Shown: one piece after another, positions 1 through 64,000 of the stretch
Numbering within the stretch: position 1 is the first letter of the stretch
Layout: each line of letters starts with the position of its first letter
Origin: Blepharisma japonicum
Taxonomy: Eukaryota > Ciliophora > Heterotrichea > Heterotrichida > Blepharismidae
DNA length: 64,000 nucleotides
NCBI GenBank assembly: GCA_949751835.1
Contig: CATKHK010000003.1
Span: 496,001 to 560,000, forward strand
Direction: 5' to 3'
Made by a program: the position numbers and the translations under genes
Notes under the pieces: model-generated
The model's database searches: none
What the model saw: the letters and a program-made list of their open reading frames with translations, nothing else
Told to the model about the DNA's origin: nothing

Positions 1-82
1 GCGAATTAGATGTTGTCGAATACAACTCTAATGCTAGGCCGATAGCGTGATCACAAGAGAATGGTTATATGTTCTAAATTCA

Positions 83-360
83 TATAAGCACCTTGGAGGC
101 ATTGCTGATAAATAGTTAAAGTCTACAGAGCATTACTGAGAAAGGCTAGCTAAGATAAAGGCCTCTTTTTATGCTTTCATGGCAATGATTAAGTATAAAA
201 GAGCCTGCATTAATTCAGTTTCACTGTATGACACAAAGACGCGTTCGTCAATATTTCAGTACTGGAGAGTCTTTGCATCAATTTACTCAAAGATCACTTA
301 GAAGATCTGGATAGAAGCTACTATATTCTAAAATATGCGCGTACAAAGAAATAGTTCTGT
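83..360 (+). mobile_element. decayed LINE-like (non-LTR) reverse transcriptase fragment
   Basis: One forward frame reads like the region just after the catalytic core of a non-LTR retrotransposon reverse transcriptase. It starts with a YKHLGG block (the usual 'YLGV' thumb motif), then a H..ER..KI..SF helix-like stretch and a KTRSSIFQYW segment resembling the K.RLYK/IxSxLxYG region of LINEs. The frame holds TAG and TAA codons, so it is not an intact gene under this genome's code. Weaker coding-like pieces in other frames continue to about 990, including a Cys/His-containing stretch that could be the C-terminal zinc knuckle, but those are no more open than chance. The element would extend left of the window. 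The call rests on motif order seen by eye, so confidence is modest. Confidence 0.38.
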
Positions 361-1804
361 GTGGCAAAAACTTGCTTAGTATTTATTGAATCATATATGG
401 ATATTAGCTTACTTAATTTTAGCCATAAATTTGACAATAAAAGTGGCGCACAAATTTAGAGTCTGCTACGATTAAATAAGGAGCAGGTAACACTGTGAGA
501 ATAAAGGATTTGGCAATAGAAAAGAAGAAAACCTGTGTAGATGATTGAGATATGAATGATATATAAGTTTCTGCAGTGAGAAAGGGTGGTCTTGTCAATG
601 CACAAAGTTAATTGTGTGATGAGTGCTGGGTTGTTGTAACATTATTTGAGCTGAGGGCAGGTACCAATTTTGCAAATAATTGGAGTTTATTAGTCATATC
701 CTTTGCAGTCTAAAATTCAGGGCAGTGCAGGGCAGATGAAGACGGGAATATATTAAATTGATAAATGGCATATATTGAGGTATTAGATGAGGATTATTAA
801 ATATATTAAGAAAGTGCTAAAAAATACTCCTTTTTGATAAATCTGACTGAAATTATTTTATATAGCTAGAAATTTGAGCTGATTATGAATTAAGGTACTG
901 GATCGCTCAATAAAAATGCCAGAATTATATTGGAGGAATTATATGTTTAAAGAAAATTTTGTGCAACAATAGGTGATAACTGTATTTAGTTTAATTAAAT
1001 CTTCAAAAAATAGCGTCTGCATAATTCTTTTTAAGATCTGTATTCAATAATATAGTAGTTTTTAAGCTTTATATAATTAAAATTTAAATAAATCAATTTA
1101 CTTATCATTCATAATTTTTTAATTTTGAGCTCAAGCAATATATAAAATATTAAACTTAATCCTCTTTTATCACTGATATATTCATCAATGGATTTCTATT
1201 TGTGCATTCATAAAGGCTTATAAATAATTTTGAATTCGTTTTCATCACGAAATTTCAGATTAACAATTTTTCTACTTGTAGTTTAAAAAATTATGCAAAA
1301 GCTATCTTAAATTTAGTTTTCACTTTATAACTTTTTGAGAAAGTTAAAAAATTTATTCATCTTAATTAAATAAGACATATTAATTAACGGATAAATTAAA
1401 ACTATTTAAGACCTCAAATATGAAATTTTATGAAGAACTACAAAAATCGTTTATAATTAACATCTTTAGAATTTAAAGCTGTTAATAAGTTTAAGTTAAG
1501 ATTATCTTTTAAAATTTTCAATTCCATTGCTTCCCTAAGCCTAAATAGGAGAGCAGCCTCTCTCAGTGCAACGAGTTGCCTCATGTAACGATCATTAAAA
1601 CTTCAACTGCTTCTAGTTAAGGTAGAACTTTCTTTTCAATCACAAACTGAGCGTTATAACTTTATGAAGTTGTCTTTTGTGATCCAAGATTTTAAATTTG
1701 AGTTATTTCAATGTATATGCTTTTGGTTACTTAAATATATAAAGAAGTTTCATTATCTACATTATTCTTTTTTTAAAAAACTTTTCTTTATAACTATGAT
1801 CGTA
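361..1804. other. long AT-rich non-genic stretch
   Basis: The first 600 bases may be further remnants of the LINE-like fragment. From about 990 the sequence is strongly AT-rich with stops in all frames under the TGA=Trp code. I see no tRNA-like cloverleaf, tandem repeat or convincing gene here. Confidence 0.4.
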
Positions 1805-2365
1805 TTAACTTATTTCTCTAGTTTCACTATAATGATGAATTTTCGCTATATGATCAACTAGCGAGTATTTATTATACAATATTTTTTTGCAATGCTCACA
1901 GATTACTCTGGTGGACTTCTCATGAACTTGCCTTATATGAAAAGTCAATGCATACTTGTTCTTATAATTCTTACCACACACTTCGCAAAGGCACTTTTTC
2001 TTACGGTTGCAATGAATCTTTGCTATGTGTTGTTGCAATCCTTTACAGCTTTTCATAGCTTTGCGGCACTTCGGGCACTCAATTATTTCACCAGTTTTTC
2101 TGTGGCTTTCCAATTGAAGTTTTAACGTTATTGCCTCTTTTGTGGTATCCGATATTGTATCTTCTATGTTTAAGAATCCTTCAATTTCTTTGCAAAATTC
2201 CAGCTCTTCTTTTATATGCTTTTTAAGGGACGAAGCTGAATCAAAAGTTTCAAAGCAAAGGTTGCATTTAAAATCTTTGTTTGAAAATTCGTGAAACGAT
2301 GGAGGAAAACTCTCTATTGAAGCATCAAAAATTTTGCAGTGCAAAGGAAGCAGTGGATGTGACAT
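1805..2365 (-). CDS. C2H2 zinc-finger protein
   Basis: This 186-residue intronless protein carries three standard C2H2 fingers near its C-terminus: C97-C100-H113-H118, C127-C130-H143-H148 and C156-C159-H172-H177, each with the spacing C-x2-C-x12-H-x4-H. A fourth, N-terminal finger (C34, C37, H50 and possibly C58) is degenerate. The stretch between finger one and the others (about 59-90) is acidic and helical. Fingers three and four have tight basic linkers, as in nucleic-acid-binding arrays, so a nuclear DNA- or RNA-binding role is likely, but no target can be inferred. The start is the first ATG after AT-rich upstream sequence. No TGA codon is used. The downstream neighbour lies on the other side of a 630-base gap, so no operon-like context exists. 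Confidence 0.8.
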   Translation of the reverse strand: MSHPLLPLHCKIFDASIESFPPSFHEFSNKDFKCNLCFETFDSASSLKKHIKEELEFCKEIEGFLNIEDTISDTTKEAITLKLQLESHRKTGEIIECPKCRKAMKSCKGLQQHIAKIHCNRKKKCLCEVCGKNYKNKYALTFHIRQVHEKSTRVICEHCKKILYNKYSLVDHIAKIHHYSETREIS

Positions 2366-2997
2366 TTAATTAATATCTATTCAATTAACAAATAAATTCA
2401 ATGGCCTAATAAATTGACATAATTAAAAAACTTTAAGCTCTATAAGTTCTAGATGGAGTTAGAGCTATAATTTTGGCATTTCTTTAATAAATTAAAGAAA
2501 GGATCATTTTAGGTTGAATTTTGGATAGATGATTCGGACCATCCATATGCCGGTAAGAAATTTTGGCTATTTTTTAATATTAAGTATCAGCAATTTCTCA
2601 AGGATGAAGTAATTTCTTCATGAGCTATCAATTATTTAACTAACAATTGATATAAATAATGAATTAAATATAATTTTCAAGTTTAATTTCGATAAAGAAG
2701 GAAATATTAATGCATTAGATTTTAATATTGGAATTTGTTGATTTTTAATTGCAATTTTATTATATAACATTTCTTTATAATAAAAGGATTAAAACCATAT
2801 AAATTTTATTATACTCCAGACATAAAGAATAAGCCATGGAAAGCAGTAAATTGAGTAGAAAAATGTTTATTTGCAGTTTATAGTTCATTGTATCAATATT
2901 TTTTGATTAAGACTTGAAATATTAATAAAAATTTTATGATATGATATTTTGCTAATATTTTAATTATCTATTTTTTGTGCGGATTATTAATTCTGTC
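2366..2997. other. intergenic, AT-rich
   Basis: It separates two minus-strand genes. A short forward tract near 2516-2570 reads like protein (WIDDSDHPY) but has no start and soon stops, so I treat it as chance or a remnant. Nothing else is recognisable. Confidence 0.4.
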
Positions 2998-4437
2998 TTA
3001 AAACAACTGACAATTTTCAAGTTTGAAATTATAACTACAATCAGGAGTACTCCAAATTCCGCAATATGGCTCTGCAGCTTTTGTTTCGGCAATCATCGCA
3101 ACAGGATCCGTGTTTTGAATTTCTTTATACTCTTCAAAAATTAAACTGCTAAGCTTTTCTCTTTTATTTTGAATTAGAGTCTCATTATCAGTATCTATCT
3201 CATTATCACTCACTCTCTTAATCTCTACATGGTGTTTTCTCTTTTTCTTTTTATGTAAAATCTTGTGTTCTTTATTATCAACAATTTGTTCTTCAACTAA
3301 CTCCTTTTCTTCTTCTCTGCTTTCATTTTCTATCAGCTTTTCAATCTCTCATTCTTCTTTCTCTGCCTCATTTTCACCTTCATCTTTAATTTTATTTCTG
3401 CTATCATAAATCACTTCTACCAAATCAAGATTTTCTTTGTGATGATGGGTTTTGATTTTTTTGGGTTTATTTCTCATTTCCTCGTCATTGCTTGTATTTT
3501 TTTCATCGATTGCTTGAGTGGTTACATCAAATGGAGAAATCGGACCTGGAGGGAATGTAGGAGGCCAAAATGTAGTTAAATTAGGCGCGATTCCTCCATA
3601 TTTCTGCTCGATTTGATTAGGATTGCAGTGATTAAGCAAGGGTCTTGGTATTGAGTCATTTAACAGGTTTACTTTTTGTATGGTTCCTTCATCTAAAAAT
3701 GGTTTTACAAGACCCCACATGAATACAGCAGTTGATGGAGGGTTTATAATATAATTCACTCCTAGCCGACATCTGAAATTTGGTTGCAAAATCTTTGATA
3801 GTTTACTTAATGAGGATATTGGGAGTTTTGTCATTCCAAGATGAGCCATATCGGCAAGATTAACTCAGTTTTCTACATGCTCAGGAAGTAAAACATTCTG
3901 GGTTACATATTCAAAGAAAAAACATAAAAATCTTATATACACATCATCAGGAATCTATATAGATATAACCTTTTTAAACTGAAATTTTGCACAGTTCATT
4001 ATGAGAATTGGCCTATAATAATGGTCTCTGCCATGCATATAAAATGCTCCAGTGTTCTATATAGCATTTACAAGCAATTCTGCAACTTCTGGGTATAAAG
4101 CTAAGTATCCTCGAGGAAATGTCAGTTGTTTTCATTTCAAGTGATTGAGTAGCCCTTTAAGTGCCTTTCGTGTTTTTCAGCCAGTTCCAAAGTAAAACCT
4201 GAGCAAATCAGTCCTATCTCAGTCATCAGGGATAACGATTCCTAATTTTCTAACCTCTTCTTCAAGCCTTGCTAATTTTCTTATCTCAAGTTCAGTCAAG
4301 TCTTGTCCTTTGAAAACAAATCTCTGTAGCTTTTTTCCTTTGCCAGAAGTAGCAATATCATTTCCAGGCTTAAAAAAATGTGATGATGGAGGTGGGCGAA
4401 CAGCGTCTGGTATTATTTGCTCATTTTGGCCTTTCAT
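2998..4437 (-). CDS. CRAL-TRIO (Sec14-like) lipid-transfer domain protein
   Basis: The spliced product has 469 residues. Two 15-nt introns interrupt it, at 4057-4071 (GTAAATGCTATATAG) and 3955-3969 (GTTATATCTATATAG), both phase 0; they join exons of 122, 29 and 318 residues. Residues about 40-110 form the helical CRAL-TRIO N-terminal region (LLRFYFGTGWKTRKAL). The lipid-binding fold follows with RDHYYRPILIMN, FFFEYVTQNVLL, LADMAHLG and a VNYIINPPSTAVFMWGLVKPFL block, the classic Sec14 order. The last third is low-complexity, rich in Lys and Glu, and probably disordered. At least five Trp codons are TGA, including the one bridging residues 72-73. Sec14-type proteins move or present phosphoinositides and other lipids between membranes; the ligand here cannot be told. 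The N-terminal 30 residues are Pro-rich. Confidence 0.82.
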
Positions 4438-5026
4438 GGTTTTTTGCTATATTGGAGAAAATGATTAAAAGATCTATGCTAAAAAACCCTATAGTCGGAA
4501 AATTTAAAAATTCAAACTTTTTATACTAAGTATATATTGATTTAAATTAAATTTCATTCTGTTTAAGGATAAATTAAATATAACTCTTTGAAGCTTCCTA
4601 TTAATTTTATATGACCATTTATATTTTGACAACCTGAGAGACTAATTTCACAGGTTTTTACCCCAAGCACTTTATCAATAAATATATTTTCTTTATTTGA
4701 ATCTGAAAAGACTGACATTATGATTATAATTAAACTGCAATTCTAAAGCTATGTTTTAAACTTTGGTTGAAAAGGAAATGCAAAATTTTTAATGGCTTAA
4801 AGATTTATATTAATAAAATATCAAAAATGATAATATGATTATTATAAACAATTGAAGTGATGTGTCAGAAATTAATATTGATCTAAATATTTATTAATGA
4901 TCTTAAAACAGCATTTTTTTATAATCCTTAATTTGAAGAAATAATAAATTAATAAGTATATTTATTGCAATAAAAATATCACTAAAAATAGCTTTTACTA
5001 CTTATTTTTAAATTATGCTATGCGTA
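4438..5026. other. divergent intergenic region between CRAL-TRIO and topoisomerase genes
   Basis: The two flanking genes point away from each other, so both promoters should lie in this AT-rich 589-base stretch. No motif stands out by eye. Confidence 0.4.
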
Positions 5027-6817
5027 ATGGGTCTTTCGCGATTTTTAGAGCACCCATCATTTTTTCTATTCAGGCCATTCTCTCACACAATTATTGATCG
5101 CTCTCTCAATAGACGTCGAAGGCTTCTAAAGCAATCTCATTGATGAAAAACCCATTCTCCAGAAAACACCTCCACAGTAAAATGAACAACCCTTTCCCAT
5201 CATGGCGTAATTTTCCCTTCGCCTTATAATCCTCATAAAGTTCCGATACTTTATGAAGGAAATCCTATTATCCTTAAGCCTCATCAAGAAGAAGCGGCTA
5301 CTCTTTGAGCTTCCATAATAGGAACCCAATGAGAAACAAAAGAAACTTTTCGCAAAAATTTCGAAAAATCATTTCTTGAAACATTGGGGAAAAGACACAA
5401 AATAAAATCACTTGATAAATGCGATTTTACTCAGATTGTGGAATATTTAGAAAAGGAAAAAGAAAATAAGAAAAATAGAACAGCCGAAGAAAAAAGAGCT
5501 GAAAAAGAAGAGAAGCTAACACTTTATAAGAAAAAAGGATATGCAGTAGTAGATGGGGTTAAAGAAAAAATATTGAATTTTGTTGTAGAACCTCCAGGAT
5601 TGTTTAGAGGAAGAGGAGATCATCCTAAAGCAGGACTAATTAAAAGAAGAATTATTCCTGAAGATGTAACAATTAATATTGGAGAAGATAGTAAAATACC
5701 TAAATGTCCTGTGAGAGGCCATAAGTGAGGAAACATTGTCCACAATCATACTGTTACTTGGCTTGCGTTCTATAAAGATCCAGTTTTATCAAATAGTTTT
5801 AAATATGTATGGCTTGCTGCTACATCTAAAATGAAAGGACTTAATGATATGCTGAAATACGAGAAAGCAAGAAAACTTAAAGAATTTATTGATAAAGCTC
5901 GAGAAAGTTATTGATCTAAAATAAAATCAAAAATTTTGCTCGATCGGCAATTAGGGTCTGCTTTATATTTAATAGATAAATTAGCACTGAGGGTGGGAAA
6001 TGAAAAATCCAATGAAGAAGCTGATACAGTAGGATGCTGCTCCCTTAGAGTTGAGCATATAAAATTTGAAGATGATAATAAAATCACACTAGACTTTTTA
6101 GGTAAAGATTGTATGAGATATTATAACACAATACAAATTGATTCTGAAGTTTATAAGAACTTGCAAGATTTCACCAAAAATAAGGATCCAGAAGATGATT
6201 TATTTGATTTAATTAGATCAAATACACTCAATGATTATTTGAAAAGTTTAATGGAAGGGTTATCATCCAAAGTATTTCGAACATTTAATGCATCAATAAA
6301 GCTACAGGAGCAATTAACGATTTTTGATGAAAAAAATTTACAATTGGAGGATAAAGTGCAGTTTTTTATCAAAGCAAACAAAGAAGTAGCAGTGCTATGC
6401 AACCATCAAAAAACAATTCCAAAAAACTTTGGTAATCAATTGGAAAGAATTAATTCACAAATTACAAAGAAAAAGAGCAAATTAGAAAATTTGGAAAATC
6501 ATGCAAAAGAGTTGAGAAAGAAGAAAAGACTGGCTAAATCAGAGAAAGGAAAAACGAGAATAACATTAAATATCAAAAATACCAAAAAAATGGTTGAGAA
6601 GGTCAAGAATGAAATTGAGAAGTTGGAGACAAGAATAGAAATGAAAGAAGACACAAAAAATATTGCTTTGGAAACTTCGAAAATAAATTATATAGACCCG
6701 AGAATTGTAGTGTCGTGATGCAAGAAAAATAAAGTCCCAATTGATAAAGTATATAGCAAGTCTCTTAAAGAAAAATTTAAATGGGCAATGAACACAGAAC
6801 CAGACTGGATATTTTAA
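5027..6817 (+). CDS. TOP1: DNA topoisomerase I (type IB)
   Basis: Intronless, 596 residues. It relaxes supercoils by nicking one strand through a 3'-phosphotyrosyl link. All five catalytic residues of the family are visible: Arg in DKLALRVGNEK, Lys in LGKDCMRYYNT, Arg in KVFRTFNASI, His in CNHQKTIPKNF, and the active Tyr in SKINYIDPR near the C-terminus. The core-cap region starts with KWTTLSHHGVIFPSPY. TGA codons supply Trp at conserved places (KWTT, RGHKWGN, SYWSK, VSWCKK), which is strong evidence for the TGA=Trp code. The N-terminal domain is far shorter than in animals, only about 50 residues, but it is Arg-rich (SLNRRRRLLK). That could be a nuclear signal or a mitochondrial presequence. 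The start was set at the first in-frame ATG; a start further in would cut conserved sequence. Confidence 0.95.
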
Positions 6818-7216
6818 TAGCATCTCTGATCTTAATTAAAAATAACTTAAATAAACTATAAGGCAAATTTTAACAAAAGCAGATATAAATGTCCAAAGTA
6901 AGAGCTTAATAAATAATTTAGCTAGGCAATCGAAAATAAACAAGTGATAATCTTTGATGTTAAATGTTATCAATTTCAAATAAGAAAATTTTAAATATAT
7001 TGATGAAATGGAAACAAAAATGAGGCAATAGCAGCAATGTATTCGGATTAAAAGAAACAACACTAATAATAGTTTTTTTTTTATTTAGTAAAAAGACTAT
7101 CTTCTTTGAAGGTTAGGCCAAATTAGCTGTTATATTGGCTATATGCAATAACTATTTTTCTGTTAAAGAAATTACTCCTAATAATTAATCTTCTCTCTCA
7201 ATTTTATAAATAAATT
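6818..7216. other. intergenic, AT-rich
   Basis: It lies between two forward genes and must hold the topoisomerase 3' end and the promoter of the GBP-like gene. It contains a run of eleven or more T at about 7070-7083. No gene or RNA is visible. Confidence 0.4.
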
Positions 7217-9835
7217 ATGGACATAGGTCGGCCTTTAAAGCTTTGCAATATAAATAGTCCAACTGATGTAGAAATCACAACAGAAGCAATTCAATTCCTC
7301 CAATCTCTCAATAACCCTGTATCTGTAGTTTCAGTCATTGGATCTCCATGTATGGGAAAATCCTACTTAGCTAATCGGATTCTGAATAAAGATGAAGGCT
7401 TTCAAGTAGGAAATCCTCTTACTACCACAACCAAAGGTATCTGGGTATGGTCTCAGCCTATAAAAATTACTCGAACAAATGATCATGGGATAGAAACGGA
7501 AATCGACCTTTTGGTAATTGATTCTGAAGCCTTTTCAGATCGTGATGATGGTAACCAAAAGCTTGGCCAAGAAATATTTGCGTTAGCTTCATTAATTTCA
7601 TCAAAAATTGTGATGATTTCTAATAAGCCTATTAGCGAAAGTATAAATGATCTTGATGTCCTTTTACATCTTGATGAAGCTATTCAAATAAGGTAGATTT
7701 TATATAGAAAAAATGAAGAAACTAAGCAAGACATCACCGCTTATTTACCCTCGCTCTCATGGGTGATTGCAGGATCTCAGTCTACATTTGAAGATGAACC
7801 AACTCAGTAATTAATATCTAGCTTATATTTAGAAAGAGAACTTGGAAAGCAAACAAATGAAAAAGAAGATGAAATCAGATCAAAGATATTAAAATATTTC
7901 AAAAATAGAGACTGCTTTATTTTGCCTCAAGCTGTGGAAAATCAAGACAATATATCTGATTTTCAATTTTCTCAACTAAACCCTGAATTTCAGACCCAAA
8001 TGAATATTTTCACAGATTATATCAAAAACTCAACAGAAATTAAAAAAATAACTGGGAAAACCATCAATGGACCAATTCTATGTAATATGGTCCAAGCTTA
8101 TGCTCATAGATTCCAAAAAGGCGCCCCAGCTATTATTATAGGAGCATTTGAAAGAGCTGTTGCTGCTGAATCTCGACGAATTAAAGAAAAGTTGTTTATC
8201 CGCTATATCAATAAAATGAGTTTGATAGAAAGTGAGCTTCCATGTGACGAAGAGCACTTGTGAAAGGAGCATCAGACAACTCAAAAAGAGCTGATAAAAG
8301 AATTTGATTTGCTAATGCTAAGTGTTTTTGAGCAAGAAGAAGTCCAAGAAGAAAGAGCAAGCTTGATTGATAGAACTGATGGCTATTATGAGGACTTAAA
8401 ATCTTCCAATTTAAAAGCTAGTGAAAATCGGTGCAGAGATTTATTTAAGGCTCTTTTTGATCCTGTAAGGCAAGAGGGATTGAAATATCTAGATGACGGA
8501 AGTGCAAATATAGGAGAACTAGAGCAAAAGTTTTTAAACGCAATTCAAAAATATCAAAACCAGGCCACTGGACCAATGATGGAATCTATTTTCGTGGAAG
8601 AAATCACATTTTTAGTCCCATTTATGTGCAGCTTACTCAGAGATATATATAATCATTCAGAATTAAATCATGAATCTTTAGAAAGGGAAATAAAGACAAT
8701 TACTAGAAACTTGCAAGAAAGCAAAGCTAATGAAAAAAGACTAAAAGATTTAATGGAAGAAAATAGCAAAAATTATGAAAAACAGCTAGACCAACGCGAT
8801 AAACAAATTTCTGAAATTCAAGCAAGTGTAAACAATAGGATTTATATTGCAGAAAACAAGCTAAAAGCTCAGGAAAGAGAAAATAAAGGACTAAAATTAG
8901 AATTAGAACAAGCTCAAAAAGAAAGAGAAATGATGATCGAAGCAGAAAGAGATATTTTCCAAAAAAAGAATGCAGATTTGGAAAGCAAGCTATCAAAAAT
9001 GCAAACTGATAATAGTAAATATGAAAAAATGCTAGATGAACTAAGAGATGAGCTTGAAAAAATCGTCGCAGAAAAAAATGAGCAAATTAATGATCTTTCA
9101 AGAAGAATTAAATTAATGGAAACCCAAGAAGTGACAAGCCCACGACAAGATGCTTCTATTTTGAAATCATTCAAGGAGTATTTAGAAGATATTTACAATA
9201 AATTCACTAAAGAACAAAACGCTAATTCAAAATATCTAACCCAGCTTGAAAGAGTCGCTAACTTGCAAAATGAATTAAATCAATTAAGAATCAAAGAACA
9301 AGAACAAAGGAACCAAATCATTGAAGAATACGAAGATAAATTAAGAGTGACTAAACAAGAAAAAGAAGCTATAAGTAAAAAATATAATGAGCTGTTAGAA
9401 AAATATAATCAAGACCAAAGATCCACTATAGAAAGCACATCAGCACCTGATGTAGAAAAATTCAGTAAAATTAACAATGAAAGAGAAATTGAAATTAAAA
9501 GGTTAATGGAAGAAAAGCTAGAACTTTCTAGTGAATTAGCTAAAAGAGAACAGCAGCTCTCAGATCAGCAAGAAGTTGTGGAAGCACATAAGAAAAGTTT
9601 GGAGCAGATTCAAGCTGAAATTGATGACAAAGATAATTTAATAAATAAGCTGAAGATTGAAAATGTGGAGGAAAAAGATGATAATGATATTTTGATTAAT
9701 TTGATGGGGCTAACATTGGAAATACAGCTAAGAAGAAGGCATGTCCAGACGATACACTTAGGAAGAATTCAAAACCAAGATAATAGAATTAAAGTGGCAA
9801 AAATACTGAAGAAGTATGGAATTTCTTATGAGTAA
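7217..9835 (+). CDS. guanylate-binding-protein-like GTPase with long coiled coil
   Basis: The spliced protein has 862 residues. Two 15-nt introns lie at 7693-7707 and 7807-7821, both phase 2. Residues 1 to about 200 are a GBP/RHD3-type G domain: P-loop GSPCMGKS (42-49), a switch I TTTTKGIWVW, and DSEAF (from 102) where most members have DTEG. The guanine-specificity RD motif is not present: the strand that should end in RDF reads LSWVIAGSQS. A helical stalk follows, with the family's CxxLF (RCRDLFKALFD) and then a coiled coil from about 470 to 800. GBPs are dynamin-superfamily GTPases that assemble on membranes, often in defence against intracellular bacteria. Altered DxEG and missing RD suggest changed nucleotide binding. 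One Trp (KWW-like site at 8261) is TGA. Confidence 0.8.
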
Positions 9836-10093
9836 TTAATAGAAAATCCTGGATATTTAATATGCCTTTTTATTTTTATTGGTAGAGGACTGATAATTGG
9901 CAAGCTCCAATTCTAATGCTAGTAATAATAATTTTTAAAAGCATTAGAAAAAACACTAAAACTTGAAAAAATCAATTATAAGCAAAAGATTAAGATTTTT
10001 GCAATTTAAAAAAGATTAAATTAGCTTCACATTATAAAATTCTATCAGTAATGATGAAATCATAAATGTGAATGAAATATTAAAATTCTAATA

Positions 10094-11410
10094 ATGAATT
10101 TTGCCTTATTTCTTTTTATTGCTACTCAAATCATGCAAAGATCAGAAAGCAAATGGTTAAACGTCACAATAAAATGCCCAGTTTTCAATCTAAGAAAGCG
10201 AGTAACAATATTGCAAGATAGCTGATATTTACCTTGACTTAACTCAGACACAACGCATTCCACAACAAAAATATTCACAGATCATAGCTTCATATATGAT
10301 ATCCTCAAACCTTATCTACCAGAAAATGAATTTTGTGATATTTTAGAGCCAGATCAATTTAAAATGATGAATCCTTCAGCAACTTGACTAAATGATAAAC
10401 AAATGTTTTTGGCTGTCGCTAGAATTAATGTTAACAAGAATAAGAGTTTTTTATATTCAAGCTTGTATGACTCTAATTGAAATGAAATCATTACAGAAGA
10501 TTTTGTAGGAAACACATCAGTACCTGGAATTTTGCCAATTGAGATTCCAAGTTTATATTTGCTTAATGCAGGACCAGAAGACCCAAGAATTTTTTGGGCC
10601 TTTGGGAATCAGCTGTTTGTTGCATTTAATATGTATGATTATGATGAGAGGAGAAAAATGTGGGTTTATAATTTTAACACAACTGAATTTTACCCACTTT
10701 CTATATTAGAACATATGCTTAAAGGCTATTATGGAGAAAAAAATTGGACTCCACTTATTGTAGATGATGAGCATTTGTATTTTGTATATAATTATAAAGA
10801 TTTTCAATTGATTGATTGTGCAGAAAAAGGGAAGAATTGTTTATGAATAAATGGAGTTTGGGATAGAGTTCCTGAAGGATTGAAAGGGGGATCCCCATAT
10901 ATGCAATATAAAAACACAAGTTACTATGTAAATTTAGGTTATTCACATGTATTTGTAACTCAAAACAATATTACCTGCGAAATATATCGCCCTTGCCTTA
11001 CTTTGGTTAAACATAATCAGGATCCAGAATTTTTTGAATTAATATACACAAGCGAACCAATGGATTTTGCCAATCAATTGTTTTTAAAGCCAATAACAAA
11101 ATATGCTTCTGTCGATGAAATTGATATATGCGCAGATGCAAGAATTATGATGCCGTTGTCAATAGCACGATGAAATTACGAAGAGGATATTGTTGATATG
11201 ACGGTTAATATAAATGACACAATCCCATTAGCTTTAAAAGTAAATGGCATTGGCGATGTTATAGACGAAGTAATTATGTGAGATGGTTTAAAAAAGCTCC
11301 CTAAAGAAAATAATTGTGCTGAAAGGTTGCTATTTTTAGAGTTTGGCACAATACAGCCTGCAAAACGCCAATTTAATAAAAGAAGGAGAAGACCTCGCAG
11401 TGACTACTAA
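10094..11410 (+). CDS. secreted EDPR-motif glycan enzyme, tandem copy 1
   Basis: 438 residues, no intron. It opens with a signal peptide (MNFALFLFIATQIMQRSES), so it enters the secretory pathway. Motifs in order are NPSATW, a VARINVNKNKSFLYSS strand pair, GPEDPRIF, EKNWTPLI, FVYNY..FQLIDC, GLKGGSPYMQY and CLTLVKH. EDPR followed by GGSP is the pattern of five-bladed beta-propeller sugar enzymes such as GH130/GT108 mannoside phosphorylases and the fungal beta-mannosyltransferases (GT91, BMT). I infer a lumenal or secreted mannoside-transferring or -phosphorylysing enzyme; the exact reaction is not established. Several Trp codons are TGA. It is followed at 199 and then 37 bases by two close paralogues on the same strand. 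Confidence 0.6.
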
Positions 11411-11609
11411 GGTTATGAAATCGATAAGTAACTTAAAGTATAAAGAAAACAAATTTTAAATATCAGAATAATTATCAAGAGCTAATAAAAATAATTGGGA
11501 TGACGATATATAAAAATTGTTAATAAACGGCTAGCTCTCTCATCAAGTAACAATTTGGTTTAAAAAGAAATTATTATGAAATTTTAAATAAAATATTAAA
11601 AAAATTACT

Positions 11610-12926
11610 ATGAATTTCAATCTACTAATAGCCTCTATACTTATTATAAGATGCCTATTAGCAGATAAGCCCCTACGAGTTGTGATCAGATGCCCTTATT
11701 TAGAACTTCGGCAGCGTTTATCAATAGTCCCAAATAGTTGATATGTTCCTTGGCTTAATTCAGAAAATTCATCTACTAGAAAAATATTTACAGACCATAA
11801 CTTCATGTACAACTTTCTTAAACTTAATTTGCCAAATAATGAATTTTGCAGTATAGAAGAGCCTGACCAGTTCGCTACAATGAATCCTTCAGCTATGTGA
11901 ATCGAAGAAAAAAATATGTTTTTAGCTGTTGTAAGAGTTAATATTAATCGAAATAAGAGCTTTTTATGAGCAAGCTGATATGATTCAGATTGAAAAGAAG
12001 TTATTACTGAAGATTCTATTGGAAATACATTAGTTCCAGGGATTTTACCAATCACAATTCCAAATGTGTATCTACGCAATGCTGGACCAGAAGACCCAAG
12101 AATTTTTCGAGCACTAGGAAATCAAGTTTTTGTTCTTTTTAACATGTTTGATTATGACGAAATGAGAAAAATGTGGGTTTATAACTTTAATACAGCAGAA
12201 TACTATCCCTTTTCAATACGATATCATAAAGAGCAAGCTTATTATTCAGAAAAGAATTGAACACCTTTTATTGTAGATGATGAGCATTTATTTTTTATTT
12301 ATAATTATAAAAATTTTCAAATAATTGACTGTACAGTAAAAGGAGAAGATTGCTTTTGAAAGAGCGGGGACTACGAAAGACTTCCTGAAGGGCTAAGAGG
12401 TGGATCTCCTTATCTCCGATATAAAAATACAAGCTATTATGTGAACTTAGGATACTCACACATTTTTTATGTAAAAGACACAAATTGATGCCATCTCTAC
12501 CGACCCTGCCTTACATTAGCTCAATTTGTTGACGAAGAGCCTAATTTTCGTCTGATTTACACAAGTGAGCCAATTGATTTTTCAAATAAATTATTTTTAA
12601 AACCAATAACAAAATACTTAGCAATGAGTGAAATAGAAATGTGTGGAGACGGGAGAATCATGATACCACTTTCAATAGCACGCTGGAACTATGAAGAGGA
12701 TATAGCAGATATCACGGTTAGCATAAATGATACCATTCCTCTTGCTTTAAAAGTCTCAGGATTAGCTGGAATTATTGATGAAGTCATTTTGTGATATGAA
12801 AAAGGGTCCTTGCCTAAAGAAGAGAATTGTGCTGAAAGACTGGCATATTGAGATGTCGGGCTAACTCAACCTAAAAAGCCAAGATTAAATGTGAGAAAAA
12901 TAAAGCCTGATAACGAAAAACAGTAG
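11610..12926 (+). CDS. secreted EDPR-motif glycan enzyme, tandem copy 2
   Basis: Exactly the same length as copy 1 (438 residues) and nearly the same block by block: NPSAMW, AGPEDPRIF, VDDEHLFFIYNY, GLRGGSPYLRY, YTSEPIDF and the RWNYEED tail segment are all kept. The N-terminus (MNFNLLIASILIIRCLLADK) is a signal peptide. Differences cluster at the N-terminus and in the basic last 30 residues, so the catalytic core seems conserved after duplication. TGA codes for Trp many times, including ASWYDSDWKE. No intron. The family call is the same as for copy 1 (GT91/GH130-like propeller) with the same uncertainty; copies 1 and 2 look more alike than either is to copy 3. Confidence 0.6.
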
Positions 12927-12963
12927 ATACACAATAATTAACTTTTTTACCCTAATCATTATT

Positions 12964-14289
12964 ATGAAATATCAAGGTCTTTTAATAATAGCTGCATTTT
13001 TCATTGCATGCTTATTAGGGGATCAAGAGTTTCGAATCGTTAATAGATGCCCAGTCTTCGGCTTAAAAGACCGCATCTCTATAGTAGAAAAAGGTTCATT
13101 TCTCCCATGATTTTTTCCCAGCAGCTCATCTTATGCAAAATTATTCTCAGATGCTGAATTCATTTATGATTTTATTGTTCCTCATCTTAGAGAAGAAGAA
13201 AAGTGCACCATTAAAGACGCTGAAAAATTCAGAATAATGTTCCCTTCAGCTATTTGACTGCCTGAAAAAGAAATGTTTTTGACTATAGTAAGAATCAGTA
13301 TAAACAGTAGGAAAAGTTTTTTATATGCAAGTCTTTATGATTCAGATTGGAATGAAATATTTACAGAGAAAATGATAGGTAGAACATTGGTCCCTGGAAC
13401 TTTATTTATTGATGGCCCAGAATGAGGTATGCAGAATCTTGGACCTGAAGATCCAAGGATTTTTAAAGTAAATGACAATGAAGTTTATGTGATTTTTAAT
13501 ATGTTGGACTATGATAGCAAAAGGAAAATGTGATTATATAGCTTTTCAAGTGGCATATTTTATCCTTTATCATTAAGTATTCATAAAGAGTTAAATTTTT
13601 ATATAGAAAAAAACTGAACACCAATAATAATTGATGATAGGCGACTTTATTTTGTATATAACTACAGAAATTTTCAAATTATCGACTGCACTGATTTAGG
13701 CCATCCATGCACACAGATTTCAGGAAAATATGATAAAAACCCCAGCGGACTAAGAGGCGGATCTCCATATATTCAATATCGTTCTACCAACTACTACATT
13801 TCTCTTGCATACACACATATAGAATTTTCCAAAGTAAATAATAGATGCCATATTTATCGCCCAGCTCTCACACTTGTAAAAGTTTTCAAAAATCCTTTAC
13901 ATTTTGAATTAATTTACACAAGTGAGCCTTTAGATTTCCAAGGAAAATTATTTTTGGAGCCTATAACGCCTTATAAGAATTTGGAAGATGTACGTCTTTG
14001 TGGGGATGGCAGGATTATGATGGCTCTTTCAATATCTAGATGAAACTATGAAAAAGATGTTGTGGATATTACATTTAGCTTAAATGACACAATTCCTGTT
14101 GCTGCGAAAGTCTCAGGATTGACCGAACTGGTTGATGAGGTTATTTTGTGATATGAAATGGGAAAACTTCCAAATGAAGACAAGTGTGCAGAAAGATTAG
14201 CGTATGTAAATTATGATGTTGCTCAGTCTGAAAGAAATAGAGATAAAGTTGAGGTTTTAGATGCACATTATGTTGCTGAGTGGAAATAA
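12964..14289 (+). CDS. secreted EDPR-motif glycan enzyme, tandem copy 3
   Basis: 441 residues, no intron, starting only 37 bases after copy 2 ends. The signal peptide is MKYQGLLIIAAFFIACLLGD. It keeps the diagnostic blocks GPEDPRIF, EKNWTPIIIDD, GLRGGSPYIQYR, YTSEPLDF and CGDGRIMMALS, but is the most diverged of the three: the conserved NPSA block reads FPSAIW and the approach to EDPR differs (DGPEWGMQNL). This suggests the oldest split of the cluster or a changed sugar preference. Like its neighbours it is predicted to act in the ER/Golgi or outside the cell. The tight spacing leaves little room for a separate promoter. Confidence 0.6.
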
Positions 14290-14386
14290 TTAGGGTTTTA
14301 GTACTAAATATTATTTAATTATTAGATGTGCTATATAAAGTGCAATTTAAATTATTAAAATCCTAAAGCCATATTAATTTTAATAA

Positions 14387-14980
14387 ATGAGTCAATTACC
14401 ACCTCAACGCAACATTGGCCGATTTATGCCTCCTGTTCTTTCTCAATCAAGATCACAACCCCGTTTTAATCAGCCAAGCTCCATAAGAATTGCCACATCT
14501 CAAGCAGCATCATTCCTACAAAATCCATTTTCCCAATGCACAAATGATATTTCAAACAAGCCATTTCAGCAAGATGAAACAATGTCGCTTTGCAGTGAAT
14601 CAACTATAATGGCGCCGCCAAATCAAATAGGTGAAAATTTAGGGACCTTTAAATCAGAACTTTGCGAATTTTTTAAACTTCTTGCTGAAACACACCAAAA
14701 AAATGCGGTTCAAGTTGCTGAAGCTTGGAAAATTAATAAAAGGGCTGAAATTGTGCAAGGTAAAGAAGAGTTTAAGGAACTGGCTGAAGAAGTTGAAGAA
14801 AAAATTAAAGTTGTTGTAGGCGAAGTTGTGAAGAAAGAAATAATTGATAATATGAAAGGTAATATCAAAATTGCCAAGCAAAATATGAAACTTTTTAAAT
14901 CAAATTTCCAAAGGGATATAAAGAAAATCCATGAAAAGTTAGAATTGATGGGAAATAGAAAAAGAACCCTAAAAAAATAA
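14387..14980 (+). CDS. hypothetical protein, disordered N-terminus and coiled-coil C-terminus
   Basis: 197 residues, no intron, not recognised. The first 80 residues are rich in Pro, Ser and Gln (for example RFMPPVLSQSRSQPRF) and look disordered. From about residue 90 a charged helix begins, alternating Glu and Lys (GKEEFKELAEEVEEKIK) and ending in a very basic tail (GNRKRTLKK). The arrangement suggests a scaffold or DNA/microtubule-associated protein, but no family match can be named. The start is the first ATG after an A-rich leader 97 bases downstream of the third EDPR gene. Confidence 0.65.
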   Translation: MSQLPPQRNIGRFMPPVLSQSRSQPRFNQPSSIRIATSQAASFLQNPFSQCTNDISNKPFQQDETMSLCSESTIMAPPNQIGENLGTFKSELCEFFKLLAETHQKNAVQVAEAWKINKRAEIVQGKEEFKELAEEVEEKIKVVVGEVVKKEIIDNMKGNIKIAKQNMKLFKSNFQRDIKKIHEKLELMGNRKRTLKK

Positions 14981-15129
14981 ACTACAAAATAAACTGTAAA
15001 ATACAAATTTTATAATTAATTTACTTAAAAGGCAATTAAAGAAAAATTTTAAAAATAGTAATTATTACAAATATTTTTAAAGTAATTTATTTAAAATTTC
15101 TATTGCTATCATAATTAGAGTAACATCCA

Positions 15130-15720
15130 CATTTGATTATTTTCGGCTTATGTTTTAATATATAATTTTCACAATAGCCTTAAAACTTCCTAATATCAAC
15201 GATGAGCTAGATTTGCCAATTGTAAGCTGGAGAAACAAAATAGAGTTAATTGATTAGTTTTTGTGATAAATCCAGAGCACTTCTTTTCTCAGTGAGTAAT
15301 ATAACTTAAAGCGATAATATTAAATTCTAATCTGCAATAATTTTCCTTCATAATATGATGTTTTCCTTTCTCCAGATAAATCGCTTTTATTTCCAATCGA
15401 AACTTTTAGACAATTTTCTCATGATAAACTATAATATTTATCAAAGAACTTGATTTTGAAAAATCAAAAAGTAATAAAAAGCCTTCACTTCTACGATAAA
15501 AGCCTGAAAACTTTTAGAATATCTAATTCTGCTGATAGACCTCATAGCTGAGACTTATATTTTTAATATTAAGGGTTGATTGCTTTCTTGAATACTAAAC
15601 ATGCCATTTGGCAAATTAGTATTGGGATATCGATCTTTACAATGAGTTATTAAGATATATACCAATAATGTTTTTTCTGCCAATTTGAGCATTACCTATT
15701 AAGAATATTTTATTAATTTC
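15130..15720 (-). pseudogene. decayed Rab/Ras-type small GTPase gene
   Basis: Minus-strand reading shows Rab landmarks in the right order but in different frames and broken by TAA/TAG. Near 15700 is KIFLIGNAQIGRKNI (the GxxxxGKT P-loop, already damaged). Around 15485-15440 is YRRSEGFLLLFDFSKSSSL, the switch II-following strand usually written YYRGA.G.LLV.D. At about 15395 is IGNKSDLSGERKTS, the NKxD guanine motif. At about 15285 is KKCSGFI, the SAK-loop region. The C-terminal part runs to about 15200. There is no intact frame longer than about 50 codons. This is a dead copy of a host trafficking GTPase. Confidence 0.72.
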
Positions 15721-16642
15721 TTGTCTGATATAATTTATAATTCATATTTATAAATTCCTGAATTTCCTTTTATCTTTATATATCAATATGCTTCCTAGTG
15801 AATTTTGATTAAATGCTCCAAATACTCTTTATGATTTATCATAATCAATTTCACTAAGGTCTATAAATCATTGCAATATTAGTAACGCAGCAATAAATAG
15901 CAATTTTAATTATTATTATTATTATAACTCAGTTTAGCAATAATGTGCCTAGAAAATTACTAGTATTTAATAAACAATAATAAATGATGAATTTGGCGGA
16001 TAATTTAATCAATTTTTTTCTATAAGCAAAATTATCAGAAATAGATTAAATAAATAATTAGTTATCTAGGTTTAATTCTTTTATTTGACTGCAAATTCAT
16101 CTTGTCGGGTGTTTGGAATCATGTGCATATAAAAAATCAGGAAAAAAACCTAATCAAGAATCATTTATTTTAATTTTTTAAGCTGAATAATATTTATAAC
16201 AGATTATTTATTTAATTGCATTGCTATCGTCAAAGTAACTCCACTTATAATTTCTTTAGGGTAGTTAATGCAATCTTCAAAAACTTTAACGAACAGACTT
16301 CCTATTTATTATTATAATATATATATGGCATGGATTATCATCTTCCCCTAAATTTTAATGATATATATATTTTTAAGAGATTGACTTATCATGAAAGTCT
16401 AAAACAAACAATTTCTCTATTTTGAGAGAGTTAAGGCTTGATTTTATTGAAGGAATTCTAAAAACGGGAATAAAAATAATTTTGATCAAAAGAAGATATT
16501 TGAAATCATGAAAAGAATCTCTCAGAAAATATCATTTAGAATTGAGTATTAATTGCTTTTAGATTAAAAAATTTTTTCTTGCATTCCATTTTTTAATTAG
16601 CATTTACCAGAAAATCCATTTTAGGTTATAATTAATTCTTAA
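15721..16642. other. AT-rich non-genic stretch
   Basis: Very AT-rich, with short A/T runs and a TTATTATTATTATTATAA micro-repeat near 15910. No open frame, tRNA or repeat family is recognisable. It probably includes the promoter of the following forward gene. Confidence 0.4.
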
Positions 16643-17605
16643 ATGGAAATCGAAAAATCTTGCGATGAAATATCAGCTCCAATTCAAACAGATTTCACTC
16701 AAAATTCTAATTCTAGCAATAAAACATCTAAAATTGAAAAATCAAAGCCTTTAGAAACGCATAAATATGAAGTATTGCATAATTGGTACCAAGAAAACAG
16801 AAAAAACCAGACCATATCTTTGATGCTCAATAGGATAACAAAGAACAAAAAAATCTCATCTGAATTTTATAATAGACCTCTTTTAAAGCTACTAGAATGA
16901 ATTTGTGATACATTAATGATGGACGAACTTGAGATTTCCTTATGGGCTATATATCTAGATAACATTATATGAGGAAAAGCTGCTTCATACTGTAAAAAAG
17001 AGATATGGTTTACGTGCTATGCAGCCAAATCTTCATTAAGTAATGATATAGAGATATATGAAAAGATTATTGTAGAAATAATCCCAAATTTTTACAGATA
17101 TTATGAGGAGTGGCATGATCAGCATAGAAGTGATTTTACAGTAAGTCCTATGAGTATTAATGAAAAATTTAATGATCTCTCAAGAATTACTAAATGCAAC
17201 CAATCCAATATATTAAATTATAATTATTATGTGGACAATATCCTGGATCCTCCAGTAAACCCTAAAATTTCGAAAAAGAGAGTAGGAGGGAAGCAAGGAG
17301 ATTTTTTGAAATCAAAGAAGAAGACAAAACTGTCTGAAAATAAAGAAGAAATCACATTTGAACAAGATTTTGTAGAAAAGCCAATTAAATATGTAAAAAA
17401 CGATAAAAAAGAGACGAAGTTGCTTTCAAGAAATGAAGAGGATGATTCATCAAGCATACACACTGCAACTCCAATTAGCATTGATGAGCGAGAAGAAAAA
17501 TATGCTATGTGGAAAATGGATAAGTTTTTTAAAGGAGAAATAAAAGCAAATGATATAGTCATCGAAGATAGCTCAAGTGAAGATTGAAGTGTCATATTTA
17601 TTTAA
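16643..17605 (+). CDS. cyclin-box-like protein with acidic tail
   Basis: 320 residues, no intron; TGA codes for Trp at residue 86 and near the C-terminus. The segment from about 45 to 215 is helical and follows the layout of a cyclin box: a LLKLLEWICDTL helix, an ELEISLWAIYLDNI helix (cyclins have the ...A..YLDRF... pattern here), then a Cys/Ala-rich WFTCYAAKSS helix where cyclins have LA..CLLLASK, and later LNYNYYVDNIL. The last 100 residues are Lys/Glu/Ser-rich and disordered (DDSSSIHTATP could be a phosphorylation site). I infer a divergent cyclin-like fold; the sequence lacks the clear MRAILVDW signature, so an unrelated helical protein is possible. Confidence 0.5.
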
Positions 17606-18513
17606 TTATTTTTAAATTCTTATTATAATGCTCTCAAAATATTAATAACAATATTATTTATCCAATATAAATTAAAGAAAATATCTTTTCTAGTGATTTA
17701 GAAATTTAAGAATTAATCAATCACCCTCAGTTGTTATTATTAGACTTTTGATTTATTTGTAAAAATTTTTTTAAATATTTATTTGATATTTCAGATAAGG
17801 AGTGATTTTTAAAGGAGGCAGATTTCCAATTCTTTCTCACTGGCAATACCCTTCCATCAAAGATATCACATCATTCTCCTTGGAAAAAATAGTTTATGAC
17901 ATTTAGTGTGAGAAAGTGCCTGAGCGTGGAGGCTACTCAAGCCAGTATACAACCATAAACTGACTGAAGTTAGTTGACCCCTATATAGATGTGTGAGAAA
18001 GTATCAACTTAAGACTCAGGAAAATCAAAAGAAGATGCCATAATCACTCATAGGCAAGCAATCAAGGCAGATTACTTTTTATAGCTAGTGACAAATTTTC
18101 AGAGATAAATATAACAATCTGAAGTGACAAATAAAAAACTCTGAACAGTCTCAAATAAATAATAGCGAGACTAATATTTCAGCATTAATTGGCTCAATAT
18201 AGTCATAAATTATAAATTATTATGATATATTTGTCTATCATATAAATTTTACTTATTAATTTATTTCTACTCCATTATCTTCATTCTATATGCAGTAACT
18301 CTAAAATAAATCAATCTTCTACCCTTTGAGTTTAATTTTGCTTTACATCAATAATTGTATTTTGAAACGCATTTTCTATGCCTAGAATGAATTCACTACT
18401 TTTTGATTACAATTTCTAATCATCTAATACTCATTTTTAAAAACTAGTTTGAAATTTGAAATAAATATTTTTAGATTATTAGTCTAAGCACTTATCTTTA
18501 CATATATAATTAT
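17606..18513. other. intergenic with a GC-richer, coding-like tract
   Basis: Most is AT-rich, but 17800-18140 is less so and one forward frame reads like protein (RGGYSSQYTTINW, LLFIASDKFSEI) with only a few TAA/TAG codons. One of these (17895-17910 area) could be removed as a GT...AG 15-mer, but no start codon is found and later stops remain. It may be a remnant of a lost gene. I could not name a family. Confidence 0.35.
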
Positions 18514-19869
18514 CTAAAATATATTCCCCATACAATTAGATCTCGACTGTCTTGGCTCTGGCTGCTCACCAAACCCCTCTGCAAAAATCGCATGAATATG
18601 GATATCAATTTCAGGGTTCATCCTTGTTATCCCATCATTTTGGTAATTTAAAATTGGTATTTGCAAATTATTCCTTCCGTTTGTGCTTCCACTTCTGCCA
18701 GTCCCAGACGAATTTCTGCTTGCACTATCATCAATATTTCTTCCATTATTAGCAATATTTACTGCTAAGTCTGTTATAACTCTTCCAATTCTATCCAGCA
18801 AAGGTGAAATCTGAATAGTCAATAATCCTAATTCTTGGCTCGTTGTCAATTCGCTATTTCTTTCATTAAAGCTTCTTTCTAACTCCATGGTCAAGTTATC
18901 TTCAATACCAGATCCAGCAGTTGCTTCTGAATCTGATCCATGTGAATCATGCGATCATTCCTTTTCTTCTTCTACGTGCATCATGTTGAGTCTTTCTCTC
19001 ATTGGCCTCACTCTTTCATCAGCATGTTCATGCTGCAAAATTGTATTTAATGAATAATACCTTTCGAGCATAGTCCTAGACTGGTCTAATAGTCCTACTG
19101 CTGGCATTATTAAATCGTTAAAATCTAATACCTGAGAATTTGGAGAGTCTGAAGGGTTTATTAAGACTGGGGACTGCATTGAGCTGTTTAAAGATTGCAA
19201 GGTGTAAGTCCTTAATGGTTGAATTCTAGGCGACGATATGCTAATTCATTCATCTCATCTATTTGGTCACCCGTTATAATGGATAAACGCCATTGGCCCT
19301 TCAGGACGGTGCTCTATCTGTATGACTTGAGCTTCAAGCCACTGTTCGACTGTATCTTTCACATCAACTCACTGCCCTTGCACAAGAGTTCTTTCGGAAA
19401 GGTTGAATCCTTGCAATTCTCCATCATTAATAGTCGTATTCATGCATTGAACCAAGCCTTCAATAGTTTGAATGTTTTGCCTAATTGTCTCCAAGCGCTC
19501 ATTAGCTGAAATTTCGCGCCTTCGCTGCTGACGCCTCCGTGTTATAAAAGAAGCTGCTTGATTATTTGCTAAGGCCGCTCGCAAAAAATCTGTAAGAGTA
19601 TTTCTGTCTCCATCAGGATTGGAAGGACTTAAATTGGCGACTAAGTAAAAAATTGAATCGTTTTCGACGTTTAATGATACCAAATTGTCTTGGTTTTTCA
19701 GGACTTTACCTTGAAAAATTAATCTTTGTTTATCAACAGGGACCTGAGTTTGATTTAGGATTAGAGCTTTTAATTCTGAGACTGGCATTTGTCTGGTAGT
19801 GTTCACAACGAACTGTTGTGAATCTAAGGTACAGATTTTTATTCTTATTCGGTCAGAACCAACATCCAT
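18514..19869 (-). CDS. ubiquitin-like domain plus Tudor-knot (chromo-barrel) protein
   Basis: 451 residues, no intron. Residues about 8-82 form a ubiquitin-like fold (RIRIKICTLDSQQF, then KQRLIFQGKVLKNQDNL, the canonical LIFxGK.L.D..T strand). Residues about 167-218 match a Tudor-knot/chromo barrel: QWLEAQVIQIEHR, then FIHYNGWPNRWDEWI, the exact pattern seen in MOF, Esa1 and MSL3. Four of the five Trp in this domain are encoded by TGA. Between them lies a helical Arg-rich linker (RRRQQRRREISANE). The C-terminal half is Ser/Asn-rich with one hydrophobic helix (LLTIQISPLLDRIGRVI). UBL proteins of the BAG6/ubiquilin type dock on the proteasome; chromo barrels bind methyl-lysine or RNA. The pairing suggests a chromatin or proteasome adaptor. 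Confidence 0.8.
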
Positions 19870-20001
19870 TTTGGTATGATTGTATCTTGAAAATAATTGA
19901 AATTCATATGAGTTTGAGAAATTAAAAAAAATTAAATTGGAATCAAGATGAATAGGGTTTTATTATTTTAGACAAAGAAAATTAGAGATTTATGATTAAA
20001 T
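19870..20001. promoter_or_regulatory. 132-base shared divergent promoter
   Basis: The UBL/Tudor-knot gene and the coiled-coil gene start back to back with only 132 AT-rich bases between their ATGs, so both promoters and 5' leaders must fit here. This is positional inference; no binding motif is identified. Confidence 0.35.
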
Positions 20002-21459
20002 ATGAATCAATATTATGGGAAACAGCTTAAATTACTTAAAATTGATGAGAGTTTACACTCAAGGCTTATAGCAATCACAACAGCAGCTAAGCTAACAGTT
20101 TTAGAAAGACTGGGATCTATGGGATTGGTATTTCCAAAATCATCGTCAAGACTTTCGCCAATAATTAAAAAACAATCTAGCAAGCTTGAAGCTATTGAAG
20201 AAAAACACAGAGAGCATTCACTAAAAGAATTTCGACATCAAAAAGAAACTCTTAAGCATAAGTTAGAGAACGTTGAAGACTCAATTTCATTATTTAAAGA
20301 ATCCCCAAAAATTGTTAAAGCTCCTTCCACTACGGATAAAAAGGAAGAAGAAAAATTCAAGCAAGAAAAAGCTGCAGATTTCGCCAAAAAGCTTCAAGAA
20401 GAGCAATTTAACAGAATGAAAAGACTAAAAGAAAGAGAACAAAAAATACTTAAAAAATGGGAATCTGAAGAGAATAAGAAGCAATTAGAATTGATGGAGT
20501 TAGAACAAAAGATATTGGAAGAGAAAGAAAAAAGATTAAAAGACTTGCAATTAAAAGGAGAAATAAGACGAGAACAATTAAAAAGAGCTAAAAGTGAAAT
20601 GAGAGGAGTAAGGAATAGTGATGTGCTTTATAAGAAAATTGAGAAAAAATACGAAGAGAATGTAGTTACTCCTGAGCTTGAAAGAAGAAAAGAAGAGCTT
20701 GCTAAAAAACGAGAATTATTTTCACCAAAAAGAAACGAAGAGAGAGATGGAAACCATAGAGAAAGTTCAGAGAAGTTAAATATTGTTAAAGAAAAAGCGC
20801 TTGAAAGTAGCTTAAAATCTTATAGATTACACAAAATTCCTGAGGTTGTTATCCATGATAAAGAAGAGCTAAAAAAATTTGAAAAAGAAGCAGAAGAAAA
20901 AAGGATTTTAATAGAAAAAAGGAAAAAATATGGAGAACTGATTAAAGAGCATCATACACCTGAAATCGATCCTTTTAAGAAAAAAGAAATGGAATTAATT
21001 AGGCTTCGCTTGAATTTTCCATCACAAAAGCGAGGCTTTTTAAAATCCGTTGTCCATAGGAGCCATTCTGTCAAAAACTTCCAAAAGCAAGCCATGAGTG
21101 ACTCAGGATCTCCATCAAAATTTCAGCCATCTCATAGACTCCGAGAAATAAATTCTAGCGATCAAAAGCAAAGGGCAGCTCCAAAAGATTATTTAAAAGA
21201 GCAAAGAGCCATTCGAGAGCATCTTCAAAATTCACACAAGCAAACTCAGAGCTTTCGCATTGACCCAAGCGAGCCAGAAACCTATGATTCAGTCTATCAA
21301 AAAGTAAAAATGTTGGAATCCAAAGCCCTGGAAACTGAAAAAATCCTTCAAAATTCAAAATTTTCCAACCGAATTTCTGTACGCGAATTAAAAGCTGAAA
21401 AAGAATTAAACGAAATAATTCTACAGAGCATAAAATCAAAACTAAGCTTATTAATGTAA
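20002..21459 (+). CDS. coiled-coil cytoskeleton-like protein (paralogue of the 57-kb gene)
   Basis: 485 residues, no intron. Apart from the first 60 residues it is a charged, largely helical coiled coil (Lys+Glu dominate from 70 to 330). A conserved module near 310-345 reads KKYGELIKEHHTPEID followed by EMELIRLRL, and the C-terminus ends NEIILQSIKSKLSLLM. The same module (NQYGKYIKETHQPAID, HEMELIKERL) and the same C-terminal pattern (NDMIIRSIRTKLSLIS) are in the minus-strand gene at 57.1-58.5 kb, so the two are paralogues with matching N-termini. The composition suggests a ciliary or cortical fibre component. The next gene starts only 11 bases after its stop. Confidence 0.75.
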   Translation: MNQYYGKQLKLLKIDESLHSRLIAITTAAKLTVLERLGSMGLVFPKSSSRLSPIIKKQSSKLEAIEEKHREHSLKEFRHQKETLKHKLENVEDSISLFKESPKIVKAPSTTDKKEEEKFKQEKAADFAKKLQEEQFNRMKRLKEREQKILKKWESEENKKQLELMELEQKILEEKEKRLKDLQLKGEIRREQLKRAKSEMRGVRNSDVLYKKIEKKYEENVVTPELERRKEELAKKRELFSPKRNEERDGNHRESSEKLNIVKEKALESSLKSYRLHKIPEVVIHDKEELKKFEKEAEEKRILIEKRKKYGELIKEHHTPEIDPFKKKEMELIRLRLNFPSQKRGFLKSVVHRSHSVKNFQKQAMSDSGSPSKFQPSHRLREINSSDQKQRAAPKDYLKEQRAIREHLQNSHKQTQSFRIDPSEPETYDSVYQKVKMLESKALETEKILQNSKFSNRISVRELKAEKELNEIILQSIKSKLSLLM

Positions 21460-21470
21460 CATTATAAAAT

Positions 21471-22238
21471 ATGGGTGGGTGTGCCAGTAGAATATCTCAA
21501 TCAGAATTAGAGCAGCACAAGCGTGATTATAACTCCAAAAATGATGCAAATTTCCGATCAATTCCTTTTGAACAAACAATTGACCAAGCTATTAAAGAAG
21601 ATCAAAGTATACGAGGGTTAGAAGAAAAACGGAAAATTTATACGAGGAAAGAAATTGAATATAAAACAAAGCTGGAAAATACACCTTCAGGGGTACCTCC
21701 TATACCTGAATTGAATATTGAGATACAGAAAGGAATCAATTTTTTTTCTCAAGGGCTTTGCATAACACAAGGGAAACCTTATGTTTGTGTGAAAATTGAA
21801 CCAAAAGGGGCAAGCTTTGAAACATTTGTGTCAGATATTTATAAGCCGTATTGGTATAAGCTTTTCCAAATAAAGCAAAGCTTGCATAATTTTACCAGTA
21901 TTCATTTAAGGGTCTATATCAAAAAAAATTTGAGGCAAGACTTGCTATTAGGGTCAATTGAGATTAAATTAAACGATTTAGAAGACCAAAAAGTAGTTGA
22001 GGGATGGTATAATATTGATACCAAAATTCAAGGATTCGTCGAGCCTCCAGCTTTAAGAATTCGAATTCAGCTTATACATAACGAGCGCCAGTTATTACAA
22101 AGAATGATAGAAAACTGTCGAGAAAAATTAGCTGCGATTCAGGCTGAAAAAGAAAAAATAGAAGCTACTATTAAACCTTCAAATGAACTTCAGAATGAAT
22201 CAGTTCCAACCGACCCATTAAACATAATTGATAAATAA
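21471..22238 (+). CDS. acylated C2-domain protein
   Basis: 255 residues, no intron. The N-terminus MGGCAS fits N-myristoylation on Gly2 with palmitoylation on Cys4. Residues about 95-205 have the strand order of a C2 domain: PYVCVKIEPKGASFETFV, PYWYKLFQIKQ, SIHLRVYIKK, DLLLGSIEIKLNDL and VVEGWYNIDT, the last being the usual 'LG...I.L..L....E.WY.L' ending. The Asp residues of a calcium-binding C2 are few, so binding to lipid or protein without calcium is likely. A C-terminal helix (ERQLLQRMIENCREKLAAI) may dimerise. It probably sits on the inner face of the plasma membrane or on vesicles. It starts 11 bases after the upstream gene ends. Confidence 0.75.
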   Translation: MGGCASRISQSELEQHKRDYNSKNDANFRSIPFEQTIDQAIKEDQSIRGLEEKRKIYTRKEIEYKTKLENTPSGVPPIPELNIEIQKGINFFSQGLCITQGKPYVCVKIEPKGASFETFVSDIYKPYWYKLFQIKQSLHNFTSIHLRVYIKKNLRQDLLLGSIEIKLNDLEDQKVVEGWYNIDTKIQGFVEPPALRIRIQLIHNERQLLQRMIENCREKLAAIQAEKEKIEATIKPSNELQNESVPTDPLNIIDK

Positions 22239-22350
22239 TCTAGATTTAAAATACCGAATTCAATTCTTAATTATTAGAGATTCATAGAGTAGACGTGATT
22301 TTTCAAACAAATTATATAATAGTCAGCATTAATTTATTTTGCAATCATAA

Positions 22351-23409
22351 ATGTCTATCCTGACTTCGATTTCGCCTGAGGTAGCAATTGTGCTTGCTGG
22401 CGGGTTCCTTGTTTCTTTGGCAACTGTTCTCAATCTTCTTGTTATGGGGAGAATTACAAGTGTGAGCTCAATGGCCATTTCAATATCAAGATTCTATATA
22501 AATTCTTCTGGATTATTTTGAAGGATAAGTTTTCTATTAGGCTTGCTTAATTCAGTGCTTTTCTTTAAAGTTTATTTAGGCGATACAATATATGGCATCA
22601 GAGTATTTGATGGTCTAGGCTCTATTTCAGACTTAAGTTTGCTGGAATGGATAATTGGCTCATTTTTCATTGGAATGAGCACCAATTTAGGTGGAGATTT
22701 TATAGTCTATCAAATAATTTGCGGACTTCCAAGATTCTCAAAACGCTCTATATTGGGAGCAGCAATCGTAATTTTATTTGGCGCGATAACAGTAAGTTAT
22801 AGGCATTCTATGCCATCATTTGAAAACAAAGCCATGATTGATTCTCAAACAATGGATACTTATATGTCTTTTATAGGAGACTCTTTTTCTGGAGTTTACT
22901 TAATTTATATCATTAGCTTTGGAGTTCATCTAATTTCTAAAGCAAAAAAAGCTGATAAAATTGATCCACTTTTTTCGTTTGGCATAGGCATTATTTTTGG
23001 TCTAGGATTTATATTATCAGGATTATGCAGAAGAACTAAAGTGATTGGGTTTTTGAATTTTGGGGATAATTGGGATCCAACAATAGCTTACTCTTTAGCA
23101 GCTATTGTAGTTTTTAATTGGTTCGGGTTTAATATAATATTCAAAAACATTACTACTCCATTACTGCAGGGTAATTTTAATCCCATAATTGATGGCAGAA
23201 TTAATATGAGCTTTTGCTTCGGAGCTGCTCTTTTTGGGGTAGGCTGGGGAATTTTAGGGTTTTGCAATGCTGGAATTTTTATGAATATTATGCTATTGCC
23301 TCAAGCCCTTTTGGCGCTGATTGGAATTCTTATGGGTAATACTATAATGAGATATCTTATGGCAATAATCAACTCACCAGGCGTTCAAAGAATTTTTAGC
23401 TCAGAGTAA
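22351..23409 (+). CDS. YeeE/YedE-family membrane protein (sulfur-compound transporter-like)
   Basis: 352 residues, no intron, about nine hydrophobic segments. It shows the two-repeat pattern of the YeeE/YedE family (thiosulfate and selenium/sulfur transport in bacteria): in the first half IGMSTNLGGDFIVYQIICGL then PRFSKRSILG (bacterial GCTSGHGICGL..LSKRS), and in the second half IIFGLGFILSGLCRR..KVIGFLNF..NWDPTIA and GVGWGILGFCNAG. The N-terminal GGFLVSLATVLNLL also fits. The first-half pore motif keeps only one of the usual Cys residues (ICGL), so the substrate path may differ. TGA encodes Trp in LFWRIS. The family is mainly prokaryotic; its presence here in a normal ciliate gene with TGA=Trp shows an old acquisition or broad protist distribution. 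Confidence 0.8.
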
Positions 23410-23555
23410 TTATAAAGATTTAATAGCAGAGATTTAATTTAATAAGACTATATTAAATATATAGAGAATAAGCAATTTGAATACTTAAATTAAATTCTCT
23501 TTGAATAGATTATGAGATTATTTTATAATCAAGTTAATTAAAGAGGAATAACTAC

Positions 23556-25172
23556 TTAATTATTTCTTTTCTTCAATAAATATTCTTTAAATTCATCAAT
23601 ACTTATCATACCATCTCCATTTGTATCTGCTTCCTTAAAAAATTTCTTTCATTCTGCAGTGTGAATGCCAGGTATAGCTTTTTTCATTTCATTCAAACTT
23701 AATGTCCCGCTCCTATCAGTATCATATAACTTAAATGCTTGTTCCAATTTCTTTATTTGCATTTTTGAATTTCAATTCATAACTGCAGCTACAAACTCTG
23801 AATAATCAATAGCGCCACTCTTGCCCATATCAATCCTGTTAATAATATCCTCAACATTACTTTCTTCACAGACACCTAAAGTTCTGCATCCAAAGATTAA
23901 TTCCTCTCTAGTCAACATGCCATTATGATCTTTATCTAGCTTTCTAAATAGCTCGATATATACTTTTTCTTCACATTGATTAGAAAACTGTGAAACTATA
24001 TACTGATAAATGGATTTTTCAATTTTTGACTGTGCCTGAATAAGCGTTACATTTAATTGAGAAAGGTATTTTAGTGGCTCAGACAAAGTTTTGCTTTCTT
24101 GGCTGGTATTTAAAGTAGAGAATCATGGGTGGTTAAGTGCGTCAGATGCAGAAATTCTTTGTTTATAATTGAGGTTAAGCATTTTCGATATTAAATCTTT
24201 TAGTTCTGCAGAAGAGTAAGAAAGTTCTTTATCATTGAGGTTTAAGCCTCGGTTTACACTGGCAATAAGTTCTTTTTCAGTCTTACCAATAAAAGGAGGT
24301 CTTCCAGTGAGCATAACATATAGGATAACTCCAATGCTTCATATATCACTTGCAGGTTTATTTCAAGATCCTTTTATCATTTCTGGGGCCATATAATGAA
24401 TCTACATAGAGGTTACAGATCTAACTTTGCAACTATTAGCTGATGCTTGCCAGATGTAACCAAAATCTGTTAGTTTTAGGAAGCCATCAGCTTGACCTGT
24501 GCTAACAACGATGTTTTCAGGCCTGATATTTCTGTGAATTACACCACTTCTATGACAATAATTTACGGCGGTTAAGATATCTTGCATATATCTTTTTGCT
24601 AATTGCTCACTAAGTGTATTTTCTAAAATTTTTTCTAGAAGATCTCCTCCAGGGAAATATTCATAAACAAGATAAAAACTTTTTTTGTCTTCCACAATTT
24701 CGTAAAGCTTTACAATATTTGGATGATCCTAAGTAAGTTATACCAGAAAATACAGTTTTTCTGATTCAGAGCATACACTTTTCTGCATTTCAACGCTTAA
24801 AAACGTTTTTTGGATTTCTTTAATTATTTTATTTTCTTCTGTCCTTTTATCTACTACAAGTGTGATGTATCCAAAAGATCCTACGCAAAGTCTCTTTATA
24901 AATTGATATTTTCCCTTTATATATTCTTTATCTCTCTTTATAAAATCATTTTTACTAACCCTATGATTCAACCTATTGGGATTTGATTTGCTACTTGCAT
25001 GCCTTTTACTTGATCTTGAAGTTTTCGATGGTTGAATGTTTAATACAGGTTTTGCTGGCTCAGTCAATTCGTGCTTTAGATTTTTTGCAGATTGAATTGT
25101 TGTGGACATACGTGAGGATTTAAGATCAGTCATACTCTCTTGCTGAGCTTCTCTATCTGCGCAGCATCCCAT
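23556..25172 (-). CDS. acylated CDPK-like pseudokinase with four EF-hands (copy A)
   Basis: The spliced product has 523 residues. Three 15-nt phase-0 introns lie at 24729-24743, 24402-24416 and 24036-24050. MGCC at the N-terminus predicts myristoyl plus palmitoyl anchoring. The kinase domain (about 88-350) keeps the ATP-site Lys (K118 in KIIKEI), the DFG (from 231) and MAPE, but HRD is HRN (208-210), the glycine loop is CVGSFG, and the catalytic-loop Lys is Arg. The four EF-hands are canonical: LDKDHNGMLTREE, IDMGKSGAIDYSE, YDTDRSGTLSLNE, ADTNGDGMISIDE. It therefore can bind calcium and perhaps ATP but should not phosphorylate normally. The third intron (GTAACGCTTATTCAG) has no stop, so if retained it adds five residues. 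It is one of three tandem members. Confidence 0.88.
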
Positions 25173-25588
25173 ATTAATAATAAAATAAAAATGAATTTAA
25201 TCAATTTAAGCACCTAGCTTAAACTCTTAAAAATTTAATGGACAATGAATTCTGTAAATGATTTCCTCTAAAACCTTGACACTATTAGTAAGTAAATTTT
25301 ACTTTTTATCTCAATCATTTACAATTTTTAAGTCTCTTATCTTATGATTTTAGTGTGATCGATTCACCTATCCATTTTGCTTCTTATATATATTATAGCA
25401 AAGCACCATTTGGAAATTCAAAATTATAGCGATTTCATTACTGCTTGAGAAATTACTAATACTTGAAATAAATTTTATAATGCTTAAATAGAAGAAGACT
25501 CGCCATATATGAAAAATGTGGGTTACAAATATAAAATAATTAAAAATTGCATTATTGAAAAGAACCTATTTATTTACATAATTTCTAT
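25173..25588. other. intergenic between CDPK-like copies A and C
   Basis: About 416 AT-rich bases between the start of copy A and the stop of the next tandem copy. It must carry copy A's promoter. No gene or repeat is visible. Confidence 0.4.
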
Positions 25589-27178
25589 TTATGTTATAAT
25601 TTCTTCATTACTTTTATTCAAAAAGAATTGTTTAAATTCATCAATGCTTATAATATTGTCTTTATTTTCATCAAATTTTTCAAAAAAATTATCCCACTCT
25701 GCATCAGAAATTCCAGGGATTCTGGCTTTGATATTTTTTATACTTAAATATCCTTTTCCATTGTCTTCACATAGTAAAAATACGTTCTCAATCTTTTCAA
25801 TGTTTTTCTCTGATTGCCAATCTGAAATTGATGCAAGAAATTCAGAAAAGTCAATTGAGTAATCATCATCAATCTTGATACTATTTAAAATTTTCTCAAT
25901 ATTTTTATTATTGCTAAACCCAATCTTTTTAATCCCATCGAAAAGTTCCTGTTTGCTTATTGATCCATTTTTATCAGTATCAAAGAATTTAAATAATTTC
26001 ATGTATTCTTTTTCTTCTTCAGTAGAAGAAGACTGAGAAATCACAAACGAAAAAATTGCTTTTTCTAATTTCGGCCGTCTCTATATGATAATTACGTAAA
26101 ATGCACTTATAAATTCAATTTCCTGATCTTTTAGAAGAATTGGCTCGTCAGCTTCTTTAAATTTGGTAAACCATTGATGGCCAAGAGCTTTGATTGCTGT
26201 CATTCTTTTGTTAGGGTCAATTATAATCAATTTTTCAATAAAATCTTTTACTTCTGGTGAGTAAAGCTCTATTATGTCTTCAGGTATTGACAGACCAATA
26301 TTAATCTTTTTATATAATTCATGTTTATTACGGGATAAAAAGGGGAGTCTTCTAATTATCATTAAATATACAAGTACTCCAACACTTCACATATCACTTT
26401 CTAGATCATCATAAGAATTTTTAAGGACTTCTGGTGCTAAATATTGAAGCTAAATAGAGTTTACAGTATCAATATTTTTTCTCTGCTTTTTCATTTCTGA
26501 ATCCAGACCAAAATTATTTAGTTTAGCATTTGCAATTGAGGATTTAGAATCAAACAGTATGTTATCTGGGTTTATATTTTGATGAGCAATGCCATTACTA
26601 TGAGAATAAGCTAGTGCTTCCAGCAAACTTTTTGTAATTTTACAAATTAAAGGTTCGCTGAGATATTTCCTCGATAATTTTTCTGAAAGGGAATCTCCCA
26701 TCAGAAACTCTTGAACAAAAAAAAAGCTTCTAGAGGATTCTATGATTTCATAAATTTTCACAATATTTGGGTGATCCTATATGATTTTTACAAGCTCTTT
26801 TAGATTATCAACTCTTTCCATGAATTTTTCACTTTCAGTCCATTCCATCTCTTCCCATCTCACCTCTTTTATTAGCCTTTGCACATTTGTTCTTTTATCT
26901 CGAGCAATCGCAATTATACCATCTGGCTTGTCGTGCAATTTTCTAATTATTGCATAATTTTCTTTTAACGACTCTGGAACATTAAGCACAAAGGATCCTC
27001 TGCTGACTGTTGGAGTGTTTTGCCTTGAAGTTCTACTATCTGGAAGTGGGGAAGCAGTGGGTGCTTTTAGAGTTTTCGGCTTCAGAAATCTTGTTTTGCG
27101 CTTAAATTTTTTACTTTTTATTGGCACTTTTTCACGCACTTGGTTTACCGGCTCAGGCCTCGAATCACAGCAACCCAT
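25589..27178 (-). CDS. acylated CDPK-like pseudokinase with EF-hands (copy C)
   Basis: 514 residues after removal of three 15-nt introns at 26777-26791, 26450-26464 and 26081-26095, all phase 0 and all with an in-frame TAG if retained. MGCC starts the protein, followed by a basic stretch (KSKKFKRKTRFLKPK) that would help membrane binding. The ATP-site Lys remains (K104, RLIKEV), but HRD is HQN (194-196), its Lys is Asn (INPDN), and DFG is NFG (217-219), so both metal- and base-function residues are lost. The end of the kinase domain is degenerate too (IIRRLPF for TGRPPF). EF-hands one (FDTDKNGSISKQE) and four (FDENKDNIISIDE) look able to bind calcium; three (CEDNGKGYLS) is doubtful. Exon two is 312 nt, as in copies A, D and E. 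Confidence 0.86.
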
Positions 27179-27225
27179 ATTATACTATAAATGATTATTT
27201 TTTTGATCTATATGAGATTATTGTA

Positions 27226-28896
27226 CTAGATCGCCATTATTATATTTATATTTGGAAGTTTTTCAGACTTCCCTCTACTCAAAAATTGCACAAGCTGCTG
27301 AATCTTAATTTTTTTATCATCTTTTATGTCAGCAGCTACAAAAAAATCTTGTCATTCTTCATTTTTATATGTTGGAAAAGATGATTTAAGCCTTTTAACA
27401 CTTAAATACCCATCGTTATTTTCATCATATGTTTTCAGCGCATTTTTAATTTTTTCAATTTGGTCAGGAGCATTTCAGTCAGCAAAGGCGGTAACAAATA
27501 CTGTAAAATCAAAATTATTATTATCATCAATATTAGATTTTTCCACAATTTCTTTCATTTCTTTATGATTTGCAAATCCAAATAAATTATGGTTGGCATA
27601 GCACTCTTTTATATTTATTGACTGACTATGATCAACGTCAAGAATGTCAAATATATTTTTAAGCTCTTTTTCTTTAGTTAAACTTTGCTTGCTTATTATC
27701 GAAACCAGAATCGCTTTTTCAATTTTATTTTTGGCCTAAATTAAAATTACATGAAAATTCAAAAATCGAAGAAATGATTTTTGCTTCATAATAGTTCTAT
27801 TAAATCAAGCATGATCTAGAGCTTCATCAGCAGAAATTCTATCATTTGGATCAGATGCTAGCATTTTTCCTAATAAGTCTTGAGCCTCGCTTGAATAATA
27901 TTGGAAAAGGGTTTTATCCAATGTGAAGCCATGCTCAATGTTTTGAAATAGAATTTGATCGGTTTCTCCATGGAAAGGAGGTCTTACTAAAAGCATCATG
28001 TGCAATATAACTCCAAGGCTTCATATGTCACTCTTTGCTGTTTCATTTTTCTCTTGAAAAATTTCTGGAGCTGCAAAATGAAGCTAAATTATTGTTACAG
28101 CACTTAAGTTTGAATTAATTTTTATTTTGTTCCAGGATAAGCCGAAGCTGATTAATTTTGCTGATGTATGATCTAATCTTGAGTCAAAAAGAATGTTATT
28201 TGGCTTAAGGTTTCCATGTATGACATTTTTATTGTGACAGTAACTGAGAGCTGATAAGATACTATGAATGTATACACAAGCCAATTCTTCTGATATATTG
28301 CCTTTGGATATTCTGTCCAGTAAGCTGCCCCCTTGCAGGTTTTCTCTTACAAGGTATACGGAATTTGAAGTTTTAATCAGCTCATAAGTCTTCACTATAT
28401 TTGGATGATCCTGTATAATTTTTACCAACTCTTTGATTTTTCTCAATTTAGCCAAATCTTCTTCAATCTCCCTAACCTTTGATAAATCAATTATTTTTAT
28501 TACTCTCTTAATGTCTGATTCATAAGTGCTAATAAGTTTGACACTACCAAAGTCATTTTTAGAAAATACTTTTAAGGTTTTAATGTTTCCATTTGGTGAT
28601 TTTGAAAAAATTGGCTGGAGAAGATTTAAGCAGGATTCTGAAGACCTTCGGGTGCGAGAGGTTTGCACTGATTGTATAGATGAGGATTCATCGAAATCTG
28701 AGCATGGACCTGTTGGCTGAAGACTTTTTGTAGTCATTTGGCTGGCACTTGATTGAGGTGATTTATCGCCAGAAAGATTTGCTTCATGAGATCTGACCCT
28801 CTTTATTTTTTTCTTGCGTTTTAGAAATCGATTAGGTGTTTTAGGCTTCATTACAGGCTTTTTTTCTACTTCTTCTCTGGAGTTACAACAACCCAT
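27226..28896 (-). CDS. acylated CDPK-like pseudokinase with degenerate EF-hands (copy D)
   Basis: 541 residues after removing three 15-nt introns at 28411-28425, 28084-28098 and 27736-27750. It begins MGCC and has the longest basic/Ser-rich N-terminal arm of the family (about 120 residues). HRD is HGN (222-224) while the Lys of the catalytic loop remains (NLKPNN); DFG is SFG (245-247); the ATP-site Lys is present (RVIKII). Of the EF-hands only the third (YDENNDGYLSVK) looks canonical; the others have lost acidic ligands (DIKDDKKIKIQ). The first intron, GTAAAAATTATACAG, contains no stop, so unspliced RNA stays in frame with a VKIIQ insertion. The stop lies 47 bases from the start of copy C. 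Confidence 0.84.
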
Positions 28897-29397
28897 TATT
28901 GAATTATAAAAAATAACAGTTAAAAATAATGGTATACTTGCAACTTAAAAGAGTTTCAGAATTCAATTATCAATATATAGGCTAAAAATATAGAATATTT
29001 AATAAAAATAAAGTTTTAAACAGCCTAATGAATCTTTATATTATCTTATTTTATATTTTTTGAACAATTTTTTTATTTTTTATTTTAAAATATATCATTT
29101 TTTTAAACAGATTTTGATCTTTGCAATTAATAGTTTGGTACTTTAGCCTCACTATTAAATTATAGAAAATATCTAAACTTCATTAACATATTAAGAGATC
29201 AACTTCAATTTCTATATATTTTATATATAAAATTATAATTTTTTAATAAAAACAAAATTTTTTAAATAATGATTTTTTCTAGAAATGATTATTAAATACA
29301 TATAATAAATCATAATAGCAAGTTAATCAGTTATTTTGAGAAATATAATTTAAAAATCAGTGAAATGAAAATTTTCCTAATGATAAATTATTTGAAT
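28897..29397. other. very AT-rich intergenic stretch
   Basis: It sits upstream of copy D and downstream of the folate-receptor-like gene. It is almost entirely A and T with long T runs. No coding or RNA signal is seen. Confidence 0.4.
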
Positions 29398-30109
29398 TTA
29401 TTGTTTTTTAATAAGAGCTTCCAATCTTTTTCGCCTTATATCTACTTTTTGTTTTTTACCCAGTTTAAAGGCAATAATTATAAAACTTATCATAAATATT
29501 GCACATCCTGCAATCAGAATATAATTTCCTATCATATCGCTTTTTTCTTGATTTTCTGTAGGAGCTTTTCCTTTTACACTTGAAGCAGAAATTCCATCAA
29601 AGCAATTTTTCTTTTTTACTTCATATCCTAATCTATCGCAAAAATCTTTCCCATTATCGACGAAGCTTGTCAAAGGATAACAAATTCAGCTTCCTCCGCT
29701 GCAAAATTCAATGCCACTTTCAGCCATTCCAGCTTCAAAATAGTCATCTTTACAAGATTCATATAAAGAATCGCATAGATTTTGACAGATTCCAGACTTA
29801 AGTCCTTCTCCTCTACTATAAAACTTACACGTCACCATCACACTCTGAGCACAAAATATCTTGCATCACAGTTAGGCATCTTCCACTATATCCATGGTAA
29901 TCTGTATATAATGGAGGATTCATTAAAGGCTTTGAAATTCTTCTGAATATTTGTAAAGAATGTGATACATTGCAGCATGTTCTTTGAGAATGTTGCTGAC
30001 AAAAGGGCAATTTTTCTATGTGTACTTGAGTTCCAGGTGTAAACCTGAAACTTGTAGAGTTTTGACAAAGAGACCAAACCCCTATAATTAAAAGGTAAAA
30101 TTTATTCAT
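29398..30109 (-). CDS. folate-receptor-like Cys-rich type I membrane protein
   Basis: 231 residues. A signal peptide (MNKFYLLIIGVWSLCQNSTS) leads into an extracellular domain with 14 or more Cys. The pattern CCNVSHSLQ, CSECDGDVG, GICQNLCDSLYESCKDDYF and FCSGGSWIC matches folate-receptor-like proteins, which have C.P..G, ICxxFCDxxFxAC..AYF in the same order. A transmembrane helix (YILIAGCAIFMISFIIIAF) and short basic tail (KLGKKQKVDIRRKR) follow, giving type I topology. The single intron, at 29813-29828, is 16 nt (GTAAGTTTTATAGTAG), the only one in the window that is not 15; using any 15-mer here leaves a stop or breaks the conserved DVG-EG. The ligand is unknown. It shares an 88-base divergent promoter with the next gene. 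Confidence 0.78.
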
Positions 30110-30197
30110 TTTAATTTATGATCATATGGTTTTTACATTCCATAGTAAAAATGTGCATTGCTATTAAATTATAAAAGCTCAATTGGATCATAAGAAG
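30110..30197. promoter_or_regulatory. 88-base divergent promoter
   Basis: The folate-receptor-like and voltage-sensor-like genes start back to back with only 88 bases between their ATGs. Both transcription starts must fall in this AT-rich gap. Positional inference only. Confidence 0.35.
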
Positions 30198-30806
30198 ATG
30201 GATACAAGAAACATCAATGTTCCAAGATCATATACAACGCCCAGATTAGAAGTTATTCAAGTAGATTACTATAAAGATATCATAAATCACATTTATTTTT
30301 CATGTGGAATGCAAATCTTTTATATGTTTTTGATTGCTTCATGTATGCTTATTAGTTTATGGATAGTTACTCACATAGCTTCGTACCCAGGTATATGATA
30401 TTTAGACCATCTCTGATTTTTCATTGTGGAAATTCTGCTTTCTTCTTTTGTCATCTTAGAAGTTTTGATTCGGTTCTTTTTACTCGGATCAATGAAATTT
30501 TGAATCAGCTGAAGCAACAGGTTTGACTCATTCGTAGCTTTTCTATGTGTGATAGGAATAGCTATCACTATTTGTTATTATGAAATTAATGATATTGAAG
30601 AAACGGTAGGAATTAGTTTATTAGTCATAAGAAACTCGATTAGTCTGATACGAGTTGTGGTGTTTTTTAAAAATCAAGACAGAGCTTTGTTGAGCAGTGT
30701 ACATTTGGCAGATAACCCAGGAATCCTTGACGATTTTCAAAGCTCTTTGGTACCTGAACGAGCTGAGCCAGACCAAAATGAAGATAGAATAATAATAAAT
30801 TTCTAG
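30198..30806 (+). CDS. voltage-sensor-like (S1-S4) membrane protein
   Basis: 202 residues, no intron. Four hydrophobic segments fall at about 34-60, 71-93, 108-128 and 138-157. The second carries acidic residues and an Arg at its end (VEILLSSFVILEVLIRF), the third has N-R-F-D (SNRFDSFVAFL), the S3 signature of voltage-sensor domains, and the fourth has spaced Arg (R145 and R152, then a FFKNQDR tail) as in a weak S4. There is no pore segment, so it resembles voltage-sensor-only proteins rather than a full channel. The tail is acidic. Four Trp are TGA (GIWYL, HLWFF, KFWISW). The start ATG at 30198 is the first in frame; the stop is only five bases before the next gene's ATG. Confidence 0.6.
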
Positions 30807-30811
30807 TAAAA

Positions 30812-31984
30812 ATGATGAATGGACTTCGATATCCTTGCTTAGTTAGAGATTTCATACAAGATAGATTATACCAGCCAGATAAAGGATATTTTATGAAGCC
30901 CGACCATCAATTAGGACAGCTAACTGGAGAGCTTAGATATCACGATTTTAAAGGAATCCATTCCTATAGAGAAGCAATCGGCGAAAAATACCCAAAATAC
31001 GCTTTCTTAACTCCTGTAGAGATTTTCCAACCATGATATGGCCATGCAATAGCAAACTATTGTTTGGAAAAACAAAAATCACCTACTATAAAAATCGTAG
31101 AGTTTGGAGGAGGAACAGGTACAGGTGCCTTAAGTATTCTTGATTTTTATAAAAATAACCACATACAAACCTATAAAAAAGTAAATTACACTTTATGTGA
31201 CATCTCCCCTGTCATTGCAGAAACAGCTAAAGCCAGATTATCTCGAGCCCATCCCGAACTATATAAAAATGGCCAAATTTCAGTGATATCCAAATCAGCA
31301 TTTAATTATCAAAAAATTACTGAGGAGCATACATTTATTATAGCCTTAGAAATGCTCGATAACTTGCCTCATGACAGAGTTTGAATGGAAAATGGAGAAT
31401 ATTGTTTTCAATCTATGATTACAGAAGATTTAGAAGAGAAAAAAGAGCCACTTACTGATAAAATTATAAGAGACTGCTTAGAAATGTATAAAAACATGCC
31501 ACCAATGAGTGACAGTGATAGAGAAGCAGAATATGCAGAAGGGTTGATATACAATTTAATGAGATATTGGTATAGAAAAAAATATGATAACTTATTTTTG
31601 CCGACTGGAATTTACATGCTAATGAACCACTTCAAAAATGTTTTTACAAACCCGCATTTCATATTCAGTGACTTTGATCTTCTTCCTGGCAAAAAAATCA
31701 AAGGAATAAATGCTCCAATTGTCTCTAAAAAAGGTGAAAAATCAAGTGAAAAGAAAGATTTTCCAACTTTTTTGACACCGGTTGGGGAAGCTGATATATT
31801 TTTCCCTACAAATTTTAGATTTATACAAGAATTGAATCGAAAAATATATGGAAGAAGTGGAAGTGTAGAAAAAAGCTATAAATTCATGGAAAAGTATGCT
31901 AAAAGTAACTGGACAGAAACACAGACAGGGTATCGGCCACTTTTTGACGACTTTAGGAACACATCATTTTTTACATCAGATTAA
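30812..31984 (+). CDS. NDUFAF7: NDUFAF7/MidA-family protein arginine methyltransferase
   Basis: 390 residues, no intron. This SAM-dependent enzyme of the DUF185/MidA family dimethylates an Arg on the NDUFS2 subunit and is needed for complex I assembly in mitochondria. Seen here: RDFIQDRLYQPDKGYF and GIHSYREAIGEKYP at the N-terminus, the SAM-binding loop IVEFGGGTGTGA (about 91-102), the second acidic strand YTLCDISPVIAETAKARL, and IALEMLDNLPHDRV, where the family has the 'NE..DalP' segment. TGA encodes Trp before YGHAIAN and at ENGEYC's start. A cleavable presequence is not obvious; the start MMNGLRYPCLVRDF is close to the conserved domain. It converges on the giant gene with 41 bases between stops. 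Confidence 0.87.
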
Positions 31985-32025
31985 TAATAAAAATCTTATT
32001 AAGCAAATGCTTTTAAATTAAGTTA

Positions 32026-35000
32026 TTAGGCTTGGTTCTTAGCGTCTTCTGCTTTCGCTTCTGCAAGAGCATCCATTAATTCTCTGATTAAGAATGTTCC
32101 ATATCCATACCCTCCAAGTCCATACTTAGTGACGGTCTTGACAAACAGTTTAGGCCCAATTGAATCGTTGCCTTGGCTTGCTTCAGCCCAGATCTGTGCA
32201 ATTCTTTCATCAGAAAGACAAGGATCGTATTTAAGTGCAGCTGATTTGAACTGTTCTGCATTAGCTCCTTCTGTTCCAAAGGCATCGAATTCTCCAAACA
32301 AGAAAGCGGTATCTTTTCTTTGCTTTGCTTTATAAACGTCAATTAAAGCTACCAAATAGCTAGCCTTGCTGACAACCCAGTCTTCACTTCTGTTCCATTC
32401 CATAAGGTTCTTCATATTAATCTTAGCCATGAAGCTTTCTTTGGTGATTTCTCCATTTCCTCTTGTATCTAAGAGTCTCATAAGTTTATTGATGTTTTCA
32501 TCAGAAATCCAAAGGTCTAGATCTTCTTTGGTGCCGCTGATAAATTCATTAGCATCAATTGTGCCACCAGCGTCTTTATCAAGCATGTTGAAGATGGCTT
32601 CAGGGGTCTTTCCGAGTTTGGCCATCTTGTGGCAAATCTTGTAGGCGACAAAGTCTTCGTGTGAGACTGCTTCTGGCTTGATGTATTCTAAAGCAAGAGT
32701 TCCCATTTCTCTATCTCCCATAAACATGGTATATAAGAGCTCAATAACGTCGCTCAACAATGCAACTCCTCCAGTGCCTGCAGCTTCAAAGGCAGCACGG
32801 CCGCTTGCTTTACCTTTAGGTCCAGATGCCTTCTTGCCTTGGTTTTGCCTTGTTCTTTCAAGCTTGTCAATAAGTGGGTGGAATCCAACTCTAGCTCTAA
32901 CAAGATACACAGAAAGGCTGTTAGGTACTGGGTCTGGGTGGAACATTTGAAGAAGTCTGCAGTAGAATGCAGCATATTTGTTGCCTTCACTGAACAGTTG
33001 ATCAAGGGCTGGTAGTAATCCTGCTAAATGTTTCATAGCAAGTTTGGAAATACCGAAGGTCTTGTTGAGGTGCTCCATTAAGAAGTCAGGCATTGGTTTA
33101 GGAGTCTTGTGCTCTGACAAGTCTTTTCTGTCAGCTTCGAATTTCTTATCCATGAGGTCTTCCAAGAACTTGAAGACGTTCAAGTAGCTGATTGGCTTTT
33201 CATTTGGAATGCCAGCTTCTCTGATTGCTTTGGTGATTGCGTTGCTTTCAATCATGGTCTTGTTGTCCTCTTGCATTTCAATGACAGCGGCTTCGTAGTG
33301 TTTCATATCTTGTTCTTCGACATTGTCTGGGATTTCAATTGTGCTGGATGCTACAACTACTTGGCGGTCTCCTTTGATGGTCTTCTTGCTCATCCAAGTT
33401 CTGAAGTATTGCTGTTGCTTGTTCTTGTATGAGTTGATAAATCTGATTAAGAAGTTTCTGTTCATTGCTAAGGAGTGTCTTGTATGAAGTCCTAACATTT
33501 CAGCTCTCAGCTTTTCAATGGTGTCGTTAAGGTCAGAAATTTGGTTTTCTTTCTGAGCAATTTCAGCAGTCATTTTATTGATAGCTTCTTGGACATCTCC
33601 TGATTTGTCTCCACTGAATTCTTCAAGGTAGTCGATCTTGTGCTTCAAGTTTTGGTTTTCTTTCTGCAGAGATGCGACATCTTTTTGAAGTTTATCAACT
33701 TGGCGAGTCTTGTATTTGAGGTTTTCGTTTTCGTTGGTAAGATCCTTGATGCGTCTTTGTAAGTCGCTGAGGTCGATTTCTTGAGATTTAATCTGAGTGT
33801 CTTGATCTTCTTTTTCTTCTTTGATTAGAGAGTATAGCTGTTGGTATCTTCTAGCATTTTCAAGTTGCTCTTCAAGCTCGTTTAGTGCTTTGTCCTTATC
33901 TTCAAGCATATGCTCAAGGTAAGCAATTTCTTCTGGGTTTCCAGCTTGGCCGAGTTTGAGTTTCTCTTCAAGTTCATTTCTTTCGGTTTCAAGCTTGAGG
34001 ATGTGAAGCTTAAGTTCATTCTTTTCTCTGATTTGTTCAGCTAATTTTTCTTCAAGTTCAGCCTTTTCGCCTAACAGTTTTTGGATTTCTCTGTCTTTCG
34101 CTTTGACGATGTCTTCAAGTTCATCAGCATGCTTAGACTTAGCAGCAAGTTCATCTCTGGCTTGTCTAAGATCATTTTTAAGAGCGTCCAAAAGTTCGAG
34201 TTTTTCTTTATCGCCTTGGAAGTTCTTTTCGCTTGACCTTTGAAGTTGGTCTAAAGAGTTTTGCAAGTCTCTGATTTGGGTGTCTTTTTCTTTGTTGACT
34301 CTTCTGATGTTTCTAAGTTCTTTGTTGGCGTCATCAAGCTCTTCAGTGGTTCTTGACATTTCTTCCTTCAAGTTCTCAATTTCGTTGTTTGCATCAGCAA
34401 CTTTGATCTTGAGTTCAGAAATGACGGTTTCTTTGTCAGCTGATTCTTGGGTTAGTTTTTCGACTAGTTTGGAGTTTTGTTCGACTGAGTTTTGGAGCAA
34501 GTGAATTTGGGCTTCATATTGAACTCTCTGGCCTTCAAAGGTAGCTTTGGTGGTTTGCAATTCGTTGAGTTTGTCTTGGACATCTCCTTTGAGCCTGTTG
34601 ATTTCTTTAGAAAGTCTTTCTCTTAAATCTTTTCTGAGTCTTTCTAGTTTCTCCCATTGATCAAGTCTAGCAGTAACTCTATCAATGACTTCTGGCATGT
34701 TAGCTGGTGATTCTTCTTCAATCTTTTCAATTGCTTTCTTAACTTTGTCAAGAGCATCTTTAGTTTTGGCATCATCAGAAGAAATAGTGTTGGCTGTTTC
34801 TCTGATGGCTTTCTTCAGTAAATCTTCAGTTTGGATATCAACATCGTCGATGCTTGATCTGAGACCTCCAGCTTCTTTCACAAGCTTGTTTTGGAGTTTA
34901 GTTTGTGCTTGTCTGGAAGGAAGAAGTTTGCTAACATTGGTCGATACCAATTCAAGTGAGTCAGTGATGGTGTTTGGCTCTCCTTGCTGAAGGGCTCTTG

Positions 35001-38000
35001 CTTCTTTGAGATCTTTGGCTTGAGCCTTATCGTCAGATGATCCGCACAGTCTGAAAAGTCCTGCAAAGACCGCGTCAGTTTCAGTGTCGTCAGCACCTGC
35101 TGATTCTGCAATTAATTTAATTAAGTTTGCAAGTTTTCCTTTAATTGGAGTGTCATTAAGCAATGATTGTTTCTTTTGCTCAATGGTGTTTGCGTTGTCA
35201 AATCCGCCTAAAATTGAGCTAGCTAACTGAGGAATTGTAGTGGCAACTCCTGAAGGGTCAGTTAGTGCCTTGAGTGGAGCAATATCAGCTTCTAAGCTTG
35301 GGAACAATTGAGAAACAAGTGCTTGAAGAGTTGCATAAGATACTTTAATCGCTCTAAATTCAGCTCCTTCAATGGTTCTGAGCATTTCAATAGTTTCAGC
35401 TTCTCTATTATCTTTAGGCTTGGCTGCATCTCTCAGTTTTTGAAGTTCTCTTTCCAAGTTGATTCTTCCAAGCAATCTTAAGACTAAGTCAACAACGTTG
35501 TCAAGTTCTTGAGCTGAGTATTCGTCCTCTTTTTGCTTGAAGAGGTCGAGCTGAGCTTTAAGAAGATCTTCACCTTCTGGGATGACCATTTCAGTTTCAG
35601 TAATGGATGCCTTGACAGTTCTTGCTTTATCACTGTCAATCTCTCTGAGTCTTTCCAAAACGCTCATAACCTTATCATTTATGCTCAAGACAAGCCTGCT
35701 TTGCTCAAGTCTAAGTCCAGCGTAATGCTCAATCTTAGGTGCGTGGTCTTCTTTAAGAACATCTTCTGACTTAGATTTCAAGTTCTTCTCAACAACCTTG
35801 TTGTCTGGTGTGCCGAAGTACTTGGTCAAAGCTTCAATGACTGGGATTGCCATTGCTTGTTCTCTGTTATAGGCTTCACAAATAAGCTCAGCATTGACGT
35901 CAAGTCCTTGACCTTTGAGAATTTCAGTCCAAAGGACAGTGGAGAAGGTCTTGCTACCAGTTCTCTGAGAAATTGTGGAAGTTGCTTTGTCTTCAAGCTC
36001 TGTGATGACTTCTTCGACTGGCTTTTCTAGAAGTTTGGCTAGGAGTCTAAGAATTAATTTGCTGTATCGTGTAGCGAGTCTTCCTACACGCTTAGGAGTC
36101 AAATCAGAGAGTTTCTCAAATCTCTTGTTGCATTTATCAATGAGGGCTTGCTCGTCATGAGGGTGAGCTTGAGAGAGGATTTCAACTGCTTTATTGAGGT
36201 AAATGATGAATTTTGCGACATCATTATGGTCTGGGCCAGCAAAGAATGGCTTGATTTCTCTTAGCTTGACAACTGGATGAAGCTTCATCTTCTTGTTGAC
36301 TCCATAGTGGGCCTGTCTTGCTTCTTCATCAGTGACTGGTGGACCATCTTTGGTGACCTCATTAAGGTTGAATTCAGACCAATCTGCAGCCAATTCAGTA
36401 TAATAAGGCATCAACTGGTGAGGTTCAGTTGGTACTTTATCCTTTCTTGCCACAAGTGCGTCAAGTTCTGGGTGTTCAGCAACGCTTGCTTTCTCATACA
36501 ACTTCTTAGATTCTAAGTTCAAGTTTTCAAGTGTAGTCAAAATCGACTTAATTTCATCTTCACCTGGTTCTTGTTCTCTTAATTTGACCATGAGTTGGTC
36601 CAATAAATCTCTCAGTCTACTTTCTACTTCTTTTTCAAGTTCTGGATAAGTCTTCAAGTAATCATCTAAAAGCTCAAGGGCTCTAGTATTATTGTCTGGA
36701 ATTTCATCATGGACAGCTTCGTGGATATTGTTAACGAGGTCTTTGGCTTCTGCAAGCTGCTCATCGCTTCCTACAAGTCCAGCTAGCCAGAGAAGTCTGT
36801 CAGTGTCGTTATCTTTTTTCATTCTGAGGGAATGAAGAAGTTCAACAGGGTCAAATGGCAATGAAGCTGCTGTTTGTTTCTTGGTCAAAGCTGCAACTGC
36901 TGCGTCAACATTTTCGTCATCTTCAGGGAGTCCAGTCATTCTGAAGTAGACATTAATGAGATACCCAATTCTCTTTGTCAAGTCTGCAAGGTTTTCAGCT
37001 GGTTTGTCTTTAAGTTCTTCAACCTCAGGTGGGACTGGCACATTGAAGAATTTGGAACCATTATCAACAAGCTTGTGAGCCTTATTAAGAGTTGTATATA
37101 GGTTCTTGAAAACGTCTGGGGCCATAACGAATTCTCTCTTTTCTTTTTCTAAGTCATTGAGGACATTGAAAACATCACTTACAGTTTCCATGTTGGTTCT
37201 GTTTTCTTGCATGTTGCTGTTGACTTCATCTTTGAACTTTCTGAGCTCGTTGACTCTGTCATCAATATTTGGTTTGCTTCCATAGATCAGAGCACCCATG
37301 CCTTCTAAGGTTTCGAAGGAGTCTTTGACAGATTCAGTAGCTAAATCAGTTATATCAATAGCTGATTGTGGACCTGCTCCTTTCTTGGATCTTACTCTGA
37401 CAGCTTTAGGTCTTCTGCCTCCTGCTCCTCCTGAGCTTGCGGCTTGGCTGACTGCATCTTTGGATTTTTGAATCAAAAACTCCAAAAGTTCTTCTTGATT
37501 TGAGATGGCTGGGAATAGCTCTTCAATGGTGGACTTAATGGTGATAAGTGCTTCTCTTGCTGTGTCAGGGACAACTCCAGTTACTGCATTAATTCCTTGC
37601 TCACAGACTTCATTGGCTTGTTCTTGGTCACTTTCGTCACCAACTCCTTCAGCTAAATCTTTGATATTGCGAGAAGCTGCATCTTGGGTGATTTTGCCAT
37701 TAACTAATAAGAACTTGAGAAGAGTGACTGGATCATAAGGAAGAACGCATTCTCCTTTGCCTCTCTTTTTGATTGTTTCGTTGATTTCTTGGTTGTCTTC
37801 GTTAGTGGCGTCATCGTCCATGCCAATAAGTTTGCCTAATAAAGCTCTGAGGACTCCTGTCCATCTGTTAAGTTTGTCGACTTGAGGAGCTAGTTGATTT
37901 GGAACTTCAAGCTCAGACAATGTCTTAATGATAGGGAGTTCAGGCTTTTCGAGGGTTTCTGCGAGTTCTTTGGCGAGTTCTGCATCTTTAGCGCTGATAT

Positions 38001-39681
38001 CTGCAATTTTCTGAACAAGATCATCGCCCATAAGTTCTTTCTTGAAATCTTCTTGGTCTCTGGCAAGTCTGAAGATTTGGTCAAGCAAGATGTTATACCT
38101 TTGTCCACTAGCAATACCTTCGTCGATTTCTGAAAGCCTCTGGTGTTGTCCAGCTCTGATTTGCTGGGTAATTTCGTCGTTAGGCTTGTAGTTGGCTTCA
38201 ATCTTATCTAAAGTAGCTTCTCCTTTATGAAGGGTATCAGCAAGTTCTTTAATAGGTCTTGCAAGTTTGTTATTGATAGCTTGGGTTTCTTCAGGAGTTT
38301 CTTCTCCGTCAAAAGTGCCAACTCCAATCATCTTAATAAGAGATTTTGCAAGGTTTTGGTATCTATCGTTGACGTGAACTCCATCTTGCAATGAAACTGC
38401 ATTTTCTCTATCTTTTTTGACTCCAGCATGCTCGTGAAGGAAAGGATGAACTCTATCTGGCTTAATAATAGGGAGAAGGGCAGACACAATTGCATCATCA
38501 GCGTCAAGGATTTTATTTAGCTGAGCTGCCGTGACACTTTGGTCAGAAATGCCTTTGAATGATTTTTGTTTAAGGTCTTCTAGCTTATTTTGGAGATCAG
38601 AAAGTTCATTAAGTTTCCCAACAATTGAAAGTGGTTCATCGAAATTTGGATCTTCTAGGGCACTGATAGCATCAGCAAGTTTGGCAGCCTCTTCTTGGAG
38701 GTCAGGAGTCATAGCGACTAAGCTTTTCAAGGTGTCTTGAGATGCATCAACTTCGGCTTTTTGCTTTCTGAAAAGATCAGTGAGTGGAACGACCATTTTA
38801 GCCTTTTCCATAGCTACTGCAGTTTTCGCACCTTCAGTGCCAACTTCTGGTCTTTTGCCTTCCCAATCCATCTTGTAAGCTTGGTCAGGCTTTTTGTCTT
38901 TGACGAAACCCCATTTCTTGTCATCACGATTCCATGTTTTTTCTTGAGATTCGTGCTCAGGAGTTTTTTCTGTTTTTTCTTCCCAACTGAGATCTCCTTT
39001 TTTGCCAGTTTCGAGTCCAGTGTATTTGTCGCCTTCCTGCTTCCATTCTTTTTTCTCATTGTAATCAAAATCTGGATCATCTTTCCAGCTTTCTCCCCAT
39101 TTCTTATCTCCTTCTTGGTATTCTTTTTCTTCGCCTCTAGATGTGCCTAAAGTCCATACCTTTTCCTTTCCTGAGCTTGTTGGATCACTCCAGAATTTTT
39201 CAGTGTAATCTTCAAGACCTTGAGGAGTGCATCTAACGCTTTGTTTGGTTCCATTAGTGACGTCTCCTATCTTTGTGGACTCTTCAAGGCTTTTAACCTT
39301 TGGACCAAGTTCCCATGTGGTATGAACTTCGTGGTCAGGGAGGTATTTGATCACCACACCCCATTCACGTGGATGCTTATGCCAAGTTTTGGCAACAATA
39401 TGAATATCTTCTTCTACATACCAGTGCTCGTAAAACCAAGTGTCTGACCACTTGTCGTGCCCAAACTTCTCTCCAGTTTGGCTTGTTGAGTCGAACCACT
39501 CATAGATGTCGCAATTGTCAACTACCCAATAGGCCTCTTGACCTGTTTCAGTTGTTTTGGTGAAATGTTCCTCTGCTGAGACTGCTGATATGAGCTTATT
39601 ATAGATAAGCCAAGTCTCGTAGTATTTCATTGAAAAGGCTGGGTAAGACCCAGACCACCAACTTTCAAGTTTAGAAGCCAT
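32026..39681 (-). CDS. giant helical/coiled-coil protein with W-rich repeats and EF-hands
   Basis: 2551 residues in one unbroken exon. Residues 1-285 hold short Trp-centred repeats (KWSDTWFYEHW, KKWGESWKDD, KKEWKQEGDKY, DKKWGF), about 20 Trp in all. Residues 285-1600 are repeated helical units recurring about every 250-300 residues, with related blocks such as LLGKLIGMDDD..VLPYDPVTLL and VYFRMTGLPEDD..SLPFDPVELL. A long coiled coil runs from about 1640 to 2060 (ELDDANKELRNIRRVNKEKD). The C-terminal domain has FLIRFINSYKNKQQQYFRTW and a pair of EF-hands (LDKDAGGTIDANE, LDTRGNGEITKES). All about 30 Trp are TGG, none TGA, and GC is higher than in neighbours, suggesting strong expression. I infer a cortical or fibre structural protein; the exact family is unknown. 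Confidence 0.85.
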   Translation of the reverse strand: MASKLESWWSGSYPAFSMKYYETWLIYNKLISAVSAEEHFTKTTETGQEAYWVVDNCDIYEWFDSTSQTGEKFGHDKWSDTWFYEHWYVEEDIHIVAKTWHKHPREWGVVIKYLPDHEVHTTWELGPKVKSLEESTKIGDVTNGTKQSVRCTPQGLEDYTEKFWSDPTSSGKEKVWTLGTSRGEEKEYQEGDKKWGESWKDDPDFDYNEKKEWKQEGDKYTGLETGKKGDLSWEEKTEKTPEHESQEKTWNRDDKKWGFVKDKKPDQAYKMDWEGKRPEVGTEGAKTAVAMEKAKMVVPLTDLFRKQKAEVDASQDTLKSLVAMTPDLQEEAAKLADAISALEDPNFDEPLSIVGKLNELSDLQNKLEDLKQKSFKGISDQSVTAAQLNKILDADDAIVSALLPIIKPDRVHPFLHEHAGVKKDRENAVSLQDGVHVNDRYQNLAKSLIKMIGVGTFDGEETPEETQAINNKLARPIKELADTLHKGEATLDKIEANYKPNDEITQQIRAGQHQRLSEIDEGIASGQRYNILLDQIFRLARDQEDFKKELMGDDLVQKIADISAKDAELAKELAETLEKPELPIIKTLSELEVPNQLAPQVDKLNRWTGVLRALLGKLIGMDDDATNEDNQEINETIKKRGKGECVLPYDPVTLLKFLLVNGKITQDAASRNIKDLAEGVGDESDQEQANEVCEQGINAVTGVVPDTAREALITIKSTIEELFPAISNQEELLEFLIQKSKDAVSQAASSGGAGGRRPKAVRVRSKKGAGPQSAIDITDLATESVKDSFETLEGMGALIYGSKPNIDDRVNELRKFKDEVNSNMQENRTNMETVSDVFNVLNDLEKEKREFVMAPDVFKNLYTTLNKAHKLVDNGSKFFNVPVPPEVEELKDKPAENLADLTKRIGYLINVYFRMTGLPEDDENVDAAVAALTKKQTAASLPFDPVELLHSLRMKKDNDTDRLLWLAGLVGSDEQLAEAKDLVNNIHEAVHDEIPDNNTRALELLDDYLKTYPELEKEVESRLRDLLDQLMVKLREQEPGEDEIKSILTTLENLNLESKKLYEKASVAEHPELDALVARKDKVPTEPHQLMPYYTELAADWSEFNLNEVTKDGPPVTDEEARQAHYGVNKKMKLHPVVKLREIKPFFAGPDHNDVAKFIIYLNKAVEILSQAHPHDEQALIDKCNKRFEKLSDLTPKRVGRLATRYSKLILRLLAKLLEKPVEEVITELEDKATSTISQRTGSKTFSTVLWTEILKGQGLDVNAELICEAYNREQAMAIPVIEALTKYFGTPDNKVVEKNLKSKSEDVLKEDHAPKIEHYAGLRLEQSRLVLSINDKVMSVLERLREIDSDKARTVKASITETEMVIPEGEDLLKAQLDLFKQKEDEYSAQELDNVVDLVLRLLGRINLERELQKLRDAAKPKDNREAETIEMLRTIEGAEFRAIKVSYATLQALVSQLFPSLEADIAPLKALTDPSGVATTIPQLASSILGGFDNANTIEQKKQSLLNDTPIKGKLANLIKLIAESAGADDTETDAVFAGLFRLCGSSDDKAQAKDLKEARALQQGEPNTITDSLELVSTNVSKLLPSRQAQTKLQNKLVKEAGGLRSSIDDVDIQTEDLLKKAIRETANTISSDDAKTKDALDKVKKAIEKIEEESPANMPEVIDRVTARLDQWEKLERLRKDLRERLSKEINRLKGDVQDKLNELQTTKATFEGQRVQYEAQIHLLQNSVEQNSKLVEKLTQESADKETVISELKIKVADANNEIENLKEEMSRTTEELDDANKELRNIRRVNKEKDTQIRDLQNSLDQLQRSSEKNFQGDKEKLELLDALKNDLRQARDELAAKSKHADELEDIVKAKDREIQKLLGEKAELEEKLAEQIREKNELKLHILKLETERNELEEKLKLGQAGNPEEIAYLEHMLEDKDKALNELEEQLENARRYQQLYSLIKEEKEDQDTQIKSQEIDLSDLQRRIKDLTNENENLKYKTRQVDKLQKDVASLQKENQNLKHKIDYLEEFSGDKSGDVQEAINKMTAEIAQKENQISDLNDTIEKLRAEMLGLHTRHSLAMNRNFLIRFINSYKNKQQQYFRTWMSKKTIKGDRQVVVASSTIEIPDNVEEQDMKHYEAAVIEMQEDNKTMIESNAITKAIREAGIPNEKPISYLNVFKFLEDLMDKKFEADRKDLSEHKTPKPMPDFLMEHLNKTFGISKLAMKHLAGLLPALDQLFSEGNKYAAFYCRLLQMFHPDPVPNSLSVYLVRARVGFHPLIDKLERTRQNQGKKASGPKGKASGRAAFEAAGTGGVALLSDVIELLYTMFMGDREMGTLALEYIKPEAVSHEDFVAYKICHKMAKLGKTPEAIFNMLDKDAGGTIDANEFISGTKEDLDLWISDENINKLMRLLDTRGNGEITKESFMAKINMKNLMEWNRSEDWVVSKASYLVALIDVYKAKQRKDTAFLFGEFDAFGTEGANAEQFKSAALKYDPCLSDERIAQIWAEASQGNDSIGPKLFVKTVTKYGLGGYGYGTFLIRELMDALAEAKAEDAKNQA

Positions 39682-40218
39682 TAAATTATTAAGCCTGATA
39701 TACGTTTATTTAATATGGACAAATTTATTTCAGCTTCTGAAATGAAGTCAGAAATTTTTGCCAATGATAAATTAAAATGATTATCAAAAGCCTAAGAAGA
39801 GCTTAAGGTGTTGCTAAATGTTTAACCATTTATTGGTTTGCAGATTTTTATGTAAAGGGTGATTTTTTTCAGCTGAAGATTAAAACTTATAGGATTGGGA
39901 ATCTGGCATATAAAATTAAGAGAGTAAAATTATTGATGATTTGGCTCATATTGATCGTTTTAGCCTTCAAAGTCATGGGCTTAGTAATAAAAGCGATGAA
40001 CATATTTATGATAAAAAAATTAACATAAAATCATTTTTTATCGGGTTTAGAAAAAACGCGTAGCGCACTTTACGATCGTTTTGCCTAAAATCTAACCCTT
40101 ACTAATTGACGCTCCTCCTTTTAGACTTTATTCAGTATTTTTTAATAGTAGCAAAAAAATGTGATTTAAACGCTGATCGAGGAATTATCATTTTATTAGG
40201 CATTATTTTTTATATAAT
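39682..40218. other. divergent intergenic region upstream of the giant gene
   Basis: 537 bases hold the promoters of the giant gene (minus) and the Cys-rich surface gene (plus). One forward frame in 39930-40260 is mostly open (LAHIDRFSLQSHGL) but contains TAG and TAA and has no clear start, so it is not called. Confidence 0.35.
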
Positions 40219-41277
40219 ATGGGAATTTATTTTAGGAGGTTTTACTCAATTTTTTTCTCTTTAGTTGTTTACTCGCTAGATTGCTATAAGTTCAATTGCA
40301 AATCTCTAGACATGCTGTTTGTGAATGAAACCTGCATTTTTTATGAGCCAACACAAGGAAAATATTGATTAAATGAGTGTCCAAGATATTTTTATTGCCC
40401 TATTCCAGCTCTAACTCAAGAAATAAACTCGACTTGCCAATATATCCCTAAGCCTAGCTCATATTTCTGGCCTGGAGAGCCCTGCTCATCAAACTCTTCT
40501 TGCATAACAAATGCATGCATAGATTCCTTATGCATTGGAAATGCCGCTGGAGAATCTTGCAAAAATGATGGGGATTGCAACCCTGGTTTATTCTGCAGCT
40601 TGGAAAAATGCATTCAGCAGATAAACACAGGAAGTTATGGCTGCTCTCGAGATGAAGAGTGTGTAAATTCATCATTTTGCAATTACACAGGAAATCCAGC
40701 TACTTCTATTTGTGTGCTTGGATATAGTTTGACTAGTGGGCAAGCAATTGCGAATTGTGAGAACGGAATTAGCAATTTATGCCAAAATATTGCGTGTATT
40801 GGAGGAAATCATCCAGTATGCAATGTAAAATTGTCATCTCAATTATTGCCGAATACATGCCAGAGCTCAAATGACTGCCAAATTGACAACAATTTATCAG
40901 GATATTTGCCAAGTTGTGAATGCGCATTTAATCCAAAGGGAAAGGCTTATTGTGGGCTGTATCCTGGAGATAAGCCTTATCAGCAATATTTAATTATACT
41001 TCAAGATTGAATTAGCAGTGATATTATAAATAAATGCAACACAGAAAGAAGAGGAATTTCACCATGCATGCAGGCATATTATCCTAATTATTTAAAGCTA
41101 GCTTATTACGCATCTCTTGTTTCAGCATATCCACAATTGCAAAATGCTCCAAACTGTGCACAACAGATTTATCTATCCAATTATTGAGGGTTGTTGCAGC
41201 AAATTAATGACCAAGATGAATATTCCAATTCAGATGAAATACTTTTATCGCTAGGATTTTTATTAATATTGTATTAA
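40219..41277 (+). CDS. Cys-rich surface protein, probably GPI-anchored
   Basis: 352 residues, no intron. An N-terminal hydrophobic stretch (FYSIFFSLVVYSLD) serves as a signal peptide. The body has about 30 Cys, with repeated C.....DC..GLFCS...C-type and C..DEECVNSSFC blocks like the Dickkopf-type Cys pattern common in ciliate surface proteins. NxS/T glycosylation sites are many. The C-terminus ends in a short hydrophobic tail (EILLSLGFLLILY) with no cytoplasmic residues after it, which fits GPI attachment. TGA encodes Trp at GKYWLNE, LQDWISS and NYWGLL. The Thr/Ser-poor sequence and single copy do not identify it as a known surface antigen. It ends 77 bases before the stop of the converging methyltransferase gene. 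Confidence 0.7.
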
Positions 41278-41354
41278 CCATATTAATCATGTAACAAAAT
41301 AGGTATTTTATGAATAATAAGCCCTTTTATTTGACTATTAGCATACATTTATTC

Positions 41355-42281
41355 TTAAAACGCTAAATTAACTGACCCTTTGCATCCAATGATCATGCAG
41401 TAATGTTCCATAAGCATATTCCACTCTTCAAACTCATCCATCCATTCCAATTTCTCCACTCTTTCTCTTTCATGCCTATCAGTGTGCCTATTATAAATCA
41501 TCAGCATATTGTAGCCATCAACTCTTTCATAAAATCTTCTAAATCTGTCTAAATGAGAAGCCACAGTTGGATAAGAGACAATTCCTTTAAGCTCTACATG
41601 TCTTGCACGCAGATTCTGAATCATGGTTCTTCCAAATGGGTCATGAGGCTGGATCATGTCATAGTTAAGAAATGCGGAATTAGGATACAGAGTTGAGAAG
41701 TCTTCAATTAAAGAATCTGAGTGTTGAGCTTCCATGTATGCTAATACACATTCTGCTAATATTAGAGTAGGCGCTGATGTATTTGTATGTAAAGCTAGCT
41801 TTTCCATGAGGAATCTGGAATTTCTTAAATCTGCATGCAAGAGTTTATAGTCTCTTGCTAGGATTTCTTGATTTGGAGTAATGGGAGATGATATCATGGA
41901 GAATAGTTGAGGATTAGAAGCAATTATTTGGCTTTTGTGGTTACACACATCTTCGAAATCAATTTCTGTATATTGAAATCTGGCTTCCGGCTTTTCTGTT
42001 CTTAAAAGCCAATAAGCAGTATCAAAGCCAGCACCGATTGAAATAATTTGCTTATTATCATCATCAATTCTCAAGAATTCATCAACTGTCATTTTAACTC
42101 GATGGACTCTTGCCCAATAGCCACGATTTATAAGAGGAGGCCTTTTCACCGTGTCTCTTGCAAAGAGTGAGATGAAAGGATCGTGAACATAGCCTAGTTG
42201 AGTAGCATAGCTATATCAAAATTACTTCTTTGAGGATAGAGCATCTTCTGCAGTAGCTTTTATTGGCTGGTCTTCTTGCAT
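41355..42281 (-). CDS. leucine carboxyl methyltransferase (LCMT/PPM1) family protein
   Basis: 303 residues. The true start is at 42281: a first exon of 56 nt (MQEDQPIKATAEDALSS) is joined by a 15-nt intron (42211-42225, GTAATTTTGATATAG, phase 2) to the main exon. The spliced N-terminus SKNYATQLGYVHDPFI is the family's 'SK..AV..GY..DP' and is followed by KRPPLINRGYWARV, the invariant 'P.INRGYYAR' block. IISIGAGFDTAYW is the SAM loop, FQYTEIDF the acidic strand, and TLILAECVLAYME the family's 'AEC.L.Y' motif. LCMT1 methylates the C-terminal Leu of the PP2A catalytic subunit; related members modify tRNA wybutosine. Length near 300 favours the PP2A type. Confidence 0.88.
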
Positions 42282-42497
42282 ATTTAAGAATAGATTTATT
42301 CTTGATGTCAATAAATAAGATAGCAGAGCTAATTTCTAAAAATTAAATTTGGATTTTCGCTTGTTTTTATTTTAATAAAAGCAATATCACGCAATTTTCT
42401 TGCTTAGTAAGCCTAAATTGAAACATATTAAAAAGTGTCCAGAATTGGAAGCCATTGCATAATTCTAATCAATTATGTTAATTTATGATAAAAGCCA

Positions 42498-43217
42498 ATG
42501 GAAGCTAAATCAAGCAGATTAAAGCACCAAACTCGTCTTCCATCAGTAATTCGTAGAAAAAACTCTCCAAGCCGAAAATGTACAGCAAAAGATTTGCACC
42601 TTCCAGCACTAAGCACAAAAAGAAGCGCATCGCCTTATGCGAGCACTTTACTTCAAGTACCAAGATCTAGACCCCAAACAAAGAACTCCAACCTGGGACA
42701 TCAAAGATTACTTAATTCAAAATTGTTTACAAAGCTTATAAAAATCAGTGGAGCGTCAGCATCAACGGCTGATACTGGGGTTGATGACTCAGAAAATCCT
42801 ATTATAGAGCCTGATAGCCCAAAAATTACAGATTTAAATCCTTCAAACAATTTAAAGACTGTTATACATAAAGTAGACCCTGGATTCCAGCACTATCTTG
42901 ATTCGGACATGACTTCTGAATTAAAGTGTGATCCAAGAGCACTATTTAGAGAATCTATTGAGATTAAAAGAGGAAGAATTATTCAATTAGAATACAATGA
43001 CGTTGCAATTGAAGATTCTCATTTAATGCCTCTAGATTCCGAAAGTCCAAAGTTCTCACGAAGAGGAGGTGTTAGCTCACCTTTTGACTTGGATGAAACT
43101 CGAAATAATTCTAGGTGGAATTCACCAATACCTCCTAGACCTGAAACTCGAAATATGTATGTGAAGCCTCCCAATTATTGCAGGCATTTTCGATCTAATT
43201 CTAACTTTATATCATAA
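42498..43217 (+). CDS. hypothetical basic, disordered protein
   Basis: 239 residues, no intron, not recognised. The first 80 residues are strongly basic with many Ser-Pro pairs (SVIRRKNSPSRKC, STKRSASPYA), the middle is acidic with Asp/Pro (ENPIIEPDSPK), and the C-terminal part has further SP sites (SESPKF, NSPIPPRPETR). This composition suits a phosphorylated cytoskeletal or cell-cycle substrate, but no domain can be named. It is divergent from the LCMT gene across 216 bases and lies 132 bases before the SAM-FHA-RING gene. Confidence 0.6.
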   Translation: MEAKSSRLKHQTRLPSVIRRKNSPSRKCTAKDLHLPALSTKRSASPYASTLLQVPRSRPQTKNSNLGHQRLLNSKLFTKLIKISGASASTADTGVDDSENPIIEPDSPKITDLNPSNNLKTVIHKVDPGFQHYLDSDMTSELKCDPRALFRESIEIKRGRIIQLEYNDVAIEDSHLMPLDSESPKFSRRGGVSSPFDLDETRNNSRWNSPIPPRPETRNMYVKPPNYCRHFRSNSNFIS

Positions 43218-43349
43218 TTTTGTATAAAATGAGCTCAAATAAAAAAATATAAGTTTGTCCTACTTGATATAAATTCTTAAATTGATCGTTTTAATAAAAA
43301 ATTCTCAATCCCCTTAAGTCAAAAATTTAAAATAATAAATAAGATAGAT

Positions 43350-44498
43350 ATGGAATCTCGAAAACCCGATACATGGGGAGTCAAAGAAGTCAGCGAATGA
43401 ATCTCATCTCTTGATCTTGGCCAATATAAGCAAAAATTTGAAGCATTAGCAATAGATGGGATGCTTCTTTTTGAAATGACCGATCAAGATCTTCTGAATG
43501 ATCTAGAAGTGCCTGTAAGGCTACATCGATTCAAAATACTCGAAAATATTAAGAAACTCAAAGAGCGCTGCCTTTCTAATCAGCGGCAGCAAGACCCAGA
43601 AGACAGCTCTCAGCAGCAAGCCAATTCAAGAACAATCCCTGCTGAAATCGAAGAAATAAAATGAGAAATGCTAGTTTTAAAAGCAGTAGAAGGACAGCTG
43701 CTTAACAATACTTTCCTAATCGGTGCCGAAGGCGCATCGATTGGTAGAAATTCTGCCTCTAATGATATCGTTATAGGTGAAAGTTTTGTGAGCCGAAAAC
43801 ACTGCGAAATCAGATTTAATCAACCAACCAATCAATTCTTATTAACTGATACTGGAAGCACTACAGGGACTTTTCTTATGGTGAGACAGCCTTTGCGTCT
43901 TGAGCTAGGAATGATGTTCCAAATGGGCTTAAGTGAATTTAAAGTAACTAATGTCCGATATAATCCGTATGGAAAAATCACATCACTTGAATTAGCCATT
44001 TATGAAGGCCCTGCAAGACAAAATGCAATCAATGTTAGTGCAGAAGGACTTACTATTGGAAGAGATATAGCAAATGCTTATTGTATAAGAGAAGATTCCC
44101 AAATGAGCTCATTCCATGGGAAAATCACTTATGATAATGGAACTTTTTATTTAACTGATATAGGCTCAACAAATAGGACTTGGAGAAGACTTAGTGGAGA
44201 AGGACAAAAAAGCGAGCCTTATCCTTTATTGGTCGGAGATGTCATTAAAATTGGATCAACTGTCCTTGTTGTACAGCTTCCTGATAGCTCTCAATTGCCT
44301 TCAGTTATAAGTTCTTCTGAAAAAGAAACAAGCGAATCTGTGGTTGATGATACAGCCTGCAAAGTTTGCTTCTCCAGAGAGCTAAATGTAGCATGTTATC
44401 CATGTGGGCATATGTTTTGTGATTTCTGTGTTTCAAAATCTCATAACTGCCCTATATGTAGAAAATATGTGCAAGATCTGGTAAAACTGTACAAATAA
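43350..44498 (+). CDS. SAM-FHA-FHA-RING E3 ligase-like protein
   Basis: 382 residues, no intron. Residues 1-70 are a SAM domain (VKEVSEWISSLDLGQY, then LAIDGMLLFEMTDQDLL). Two FHA domains follow: about 118-195 (GASIGRNSASNDIVI, FVSRKHCEI, LTDTGSTTGTF) and about 225-305 (GLTIGRDIANAY, MSSFHGKI, LTDIGSTNRTW). Each keeps the GR, S..H and GSTNGT-type phosphothreonine-binding residues, with the second altered. A C-terminal RING (332-375; CKVCFSREL, CYPCGHMFC, CPICRKYV) has the C3HC4 order, the IAP/MDM2-like kind. It would bind Thr-phosphorylated partners and ubiquitinate them. TGA gives Trp in SEWISS and IKWEM. It ends 69 bases before the stop of converging CDPK-like copy E. Confidence 0.85.
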
Positions 44499-44567
44499 AG
44501 TTAATGATTGCCTCATGCTCATAATAAATTAAAATCTATTATAAACTCCTTAAAATTTTTTTTTAAT

Positions 44568-46145
44568 TTATGATTTCTTAATCAGATAGTCCTTAAGATC
44601 CTCAAAGCTTATATTATAATTTTCATCAGTCCCAACTTCTTTCATAAATTCAAATAATTCTTCATCATTTATTCCAGGAAAACAATTTTTGATTTCATTA
44701 CTGCCCAGGCTTCCACTTTTATCGAAATCAATAAATTCAAAGGCGAGTTTCAATTTTTCGATCTTTTCTGGAGAATTCCAATCCATTGTTGCTGCCACAA
44801 ATTCAGAATAACTCATAGCTTCGTCTTTGAAATTTTTTAGACTTTCTTCAGCAGTAACAGGATTTTCAAATAGATCAATTTTATTAAGCAAATCTTGCTT
44901 GCTTATGATTCCATCATAATCTGAATCAAGGAATTTGAACAATTCTATGCAGTACTTTTCATCTGTAGAATAAGAAAAATGCGCAGCAGTATAGCCAAAT
45001 ATTAGCTTTTCAATTTTTGACCGGCTCTATATATATCATACCTGAAACTTTAAAAGTCTGCTGAGATTTACTTGAGCAAGTTTGGTATCAGGGCTGAATT
45101 TTTTAAGTGACTGAAACCAAGGGTGATTTAGAGCATCTTCAGCTGATATTCTTTGGTTAAAATCAGCAACTAGCATTTTCATTAATAGATCCTTGACCTC
45201 ATTTGAATAAATTAAAAATGAATCATTATTAATTTGAAAACCAATATTAATGCTTTCCAAAAGTTCTTGCTTTTTATTGGCTCAAAATGGTGGTCTATCT
45301 GTGAGCATAATATGAAGCATAACACCTAGACTCCATATATCGCTTGCAGTTTTATCTAAGGTGCCAGTTATCAGCTCTGGAGCCATATATCGGAGCTGAA
45401 TAGAAATTACATATTCTATTGAATTCATCTTTTTTGAAGGTATTCAAGGAAGTCCAAAACTAGTGAGTTTTAGTAAAGGATCATTAGCTATCGAATCAAA
45501 AAGTATACTTTCAGGTCTTATATTTCTATGCACAATGCCCCTTTTGTGGCAATAAATTAATGTAGCTAGAATGATATATATGCAGGATTTGATAAATTCT
45601 TCACTATGATATCGCTTGCTGATTTTATCAGACAAAGTTCCTCCAACCAAAGGTTCTAAAAGTATATAGAAACTATCATCGTAATTTACTAATTCATATA
45701 TTTTTACAATGTGAGGATAGTCCTAAATCGATCTTACAAGTTCTGTAAATTTTTCAAGTTCTTGAATTATTGCTTCCTCAGAAGCTCCTTTAATTTTGCT
45801 AGGATTTTTAATTTTTTTTATAATTCTTCTTAAGCCACTTCTTTTATCTAATACAAGTTTAATTTTGTTGGAAGTTCCATTATTGAGATTCTTTATGAAT
45901 GAGTAATCATTTTTAAATCTCCTGATTGCGAACCTTATATGCTCTCTATTAGCAAATGTCCCAGGACTGCTAAAGGTATCTGGTGTTAGTTGTGGAGATA
46001 CTGTTTCATGTTCTGAAATTAGCGCACTGCTTGACTTACGGGGAGGGCGTTTTTTTGTTGGCCTCTTTATTTTGGGTCGGTTAGGCGATTTTTGTTCGAA
46101 ATTTACATTATTTATAGGCTCACTTCTTGAGTCGCAGCAACCCAT
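44568..46145 (-). CDS. acylated CDPK-like pseudokinase with EF-hands (copy E)
   Basis: 510 residues after splicing three phase-0 15-nt introns at 45723-45737, 45396-45410 and 45027-45041. MGCC starts it and a basic KIKRPTKKRPPRK arm follows. The glycine loop is gone (LNNGTSNKIK), the ATP-site Lys stays (RRIIKKI), HRD is HRN (201-203), the loop Asn is Ser (RPES), and DFG is SFG (224-226). The APE region is intact (YMAPEL). EF-hands one (LDSDYDGIISKQD) and three (IDFDKSGSLGSNE) are canonical; two and four are weak. The second intron, GTAATTTCTATTCAG, lacks a stop and would add VISIQ if kept. Exon two is 312 nt, matching copies A, C and D, although this gene stands 16 kb away from them. Confidence 0.86.
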
Positions 46146-46761
46146 ATTTGATTTACCAATAAATATTAAGCAATTTTTTGTATAATAAAAATATGATAAG
46201 CTAATGTTTTGTTATTTAAACATTTTTTAGTGAGCTGAAACTCTTAATTATATAAAACCTTCATCAATTCATTAAAATTAATAGATTGTTATAAAAAGCC
46301 AAGCATTTTCACCTGCATGCTCATCTACTTCTTCTTAGAGGCGAATAAGTTTGCCTTGATTTAGGTTATGCCATCCTTGCTAGATCCCCTGGGCATAGGT
46401 TTGAAATTTGGAGTGTAAATCAAGTTTTTCAGGCTTACACTTAACTTCTTCCGAGTCTTTTTCGAAAAGAATTTATTGAAATATATTTAGTCTAAAATTA
46501 TTCTTTAAAAGGCTTATAATAAAATTATAAAGAAAAAGAAAGCTGGCCTAGGCTAATCCTTATTGATACAATTTTTTATTTTGATTTTATTCTTGCAGTT
46601 AAAAACGACTAGTAAAAATTCCGAATTCCCTTAATAGAATTATCTTAACTATTTTTGAAGTTTCTGTCTAAAAAGAATTTTAAAATGCTAAGCCATTTTC
46701 CTTTTTTTTTATGAGCTTTCTTAAATTAAAACAATTTTATAAATATTAGAATAAACAATCA
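46146..46761. other. intergenic with a gene-like fragment on the minus strand
   Basis: Mostly AT-rich, but 46285-46470 is less so. Read on the minus strand it looks like protein (VKCKPEKLDLHSKF, HNLNQGKLIRL, EEVDEHAGENAW), broken only by one TAG and one TAA. No start codon and no GT...AG 15-mer that removes the stops is found. It may be a remnant of a lost gene. Confidence 0.4.
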
Positions 46762-48498
46762 TTATTTATTGGATTTACTAATAAATACTGGTTTGAATGT
46801 ACACTTATTCATTTCTTCGTTTATTTTCACTTCTTTTAATTTTTTAATCTTGTCATCCTTTAGCTTAGAAGCGTTCATTAATCTTTCGTAAAAGCCTTGG
46901 CTTCTTGATGTTCTGCTTTTTGCCATAATTTTCCCTGACCCTAAACTGATAAACGATTTTTTTTCTGTTTTTTCAAGCTCAACTTTAATTTCTCTTTTAA
47001 AGATCTGAGCCCTTTCTTCAATTGTCATTTGCTTCATAAAATCTTCAAGCTTTGCTATAAATTTTTGAAAATCCAATACCTCTTTACTGCAGTCTAAATC
47101 TGTGAAAAATGGAGTTAAAATAAACATAATTTTTTGATCAAGATTTTCTTTATTTATATGCTCAGATGAAATATGCCCATCTCTATCTGAGTCTAATATG
47201 TTAAATAATTTTTCATACTGTTTCTCTTTGAATTGCTTATAAATTGCTTTTGAATTTTCACTAGATTTCTGTGCCATTGCTGTGGCTTTTCAAAATTCAT
47301 TCGTTTGCTCATTAGCCTTATCAATCATATTTAAATGCTTGTCTCTTTGGGAATATAAGTGCTCCCAAATAGGGACACTAGAGTCTCCTCTTTCTTTTGA
47401 TGTAGATCGAACATGAGGATGAAAAAACTCCTGTCCTGTAGCTTTATCAATTGAAGCATCAGATTTATGTCTCAAATGTTGTTTTTTGGCATCAATTTTG
47501 AATTTCAGATTATAAAGTCTGCTGAAGACCTCTTCTCTACTGTTTGAAGCTGATTTTTGGCTTATTCTGGGACTATTCATAGAAATTGATTTTTCGGAGC
47601 TTGATTTGCTCCTGGATCGTTTCATCTTAGCCTCTTTGTATAAATAATCTTTGTCTACTATGCGATTTCTAGTTGCATTTGTTTCAATGATCCTTGGAGA
47701 AAAAGAGCATTCTTTAAGCTCTTCCTTCAATACATCTTGTCTAAGAGTATTTAGCTTTATTTGATAATCTTTAGCTTTATTAATAAGCAAATCTTCAGTT
47801 TTTTCATAATTTCTAGGAACCATAAGCGTTGAATTCTTATTGATTTTAGGTTTAAAAGTATTTTCACTTACTTTTTCTTCTTCTAACTTATGTTTTATTT
47901 TTTCAGCGTTTTTTTTTAATTCTTCCTTTTTCCGGAGACCATTTACATAAAGTCATTCTCCGTGGTTTGCTGATGAAGGTCGAGCTTTCAACGTCGTATC
48001 TGGGGAAGGAGATAAAATTGGAGTTTTTTGAATATTTTTGTACAGTCGAGTATATACATTTTGTTTTGGTAATTTTTTAGCAATTTCATCTGATTTTTTA
48101 TCGATTTTTGGAGTGTGTTTTTTATTAATTAGCACTTTATTAGTGTTTACAGTCTGTGGTGAAGGCTTTGTCGGAGTTGAGAGAAACTCTGCTAACAATG
48201 CGGAATCAGGTGAAGTAGAGGTAACGCGATTTTCAACGAGTTCTTTGTTCGATTTAATTATATTTGCCAATGATAACTCAAATGTTTTGTTTAGGCTATG
48301 ACTTGAGGCAAAATTTTTTGCGACGATTTCAGGATCGTCATTTGAATGGATTAATAAATTAACTTGCTTTTCATTTCCTATTTCAATAGTCAATACAAAG
48401 AGCTCACTATTTTTTAAATTCTCGTCTCCGCTTGTGATTGGTGATTCATCTGGAATATTAAAATCAATAGATTCAGACAAATCAGTGGGCTGATCCAT
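46762..48498 (-). CDS. EF-hand/coiled-coil protein with F-x-P repeats
   Basis: 578 residues, no intron. Residues 25-95 form a small alpha/beta unit (LFVLTIEIGNEKQVNLLIHS, then FASSHSLNKTFELSLANII), similar to the N-terminal module of many ciliate and apicomplexan cytoskeletal proteins. HGEWLYVNGLRKKEEL follows at about 180. Three blocks repeat a 'C/F-x-F-x-P' pattern (ECSFSPRI, FFHPHVR, KCTFKPVF), as in proteins with microtubule-lattice contacts. One EF-hand (LDSDRDGHISSEH) lies near residue 425. Trp at EFWKAT and EWLYV is TGA. The layout suggests a calcium-responsive ciliary or basal body component; the exact orthologue is not named. Confidence 0.7.
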
Positions 48499-48753
48499 GT
48501 TTGATGAATATTTACATATTTTAGAAGTAATTTAGTTTAAATGGTCTGATAAATTAATCAATAAAAACCATAACTTTTTATTTTGATTAGTTTAAATAAG
48601 ATTTAAATGTTGCAATAGAAATTAATTCTGCTCTCTAAGATTATTTAATTGATAAAGTATGAGAAATTTTATATGAATACAATTGTTGACTTGGCGAGAA
48701 AGAATACATTTTCAAGTCTGGTTAATATTATTTTGAATTATATAGCAGATTTA

Positions 48754-49593
48754 CTAGATAAAAATTTTTTCTTCATAGAAGTCAATACCTCCTGCTTTTC
48801 TTCTAATTTTTACTGGATAATAAACTCCATTTCCAACACTAGCTGATGATATTGGTAATAAAATACTAATAATATTATCCCCAAAAATTTGTTTAAAATT
48901 TTTCATTTTGCTACCTGTGTCAAAAACATTGAATCCTTTGATCCTCACTTCTAACGAACTTTGATTAGTTGCAATAAGCCATATATGAAATAAGCCTAAA
49001 CAAATCAGTGAAAAGAACATCGAAATCCCAACAATAGTACTTAATAGCAGGCAAATTGATAAATCTTCATAACTATAATAAAGCTTAATTCCACTTGAAG
49101 TTCCTAAAATTAGCAAATCAATTGACGTATAAACCAAAAACTGAATAAAATATTTATGATTAAAAAAACCAATACAGTTTCCTACTCAAGGACAATGGTG
49201 ATCCATTCTAAGTATACACCTATCGCATATTGAGCAGTGATGAGTCCTAGGAGGTCTCGATTGATGACATTTATTGCACATTCCTATTTTTGCAGCATAA
49301 ACATCTGCTTCAATATGATCGACTGTTAAGCTTTCTGTTGTATTATTAGGCAAAAAATCAAAATATTCGGGAATTGTCCCTGGATCTGTTACTACAACTC
49401 TGATGTAGCTTCATAGAATTAAAATCAAATCAAAGTGGAATATGATGTAGAGGAAGATCAGGGGTATAGATAACGGTTCACATGATATAAAGCTTGAATA
49501 AAAGCTAAGGTATAAGAGAGCCACAACTATAAAGAAAGCAAGTGCTGGGATTCCATAGAGTACTCTAAGTGCGTAATTTTTATGGAATAGCAT
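48754..49593 (-). CDS. DHHC-type palmitoyltransferase
   Basis: 279 residues, no intron. Four hydrophobic segments (about 10-31, 40-61, 150-175, 180-205) flank a cysteine-rich domain: [47 protein letters not shown] is at 131-134; the upstream DPG motif is at 70-72; the TTxE motif is relaxed (ATNQSSLE). These are the hallmarks of S-acyltransferases, which move palmitate to Cys on cytoplasmic membrane-associated proteins. TGA encodes the Trp of LILWSYIR and of CPWVGN. Several window genes begin MG with nearby Cys (five MGCC kinases, the C2 protein, the glutaredoxin), so they are candidate substrates; this is inference from proximity only. Confidence 0.92.
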
Positions 49594-49845
49594 ATTTAGC
49601 TAAACAATATATAGCTGTTTTTTAATTTAAATCAATTGATATATTTTTGATATAAGAATATAGTAGATTAATTTCGTATAAGTATCGCTGTATTGGTAAA
49701 TTCTTAATTCTTAATCATATACTTTCAGCACATTTAACTCGAAATTTATTATTAAAATTTGCTATTTTATCAATTTTCACTTATTTCTTCATTCAAAATA
49801 ACTTGATGTGCATTGACATTTTTAGCAGTTATTCTTATCACTTGA

Positions 49846-51354
49846 ATGTCCTACCCAAAGGTTCCTCCTAAACAAGCCCAAACCACAGCAGCTCGTCTCT
49901 CTGAGCAAAAGAAGCAACGCTTACTGAAGCTTCAAGAACGCGAAGATCTGAAAGGCATGCTAATCACTAAATTTAAGAAAAAGTACGGTGATAAAGTGCC
50001 CGGGTTCATTGACAAAGAAGTAGAAAATTTCATGAAAGCTGAAACCCTAACTGAAGCAAATCTGCAAAAACTCGACGAAAGGATCCGAAAAAAGGCAGAA
50101 GGCGACTATGACACTCAATCAGTGAGATCTCATCAATCAGTTCCAAAATCTCAACAATCAGCTCCAAGTGTTCGATCTGGCCAGTCTCAAAAATCAAAAG
50201 CATCTCGCCAAGCTCCTGTGGACCAGCAGTCAGATTATGATGGTCTTTCAGTGACTTCTTCACAGGTCACGGCTTCTTATGTACCTGATGACAATGAAGA
50301 CGAATGGGCAGCTATAATTGATCATGACACTTTAATGTATAGAGAAGAAGAAAGAGCGAGACTCAGACGTGAAAATGAAAATAAAGTCAAACTCAAAAGA
50401 GAGCTTGATAGGCAGCTTGGCGAAAAAGAAATCAGAAAACATATGGAAGTGGAAGAAAATAAATTATATGAGGAAGCTCAAAAGAAAAACCTTGAAATGA
50501 TGGAGGATAGAGAAAAACAGAGAGATCAAGAATATAGAGATAAAATCATGCAGGAAAAAGCTTTAAGGGATAAGCAACTGCAAGAAGAAAAAAGAAGGAA
50601 ACGATTAGATGAAAGACAACAAAAAGAATTGGACACCAAATTAGTAACGAGGCTTAAAGAAGAGCTTACCAATGAGCAGATGAATTTTGAAGAGCGCAGA
50701 CGTGAAGAAAGAGCTTACATGCAACGCATGATGAGAGAAAACGAAGAAAATAAAAAGAAGCAGCAAGAGTATAAAGAGCAAGAAAGACAAAATGACGTTA
50801 ACTCGATGGAAGATTACGCAAGAATGCTCGATAGACAAGAGCAAGACCGTCTCAACGAAATAAAAGCTCGTGAAGAGCGCCAACAACAATTAATGGCCCG
50901 CATGGCTGATACAGTTCTAAAAGAGCAAGACCAACGCAATAAAGAAGAAGATTTAATGCTTCTCAAGCAAATTGAAGAAAAAGAAAGGCTCGAAAGACTT
51001 GAGGACGAAAGACGCTTCCAACGCCAGCAGATCCAAAAAGAAGAGCTGAGAAAATACTTGGACCAGCAGGTTGAAGATAAAAAGAAAAGAAAAGTCGCTG
51101 ACAAAATGAACCATGAAGAGCAAGCAGACATGTGGAAAAAAGACTCTGAAGATTTCTTCAGGCTGGAAGACGACAGAAAGAGAAGGGAAAAAGAGATAAA
51201 TAAAGTCCATGCAGAAATGCTGAAGCAGCAAATGGCTGAAAAGGACTCAAAGAAAGCTAGAGCCAAAATGAATATGGAAGAAGTAAGAATGAATAGAGAC
51301 TTATTGAAGCAGATTAAACAAGACAGAGAAGGTGAAGAAGAAGAAGTTGTTTAA
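49846..51354 (+). CDS. conserved charged coiled-coil protein, ciliary type
   Basis: 502 residues, no intron and no TGA codon. After a basic N-terminus (LSEQKKQRLLKLQ) comes a short helical region (GMLITKFKKKYGDKV, then FIDKEVENF), a Ser/Gln-rich linker (about 90-140), the block DDNEDEWAAIIDHDTLMYREEE, and then a continuous helix to the C-terminus made of Arg/Glu/Gln (for example EKQRDQEYRDKIMQEKALRD). Similar 'DEWA.I...D...Y..E' plus long single helix proteins are found in motile-cilium axonemes across protists, so I infer a microtubule-associated role. Codon usage resembles the giant gene (all Trp TGG). It converges with the sirtuin gene, the two stops 42 bases apart. Confidence 0.75.
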   Translation: MSYPKVPPKQAQTTAARLSEQKKQRLLKLQEREDLKGMLITKFKKKYGDKVPGFIDKEVENFMKAETLTEANLQKLDERIRKKAEGDYDTQSVRSHQSVPKSQQSAPSVRSGQSQKSKASRQAPVDQQSDYDGLSVTSSQVTASYVPDDNEDEWAAIIDHDTLMYREEERARLRRENENKVKLKRELDRQLGEKEIRKHMEVEENKLYEEAQKKNLEMMEDREKQRDQEYRDKIMQEKALRDKQLQEEKRRKRLDERQQKELDTKLVTRLKEELTNEQMNFEERRREERAYMQRMMRENEENKKKQQEYKEQERQNDVNSMEDYARMLDRQEQDRLNEIKAREERQQQLMARMADTVLKEQDQRNKEEDLMLLKQIEEKERLERLEDERRFQRQQIQKEELRKYLDQQVEDKKKRKVADKMNHEEQADMWKKDSEDFFRLEDDRKRREKEINKVHAEMLKQQMAEKDSKKARAKMNMEEVRMNRDLLKQIKQDREGEEEEVV

Positions 51355-51396
51355 GAGATATAAGTTAGTAAAATTGAATTTAAATTGGAAAATAAT

Positions 51397-53418
51397 TTAA
51401 TTAAGGTTGGTTAGCTGCTCCCACTCGCCTTCATAAGGATTGAAAACCATCATATAAACTTTGTAGTTGTTAATATTCATTTGGGTGGGATCAATGATGA
51501 TTTCTAAAGGAGTTTCTCCATAGTGTCCTTGAAAATGCAATTTCAATTCTAAAACTTGGTTGAAGTGTTTGGCATATAATTTCATAGGGTCTTTGGTAAG
51601 CACTACTTGATTAGTTCCAGATTTTACTTCAATCTTTGGGAAAAGACTGTATGGATCTTCATTTGAATCAATTCCTTGAAAATGCATGCATTCCTTGACA
51701 GTTGAATGCCCTGGCTCTGCTTCAGAAAGTTTAGAAATTTTTATCCTTCTAACAAGTCTAAATTGAGGGATTTCAAGACCTAGCCTTTCCATAAGTTTTT
51801 CCATGACTGTATCACACATAGCATGAATTACAAGCTGAGCTTTTCTATCAAGGGGAGTCTTTTGTAAGTTCACAATTACAAGTCTTCCTTGTTTCCCTAC
51901 AAGTTCAGGGATGTTTGCTGCTGGGGTCACTCTTAAGCTTGATCCCATTGCAAGGCATAGATCAGAAATCGAAGCCATTTGAAAAGCTTTTTCCAAGATA
52001 TTTTGATTTAAATTTTCCCCAAAATTAATAATGGTATCTAAAAGGTCTCCTCCACAATAAGGATCATCACATTTTTGCCCTGTTTCGTGCTGGTTTACAA
52101 AAGGATTTGACCTAACGCCATAATCTCTCATATATTCTTTGTGGCATCTGTTGCAAACTTCAAGATTTGTATTTCCATGCAATTCTCCTAAATTTTCTGG
52201 AGGAATTCCACTTTTTCTATGCATCCCATCAGTGTTTTGAGATGCTACATACTTTAGTATGCCTTCTTGCATGAGCTTGACAAAGCTCATATGAGTTGGT
52301 GTTGGGATCGCTTTTTCCATTGCTACTCTTTTGGTTGGCCTATCTGGCTTTTGTCCATTGTGCGCTTTTCTTTCCCAAGCTCCTGGGCCAGTTTGTAGCA
52401 CTGTTCCATACCCGCTTCTGTAGTCAGGAATCCCTGAGCTTGTAGAAACCCCAGCTCCAGTAAAAGTCATAAAGTGTGAGGACTCTCTAACCCATTGAGC
52501 CAAAATATCAATTTTTCTTTCAAGTTCTTCTGGAGGATCAAAATATTCTTTTTTTTCTTCTTCAGTCCTATGTGCTGATGTATGAGTGTTTATTTTCCCA
52601 AACTTTTTTTCTGCACAGACATTATAAGCATCATTTAGTTCGTCACTTGCAATATATGATTCACATTGATAGCACCAAAATGAAAGGTCACTGAAACTTA
52701 AAGATAAGCAATGAGAGGTTTCAAGGGCATGCATTAGCATGTGCTCTTTTATATAGCGAGAACATTTGACGACACCACATTTGAGACAGACCCAGTTTTC
52801 GCCTACATATTGGCAGTCTCCACATGGATCAACTATTTGAATATCTTTTATTGCTTCTAAAGAACTATCAAAATATTCGGGTAAGATATGAGGACAGTCA
52901 TATTTAGGGGATACTGCATACATTCCGCCAAACTGTCTTGCATTTTTGGCTGCTGCGAGCTCTTTTTCAAGCTCGTCAACACGAATTCCATCACCTGGGT
53001 CTAAGCGAGGTTGATCTATGTCTATATCCATTGGCTGAGGCCCTGTTTGGACTTGCACAAAGCGAGTGTCTTGGTTTTGGAAGGTCTCCACAATAGAAAC
53101 TAATAAAGGGCTTGTAATGTAAGATTCACAGCTATAGCACCAAAAGGAACAATCTGTGAAGCTGAAAGCAATCGGATGGGATTCTTCACTGTTATGCAAT
53201 GACATATGAGAATTTATATACCGAGAACATCCGATAAAGAGACACTCAAGGCATAACCAGTTTTCATTTTTATTGGAGCATAGGTGGCAGGGAGATTTTC
53301 TTGAAATTCTTGCATAAACATCCATATCGATTTTTACGTGTCTAGAAATGTGAGGACAATCTTCTTTTGGGACTACTCCGAAGGAACCTAAAAATTCTTG
53401 TGGTTGGTCACTTGACAT
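51397..53418 (-). CDS. sirtuin deacetylase with two UBP-type zinc fingers
   Basis: 673 residues, no intron. Two ZnF-UBP domains come first: about 20-105 (DCPHI, CHLCSNKNENWLCLECLFIGCSRY, SFWCYSCESY) and about 172-258 (DCPHI, CGDCQYVGENWVCLKCGVVKCSRY, SFWCYQCESY). They are the kind in HDAC6 and USPs that grip the free C-terminus of ubiquitin. The sirtuin domain spans about 305-560 with GAGVSTSSGIPDYR (321-334), QNTDGMH (394-400), catalytic H414 (ELHGN), zinc Cys 422/425/450/455, NFGENL and GSSLRV. GAGVSTSSGIPDYR and VNLQKTPLDRKA point to the SIRT6/SIRT7 group. It is a NAD-dependent deacylase, probably nuclear. All Trp are TGG. A C-terminal beta-rich extension (to 673) is unassigned. Confidence 0.9.
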   Translation of the reverse strand: MSSDQPQEFLGSFGVVPKEDCPHISRHVKIDMDVYARISRKSPCHLCSNKNENWLCLECLFIGCSRYINSHMSLHNSEESHPIAFSFTDCSFWCYSCESYITSPLLVSIVETFQNQDTRFVQVQTGPQPMDIDIDQPRLDPGDGIRVDELEKELAAAKNARQFGGMYAVSPKYDCPHILPEYFDSSLEAIKDIQIVDPCGDCQYVGENWVCLKCGVVKCSRYIKEHMLMHALETSHCLSLSFSDLSFWCYQCESYIASDELNDAYNVCAEKKFGKINTHTSAHRTEEEKKEYFDPPEELERKIDILAQWVRESSHFMTFTGAGVSTSSGIPDYRSGYGTVLQTGPGAWERKAHNGQKPDRPTKRVAMEKAIPTPTHMSFVKLMQEGILKYVASQNTDGMHRKSGIPPENLGELHGNTNLEVCNRCHKEYMRDYGVRSNPFVNQHETGQKCDDPYCGGDLLDTIINFGENLNQNILEKAFQMASISDLCLAMGSSLRVTPAANIPELVGKQGRLVIVNLQKTPLDRKAQLVIHAMCDTVMEKLMERLGLEIPQFRLVRRIKISKLSEAEPGHSTVKECMHFQGIDSNEDPYSLFPKIEVKSGTNQVVLTKDPMKLYAKHFNQVLELKLHFQGHYGETPLEIIIDPTQMNINNYKVYMMVFNPYEGEWEQLTNLN

Positions 53419-53982
53419 ATTTTATAAGGAGAAAAGGCTAATGTTGCAATAAAATGTCAGATTCTGATTAGGGCTGGTAGTATGGGAAATTGTGCCATTT
53501 TTCTTTGCTTCTCAAAAATGATATCCATTCGCAAATCAGTTATAAATTTATGTATCCAAAATTAATATTTTTAGTGATAACTATTTCGTTATATATGAAG
53601 AAATTAAAGACATCCAAAGCATCAATTTTGTGATGAAAGATTATACTCTTGGATAAAAGTGTAGAGCTTTAAAGTTTCAAGTTTATTTCGTTTAACAGCT
53701 GGAGCATGAACCAAAAAATTAAAGGTTTTCATAATAAATAATTCCTTTCTTTATTAAAAAACTAACTAATAATAAAAGATATAATAATTATTATAATATT
53801 GGATTCTAAGATTCTATATACAAATAATTATTGAAAATCTTAAGATTTTAATTTTTTGCAAATTTATTTTTTGAGAATTAATAAGCTGACATATAGAACT
53901 TTCATTTACTACAGTTATAAAGATTCAAATATTACAATCTATTCATTTCTGACAAAGAATTTATAAATTTACTTATTTTATT
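53419..53982. other. divergent intergenic region, sirtuin to NBR1-like
   Basis: 564 AT-rich bases between two genes pointing apart. A short forward tract near 53590-53720 reads YEEIKDIQSINFVMKDY but holds several stops; it could be a remnant. No other feature is seen. Confidence 0.38.
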
Positions 53983-54009
53983 ATGCATAACATAATTTTG
54001 ATAAATAAA

Positions 54010-55038
54010 ATGAGTCTAAAAATCAAGCTTGTATACAACAAAGAGATTAGAAAACTTGTAAAACGCCCAGAAACAATTGAAGACCTAAAAGCAATGACGC
54101 AAAAGCTTTTTGGTTACAAAGATTTTTGTTTCAAATACGAAGATACAGAAGGTGACATTATCACAATTTCTTCTGACTCTGAATTAGGAGATGCTTATGA
54201 AGAAGCTGCCTCAGAAGATATTAAAAGCATTAAGCTATATGCTGAAGAAGATAAATCAGTCAATGCAATAGCTGATGCGATTTCTGGCATAAATGTACAA
54301 AATGATCAAGATAAGCTACCGATCAAAAGGCCTTTAATAAATAATAACAACCCATATGAAAGATACGATTCCGAAGAAGATATAAGAAAAGAAAGGAAAT
54401 ATGAAATGACTTGGGACAATATTGGATGTGCTTACTGCAGCGTATATCCGATAATAGGAAATTGCTATCAATGCACAATTTGCATTAATTTTAATTTATG
54501 TGAGGATTGCTATTTTGATGGAAATCATATGCACCCTCTTGTGAAGTGCATAAGGCATGGAGCGCTTGGCAACAGAAATGTATCTGTATATACACCTCCA
54601 AGTATGAGAATTTTAAAAACAAGTGGAGTGCAAAATGGAGAAACGGTCGAGCATGGAGGAGAAATCATTAAAAAATGAACAATCTTGAACAATGGTGAAA
54701 CGCAATGGCCATATATTAAATTTGTCAAAGTGAATGGCCAATTAGAAATAGATCCAGTTAATATACCGAGACTTATGCCAGGAAACATTACTGAAATAGT
54801 CGCAATAGTCAGGGTTCAAGAAAGATCAGGTATATTTAACGGAGAATGGAGGCTTCAAAGCCCTGTTTATCAAATGTTTGGTGACGCCTTTAAACTTGAA
54901 GTGGTGGTAAGAACGTTGAGCCATGAAGAAAAAGTCGCCAAAATGGTGGATATGGGATTTGAAGAAGATGCAAGCTTCGCTTCCTTGGCTGCGCATAATT
55001 GGGAACTTGATGCTGCAATTGCCAGTCATTTAATTTAG
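54010..55038 (+). CDS. NBR1-like autophagy receptor (PB1-ZZ-FW-UBA)
   Basis: 342 residues from the ATG at 54010; an ATG at 53983 would add nine residues, but PB1 domains begin where MSLKIKLVYNKEIR does. Domains in order: PB1 (1-85; FKYEDTEGDIITISSDSEL is its OPCA-type acidic loop), ZZ zinc finger (about 135-180; CAYCSVYPI, CYQCTICINFNLCEDCYF), an FW/NBR1 Ig-like domain (about 190-295; KKWTILNNGETQWP, a TGA giving the first Trp), and a C-terminal UBA (KVAKMVDMGFEEDASFASLAAHNW). This is the NBR1 order, the ancestral selective autophagy receptor that links ubiquitinated cargo to Atg8. No clear Atg8-binding W/F-x-x-L/I motif could be picked by eye. Confidence 0.9.
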
Positions 55039-55340
55039 ATTGTAAAGACTAAAAATCAATTAAAATGCAAAATGACTTTGAGTATCTAAATTTAATTAGA
55101 TAAAAATTTCAGCGGAATCTCGACATAGTTATTTTGACTTGCCTCTTAAGTTTATTAAATTTAAATTTATCTCAATATCTTAAAATCTCAAGAAACCTTC
55201 AAAATATTGATATTTTATAGTTAATTGTAGAGTATTTTAATATTTTAAATGATTTATTTTGGAGAAAAACAACTTCATATCAGAGGTTTTAATAATCTCT
55301 GAGTAAAATTAATTTATTTGCTGCAGATAATAAAGAATAA
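55039..55340. other. intergenic, AT-rich
   Basis: 302 bases between two forward genes. Nothing recognisable beyond A/T runs. Confidence 0.4.
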
Positions 55341-55760
55341 ATGTCCTCTATATGGAATCTTACTAGTGGGCTGCGCACAGGCTTTTTAAAGATTGCGCCA
55401 GCAGGAAGAGAGCTCTATGGCACTGTAGTTAAGTCTGGTGTAAACAAAAAGACAGTCACAGTAAGAGTGAATAGATTTTTTTTCGTCAAAAAATACAATA
55501 AAACCTATTCATGGGCAAGAAGCTTCCAAGTCCACGATGAAGAAGAATATTGCGTGCTAGGAGATAAAGTTATTATTAGATCTTGCAGGCCAATGTCAAA
55601 AACAAAGCGCTATTACGTTAGAAATATTGTTGTCATGATGCCAAGACCATTCACAGGTCAAATGATTCAAGGAACAATAGAAGTCAATGCAGAGCCGAAA
55701 ATAGAAGAGCAAGCCGCAGTAGAAGAAACAAATCAAGCAAAAGAACAGGCAAAAGAATAA
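55341..55760 (+). CDS. MRPS17: mitochondrial small-subunit ribosomal protein uS17m
   Basis: 139 residues, no intron. It has the bacterial-type S17 OB fold: ELYGTVVKSGVNKKTVTVRV, VKKYNKTYSWARSFQVHDEEE, GDKVIIRSCRPMSKTKRYYV. The order 'G.VvS...kTv.V.V.R', 'HDE...c..GD.V.I.ecRPlSK.K' is that of S17, and the eukaryotic cytosolic S11 would carry a long N-terminal extension that is absent. It binds the 5' domain of the small-subunit rRNA. The first 25 residues (LTSGLRTGFLKIAPAGRE) are a plausible mitochondrial targeting segment. The tail is a low-complexity Glu/Ala/Gln stretch, absent from bacterial S17. Trp codons are TGG. Confidence 0.88.
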   Translation: MSSIWNLTSGLRTGFLKIAPAGRELYGTVVKSGVNKKTVTVRVNRFFFVKKYNKTYSWARSFQVHDEEEYCVLGDKVIIRSCRPMSKTKRYYVRNIVVMMPRPFTGQMIQGTIEVNAEPKIEEQAAVEETNQAKEQAKE

Positions 55761-55980
55761 TAAATAAGAAGACTTTTAGGAATTATTTCATAATGAATTA
55801 ATCATTGATCTTAAAAATATCATAGATTAATCAATTTATTTAGATTAGGAGAATTGTATACACACCATACTTAATAATTATCAGAAAAGCTCTTTAAACC
55901 TAAGCTAAATATTTCTTTTAAAGATTAAACAATTTAGATCTTTAATGATAAATATAATATCAATATCAAATTATCATCTA

Positions 55981-56922
55981 TTATCTACTTACAACTCCTT
56001 TATGATGTGAATTGCAATGCTCACACTGATTAGGTAACTTCCTATAATCCTGCTCTTTATCGCAAAACATACAGACCATTCTGCCGGCATAAGACCATGG
56101 ATGGTTTTCTTGAGCATCATGACATTTATTGCAGCAATAATGCTTATAGCAGCATGGAGGAACCATTCAATATGTAACATTTGAATAATTGCTGCATTGA
56201 TAAGGTACCCTTGGATTAATTTTTCCTATTCTTCCAACATTTTTCAAAAAGTTAAGAGCACTGTCTGTATCAATAACAAGCTGAAGTTTCAGCTCTAATA
56301 CTGGGAGTTCTGGTAGTTGAGTCAATGCTTTAACGTCTTCAATTATATCTCCTTCACTTTGCACCATAAGTTCTTCATACTTTTGTAATGATTTTTCATA
56401 TAATACTTGAGTTACAGTTTTTACTTGTTCATATTTTTCTATATACTCGTCAACAATAGTTGAAACTTCATTTTCGAGCTCTTGCTGTTTATTTTCTAAG
56501 CTATTTTTTAAAGCACTGAAACTTTTATTGACTGTTGATAAGACAGCATCTCTTTTGGTTGAAATCTCACTGATCGTTGTTTGGATTTTTTCCAAATGAT
56601 CTTGGCATAAGTCAAAATTTTCTTTCGCTTGCTGCCTCATAGCTTCAAGGCGTTCTGAAGGTTCGAGCTTTAGATATTTTAGGGTCTGTGACATGTGGGA
56701 GATATGTTCTATAAGCTCCAGAATATGATAGGAGTGGGAAATCTGAATCAAAGGTCGACGGTCCTGCTTCTTATCGAGAGGGCATACTATTACATCGGTT
56801 CCTGACCTTAAATCAGCTGCACACGATTTGCAAAGTGTATGCCCACATAATAAAACAAGGGGAATATGAGTCACTCTATCAAAACGTTCAATACAAACAG
56901 GGCATTCAAGAATAGCTTCCAT
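55981..56922 (-). CDS. RING-coiled-coil-CHY zinc finger protein
   Basis: 313 residues, no intron. A RING finger occupies 5-55 (ECPVCIERFD, LCGHTLCKSCAADL, VCPLDKK). A coiled coil follows from about 90 to 230 (FDLCQDHLEKIQTTISEI). A TGA-encoded Trp at 253 leads into a Cys/His-rich C-terminus (CCYKHYCCNKCHDA, VCMFCDKEQ, CEHCNSHH) of the CHY zinc-finger type. RCHY1/Pirh2 has CHY first and RING last; here the order is reversed and a TRIM-like coiled coil separates them. It should act as an E3 ubiquitin ligase with the CHY part as a substrate or zinc-sensing module. Confidence 0.8.
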
Positions 56923-57072
56923 TATATTTTAATTAATACAAACCTAATATATTGGTATCCTTTATATTTCCTGATCTAAGAAAATTTACCACTGCTCTCA
57001 AGTATTTATATTAAATATAAGGATCTTCGGAAAATTTAATTATGAAATAGAAACATTATATGTAATCATATG

Positions 57073-58488
57073 CTATGAAATTAGTGACAATTTTGTCCTA
57101 ATGCTCCGGATTATCATATCATTGACATTTTCCTCTGCTTGAATTGAGCTAACATTCAGAGGGTCAAGATATTTTATTAAATTTTCTTGTTTAAATGCCT
57201 TGAAATCTAGCTCTTTTGCATAATTGTGGGCGGACGAATTGTCCCCTGCTTCCAGGTCTTTTCCAAGAAAATCGAAACTTTTACTTACATTGTGATTTAT
57301 ATGTTTCGCGAACTTTTCTCTGATTTTTCTTCTTTCTTCTAAATACATAGGATTTGATGATTTAATTTTTTTTGAATTTTCTTGAGAGCTGTCAATTCCC
57401 GGAGTTTCAATCCTGGCAGACTTTTGCTTCGTTGTTTTCGCTCGATAATTTAATGAAAAATGCTGCAATGAAGGCGTAGATGACTGAATTTTTTTCTTAA
57501 CAGGCATCGCTAGCCTTTCTTTTATCAACTCCATTTCATGGCGTTTTAAATTATCAATTGCGGGCTGATGAGTTTCTTTGATATATTTCCCATATTGATT
57601 TCTTTTCTGCAGCAGCAACTTTTTTTCCTGAAGATATTCCAAATATTTTTGCTTTTCTTTTTTCTCATTTTCTAGATATTCATGCAGCTTATAGTCATTT
57701 ATAACGTGCAGATCATTTATCGATTCAGATTTTTTTGAGTTTATAGAGTCATCTTCTTGTGGTGTTTGCTTTTTCAAATACTCGTTAGTTCTTTCATAGT
57801 CGGAGGGGCTATACCAATGCTTTTTCCTTTCTTCAAGCTCCTTAATTTGGTTTTCTTTATTAAGTTTACACTTTACTTCGAATTCTTCTTCTAGTTTTTT
57901 GTATAATGGTTTCATATGAGGAATTGGGCTCATTTCGTTTTTCTGTTTTTCTAATAAATGCTTTCTTCTATCACTCTTCTCGTATAGTTCTTGAATTTTT
58001 TTCTCTCGAATTTCTTCTTTAATTTTTTCTTCGTTAATTTCTTCTTGTTTTCTCTTAAATTCTTCTTCTTCTTTCATCCTTTCTTCTAGTTCTTTTCAAT
58101 ATTTTTCTTGCCTTCTTACCCTTTCAATTTGTTCTTCTTGCAGCTTTTTAGTAAATTCTTGAGCTTCTTTATTTTTCTTTTCTTCATATTCTTTTGAATA
58201 TTTTAATTCCGGTAATTTAACTACTTTTTTGGAGATTCAGCTTTTTTTGCTTCATTCTTGGCTCAATTTGCTGTTAGTTTCTGTTGAATTATGGAAATCG
58301 AGTGATTTATCTTGAAGGCCGTTGAGGTTTTTGAGAGCTTCGTTTGTTAATGCTTGATATATTTTTGCCATAGCATTTTTGGTTGATAAACTAATTTTAT
58401 CACTCAATGCTTTCTTTAATTCTTTCGAAATCTCGAGTTTGGTAAGTTCATGGCCAAAATAAATATCAAGCTTCTTATTACTAGACAT
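57073..58488 (-). CDS. coiled-coil cytoskeleton-like protein (paralogue of the 20-kb gene)
   Basis: 471 residues from MSSNKKLDIYFGHE at 58488; an upstream in-frame ATG at 58521 would add eleven, but the paralogue at 20.0 kb (MNQYYGKQLKLLK) aligns with the shorter start. No intron. Like its paralogue it is a Lys/Glu-rich helix (for example FKRKQEEINEEKIKEEIR) with a conserved module near 300 (NQYGKYIKETHQPAID, HEMELIKERLAMP) and the same end (NDMIIRSIRTKLSLIS). Three Trp codons in the first 130 residues are TGA. A ciliary or cortical fibre role is likely for both copies, on opposite strands 36 kb apart. Confidence 0.74.
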
Positions 58489-58521
58489 TATATTCCAAGA
58501 AAAATTATTAATTTTATACAT

Positions 58522-58908
58522 TAATGTGGACGTTTAATATAGATATAAATTAATAATTGCTCTTTGGATATGTATTTTCCAAGCCTACAACAGTAAAATT
58601 AGTTTTACTTTGCATTTTCGAATATTTATATTGATACACATGCTCTTTAGCTGTTTTAATATAATTTTTATTTAAATTGGATAAGTTGCATGCAAAAATT
58701 ATTTTTCTTCGCATTAAAAGCAATTAAATGAAATATTTTGCTATTTTTTCTTTATATTTAAAAAAATTTAAGCATACAATTTAATGACTCCTAGAGTCAG
58801 TGGCTTATTCATTGAAATCCCAGAAATTTTACGTCATATTCCTAAAGCGGTTGACCATTGGCTTAATAGACATGCACCCGATAATATTGTTTTATGACCA
58901 AAAGTTAA
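58522..58908. other. intergenic, with an overlapping upstream ATG frame
   Basis: AT-rich until about 58780. From the ATG at 58784 a forward frame (IPEILRHIPKAVDHW) stays open, with TGA as Trp, past the kinase start at 58909 but in a different frame. No 15- or 16-nt intron can join it to the kinase frame because a TAA directly precedes that ATG. It may be an upstream regulatory frame or chance. Confidence 0.35.
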
Positions 58909-60393
58909 ATGGAATCATTGGCACAAGCGTTGATTCAAACTCGTTACCAAGAGCTGAGAAGCTCTATTAACAATGATTATGTCCAGTTTTATACTCCAGA
59001 AACTCACATCAAAACATTTTATGAGGTTGGTCCAAGGATCGATGGAAACAAACCTCATCGATTTGCTCAGGTCAGAATGTTCACTCATAGGCAGTTTCAT
59101 GCTAAGCGAGCCGTAAAATCCTACTCTCTAAGCGATGCAACACTAACAAGAGATAGAAGCGATATAATGTTTCCAAGCAAGCAAGGCCTTCTCTTTTCTA
59201 ACATCTTAAACGAAGTATCAGCACTAGCAAGGCTGCATCATCCAAATATAATCAAACTATATGAAGTATTTCTGGAGCCAAAATACATTCACTTGGTGAT
59301 GGAATTTTGCAAAGGAGATACACTTTTTGAACTGTTGCGTCAAATTCGAATTATTCCTGATAGTAAAGGAATTTCTTTTACAGCACAAATTTTAGATGCT
59401 GTGAGGCATATCCATAGTCTCAGAATTTGCCATCGAGGACTATGGGTTGAAAACATCATGTTTGCAGATAGTGAAAGAACTCAAATTAAAATTATGGGGT
59501 TTGCAAGCTGCACAAAAATGACTAGTGCAAATTTAACTGAAAAATGTGGAAACCTTTATTATACCGCACCTGAAATTTTTTCAGGATCGTATAATGAAAA
59601 ATGTGATGTGTGGTCTACTGGTGTGACTGTCTACACCATGCTGGTTGGAGCGCAGCCTTTCCAAGGAGAAACTTATGGAGAAATCGTAAAAAGTATCATG
59701 AAAGCAAAAATATTGAGGCCTTCTCAATTTAAAAATTTGCCAGGTGAAACTCGGCACTTTATAAAAGGCATGCTTAAAAAAGAAAATAGAGCAAGCGCAA
59801 GTGAACTCCTTGACTCAGCTGTGCTATACACCTATAATTTCTCACAAAAATCATTGATTTTACAAAAAATACTGCGTGCAAATTTAAATCCAGAAGATGA
59901 CAGGATGCTAGAAAAGAAGCGAAACCTTGCAAATAAGCTAAAATTTGCCTTGTCAAAGATTCTGGCAGCAGCAAATATGCTTCCTGACGTCCCTGCTATA
60001 GAGAAACTTTGAAAAGATCTTGACTCAAACAGAAATGGAGAACTGAGACCTGATGAGATTCAAGAAGGTCTAACCAGATTTTTAAAGCCTCAAGAAGATG
60101 TGCAAGAAAAAGCCTTGGCAATCTTTAAAAGAATGGATATCATAAGAAATCGCAGCATAACCCATGATGTTTTCATCGGCCTCGTCCACGATATCCCAGA
60201 TGTGCATTATCTTTATCAAGTATTCACTACGCTTGATTCTGATAAAGATGGTCTAATTAATGCTGAAGATATTGCCTTGTACATAGACGGAAAAAGAGTC
60301 GACAGACTTAATCGCTTAGTTGCAGAAGTGCTTAACAAAGAAACTCTGAGTTTTGAAGATTTCTACATCTTAATAAGGAAATTTGCAATATAA
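58909..60393 (+). CDS. kinase-like protein with EF-hands (pseudokinase, copy X)
   Basis: 494 residues, no intron. The kinase domain spans about 38-310. The ATP-site Lys is kept (AVK70), the alpha-C Glu is E102 (NEVSALARLHHPN) and APE is intact (220-222), but HRD is HRG (175-177) and DFG is GFA (197-199), so both the catalytic base and the metal-binding Asp are lost. EF-hands follow: LDSNRNGELRPDE (with a TGA Trp just before it) and LDSDKDGLINAED are canonical, others degenerate. Unlike the MGCC copies it lacks introns and acylation signals, so it is a separate lineage of calcium-linked pseudokinase. The start is the only ATG that does not meet an upstream TAA in frame. Confidence 0.85.
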
Positions 60394-60421
60394 ATAAAAA
60401 GTTATAATTATCAGTTTAATA

Positions 60422-60766
60422 ATGGGAAATTGCTATTGTAATCAAGCTGTGAAAGATTTTGGGCTTCGTGAAGAAATACACTCAGGGACTGTTGTGCTTT
60501 ATATAAAAAAAGGGTGTGCTAATTCTGATCGAGCTCAAGCCTTATTAAAAGCTATAAACATAAAGCCAAGAACTATTGAAATAGAAGATACAAAATACCA
60601 AAATTTGAGATTCGCATTAAAAGGATTTACGGGGCAAAAAGATCCACCGTATATTTTTATTGGAGGAAAACACTTCGGAGGCTTGTATGACTTGGAAGTT
60701 GGAATTAAGCAAAAAACTGTACAGAAACTGGTAAAAATTGCAGAAGAAAGAAATGCTGAATACTAA
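60422..60766 (+). CDS. glutaredoxin-like protein with acylation signal
   Basis: 114 residues, no intron, 28 bases after the kinase-like gene. The thioredoxin fold shows VVLYIKKGCANSDRAQALL (active site CANS, a monothiol form with C32 only, where classic glutaredoxins have CPYC) and DPPYIFIGGKHFGGLYDL (the cis-Pro 'TVP' and 'GG.DL' glutathione-binding parts). N-terminal MGNCYC fits myristoylation and palmitoylation, unusual for a glutaredoxin, and would hold it on a membrane. It may reduce or glutathionylate membrane proteins, or bind a [2Fe-2S] cluster, though the Cys motif is not CGFS. Confidence 0.8.
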   Translation: MGNCYCNQAVKDFGLREEIHSGTVVLYIKKGCANSDRAQALLKAINIKPRTIEIEDTKYQNLRFALKGFTGQKDPPYIFIGGKHFGGLYDLEVGIKQKTVQKLVKIAEERNAEY

Positions 60767-60809
60767 ATAAGGACATTTATTGTTTTGTAATATTTAATAT
60801 AAGTGACTT

Positions 60810-61211
60810 ATGAAATTTCTTATTGACTTAGGAGAAACTGAGGAGAGATTTGATTGACTTCAGACAAGGGAAATAAAAGAAGAAGATCTGAGTGAAATTA
60901 GATGAGCTCTAAGAAGAGCTATATGAGGATCATTTCTTGGAGGATTCAGCATTTATTCATCACTTGCATGGTACAGGTGAAAAGGAGGGTTTAAGCGTTA
61001 TGAATTAGATAAGGCAGGATCAATGATAGTTTCAATCACTATCCCAATCGTTGGGCTTACAGGATCTGTTCTTATCTTTGCTGCTGGGCTTTACTTTTTT
61101 TTCAAGACTACAGATAGGATGTACTTTAAATACAAGCAATTAGAAGATTTTCAATCAGAAGGAATTAGTATCAATCAGCCAATTACTGACACAACAGCTA
61201 TTGAATCTTAA
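60810..61211 (+). CDS. small two-helix membrane protein, unknown
   Basis: 133 residues, no intron, not recognised. Two hydrophobic segments at about 35-50 (AIWGSFLGGFSIYSSLAWY) and 72-96 (VSITIPIVGLTGSVLIFAAGLYFFF) are joined by a basic loop (RWKGGFKRYELDK). Both ends are charged and probably cytoplasmic. Four of its five Trp codons are TGA, the highest share seen in the window. It lies 43 bases after the glutaredoxin gene and converges on CDPK-like copy F with 97 bases between the stops. Confidence 0.65.
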
Positions 61212-61308
61212 GTATAAGATATAATCATAGATTTATAGATTTAAGATCGATAATTACATACTGTAATATTATTCAGAAGATTTGTATTAATTTGCGAATG
61301 AATAATAA

Positions 61309-62910
61309 CTATTTAGCTTTAAATTTGACTGGATCGTTTTTCATTTCCCTCAATAAAAATTGTTTAAATTCATCGAAGCTTAGAGTTCCATCATTATTTA
61401 CATCAGCCTCTTTGAAGAACTTCCGCCATTCAGAAGACTCAATCCCAGGAACTGCTTCAATCAACTCTTCTAAACTTAATTGCCCATCCCCGCTTTTATC
61501 ATATAAAGCGAATGCTTTTCTTAATTTCTCAACTTGGGCTGCTTCATTTCAATTAGTCGCAGCAAGAATAAACTCAGAGTACTCAATATCTCCATTACCA
61601 TCTATATCACAGCTTTCAAGGATTTCTTCGACTTCTCCAATATCTTCTAAAGCTAAAGTTTTGCATTGTTCTACAAGCTCAGCCTTGCTGATAATTCCAT
61701 CATTATTGGAATCTAGTGATTTGAATATTGCAATGTATTCTTTTTCTTCAGCTATATCTGAAAACTGTGAAACTATAAAAGTAAAAATCGATTTTTCGAT
61801 AACAGTTTGAGCCTATATAAGGTATACATGGAATTTTGAAACTTGAGTAATGACTTTTTGGTTTCTTACATTTGTTTTGCTTAGCTTACTATTTTCAAGT
61901 ATCCATGGATGGTTCAATGCATCAGCTGCACTTATTCTTCTTGTGCAGTCTACCTCGAGCATTTTTTTCAGCAAATCCTTTACTTTAGGCGAATAATCAC
62001 GAAATAGCTCTTCACTTAAAACTACTCCTTCATTAATTTTTTTTTCTAATTCACTCGAAGATTTGCCTATAAAAGGAGGTCTGCCTGTCAGCATAACATA
62101 GAGAACTATCCCTAAACTCCAAATATCACTTGAAGTCCTAAAATATTTGCCTTGAATCATTTCTGGAGCTATATAATGAAGCTGTATAAGTATTACAGTA
62201 TCCATTCGACTTAATAATAGATCGCAAACACCTGGAGGCGGCTCGAAGTCCATTATTTTTAAAATAGCATCACTAGATTTTGATTCGAAAACAAGGTTTT
62301 CTGGTCTTATATTTCGGTGGACAATTCCTCGGCCGTGATAATATTTCATGGCTCCTAGTATATCAGAAATATAAACACTTGCATAATATTCATTTACTTG
62401 GCCATCGATTATTCGATCAAAGAGATTACCACCCATCAAACTTTCAAAAACAAAATAAATTTTATCCTTCGACTTGATAATTTCATAAATCTTTGCTATA
62501 TGTGGATGATCCTAAGTTAGTGTTACAAGTTCCAATAATTTATTTAGTTCTTTTCAGCCTTTTGCTTCCAACTTTGGGTTTATTAAGGACTTACTTATTT
62601 CTTTTATCAGTCTTTGGCAGTTATTTCTTTTGTCAATAGCAAGTTTATTGTCGCCAAATAGCCCAGTTTCTAGCTTTTTAATGATTATAAAATTTTCTGT
62701 AATTGCCTTGGGGACAGTTTTTATAAATTTAGCACGGTTTAGGCCTGAAGATTTTTTCCTTATTTTTAAGGGATCACGTTTCGATGTAGCTTCCCTTTGA
62801 AGATTACTATGGTTTTGTTTTTTATTTTTCCCTTTTGTGTTTCCTTTCTTTGCAGGAGATTGTTGTTCCTCAATATTTGTGGGTTCTTCTCGAATCTCAC
62901 AGCAGCCCAT
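61309..62910 (-). CDS. acylated CDPK-like pseudokinase with four EF-hands (copy F)
   Basis: 518 residues after splicing three phase-0 15-nt introns at 62512-62526, 62182-62196 and 61813-61827. It begins MGCC, with a basic KKGNTKGKNKKQNH arm. The ATP-site Lys is kept (QRLIKEI), HRD is HRN (193-195), and DFG is DFE (216-218); IAPE is intact. All four EF-hands are canonical: LDSNNDGIISKAE, CDIDGNGDIEYSE, YDKSGDGQLSLEE, ADVNNDGTLSFDE. So calcium binding is under constraint while catalysis is not. Its second intron, GTAATACTTATACAG, has no stop and would insert VILIQ if retained. Exon two is 315 nt, one codon longer than in the other copies. Confidence 0.88.
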
Positions 62911-63197
62911 TTATAAAAACTATTAGAGCAGTAAAATGTCAGAATTTTATTTTTTGCAATCTTTATCGCTAAACTAAGTCTATCAAATGATTTTGCTTTA
63001 TATTTCATAAAAAATTATGTAATATAGCAACAATTTTATTAATAGAAATCTTATTTATAATTATAGCAAAAATAAAGGATTAGTAAATTAATGAATTTGC
63101 ATTTAAAAACTAGTTATTTATGCTAAATTTTAGAGGGTATTTTAAAATTATTTTGTTACATCGAATAATTCATTAAATTTAATGCACTTTTTTAAAA

Positions 63198-64000
63198 ATG
63201 AAGGGACGAGAACATTTCACTGGCGATTCACTAGGCCCATATGCTAACCAAGTATTGGGAATTGATAGTGAAGGCTTGGTTTTTTTTTCAACTTCGACTG
63301 ATACTTTACCTACAATTGTGGAGTCAACGATGATGTAAATTCTGACAGTGAAGATTTCATTCCACCTTTTATTGATGGAGACAGAGCTTCAAGTGAAGAG
63401 CTTTTCAAATTATTTTTAAGATTCCATCATGATGATTTTCTACTTGAAGAGATTGATTTGCTACTTGATAATAGTTACTTAGAAATTTTTACTAGTGATG
63501 AAGATACTGAAAGCGACGAGAAAACTGCATCGAACCTAGATGAAAGAATACTTGAAGCGATGGATAAACTAAATGGTGACATCTTAGACAGCAAGGGGGT
63601 TGTGCAAGTTCTTGCAAAATTGATAGACGAAATTACTGAATCAAATATTGTGAATCATTCAAGTGAAAACCTTGAAGGTAATAACTCAAATTTTAATGAT
63701 AGAATGCTACAATAAAATTCATAGCATAAAAATAGAAGCGAACAAGAAGAAAAAAAGGATGAAATTTCAGATCAGAAAGGAGAAATAACTCTAAAAATTT
63801 AGGAAGAATCTGAATATATCCAAACTGTAATGAATCGCAGCTACTATGCAAGGTGTCATATTAATAATACTATGGCAAAAACATTAATTAGAAAGAAAAG
63901 CAGGAGAAAATTACCAGCTACAAATAAAAATAAAATCAAAAAGAATATAAAGAAAACAGGTAAGATGGGATCAAGACAAGCATGGAAAATAAGGGAAAAA
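63198..64000 (+). pseudogene. gene-like tract interrupted by stop codons, running off the window
   Basis: An ATG at 63198 opens a frame (FTGDSLGPYANQVLG) that would stop at TAA at about 63337 unless the 14-nt GT...AG run GTAAATTCTGACAG is removed, which is one base shorter than every other intron here. The frame that follows (from about 63350) is acidic and helical (EELFKLFLRFHHDDFLLEE) and reaches a TAA at 63713-63715. Beyond it the same frame continues to look coding for about 95 codons (EQEEKKDEISDQKGE, NRSYYARCHINN, then a Lys-rich basic tail), broken by one TAG and one further TAG. No GT is available to remove these as introns. I favour a decaying host gene of unknown family; recoding or sequencing error is not excluded. 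Confidence 0.45.

Follow-up and report, generated by a model that had tools for sequence, protein, structure and literature searches.

A clade of CDPK-like genes without the catalytic HRD aspartate in Blepharisma japonicum

In the excerpted text of PMC4718504, HER3 and the JAK JH2 domains carry asparagine at the position of the HRD aspartate and bind nucleotide; HER3 does so via the lysine, the catalytic-loop asparagine and the DFG aspartate, with one cation. Ciliate kinomes contain CDPK expansions, and 38 unplaced kinases of Ichthyophthirius were deemed likely pseudokinases (PMC3341644, in part). Paramecium tetraurelia is credited with about 101 CDPKs (PMC3019232, in part). For Blepharisma stoltei, the available part of PMC9942806 describes a genome of 41 Mb with an AT content of 66%, introns mostly of 15 and 16 bp, and UGA read as Trp. 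The available part of PMC9942856 holds nothing on kinases. No Asp-less CDPK clade is found among the literature matches listed, a set that does not extend to the preprint on the Stentor kinome to which PMC9371601 refers.

The locus described here is a window of 64,000 nucleotides (C3:496001-560000) in a 45.2-Mb, 224-contig assembly; its genes were translated with TGA as Trp. This code, the 15-nt introns and the low G+C content agree with Blepharisma. A sequence-only reading of this window had reported six genes that combine a kinase domain with EF-hands and that all lack the catalytic HRD aspartate. We compared these genes with their relatives throughout the assembly.

Window genes and their CDPK ancestry

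The motifs of the six genes were re-read from gene models (Table 1). This confirms that the HRD aspartate is missing in 6/6 genes, that the beta3 lysine and APE are each present in 6/6, and that DFG is intact in A alone; the DFG aspartate is also gone in C, D, E and X. If a pseudokinase is defined as a kinase domain without at least one of the VAIK lysine, the HRD aspartate and the DFG aspartate, all six genes belong to this class because the HRD aspartate is absent. Each carries a Pfam PF00069 kinase domain (E-values of 1.2e-46 to 1.1e-61) and EF-hand domains above the Pfam cut-offs, the weakest being those of D, E and X. Three 15-nt GT..AG introns interrupt each of the genes A, C, D, E and F at corresponding positions, and the reading frame of each runs from MGCC to the stop codon. 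The MGCC start, a predicted acylation site, is thus present in five of the six window genes, with X as the exception.

Table 1. Kinase/EF-hand genes and other features of the window, in window positions
Feature	Position	Strand	Exons	Start	HRD-position motif	DFG-position motif	Canonical EF-hands	Remark
Gene A	25172-23556	-	25172-24744, 24728-24417, 24401-24051, 24035-23556	MGCC	HRN 24536-24528	DFG (kept)	3 (strict)	
Gene C	27178-25589	-	27178-26792, 26776-26465, 26449-26096, 26080-25589	MGCC	HQN 26584-26576	NFG	2	
Gene D	28896-27226	-	28896-28426, 28410-28099, 28083-27751, 27735-27226	MGCC	HGN 28218-28210	SFG	1	
Gene E	46145-44568	-	46145-45738, 45722-45411, 45395-45042, 45026-44568	MGCC	HRN 45530-45522	SFG	1	
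Gene F	62910-61309	-	62910-62527, 62511-62197, 62181-61828, 61812-61309	MGCC	HRN 62319-62311	DFE	4	
Gene X	58909-60393	+	intronless, single 494-aa kinase+EF frame	MESLAQ (no MGCC)	HRG 59431-59439	GFA		separate five-place family
Frame between X and F	60398-60766							glutaredoxin-like by eye
Frame between X and F	60798-61211							
Tandem genes	10094-14289	+						three genes, beta-mannosyltransferase (BMT) Pfam domain
Long frame	32026-39681	-						2551 aa
Sir2-domain frame	51397-53418	-						Sir2 domain and two UBP-type zinc fingers

The earlier count of EF-hands was slightly generous. A strict 12-residue loop rule, applied to A, C, D, E and F, returns the four hands claimed for F but only three of the four claimed for A; in X, Pfam EF-hand_7 matches at 5.8e-10. 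By canonical loop counts, the description of these proteins as putative calcium sensors suits F and A, suits C less well and hardly suits D and E.

Descent from CDPKs, as had been proposed, is supported by the alignment of A over residues 72-519, junction included, to the solved four-EF CDPK 3lij (E = 1.4e-80). Protein X aligns to CDPK-type chains over residues 53-489 with E-values reaching 8.3e-46. A structure model of X, built from a 13-row alignment with the window exons, was poor (mean pLDDT 59.7, pTM 0.42); the pLDDT is mostly below 50 in the N-lobe, while it climbs to 70-87 in the C-lobe and the EF blocks.

An approximate DNA pattern for HRN followed by a hydrophobic residue, K or R, and P yielded 12 sites in the 45-Mb genome, compared with 365 sites for the HRD form, and the reversed-pattern controls gave 1 and 2 matches. 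With A, E and F as three of these 12 sites, the observation goes beyond chance.

Several other features of the window were recorded in passing (Table 1). The 2551-aa frame is listed without TGA codons, has a G+C content of 0.40 against about 0.30-0.35 in its surroundings, and has only weak EF-hand matches, below the cut-off, near its C-terminus.

An Asp-less clade among the CDPK-like genes

A genome survey with the EF lobe of F as the query gave 153 matches, of which the best 150 were listed. A kinase exon was read at 145 of these 150 EF places, those left out being C64, two on C81, C90 and a fifth, C23:295078, which itself yielded no kinase exon. The HRD aspartate is kept at 110 of the 145 CDPK-like places and absent at 35 (24%), with 64 Asp-keeping and 32 Asp-less places in a batch of 96, and 46 and 3 in a batch of 49. 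By comparison, the abstract of PMC4718504 puts the pseudokinase share of human kinases at about 10%. The true number of dead kinases is expected to be higher than that counted, because six genes scored as Asp-keeping carry HGD with GFK/GFE, or IQD/LYD with VGK. CDPK-like genes with such combinations, at C42:24006-31712, C23:446209-451201 and C92:19351-23677, are likely further pseudokinases.

Kinase trees of 99 and 56 rows were built without the catalytic-loop and DFG columns. Of 103 kinase exons, seven could not be paired with an EF place and were dropped before counting: X, two relatives, an incomplete array gene and three other kinases. Four rows were omitted from the 99-row tree. Five window genes (A, C, D, E and F) group in a clade of 21 genes, none of which has the aspartate. 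Its support is an SH-aLRT of 98 in the 99-row tree, and an ultrafast bootstrap of 100 with an SH-aLRT of 99 in the 56-row tree, where 100% of the 200 bootstrap trees contain it. When only the EF lobe is used, the identical 21 genes again form a clade (SH-aLRT 96), which argues against the possibility that decayed active sites have drawn these genes together by attracting each other.

In addition to the five window genes, the clade comprises C3:561701, just outside the window, four genes on C10, one on C86 and ten on C123. A 22nd member, the incompletely covered C123:27243, was assigned by its position, HLG motif and MGCC start. An 11-gene tandem array at C123:26500-61976 is made up of Asp-less MGCC genes with HLG in place of HRD. 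Outside the array, nine of the 11 members have Asn at the HRD aspartate, encoded by AAT or AAC, each a single step from GAT or GAC; the array has Gly. Open full-length models of 498-594 aa are available for 19 of the 22 members, and in 10 of these the model includes all three introns; two array members carry kinase-domain frameshifts or are misassembled.

These trees, with their all-Asp-less clade of 21 rows, favour the proposal of the sequence-only reading that the five MGCC copies in the window descend from one ancestral loss of the aspartate followed by expansion; the check it had suggested, a tree of the MGCC/HRN copies, places A, C, D, E and F together. Gene X does not share in that loss. 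By search and by both the kinase and EF trees it belongs to a separate family, found at five places in the genome, and the aspartate is lost in the four members read (HRG, HRG, HRA and HRA), the relative on C14 lying outside these four. X and its family would thus have become Asp-less separately from the MGCC clade. The six Asp-less window genes therefore do not represent six independent events: five share a single clade, and X comes from a second lineage.

The X-F pair (window positions 58909-62910) is repeated in the same order and orientation at C10:159332-164260, with 85% identity for X and 57% for F, and both copies of both genes are Asp-less. Neither of the two frames that lie between X and F in the window has a tblastn match in this C10 interval. 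Judged from sequence, the C10 pair is an old segmental duplication.

The enclosing subfamily of 43 genes (SH-aLRT 100 in the 99-row tree) includes 16 genes that keep the aspartate, 13 of them as HRD. The fewest Asp changes number four within this subfamily on the 56-row tree and nine on the 99-row tree, where at least seven are forced by starred branches. On these reconstructions, the HRD aspartate was lost more than once in the genome. Three HAN/HSH genes on C27 and C48 lie outside the 21-gene clade and may share its Asp loss.

An MGCC start does not mark the dead clade, since, of 59 tree genes with this start, 32 keep the aspartate (26 as HRD, 3 as HGD and 3 as IQD/LYD) and 27 do not. Whether most MGCC members keep HRD, a point that the earlier reading had raised against itself, turns on the definition: strict HRD occurs in fewer than half (26/59) and the aspartate by itself in a narrow majority (32/59). 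An MGCC start was called in all 22 clade genes, in 20 of the 22 genes that make up the rest of the 43-gene subfamily and in 18 of 56 further genes, by scripts that favoured an MGC-type start wherever one existed.

Retained residues and selection

Among the 22 clade members, the HRD aspartate and the first glycine of the glycine loop are both absent throughout (0/22 each), the HRDxK lysine is found in one, and the beta3 lysine in 20. In the 21 that are readable, the DFG aspartate is kept in five, and the APE glutamate, the F-helix aspartate and the F-helix tryptophan are each kept in all 21. Genes A and F retain the beta3 lysine, the DFG aspartate and the catalytic-loop asparagine; E lacks this asparagine and the DFG aspartate. 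Mean pairwise identity was compared between 12 HRD relatives and 14 of the 21 clade members. It falls from 0.50 to 0.32 in the N-lobe and from 0.55 to 0.36 in the EF lobe, with the largest drop near the catalytic loop (0.71 to 0.42) and the smallest in the C-lobe (0.53 to 0.40). EF-hands are mostly degenerate in D, E, the C86 gene and two of the C10 copies, and therefore Ca2+ switching cannot extend to the entire clade.

Omega was estimated for pairs of close paralogues by the Nei-Gojobori method with TGA as Trp. For X and its C10 copy, omega is 0.09 (dS 1.03), and 0.07 for the kinase domain (codon bootstrap 0.04-0.12). Gene F gives 0.25 against C3:561701 (dS 1.59) and 0.14 against C10:162672 (dS 2.19), with 0.23 and 0.26 for the kinase domain alone in these two pairs, and four HRD pairs give 0.06-0.09 (dS 1.56-3.17); because dS is high, and saturated in several pairs, the values for F and for the HRD pairs are rough. 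Four pairs from the C123 array yield 0.18-0.29 (dS 0.39-1.07), and three of them 0.15, 0.28 and 0.23 for the kinase domain alone. Where bootstrap intervals touch 0, as some do, the sole cause is that infinite dS was given the value 0.

Six comparisons show purifying selection on the dead kinase domain, with omega values of 0.07-0.28 and high dS in some. This evidence covers X, F and the array pairs; a close paralogue is lacking for A, C, D and E. The claim that these genes are not chance decayed copies is therefore upheld for the tested pairs (X/C10, the F pairs and the array), and chance decay is retained as an explanation for the two frameshifted array members. Clade branches are longer than those of Asp-keeping relatives, and together with omega values above those of the HRD pairs this indicates that partial relaxation of the clade is real.

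Possible roles and comparison with known systems

We consider it rather probable that CDPKs were repurposed in this lineage as membrane-tethered non-catalytic regulators, now a clade of about 22 members whose probable role is that of a switch or docking platform and not of an enzyme, by a mechanism that we infer as follows. Trees and motif tables indicate that the common ancestor arose from CDPKs with an MGCC-type N-terminus, and that the HRD aspartate and the first glycine-loop glycine had disappeared by the time that tandem and dispersed duplications enlarged the family. Myristoylation and palmitoylation of the MGCC N-terminus would anchor the protein at a membrane, and Ca2+ on the EF lobe would shift the junction helix in the manner of active CDPKs. 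Without releasing catalysis, this shift might uncover or mask the preserved C-lobe, which would serve for docking or allosteric contact, and the protein could thereby scaffold, sequester or activate a partner, perhaps its own Asp-keeping paralogues. Gene A, which keeps the lysine, the DFG aspartate and the catalytic-loop asparagine, and perhaps F, may still bind nucleotide like HER3. Independence of Ca2+ would be expected for D, E and the other members that have few canonical EF-hands.

It is unlikely that A and F (with E a still poorer candidate) are instead weakly active kinases with slow, HER3-like phosphotransfer despite the asparagine, perhaps concentrated at a membrane. According to the excerpted PMC4718504, weak trans-autophosphorylation on vesicles is seen for HER3, which has the same Asp-to-Asn change, and HRN with the beta3 lysine in A, E and F, as well as the DFG aspartate and catalytic-loop asparagine in A and F, are compatible with such activity. 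However, the first glycine-loop glycine is lost in 22/22 members, the HRDxK lysine is altered in 21/22 and the DFG aspartate persists in only 5/21, and this explanation hardly fits the 11-member HLG array or X. Unlikely as well is a role as decoys, in which membrane-bound proteins would compete for the substrates or docking sites of Asp-keeping CDPKs and so damp Ca2+ signalling. The N-terminus and architecture are shared with most of the subfamily's 16 Asp-keeping genes, and the C-lobe is the least altered part of the kinase domain; but the divergence among the 22 copies suggests specialised and not generic roles.

That the clade consists of relaxed or decaying duplicates without a role of their own seems very unlikely. 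Long branches, degenerate EF-hands in several copies and frameshifts in 2/22 could be read in this manner; against it stand the omega values of 0.09-0.25 (X/C10, F/C10 and F/C3:561701) and 0.18-0.29 (four array pairs), the 19/22 open full-length models, and the APE glutamate and F-helix aspartate kept in 21/21. SelO is a pseudokinase that AMPylates, a precedent for different chemistry. We would give very little credence indeed to an extension of this kind, in which the clade would form a Ca2+-gated, membrane-tethered non-kinase signalling layer with A, and perhaps F, still binding nucleotide and performing or controlling a different chemistry and the others serving as partners; if true, this ciliate would possess, in about 22 dead CDPKs, a Ca2+-response system of a separate kind.

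In the preferred reading, that of non-catalytic regulators, a family of about 22 genes, maintained by selection where tested, appears to go back to one founding loss. Because dead and live CDPKs with a shared N-terminus and switch module coexist in one genome, the non-catalytic output of a Ca2+-dependent kinase becomes directly addressable.

The closest known systems differ from this clade in various ways. CDPKs (e.g., PDB 3lij, 3i79 and 3q5i) likewise unite a kinase domain, junction and EF lobe in a single chain, whereas here the catalytic aspartate, the first glycine-loop glycine and mostly the DFG aspartate are lost, and several EF-hands are degenerate. The coccidian rhoptry kinases (ROPK) are secreted, have no EF-hands and are not derived from CDPKs. 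Their likeness lies in being restricted to one lineage and in the lack of a catalytic residue from most of the family (PMC3239843, in part). CASK, which is among the PDB matches of A, resembles these proteins in its CaM-kinase-type domain, unusual nucleotide pocket and membrane association (PMC4718504, in part). It is set apart by a cation-independent activity of its own. HER3 and the JAK JH2 domains belong to other kinase groups, act in a receptor or cytokine setting and have no EF-hands. They nevertheless share the asparagine that replaces the HRD aspartate, and the nucleotide-binding residues of HER3, as far as the excerpted source gives them, are all present in A and F. The CDPK-derived pseudokinase radiation can be regarded as a variant within the known pseudokinase class.
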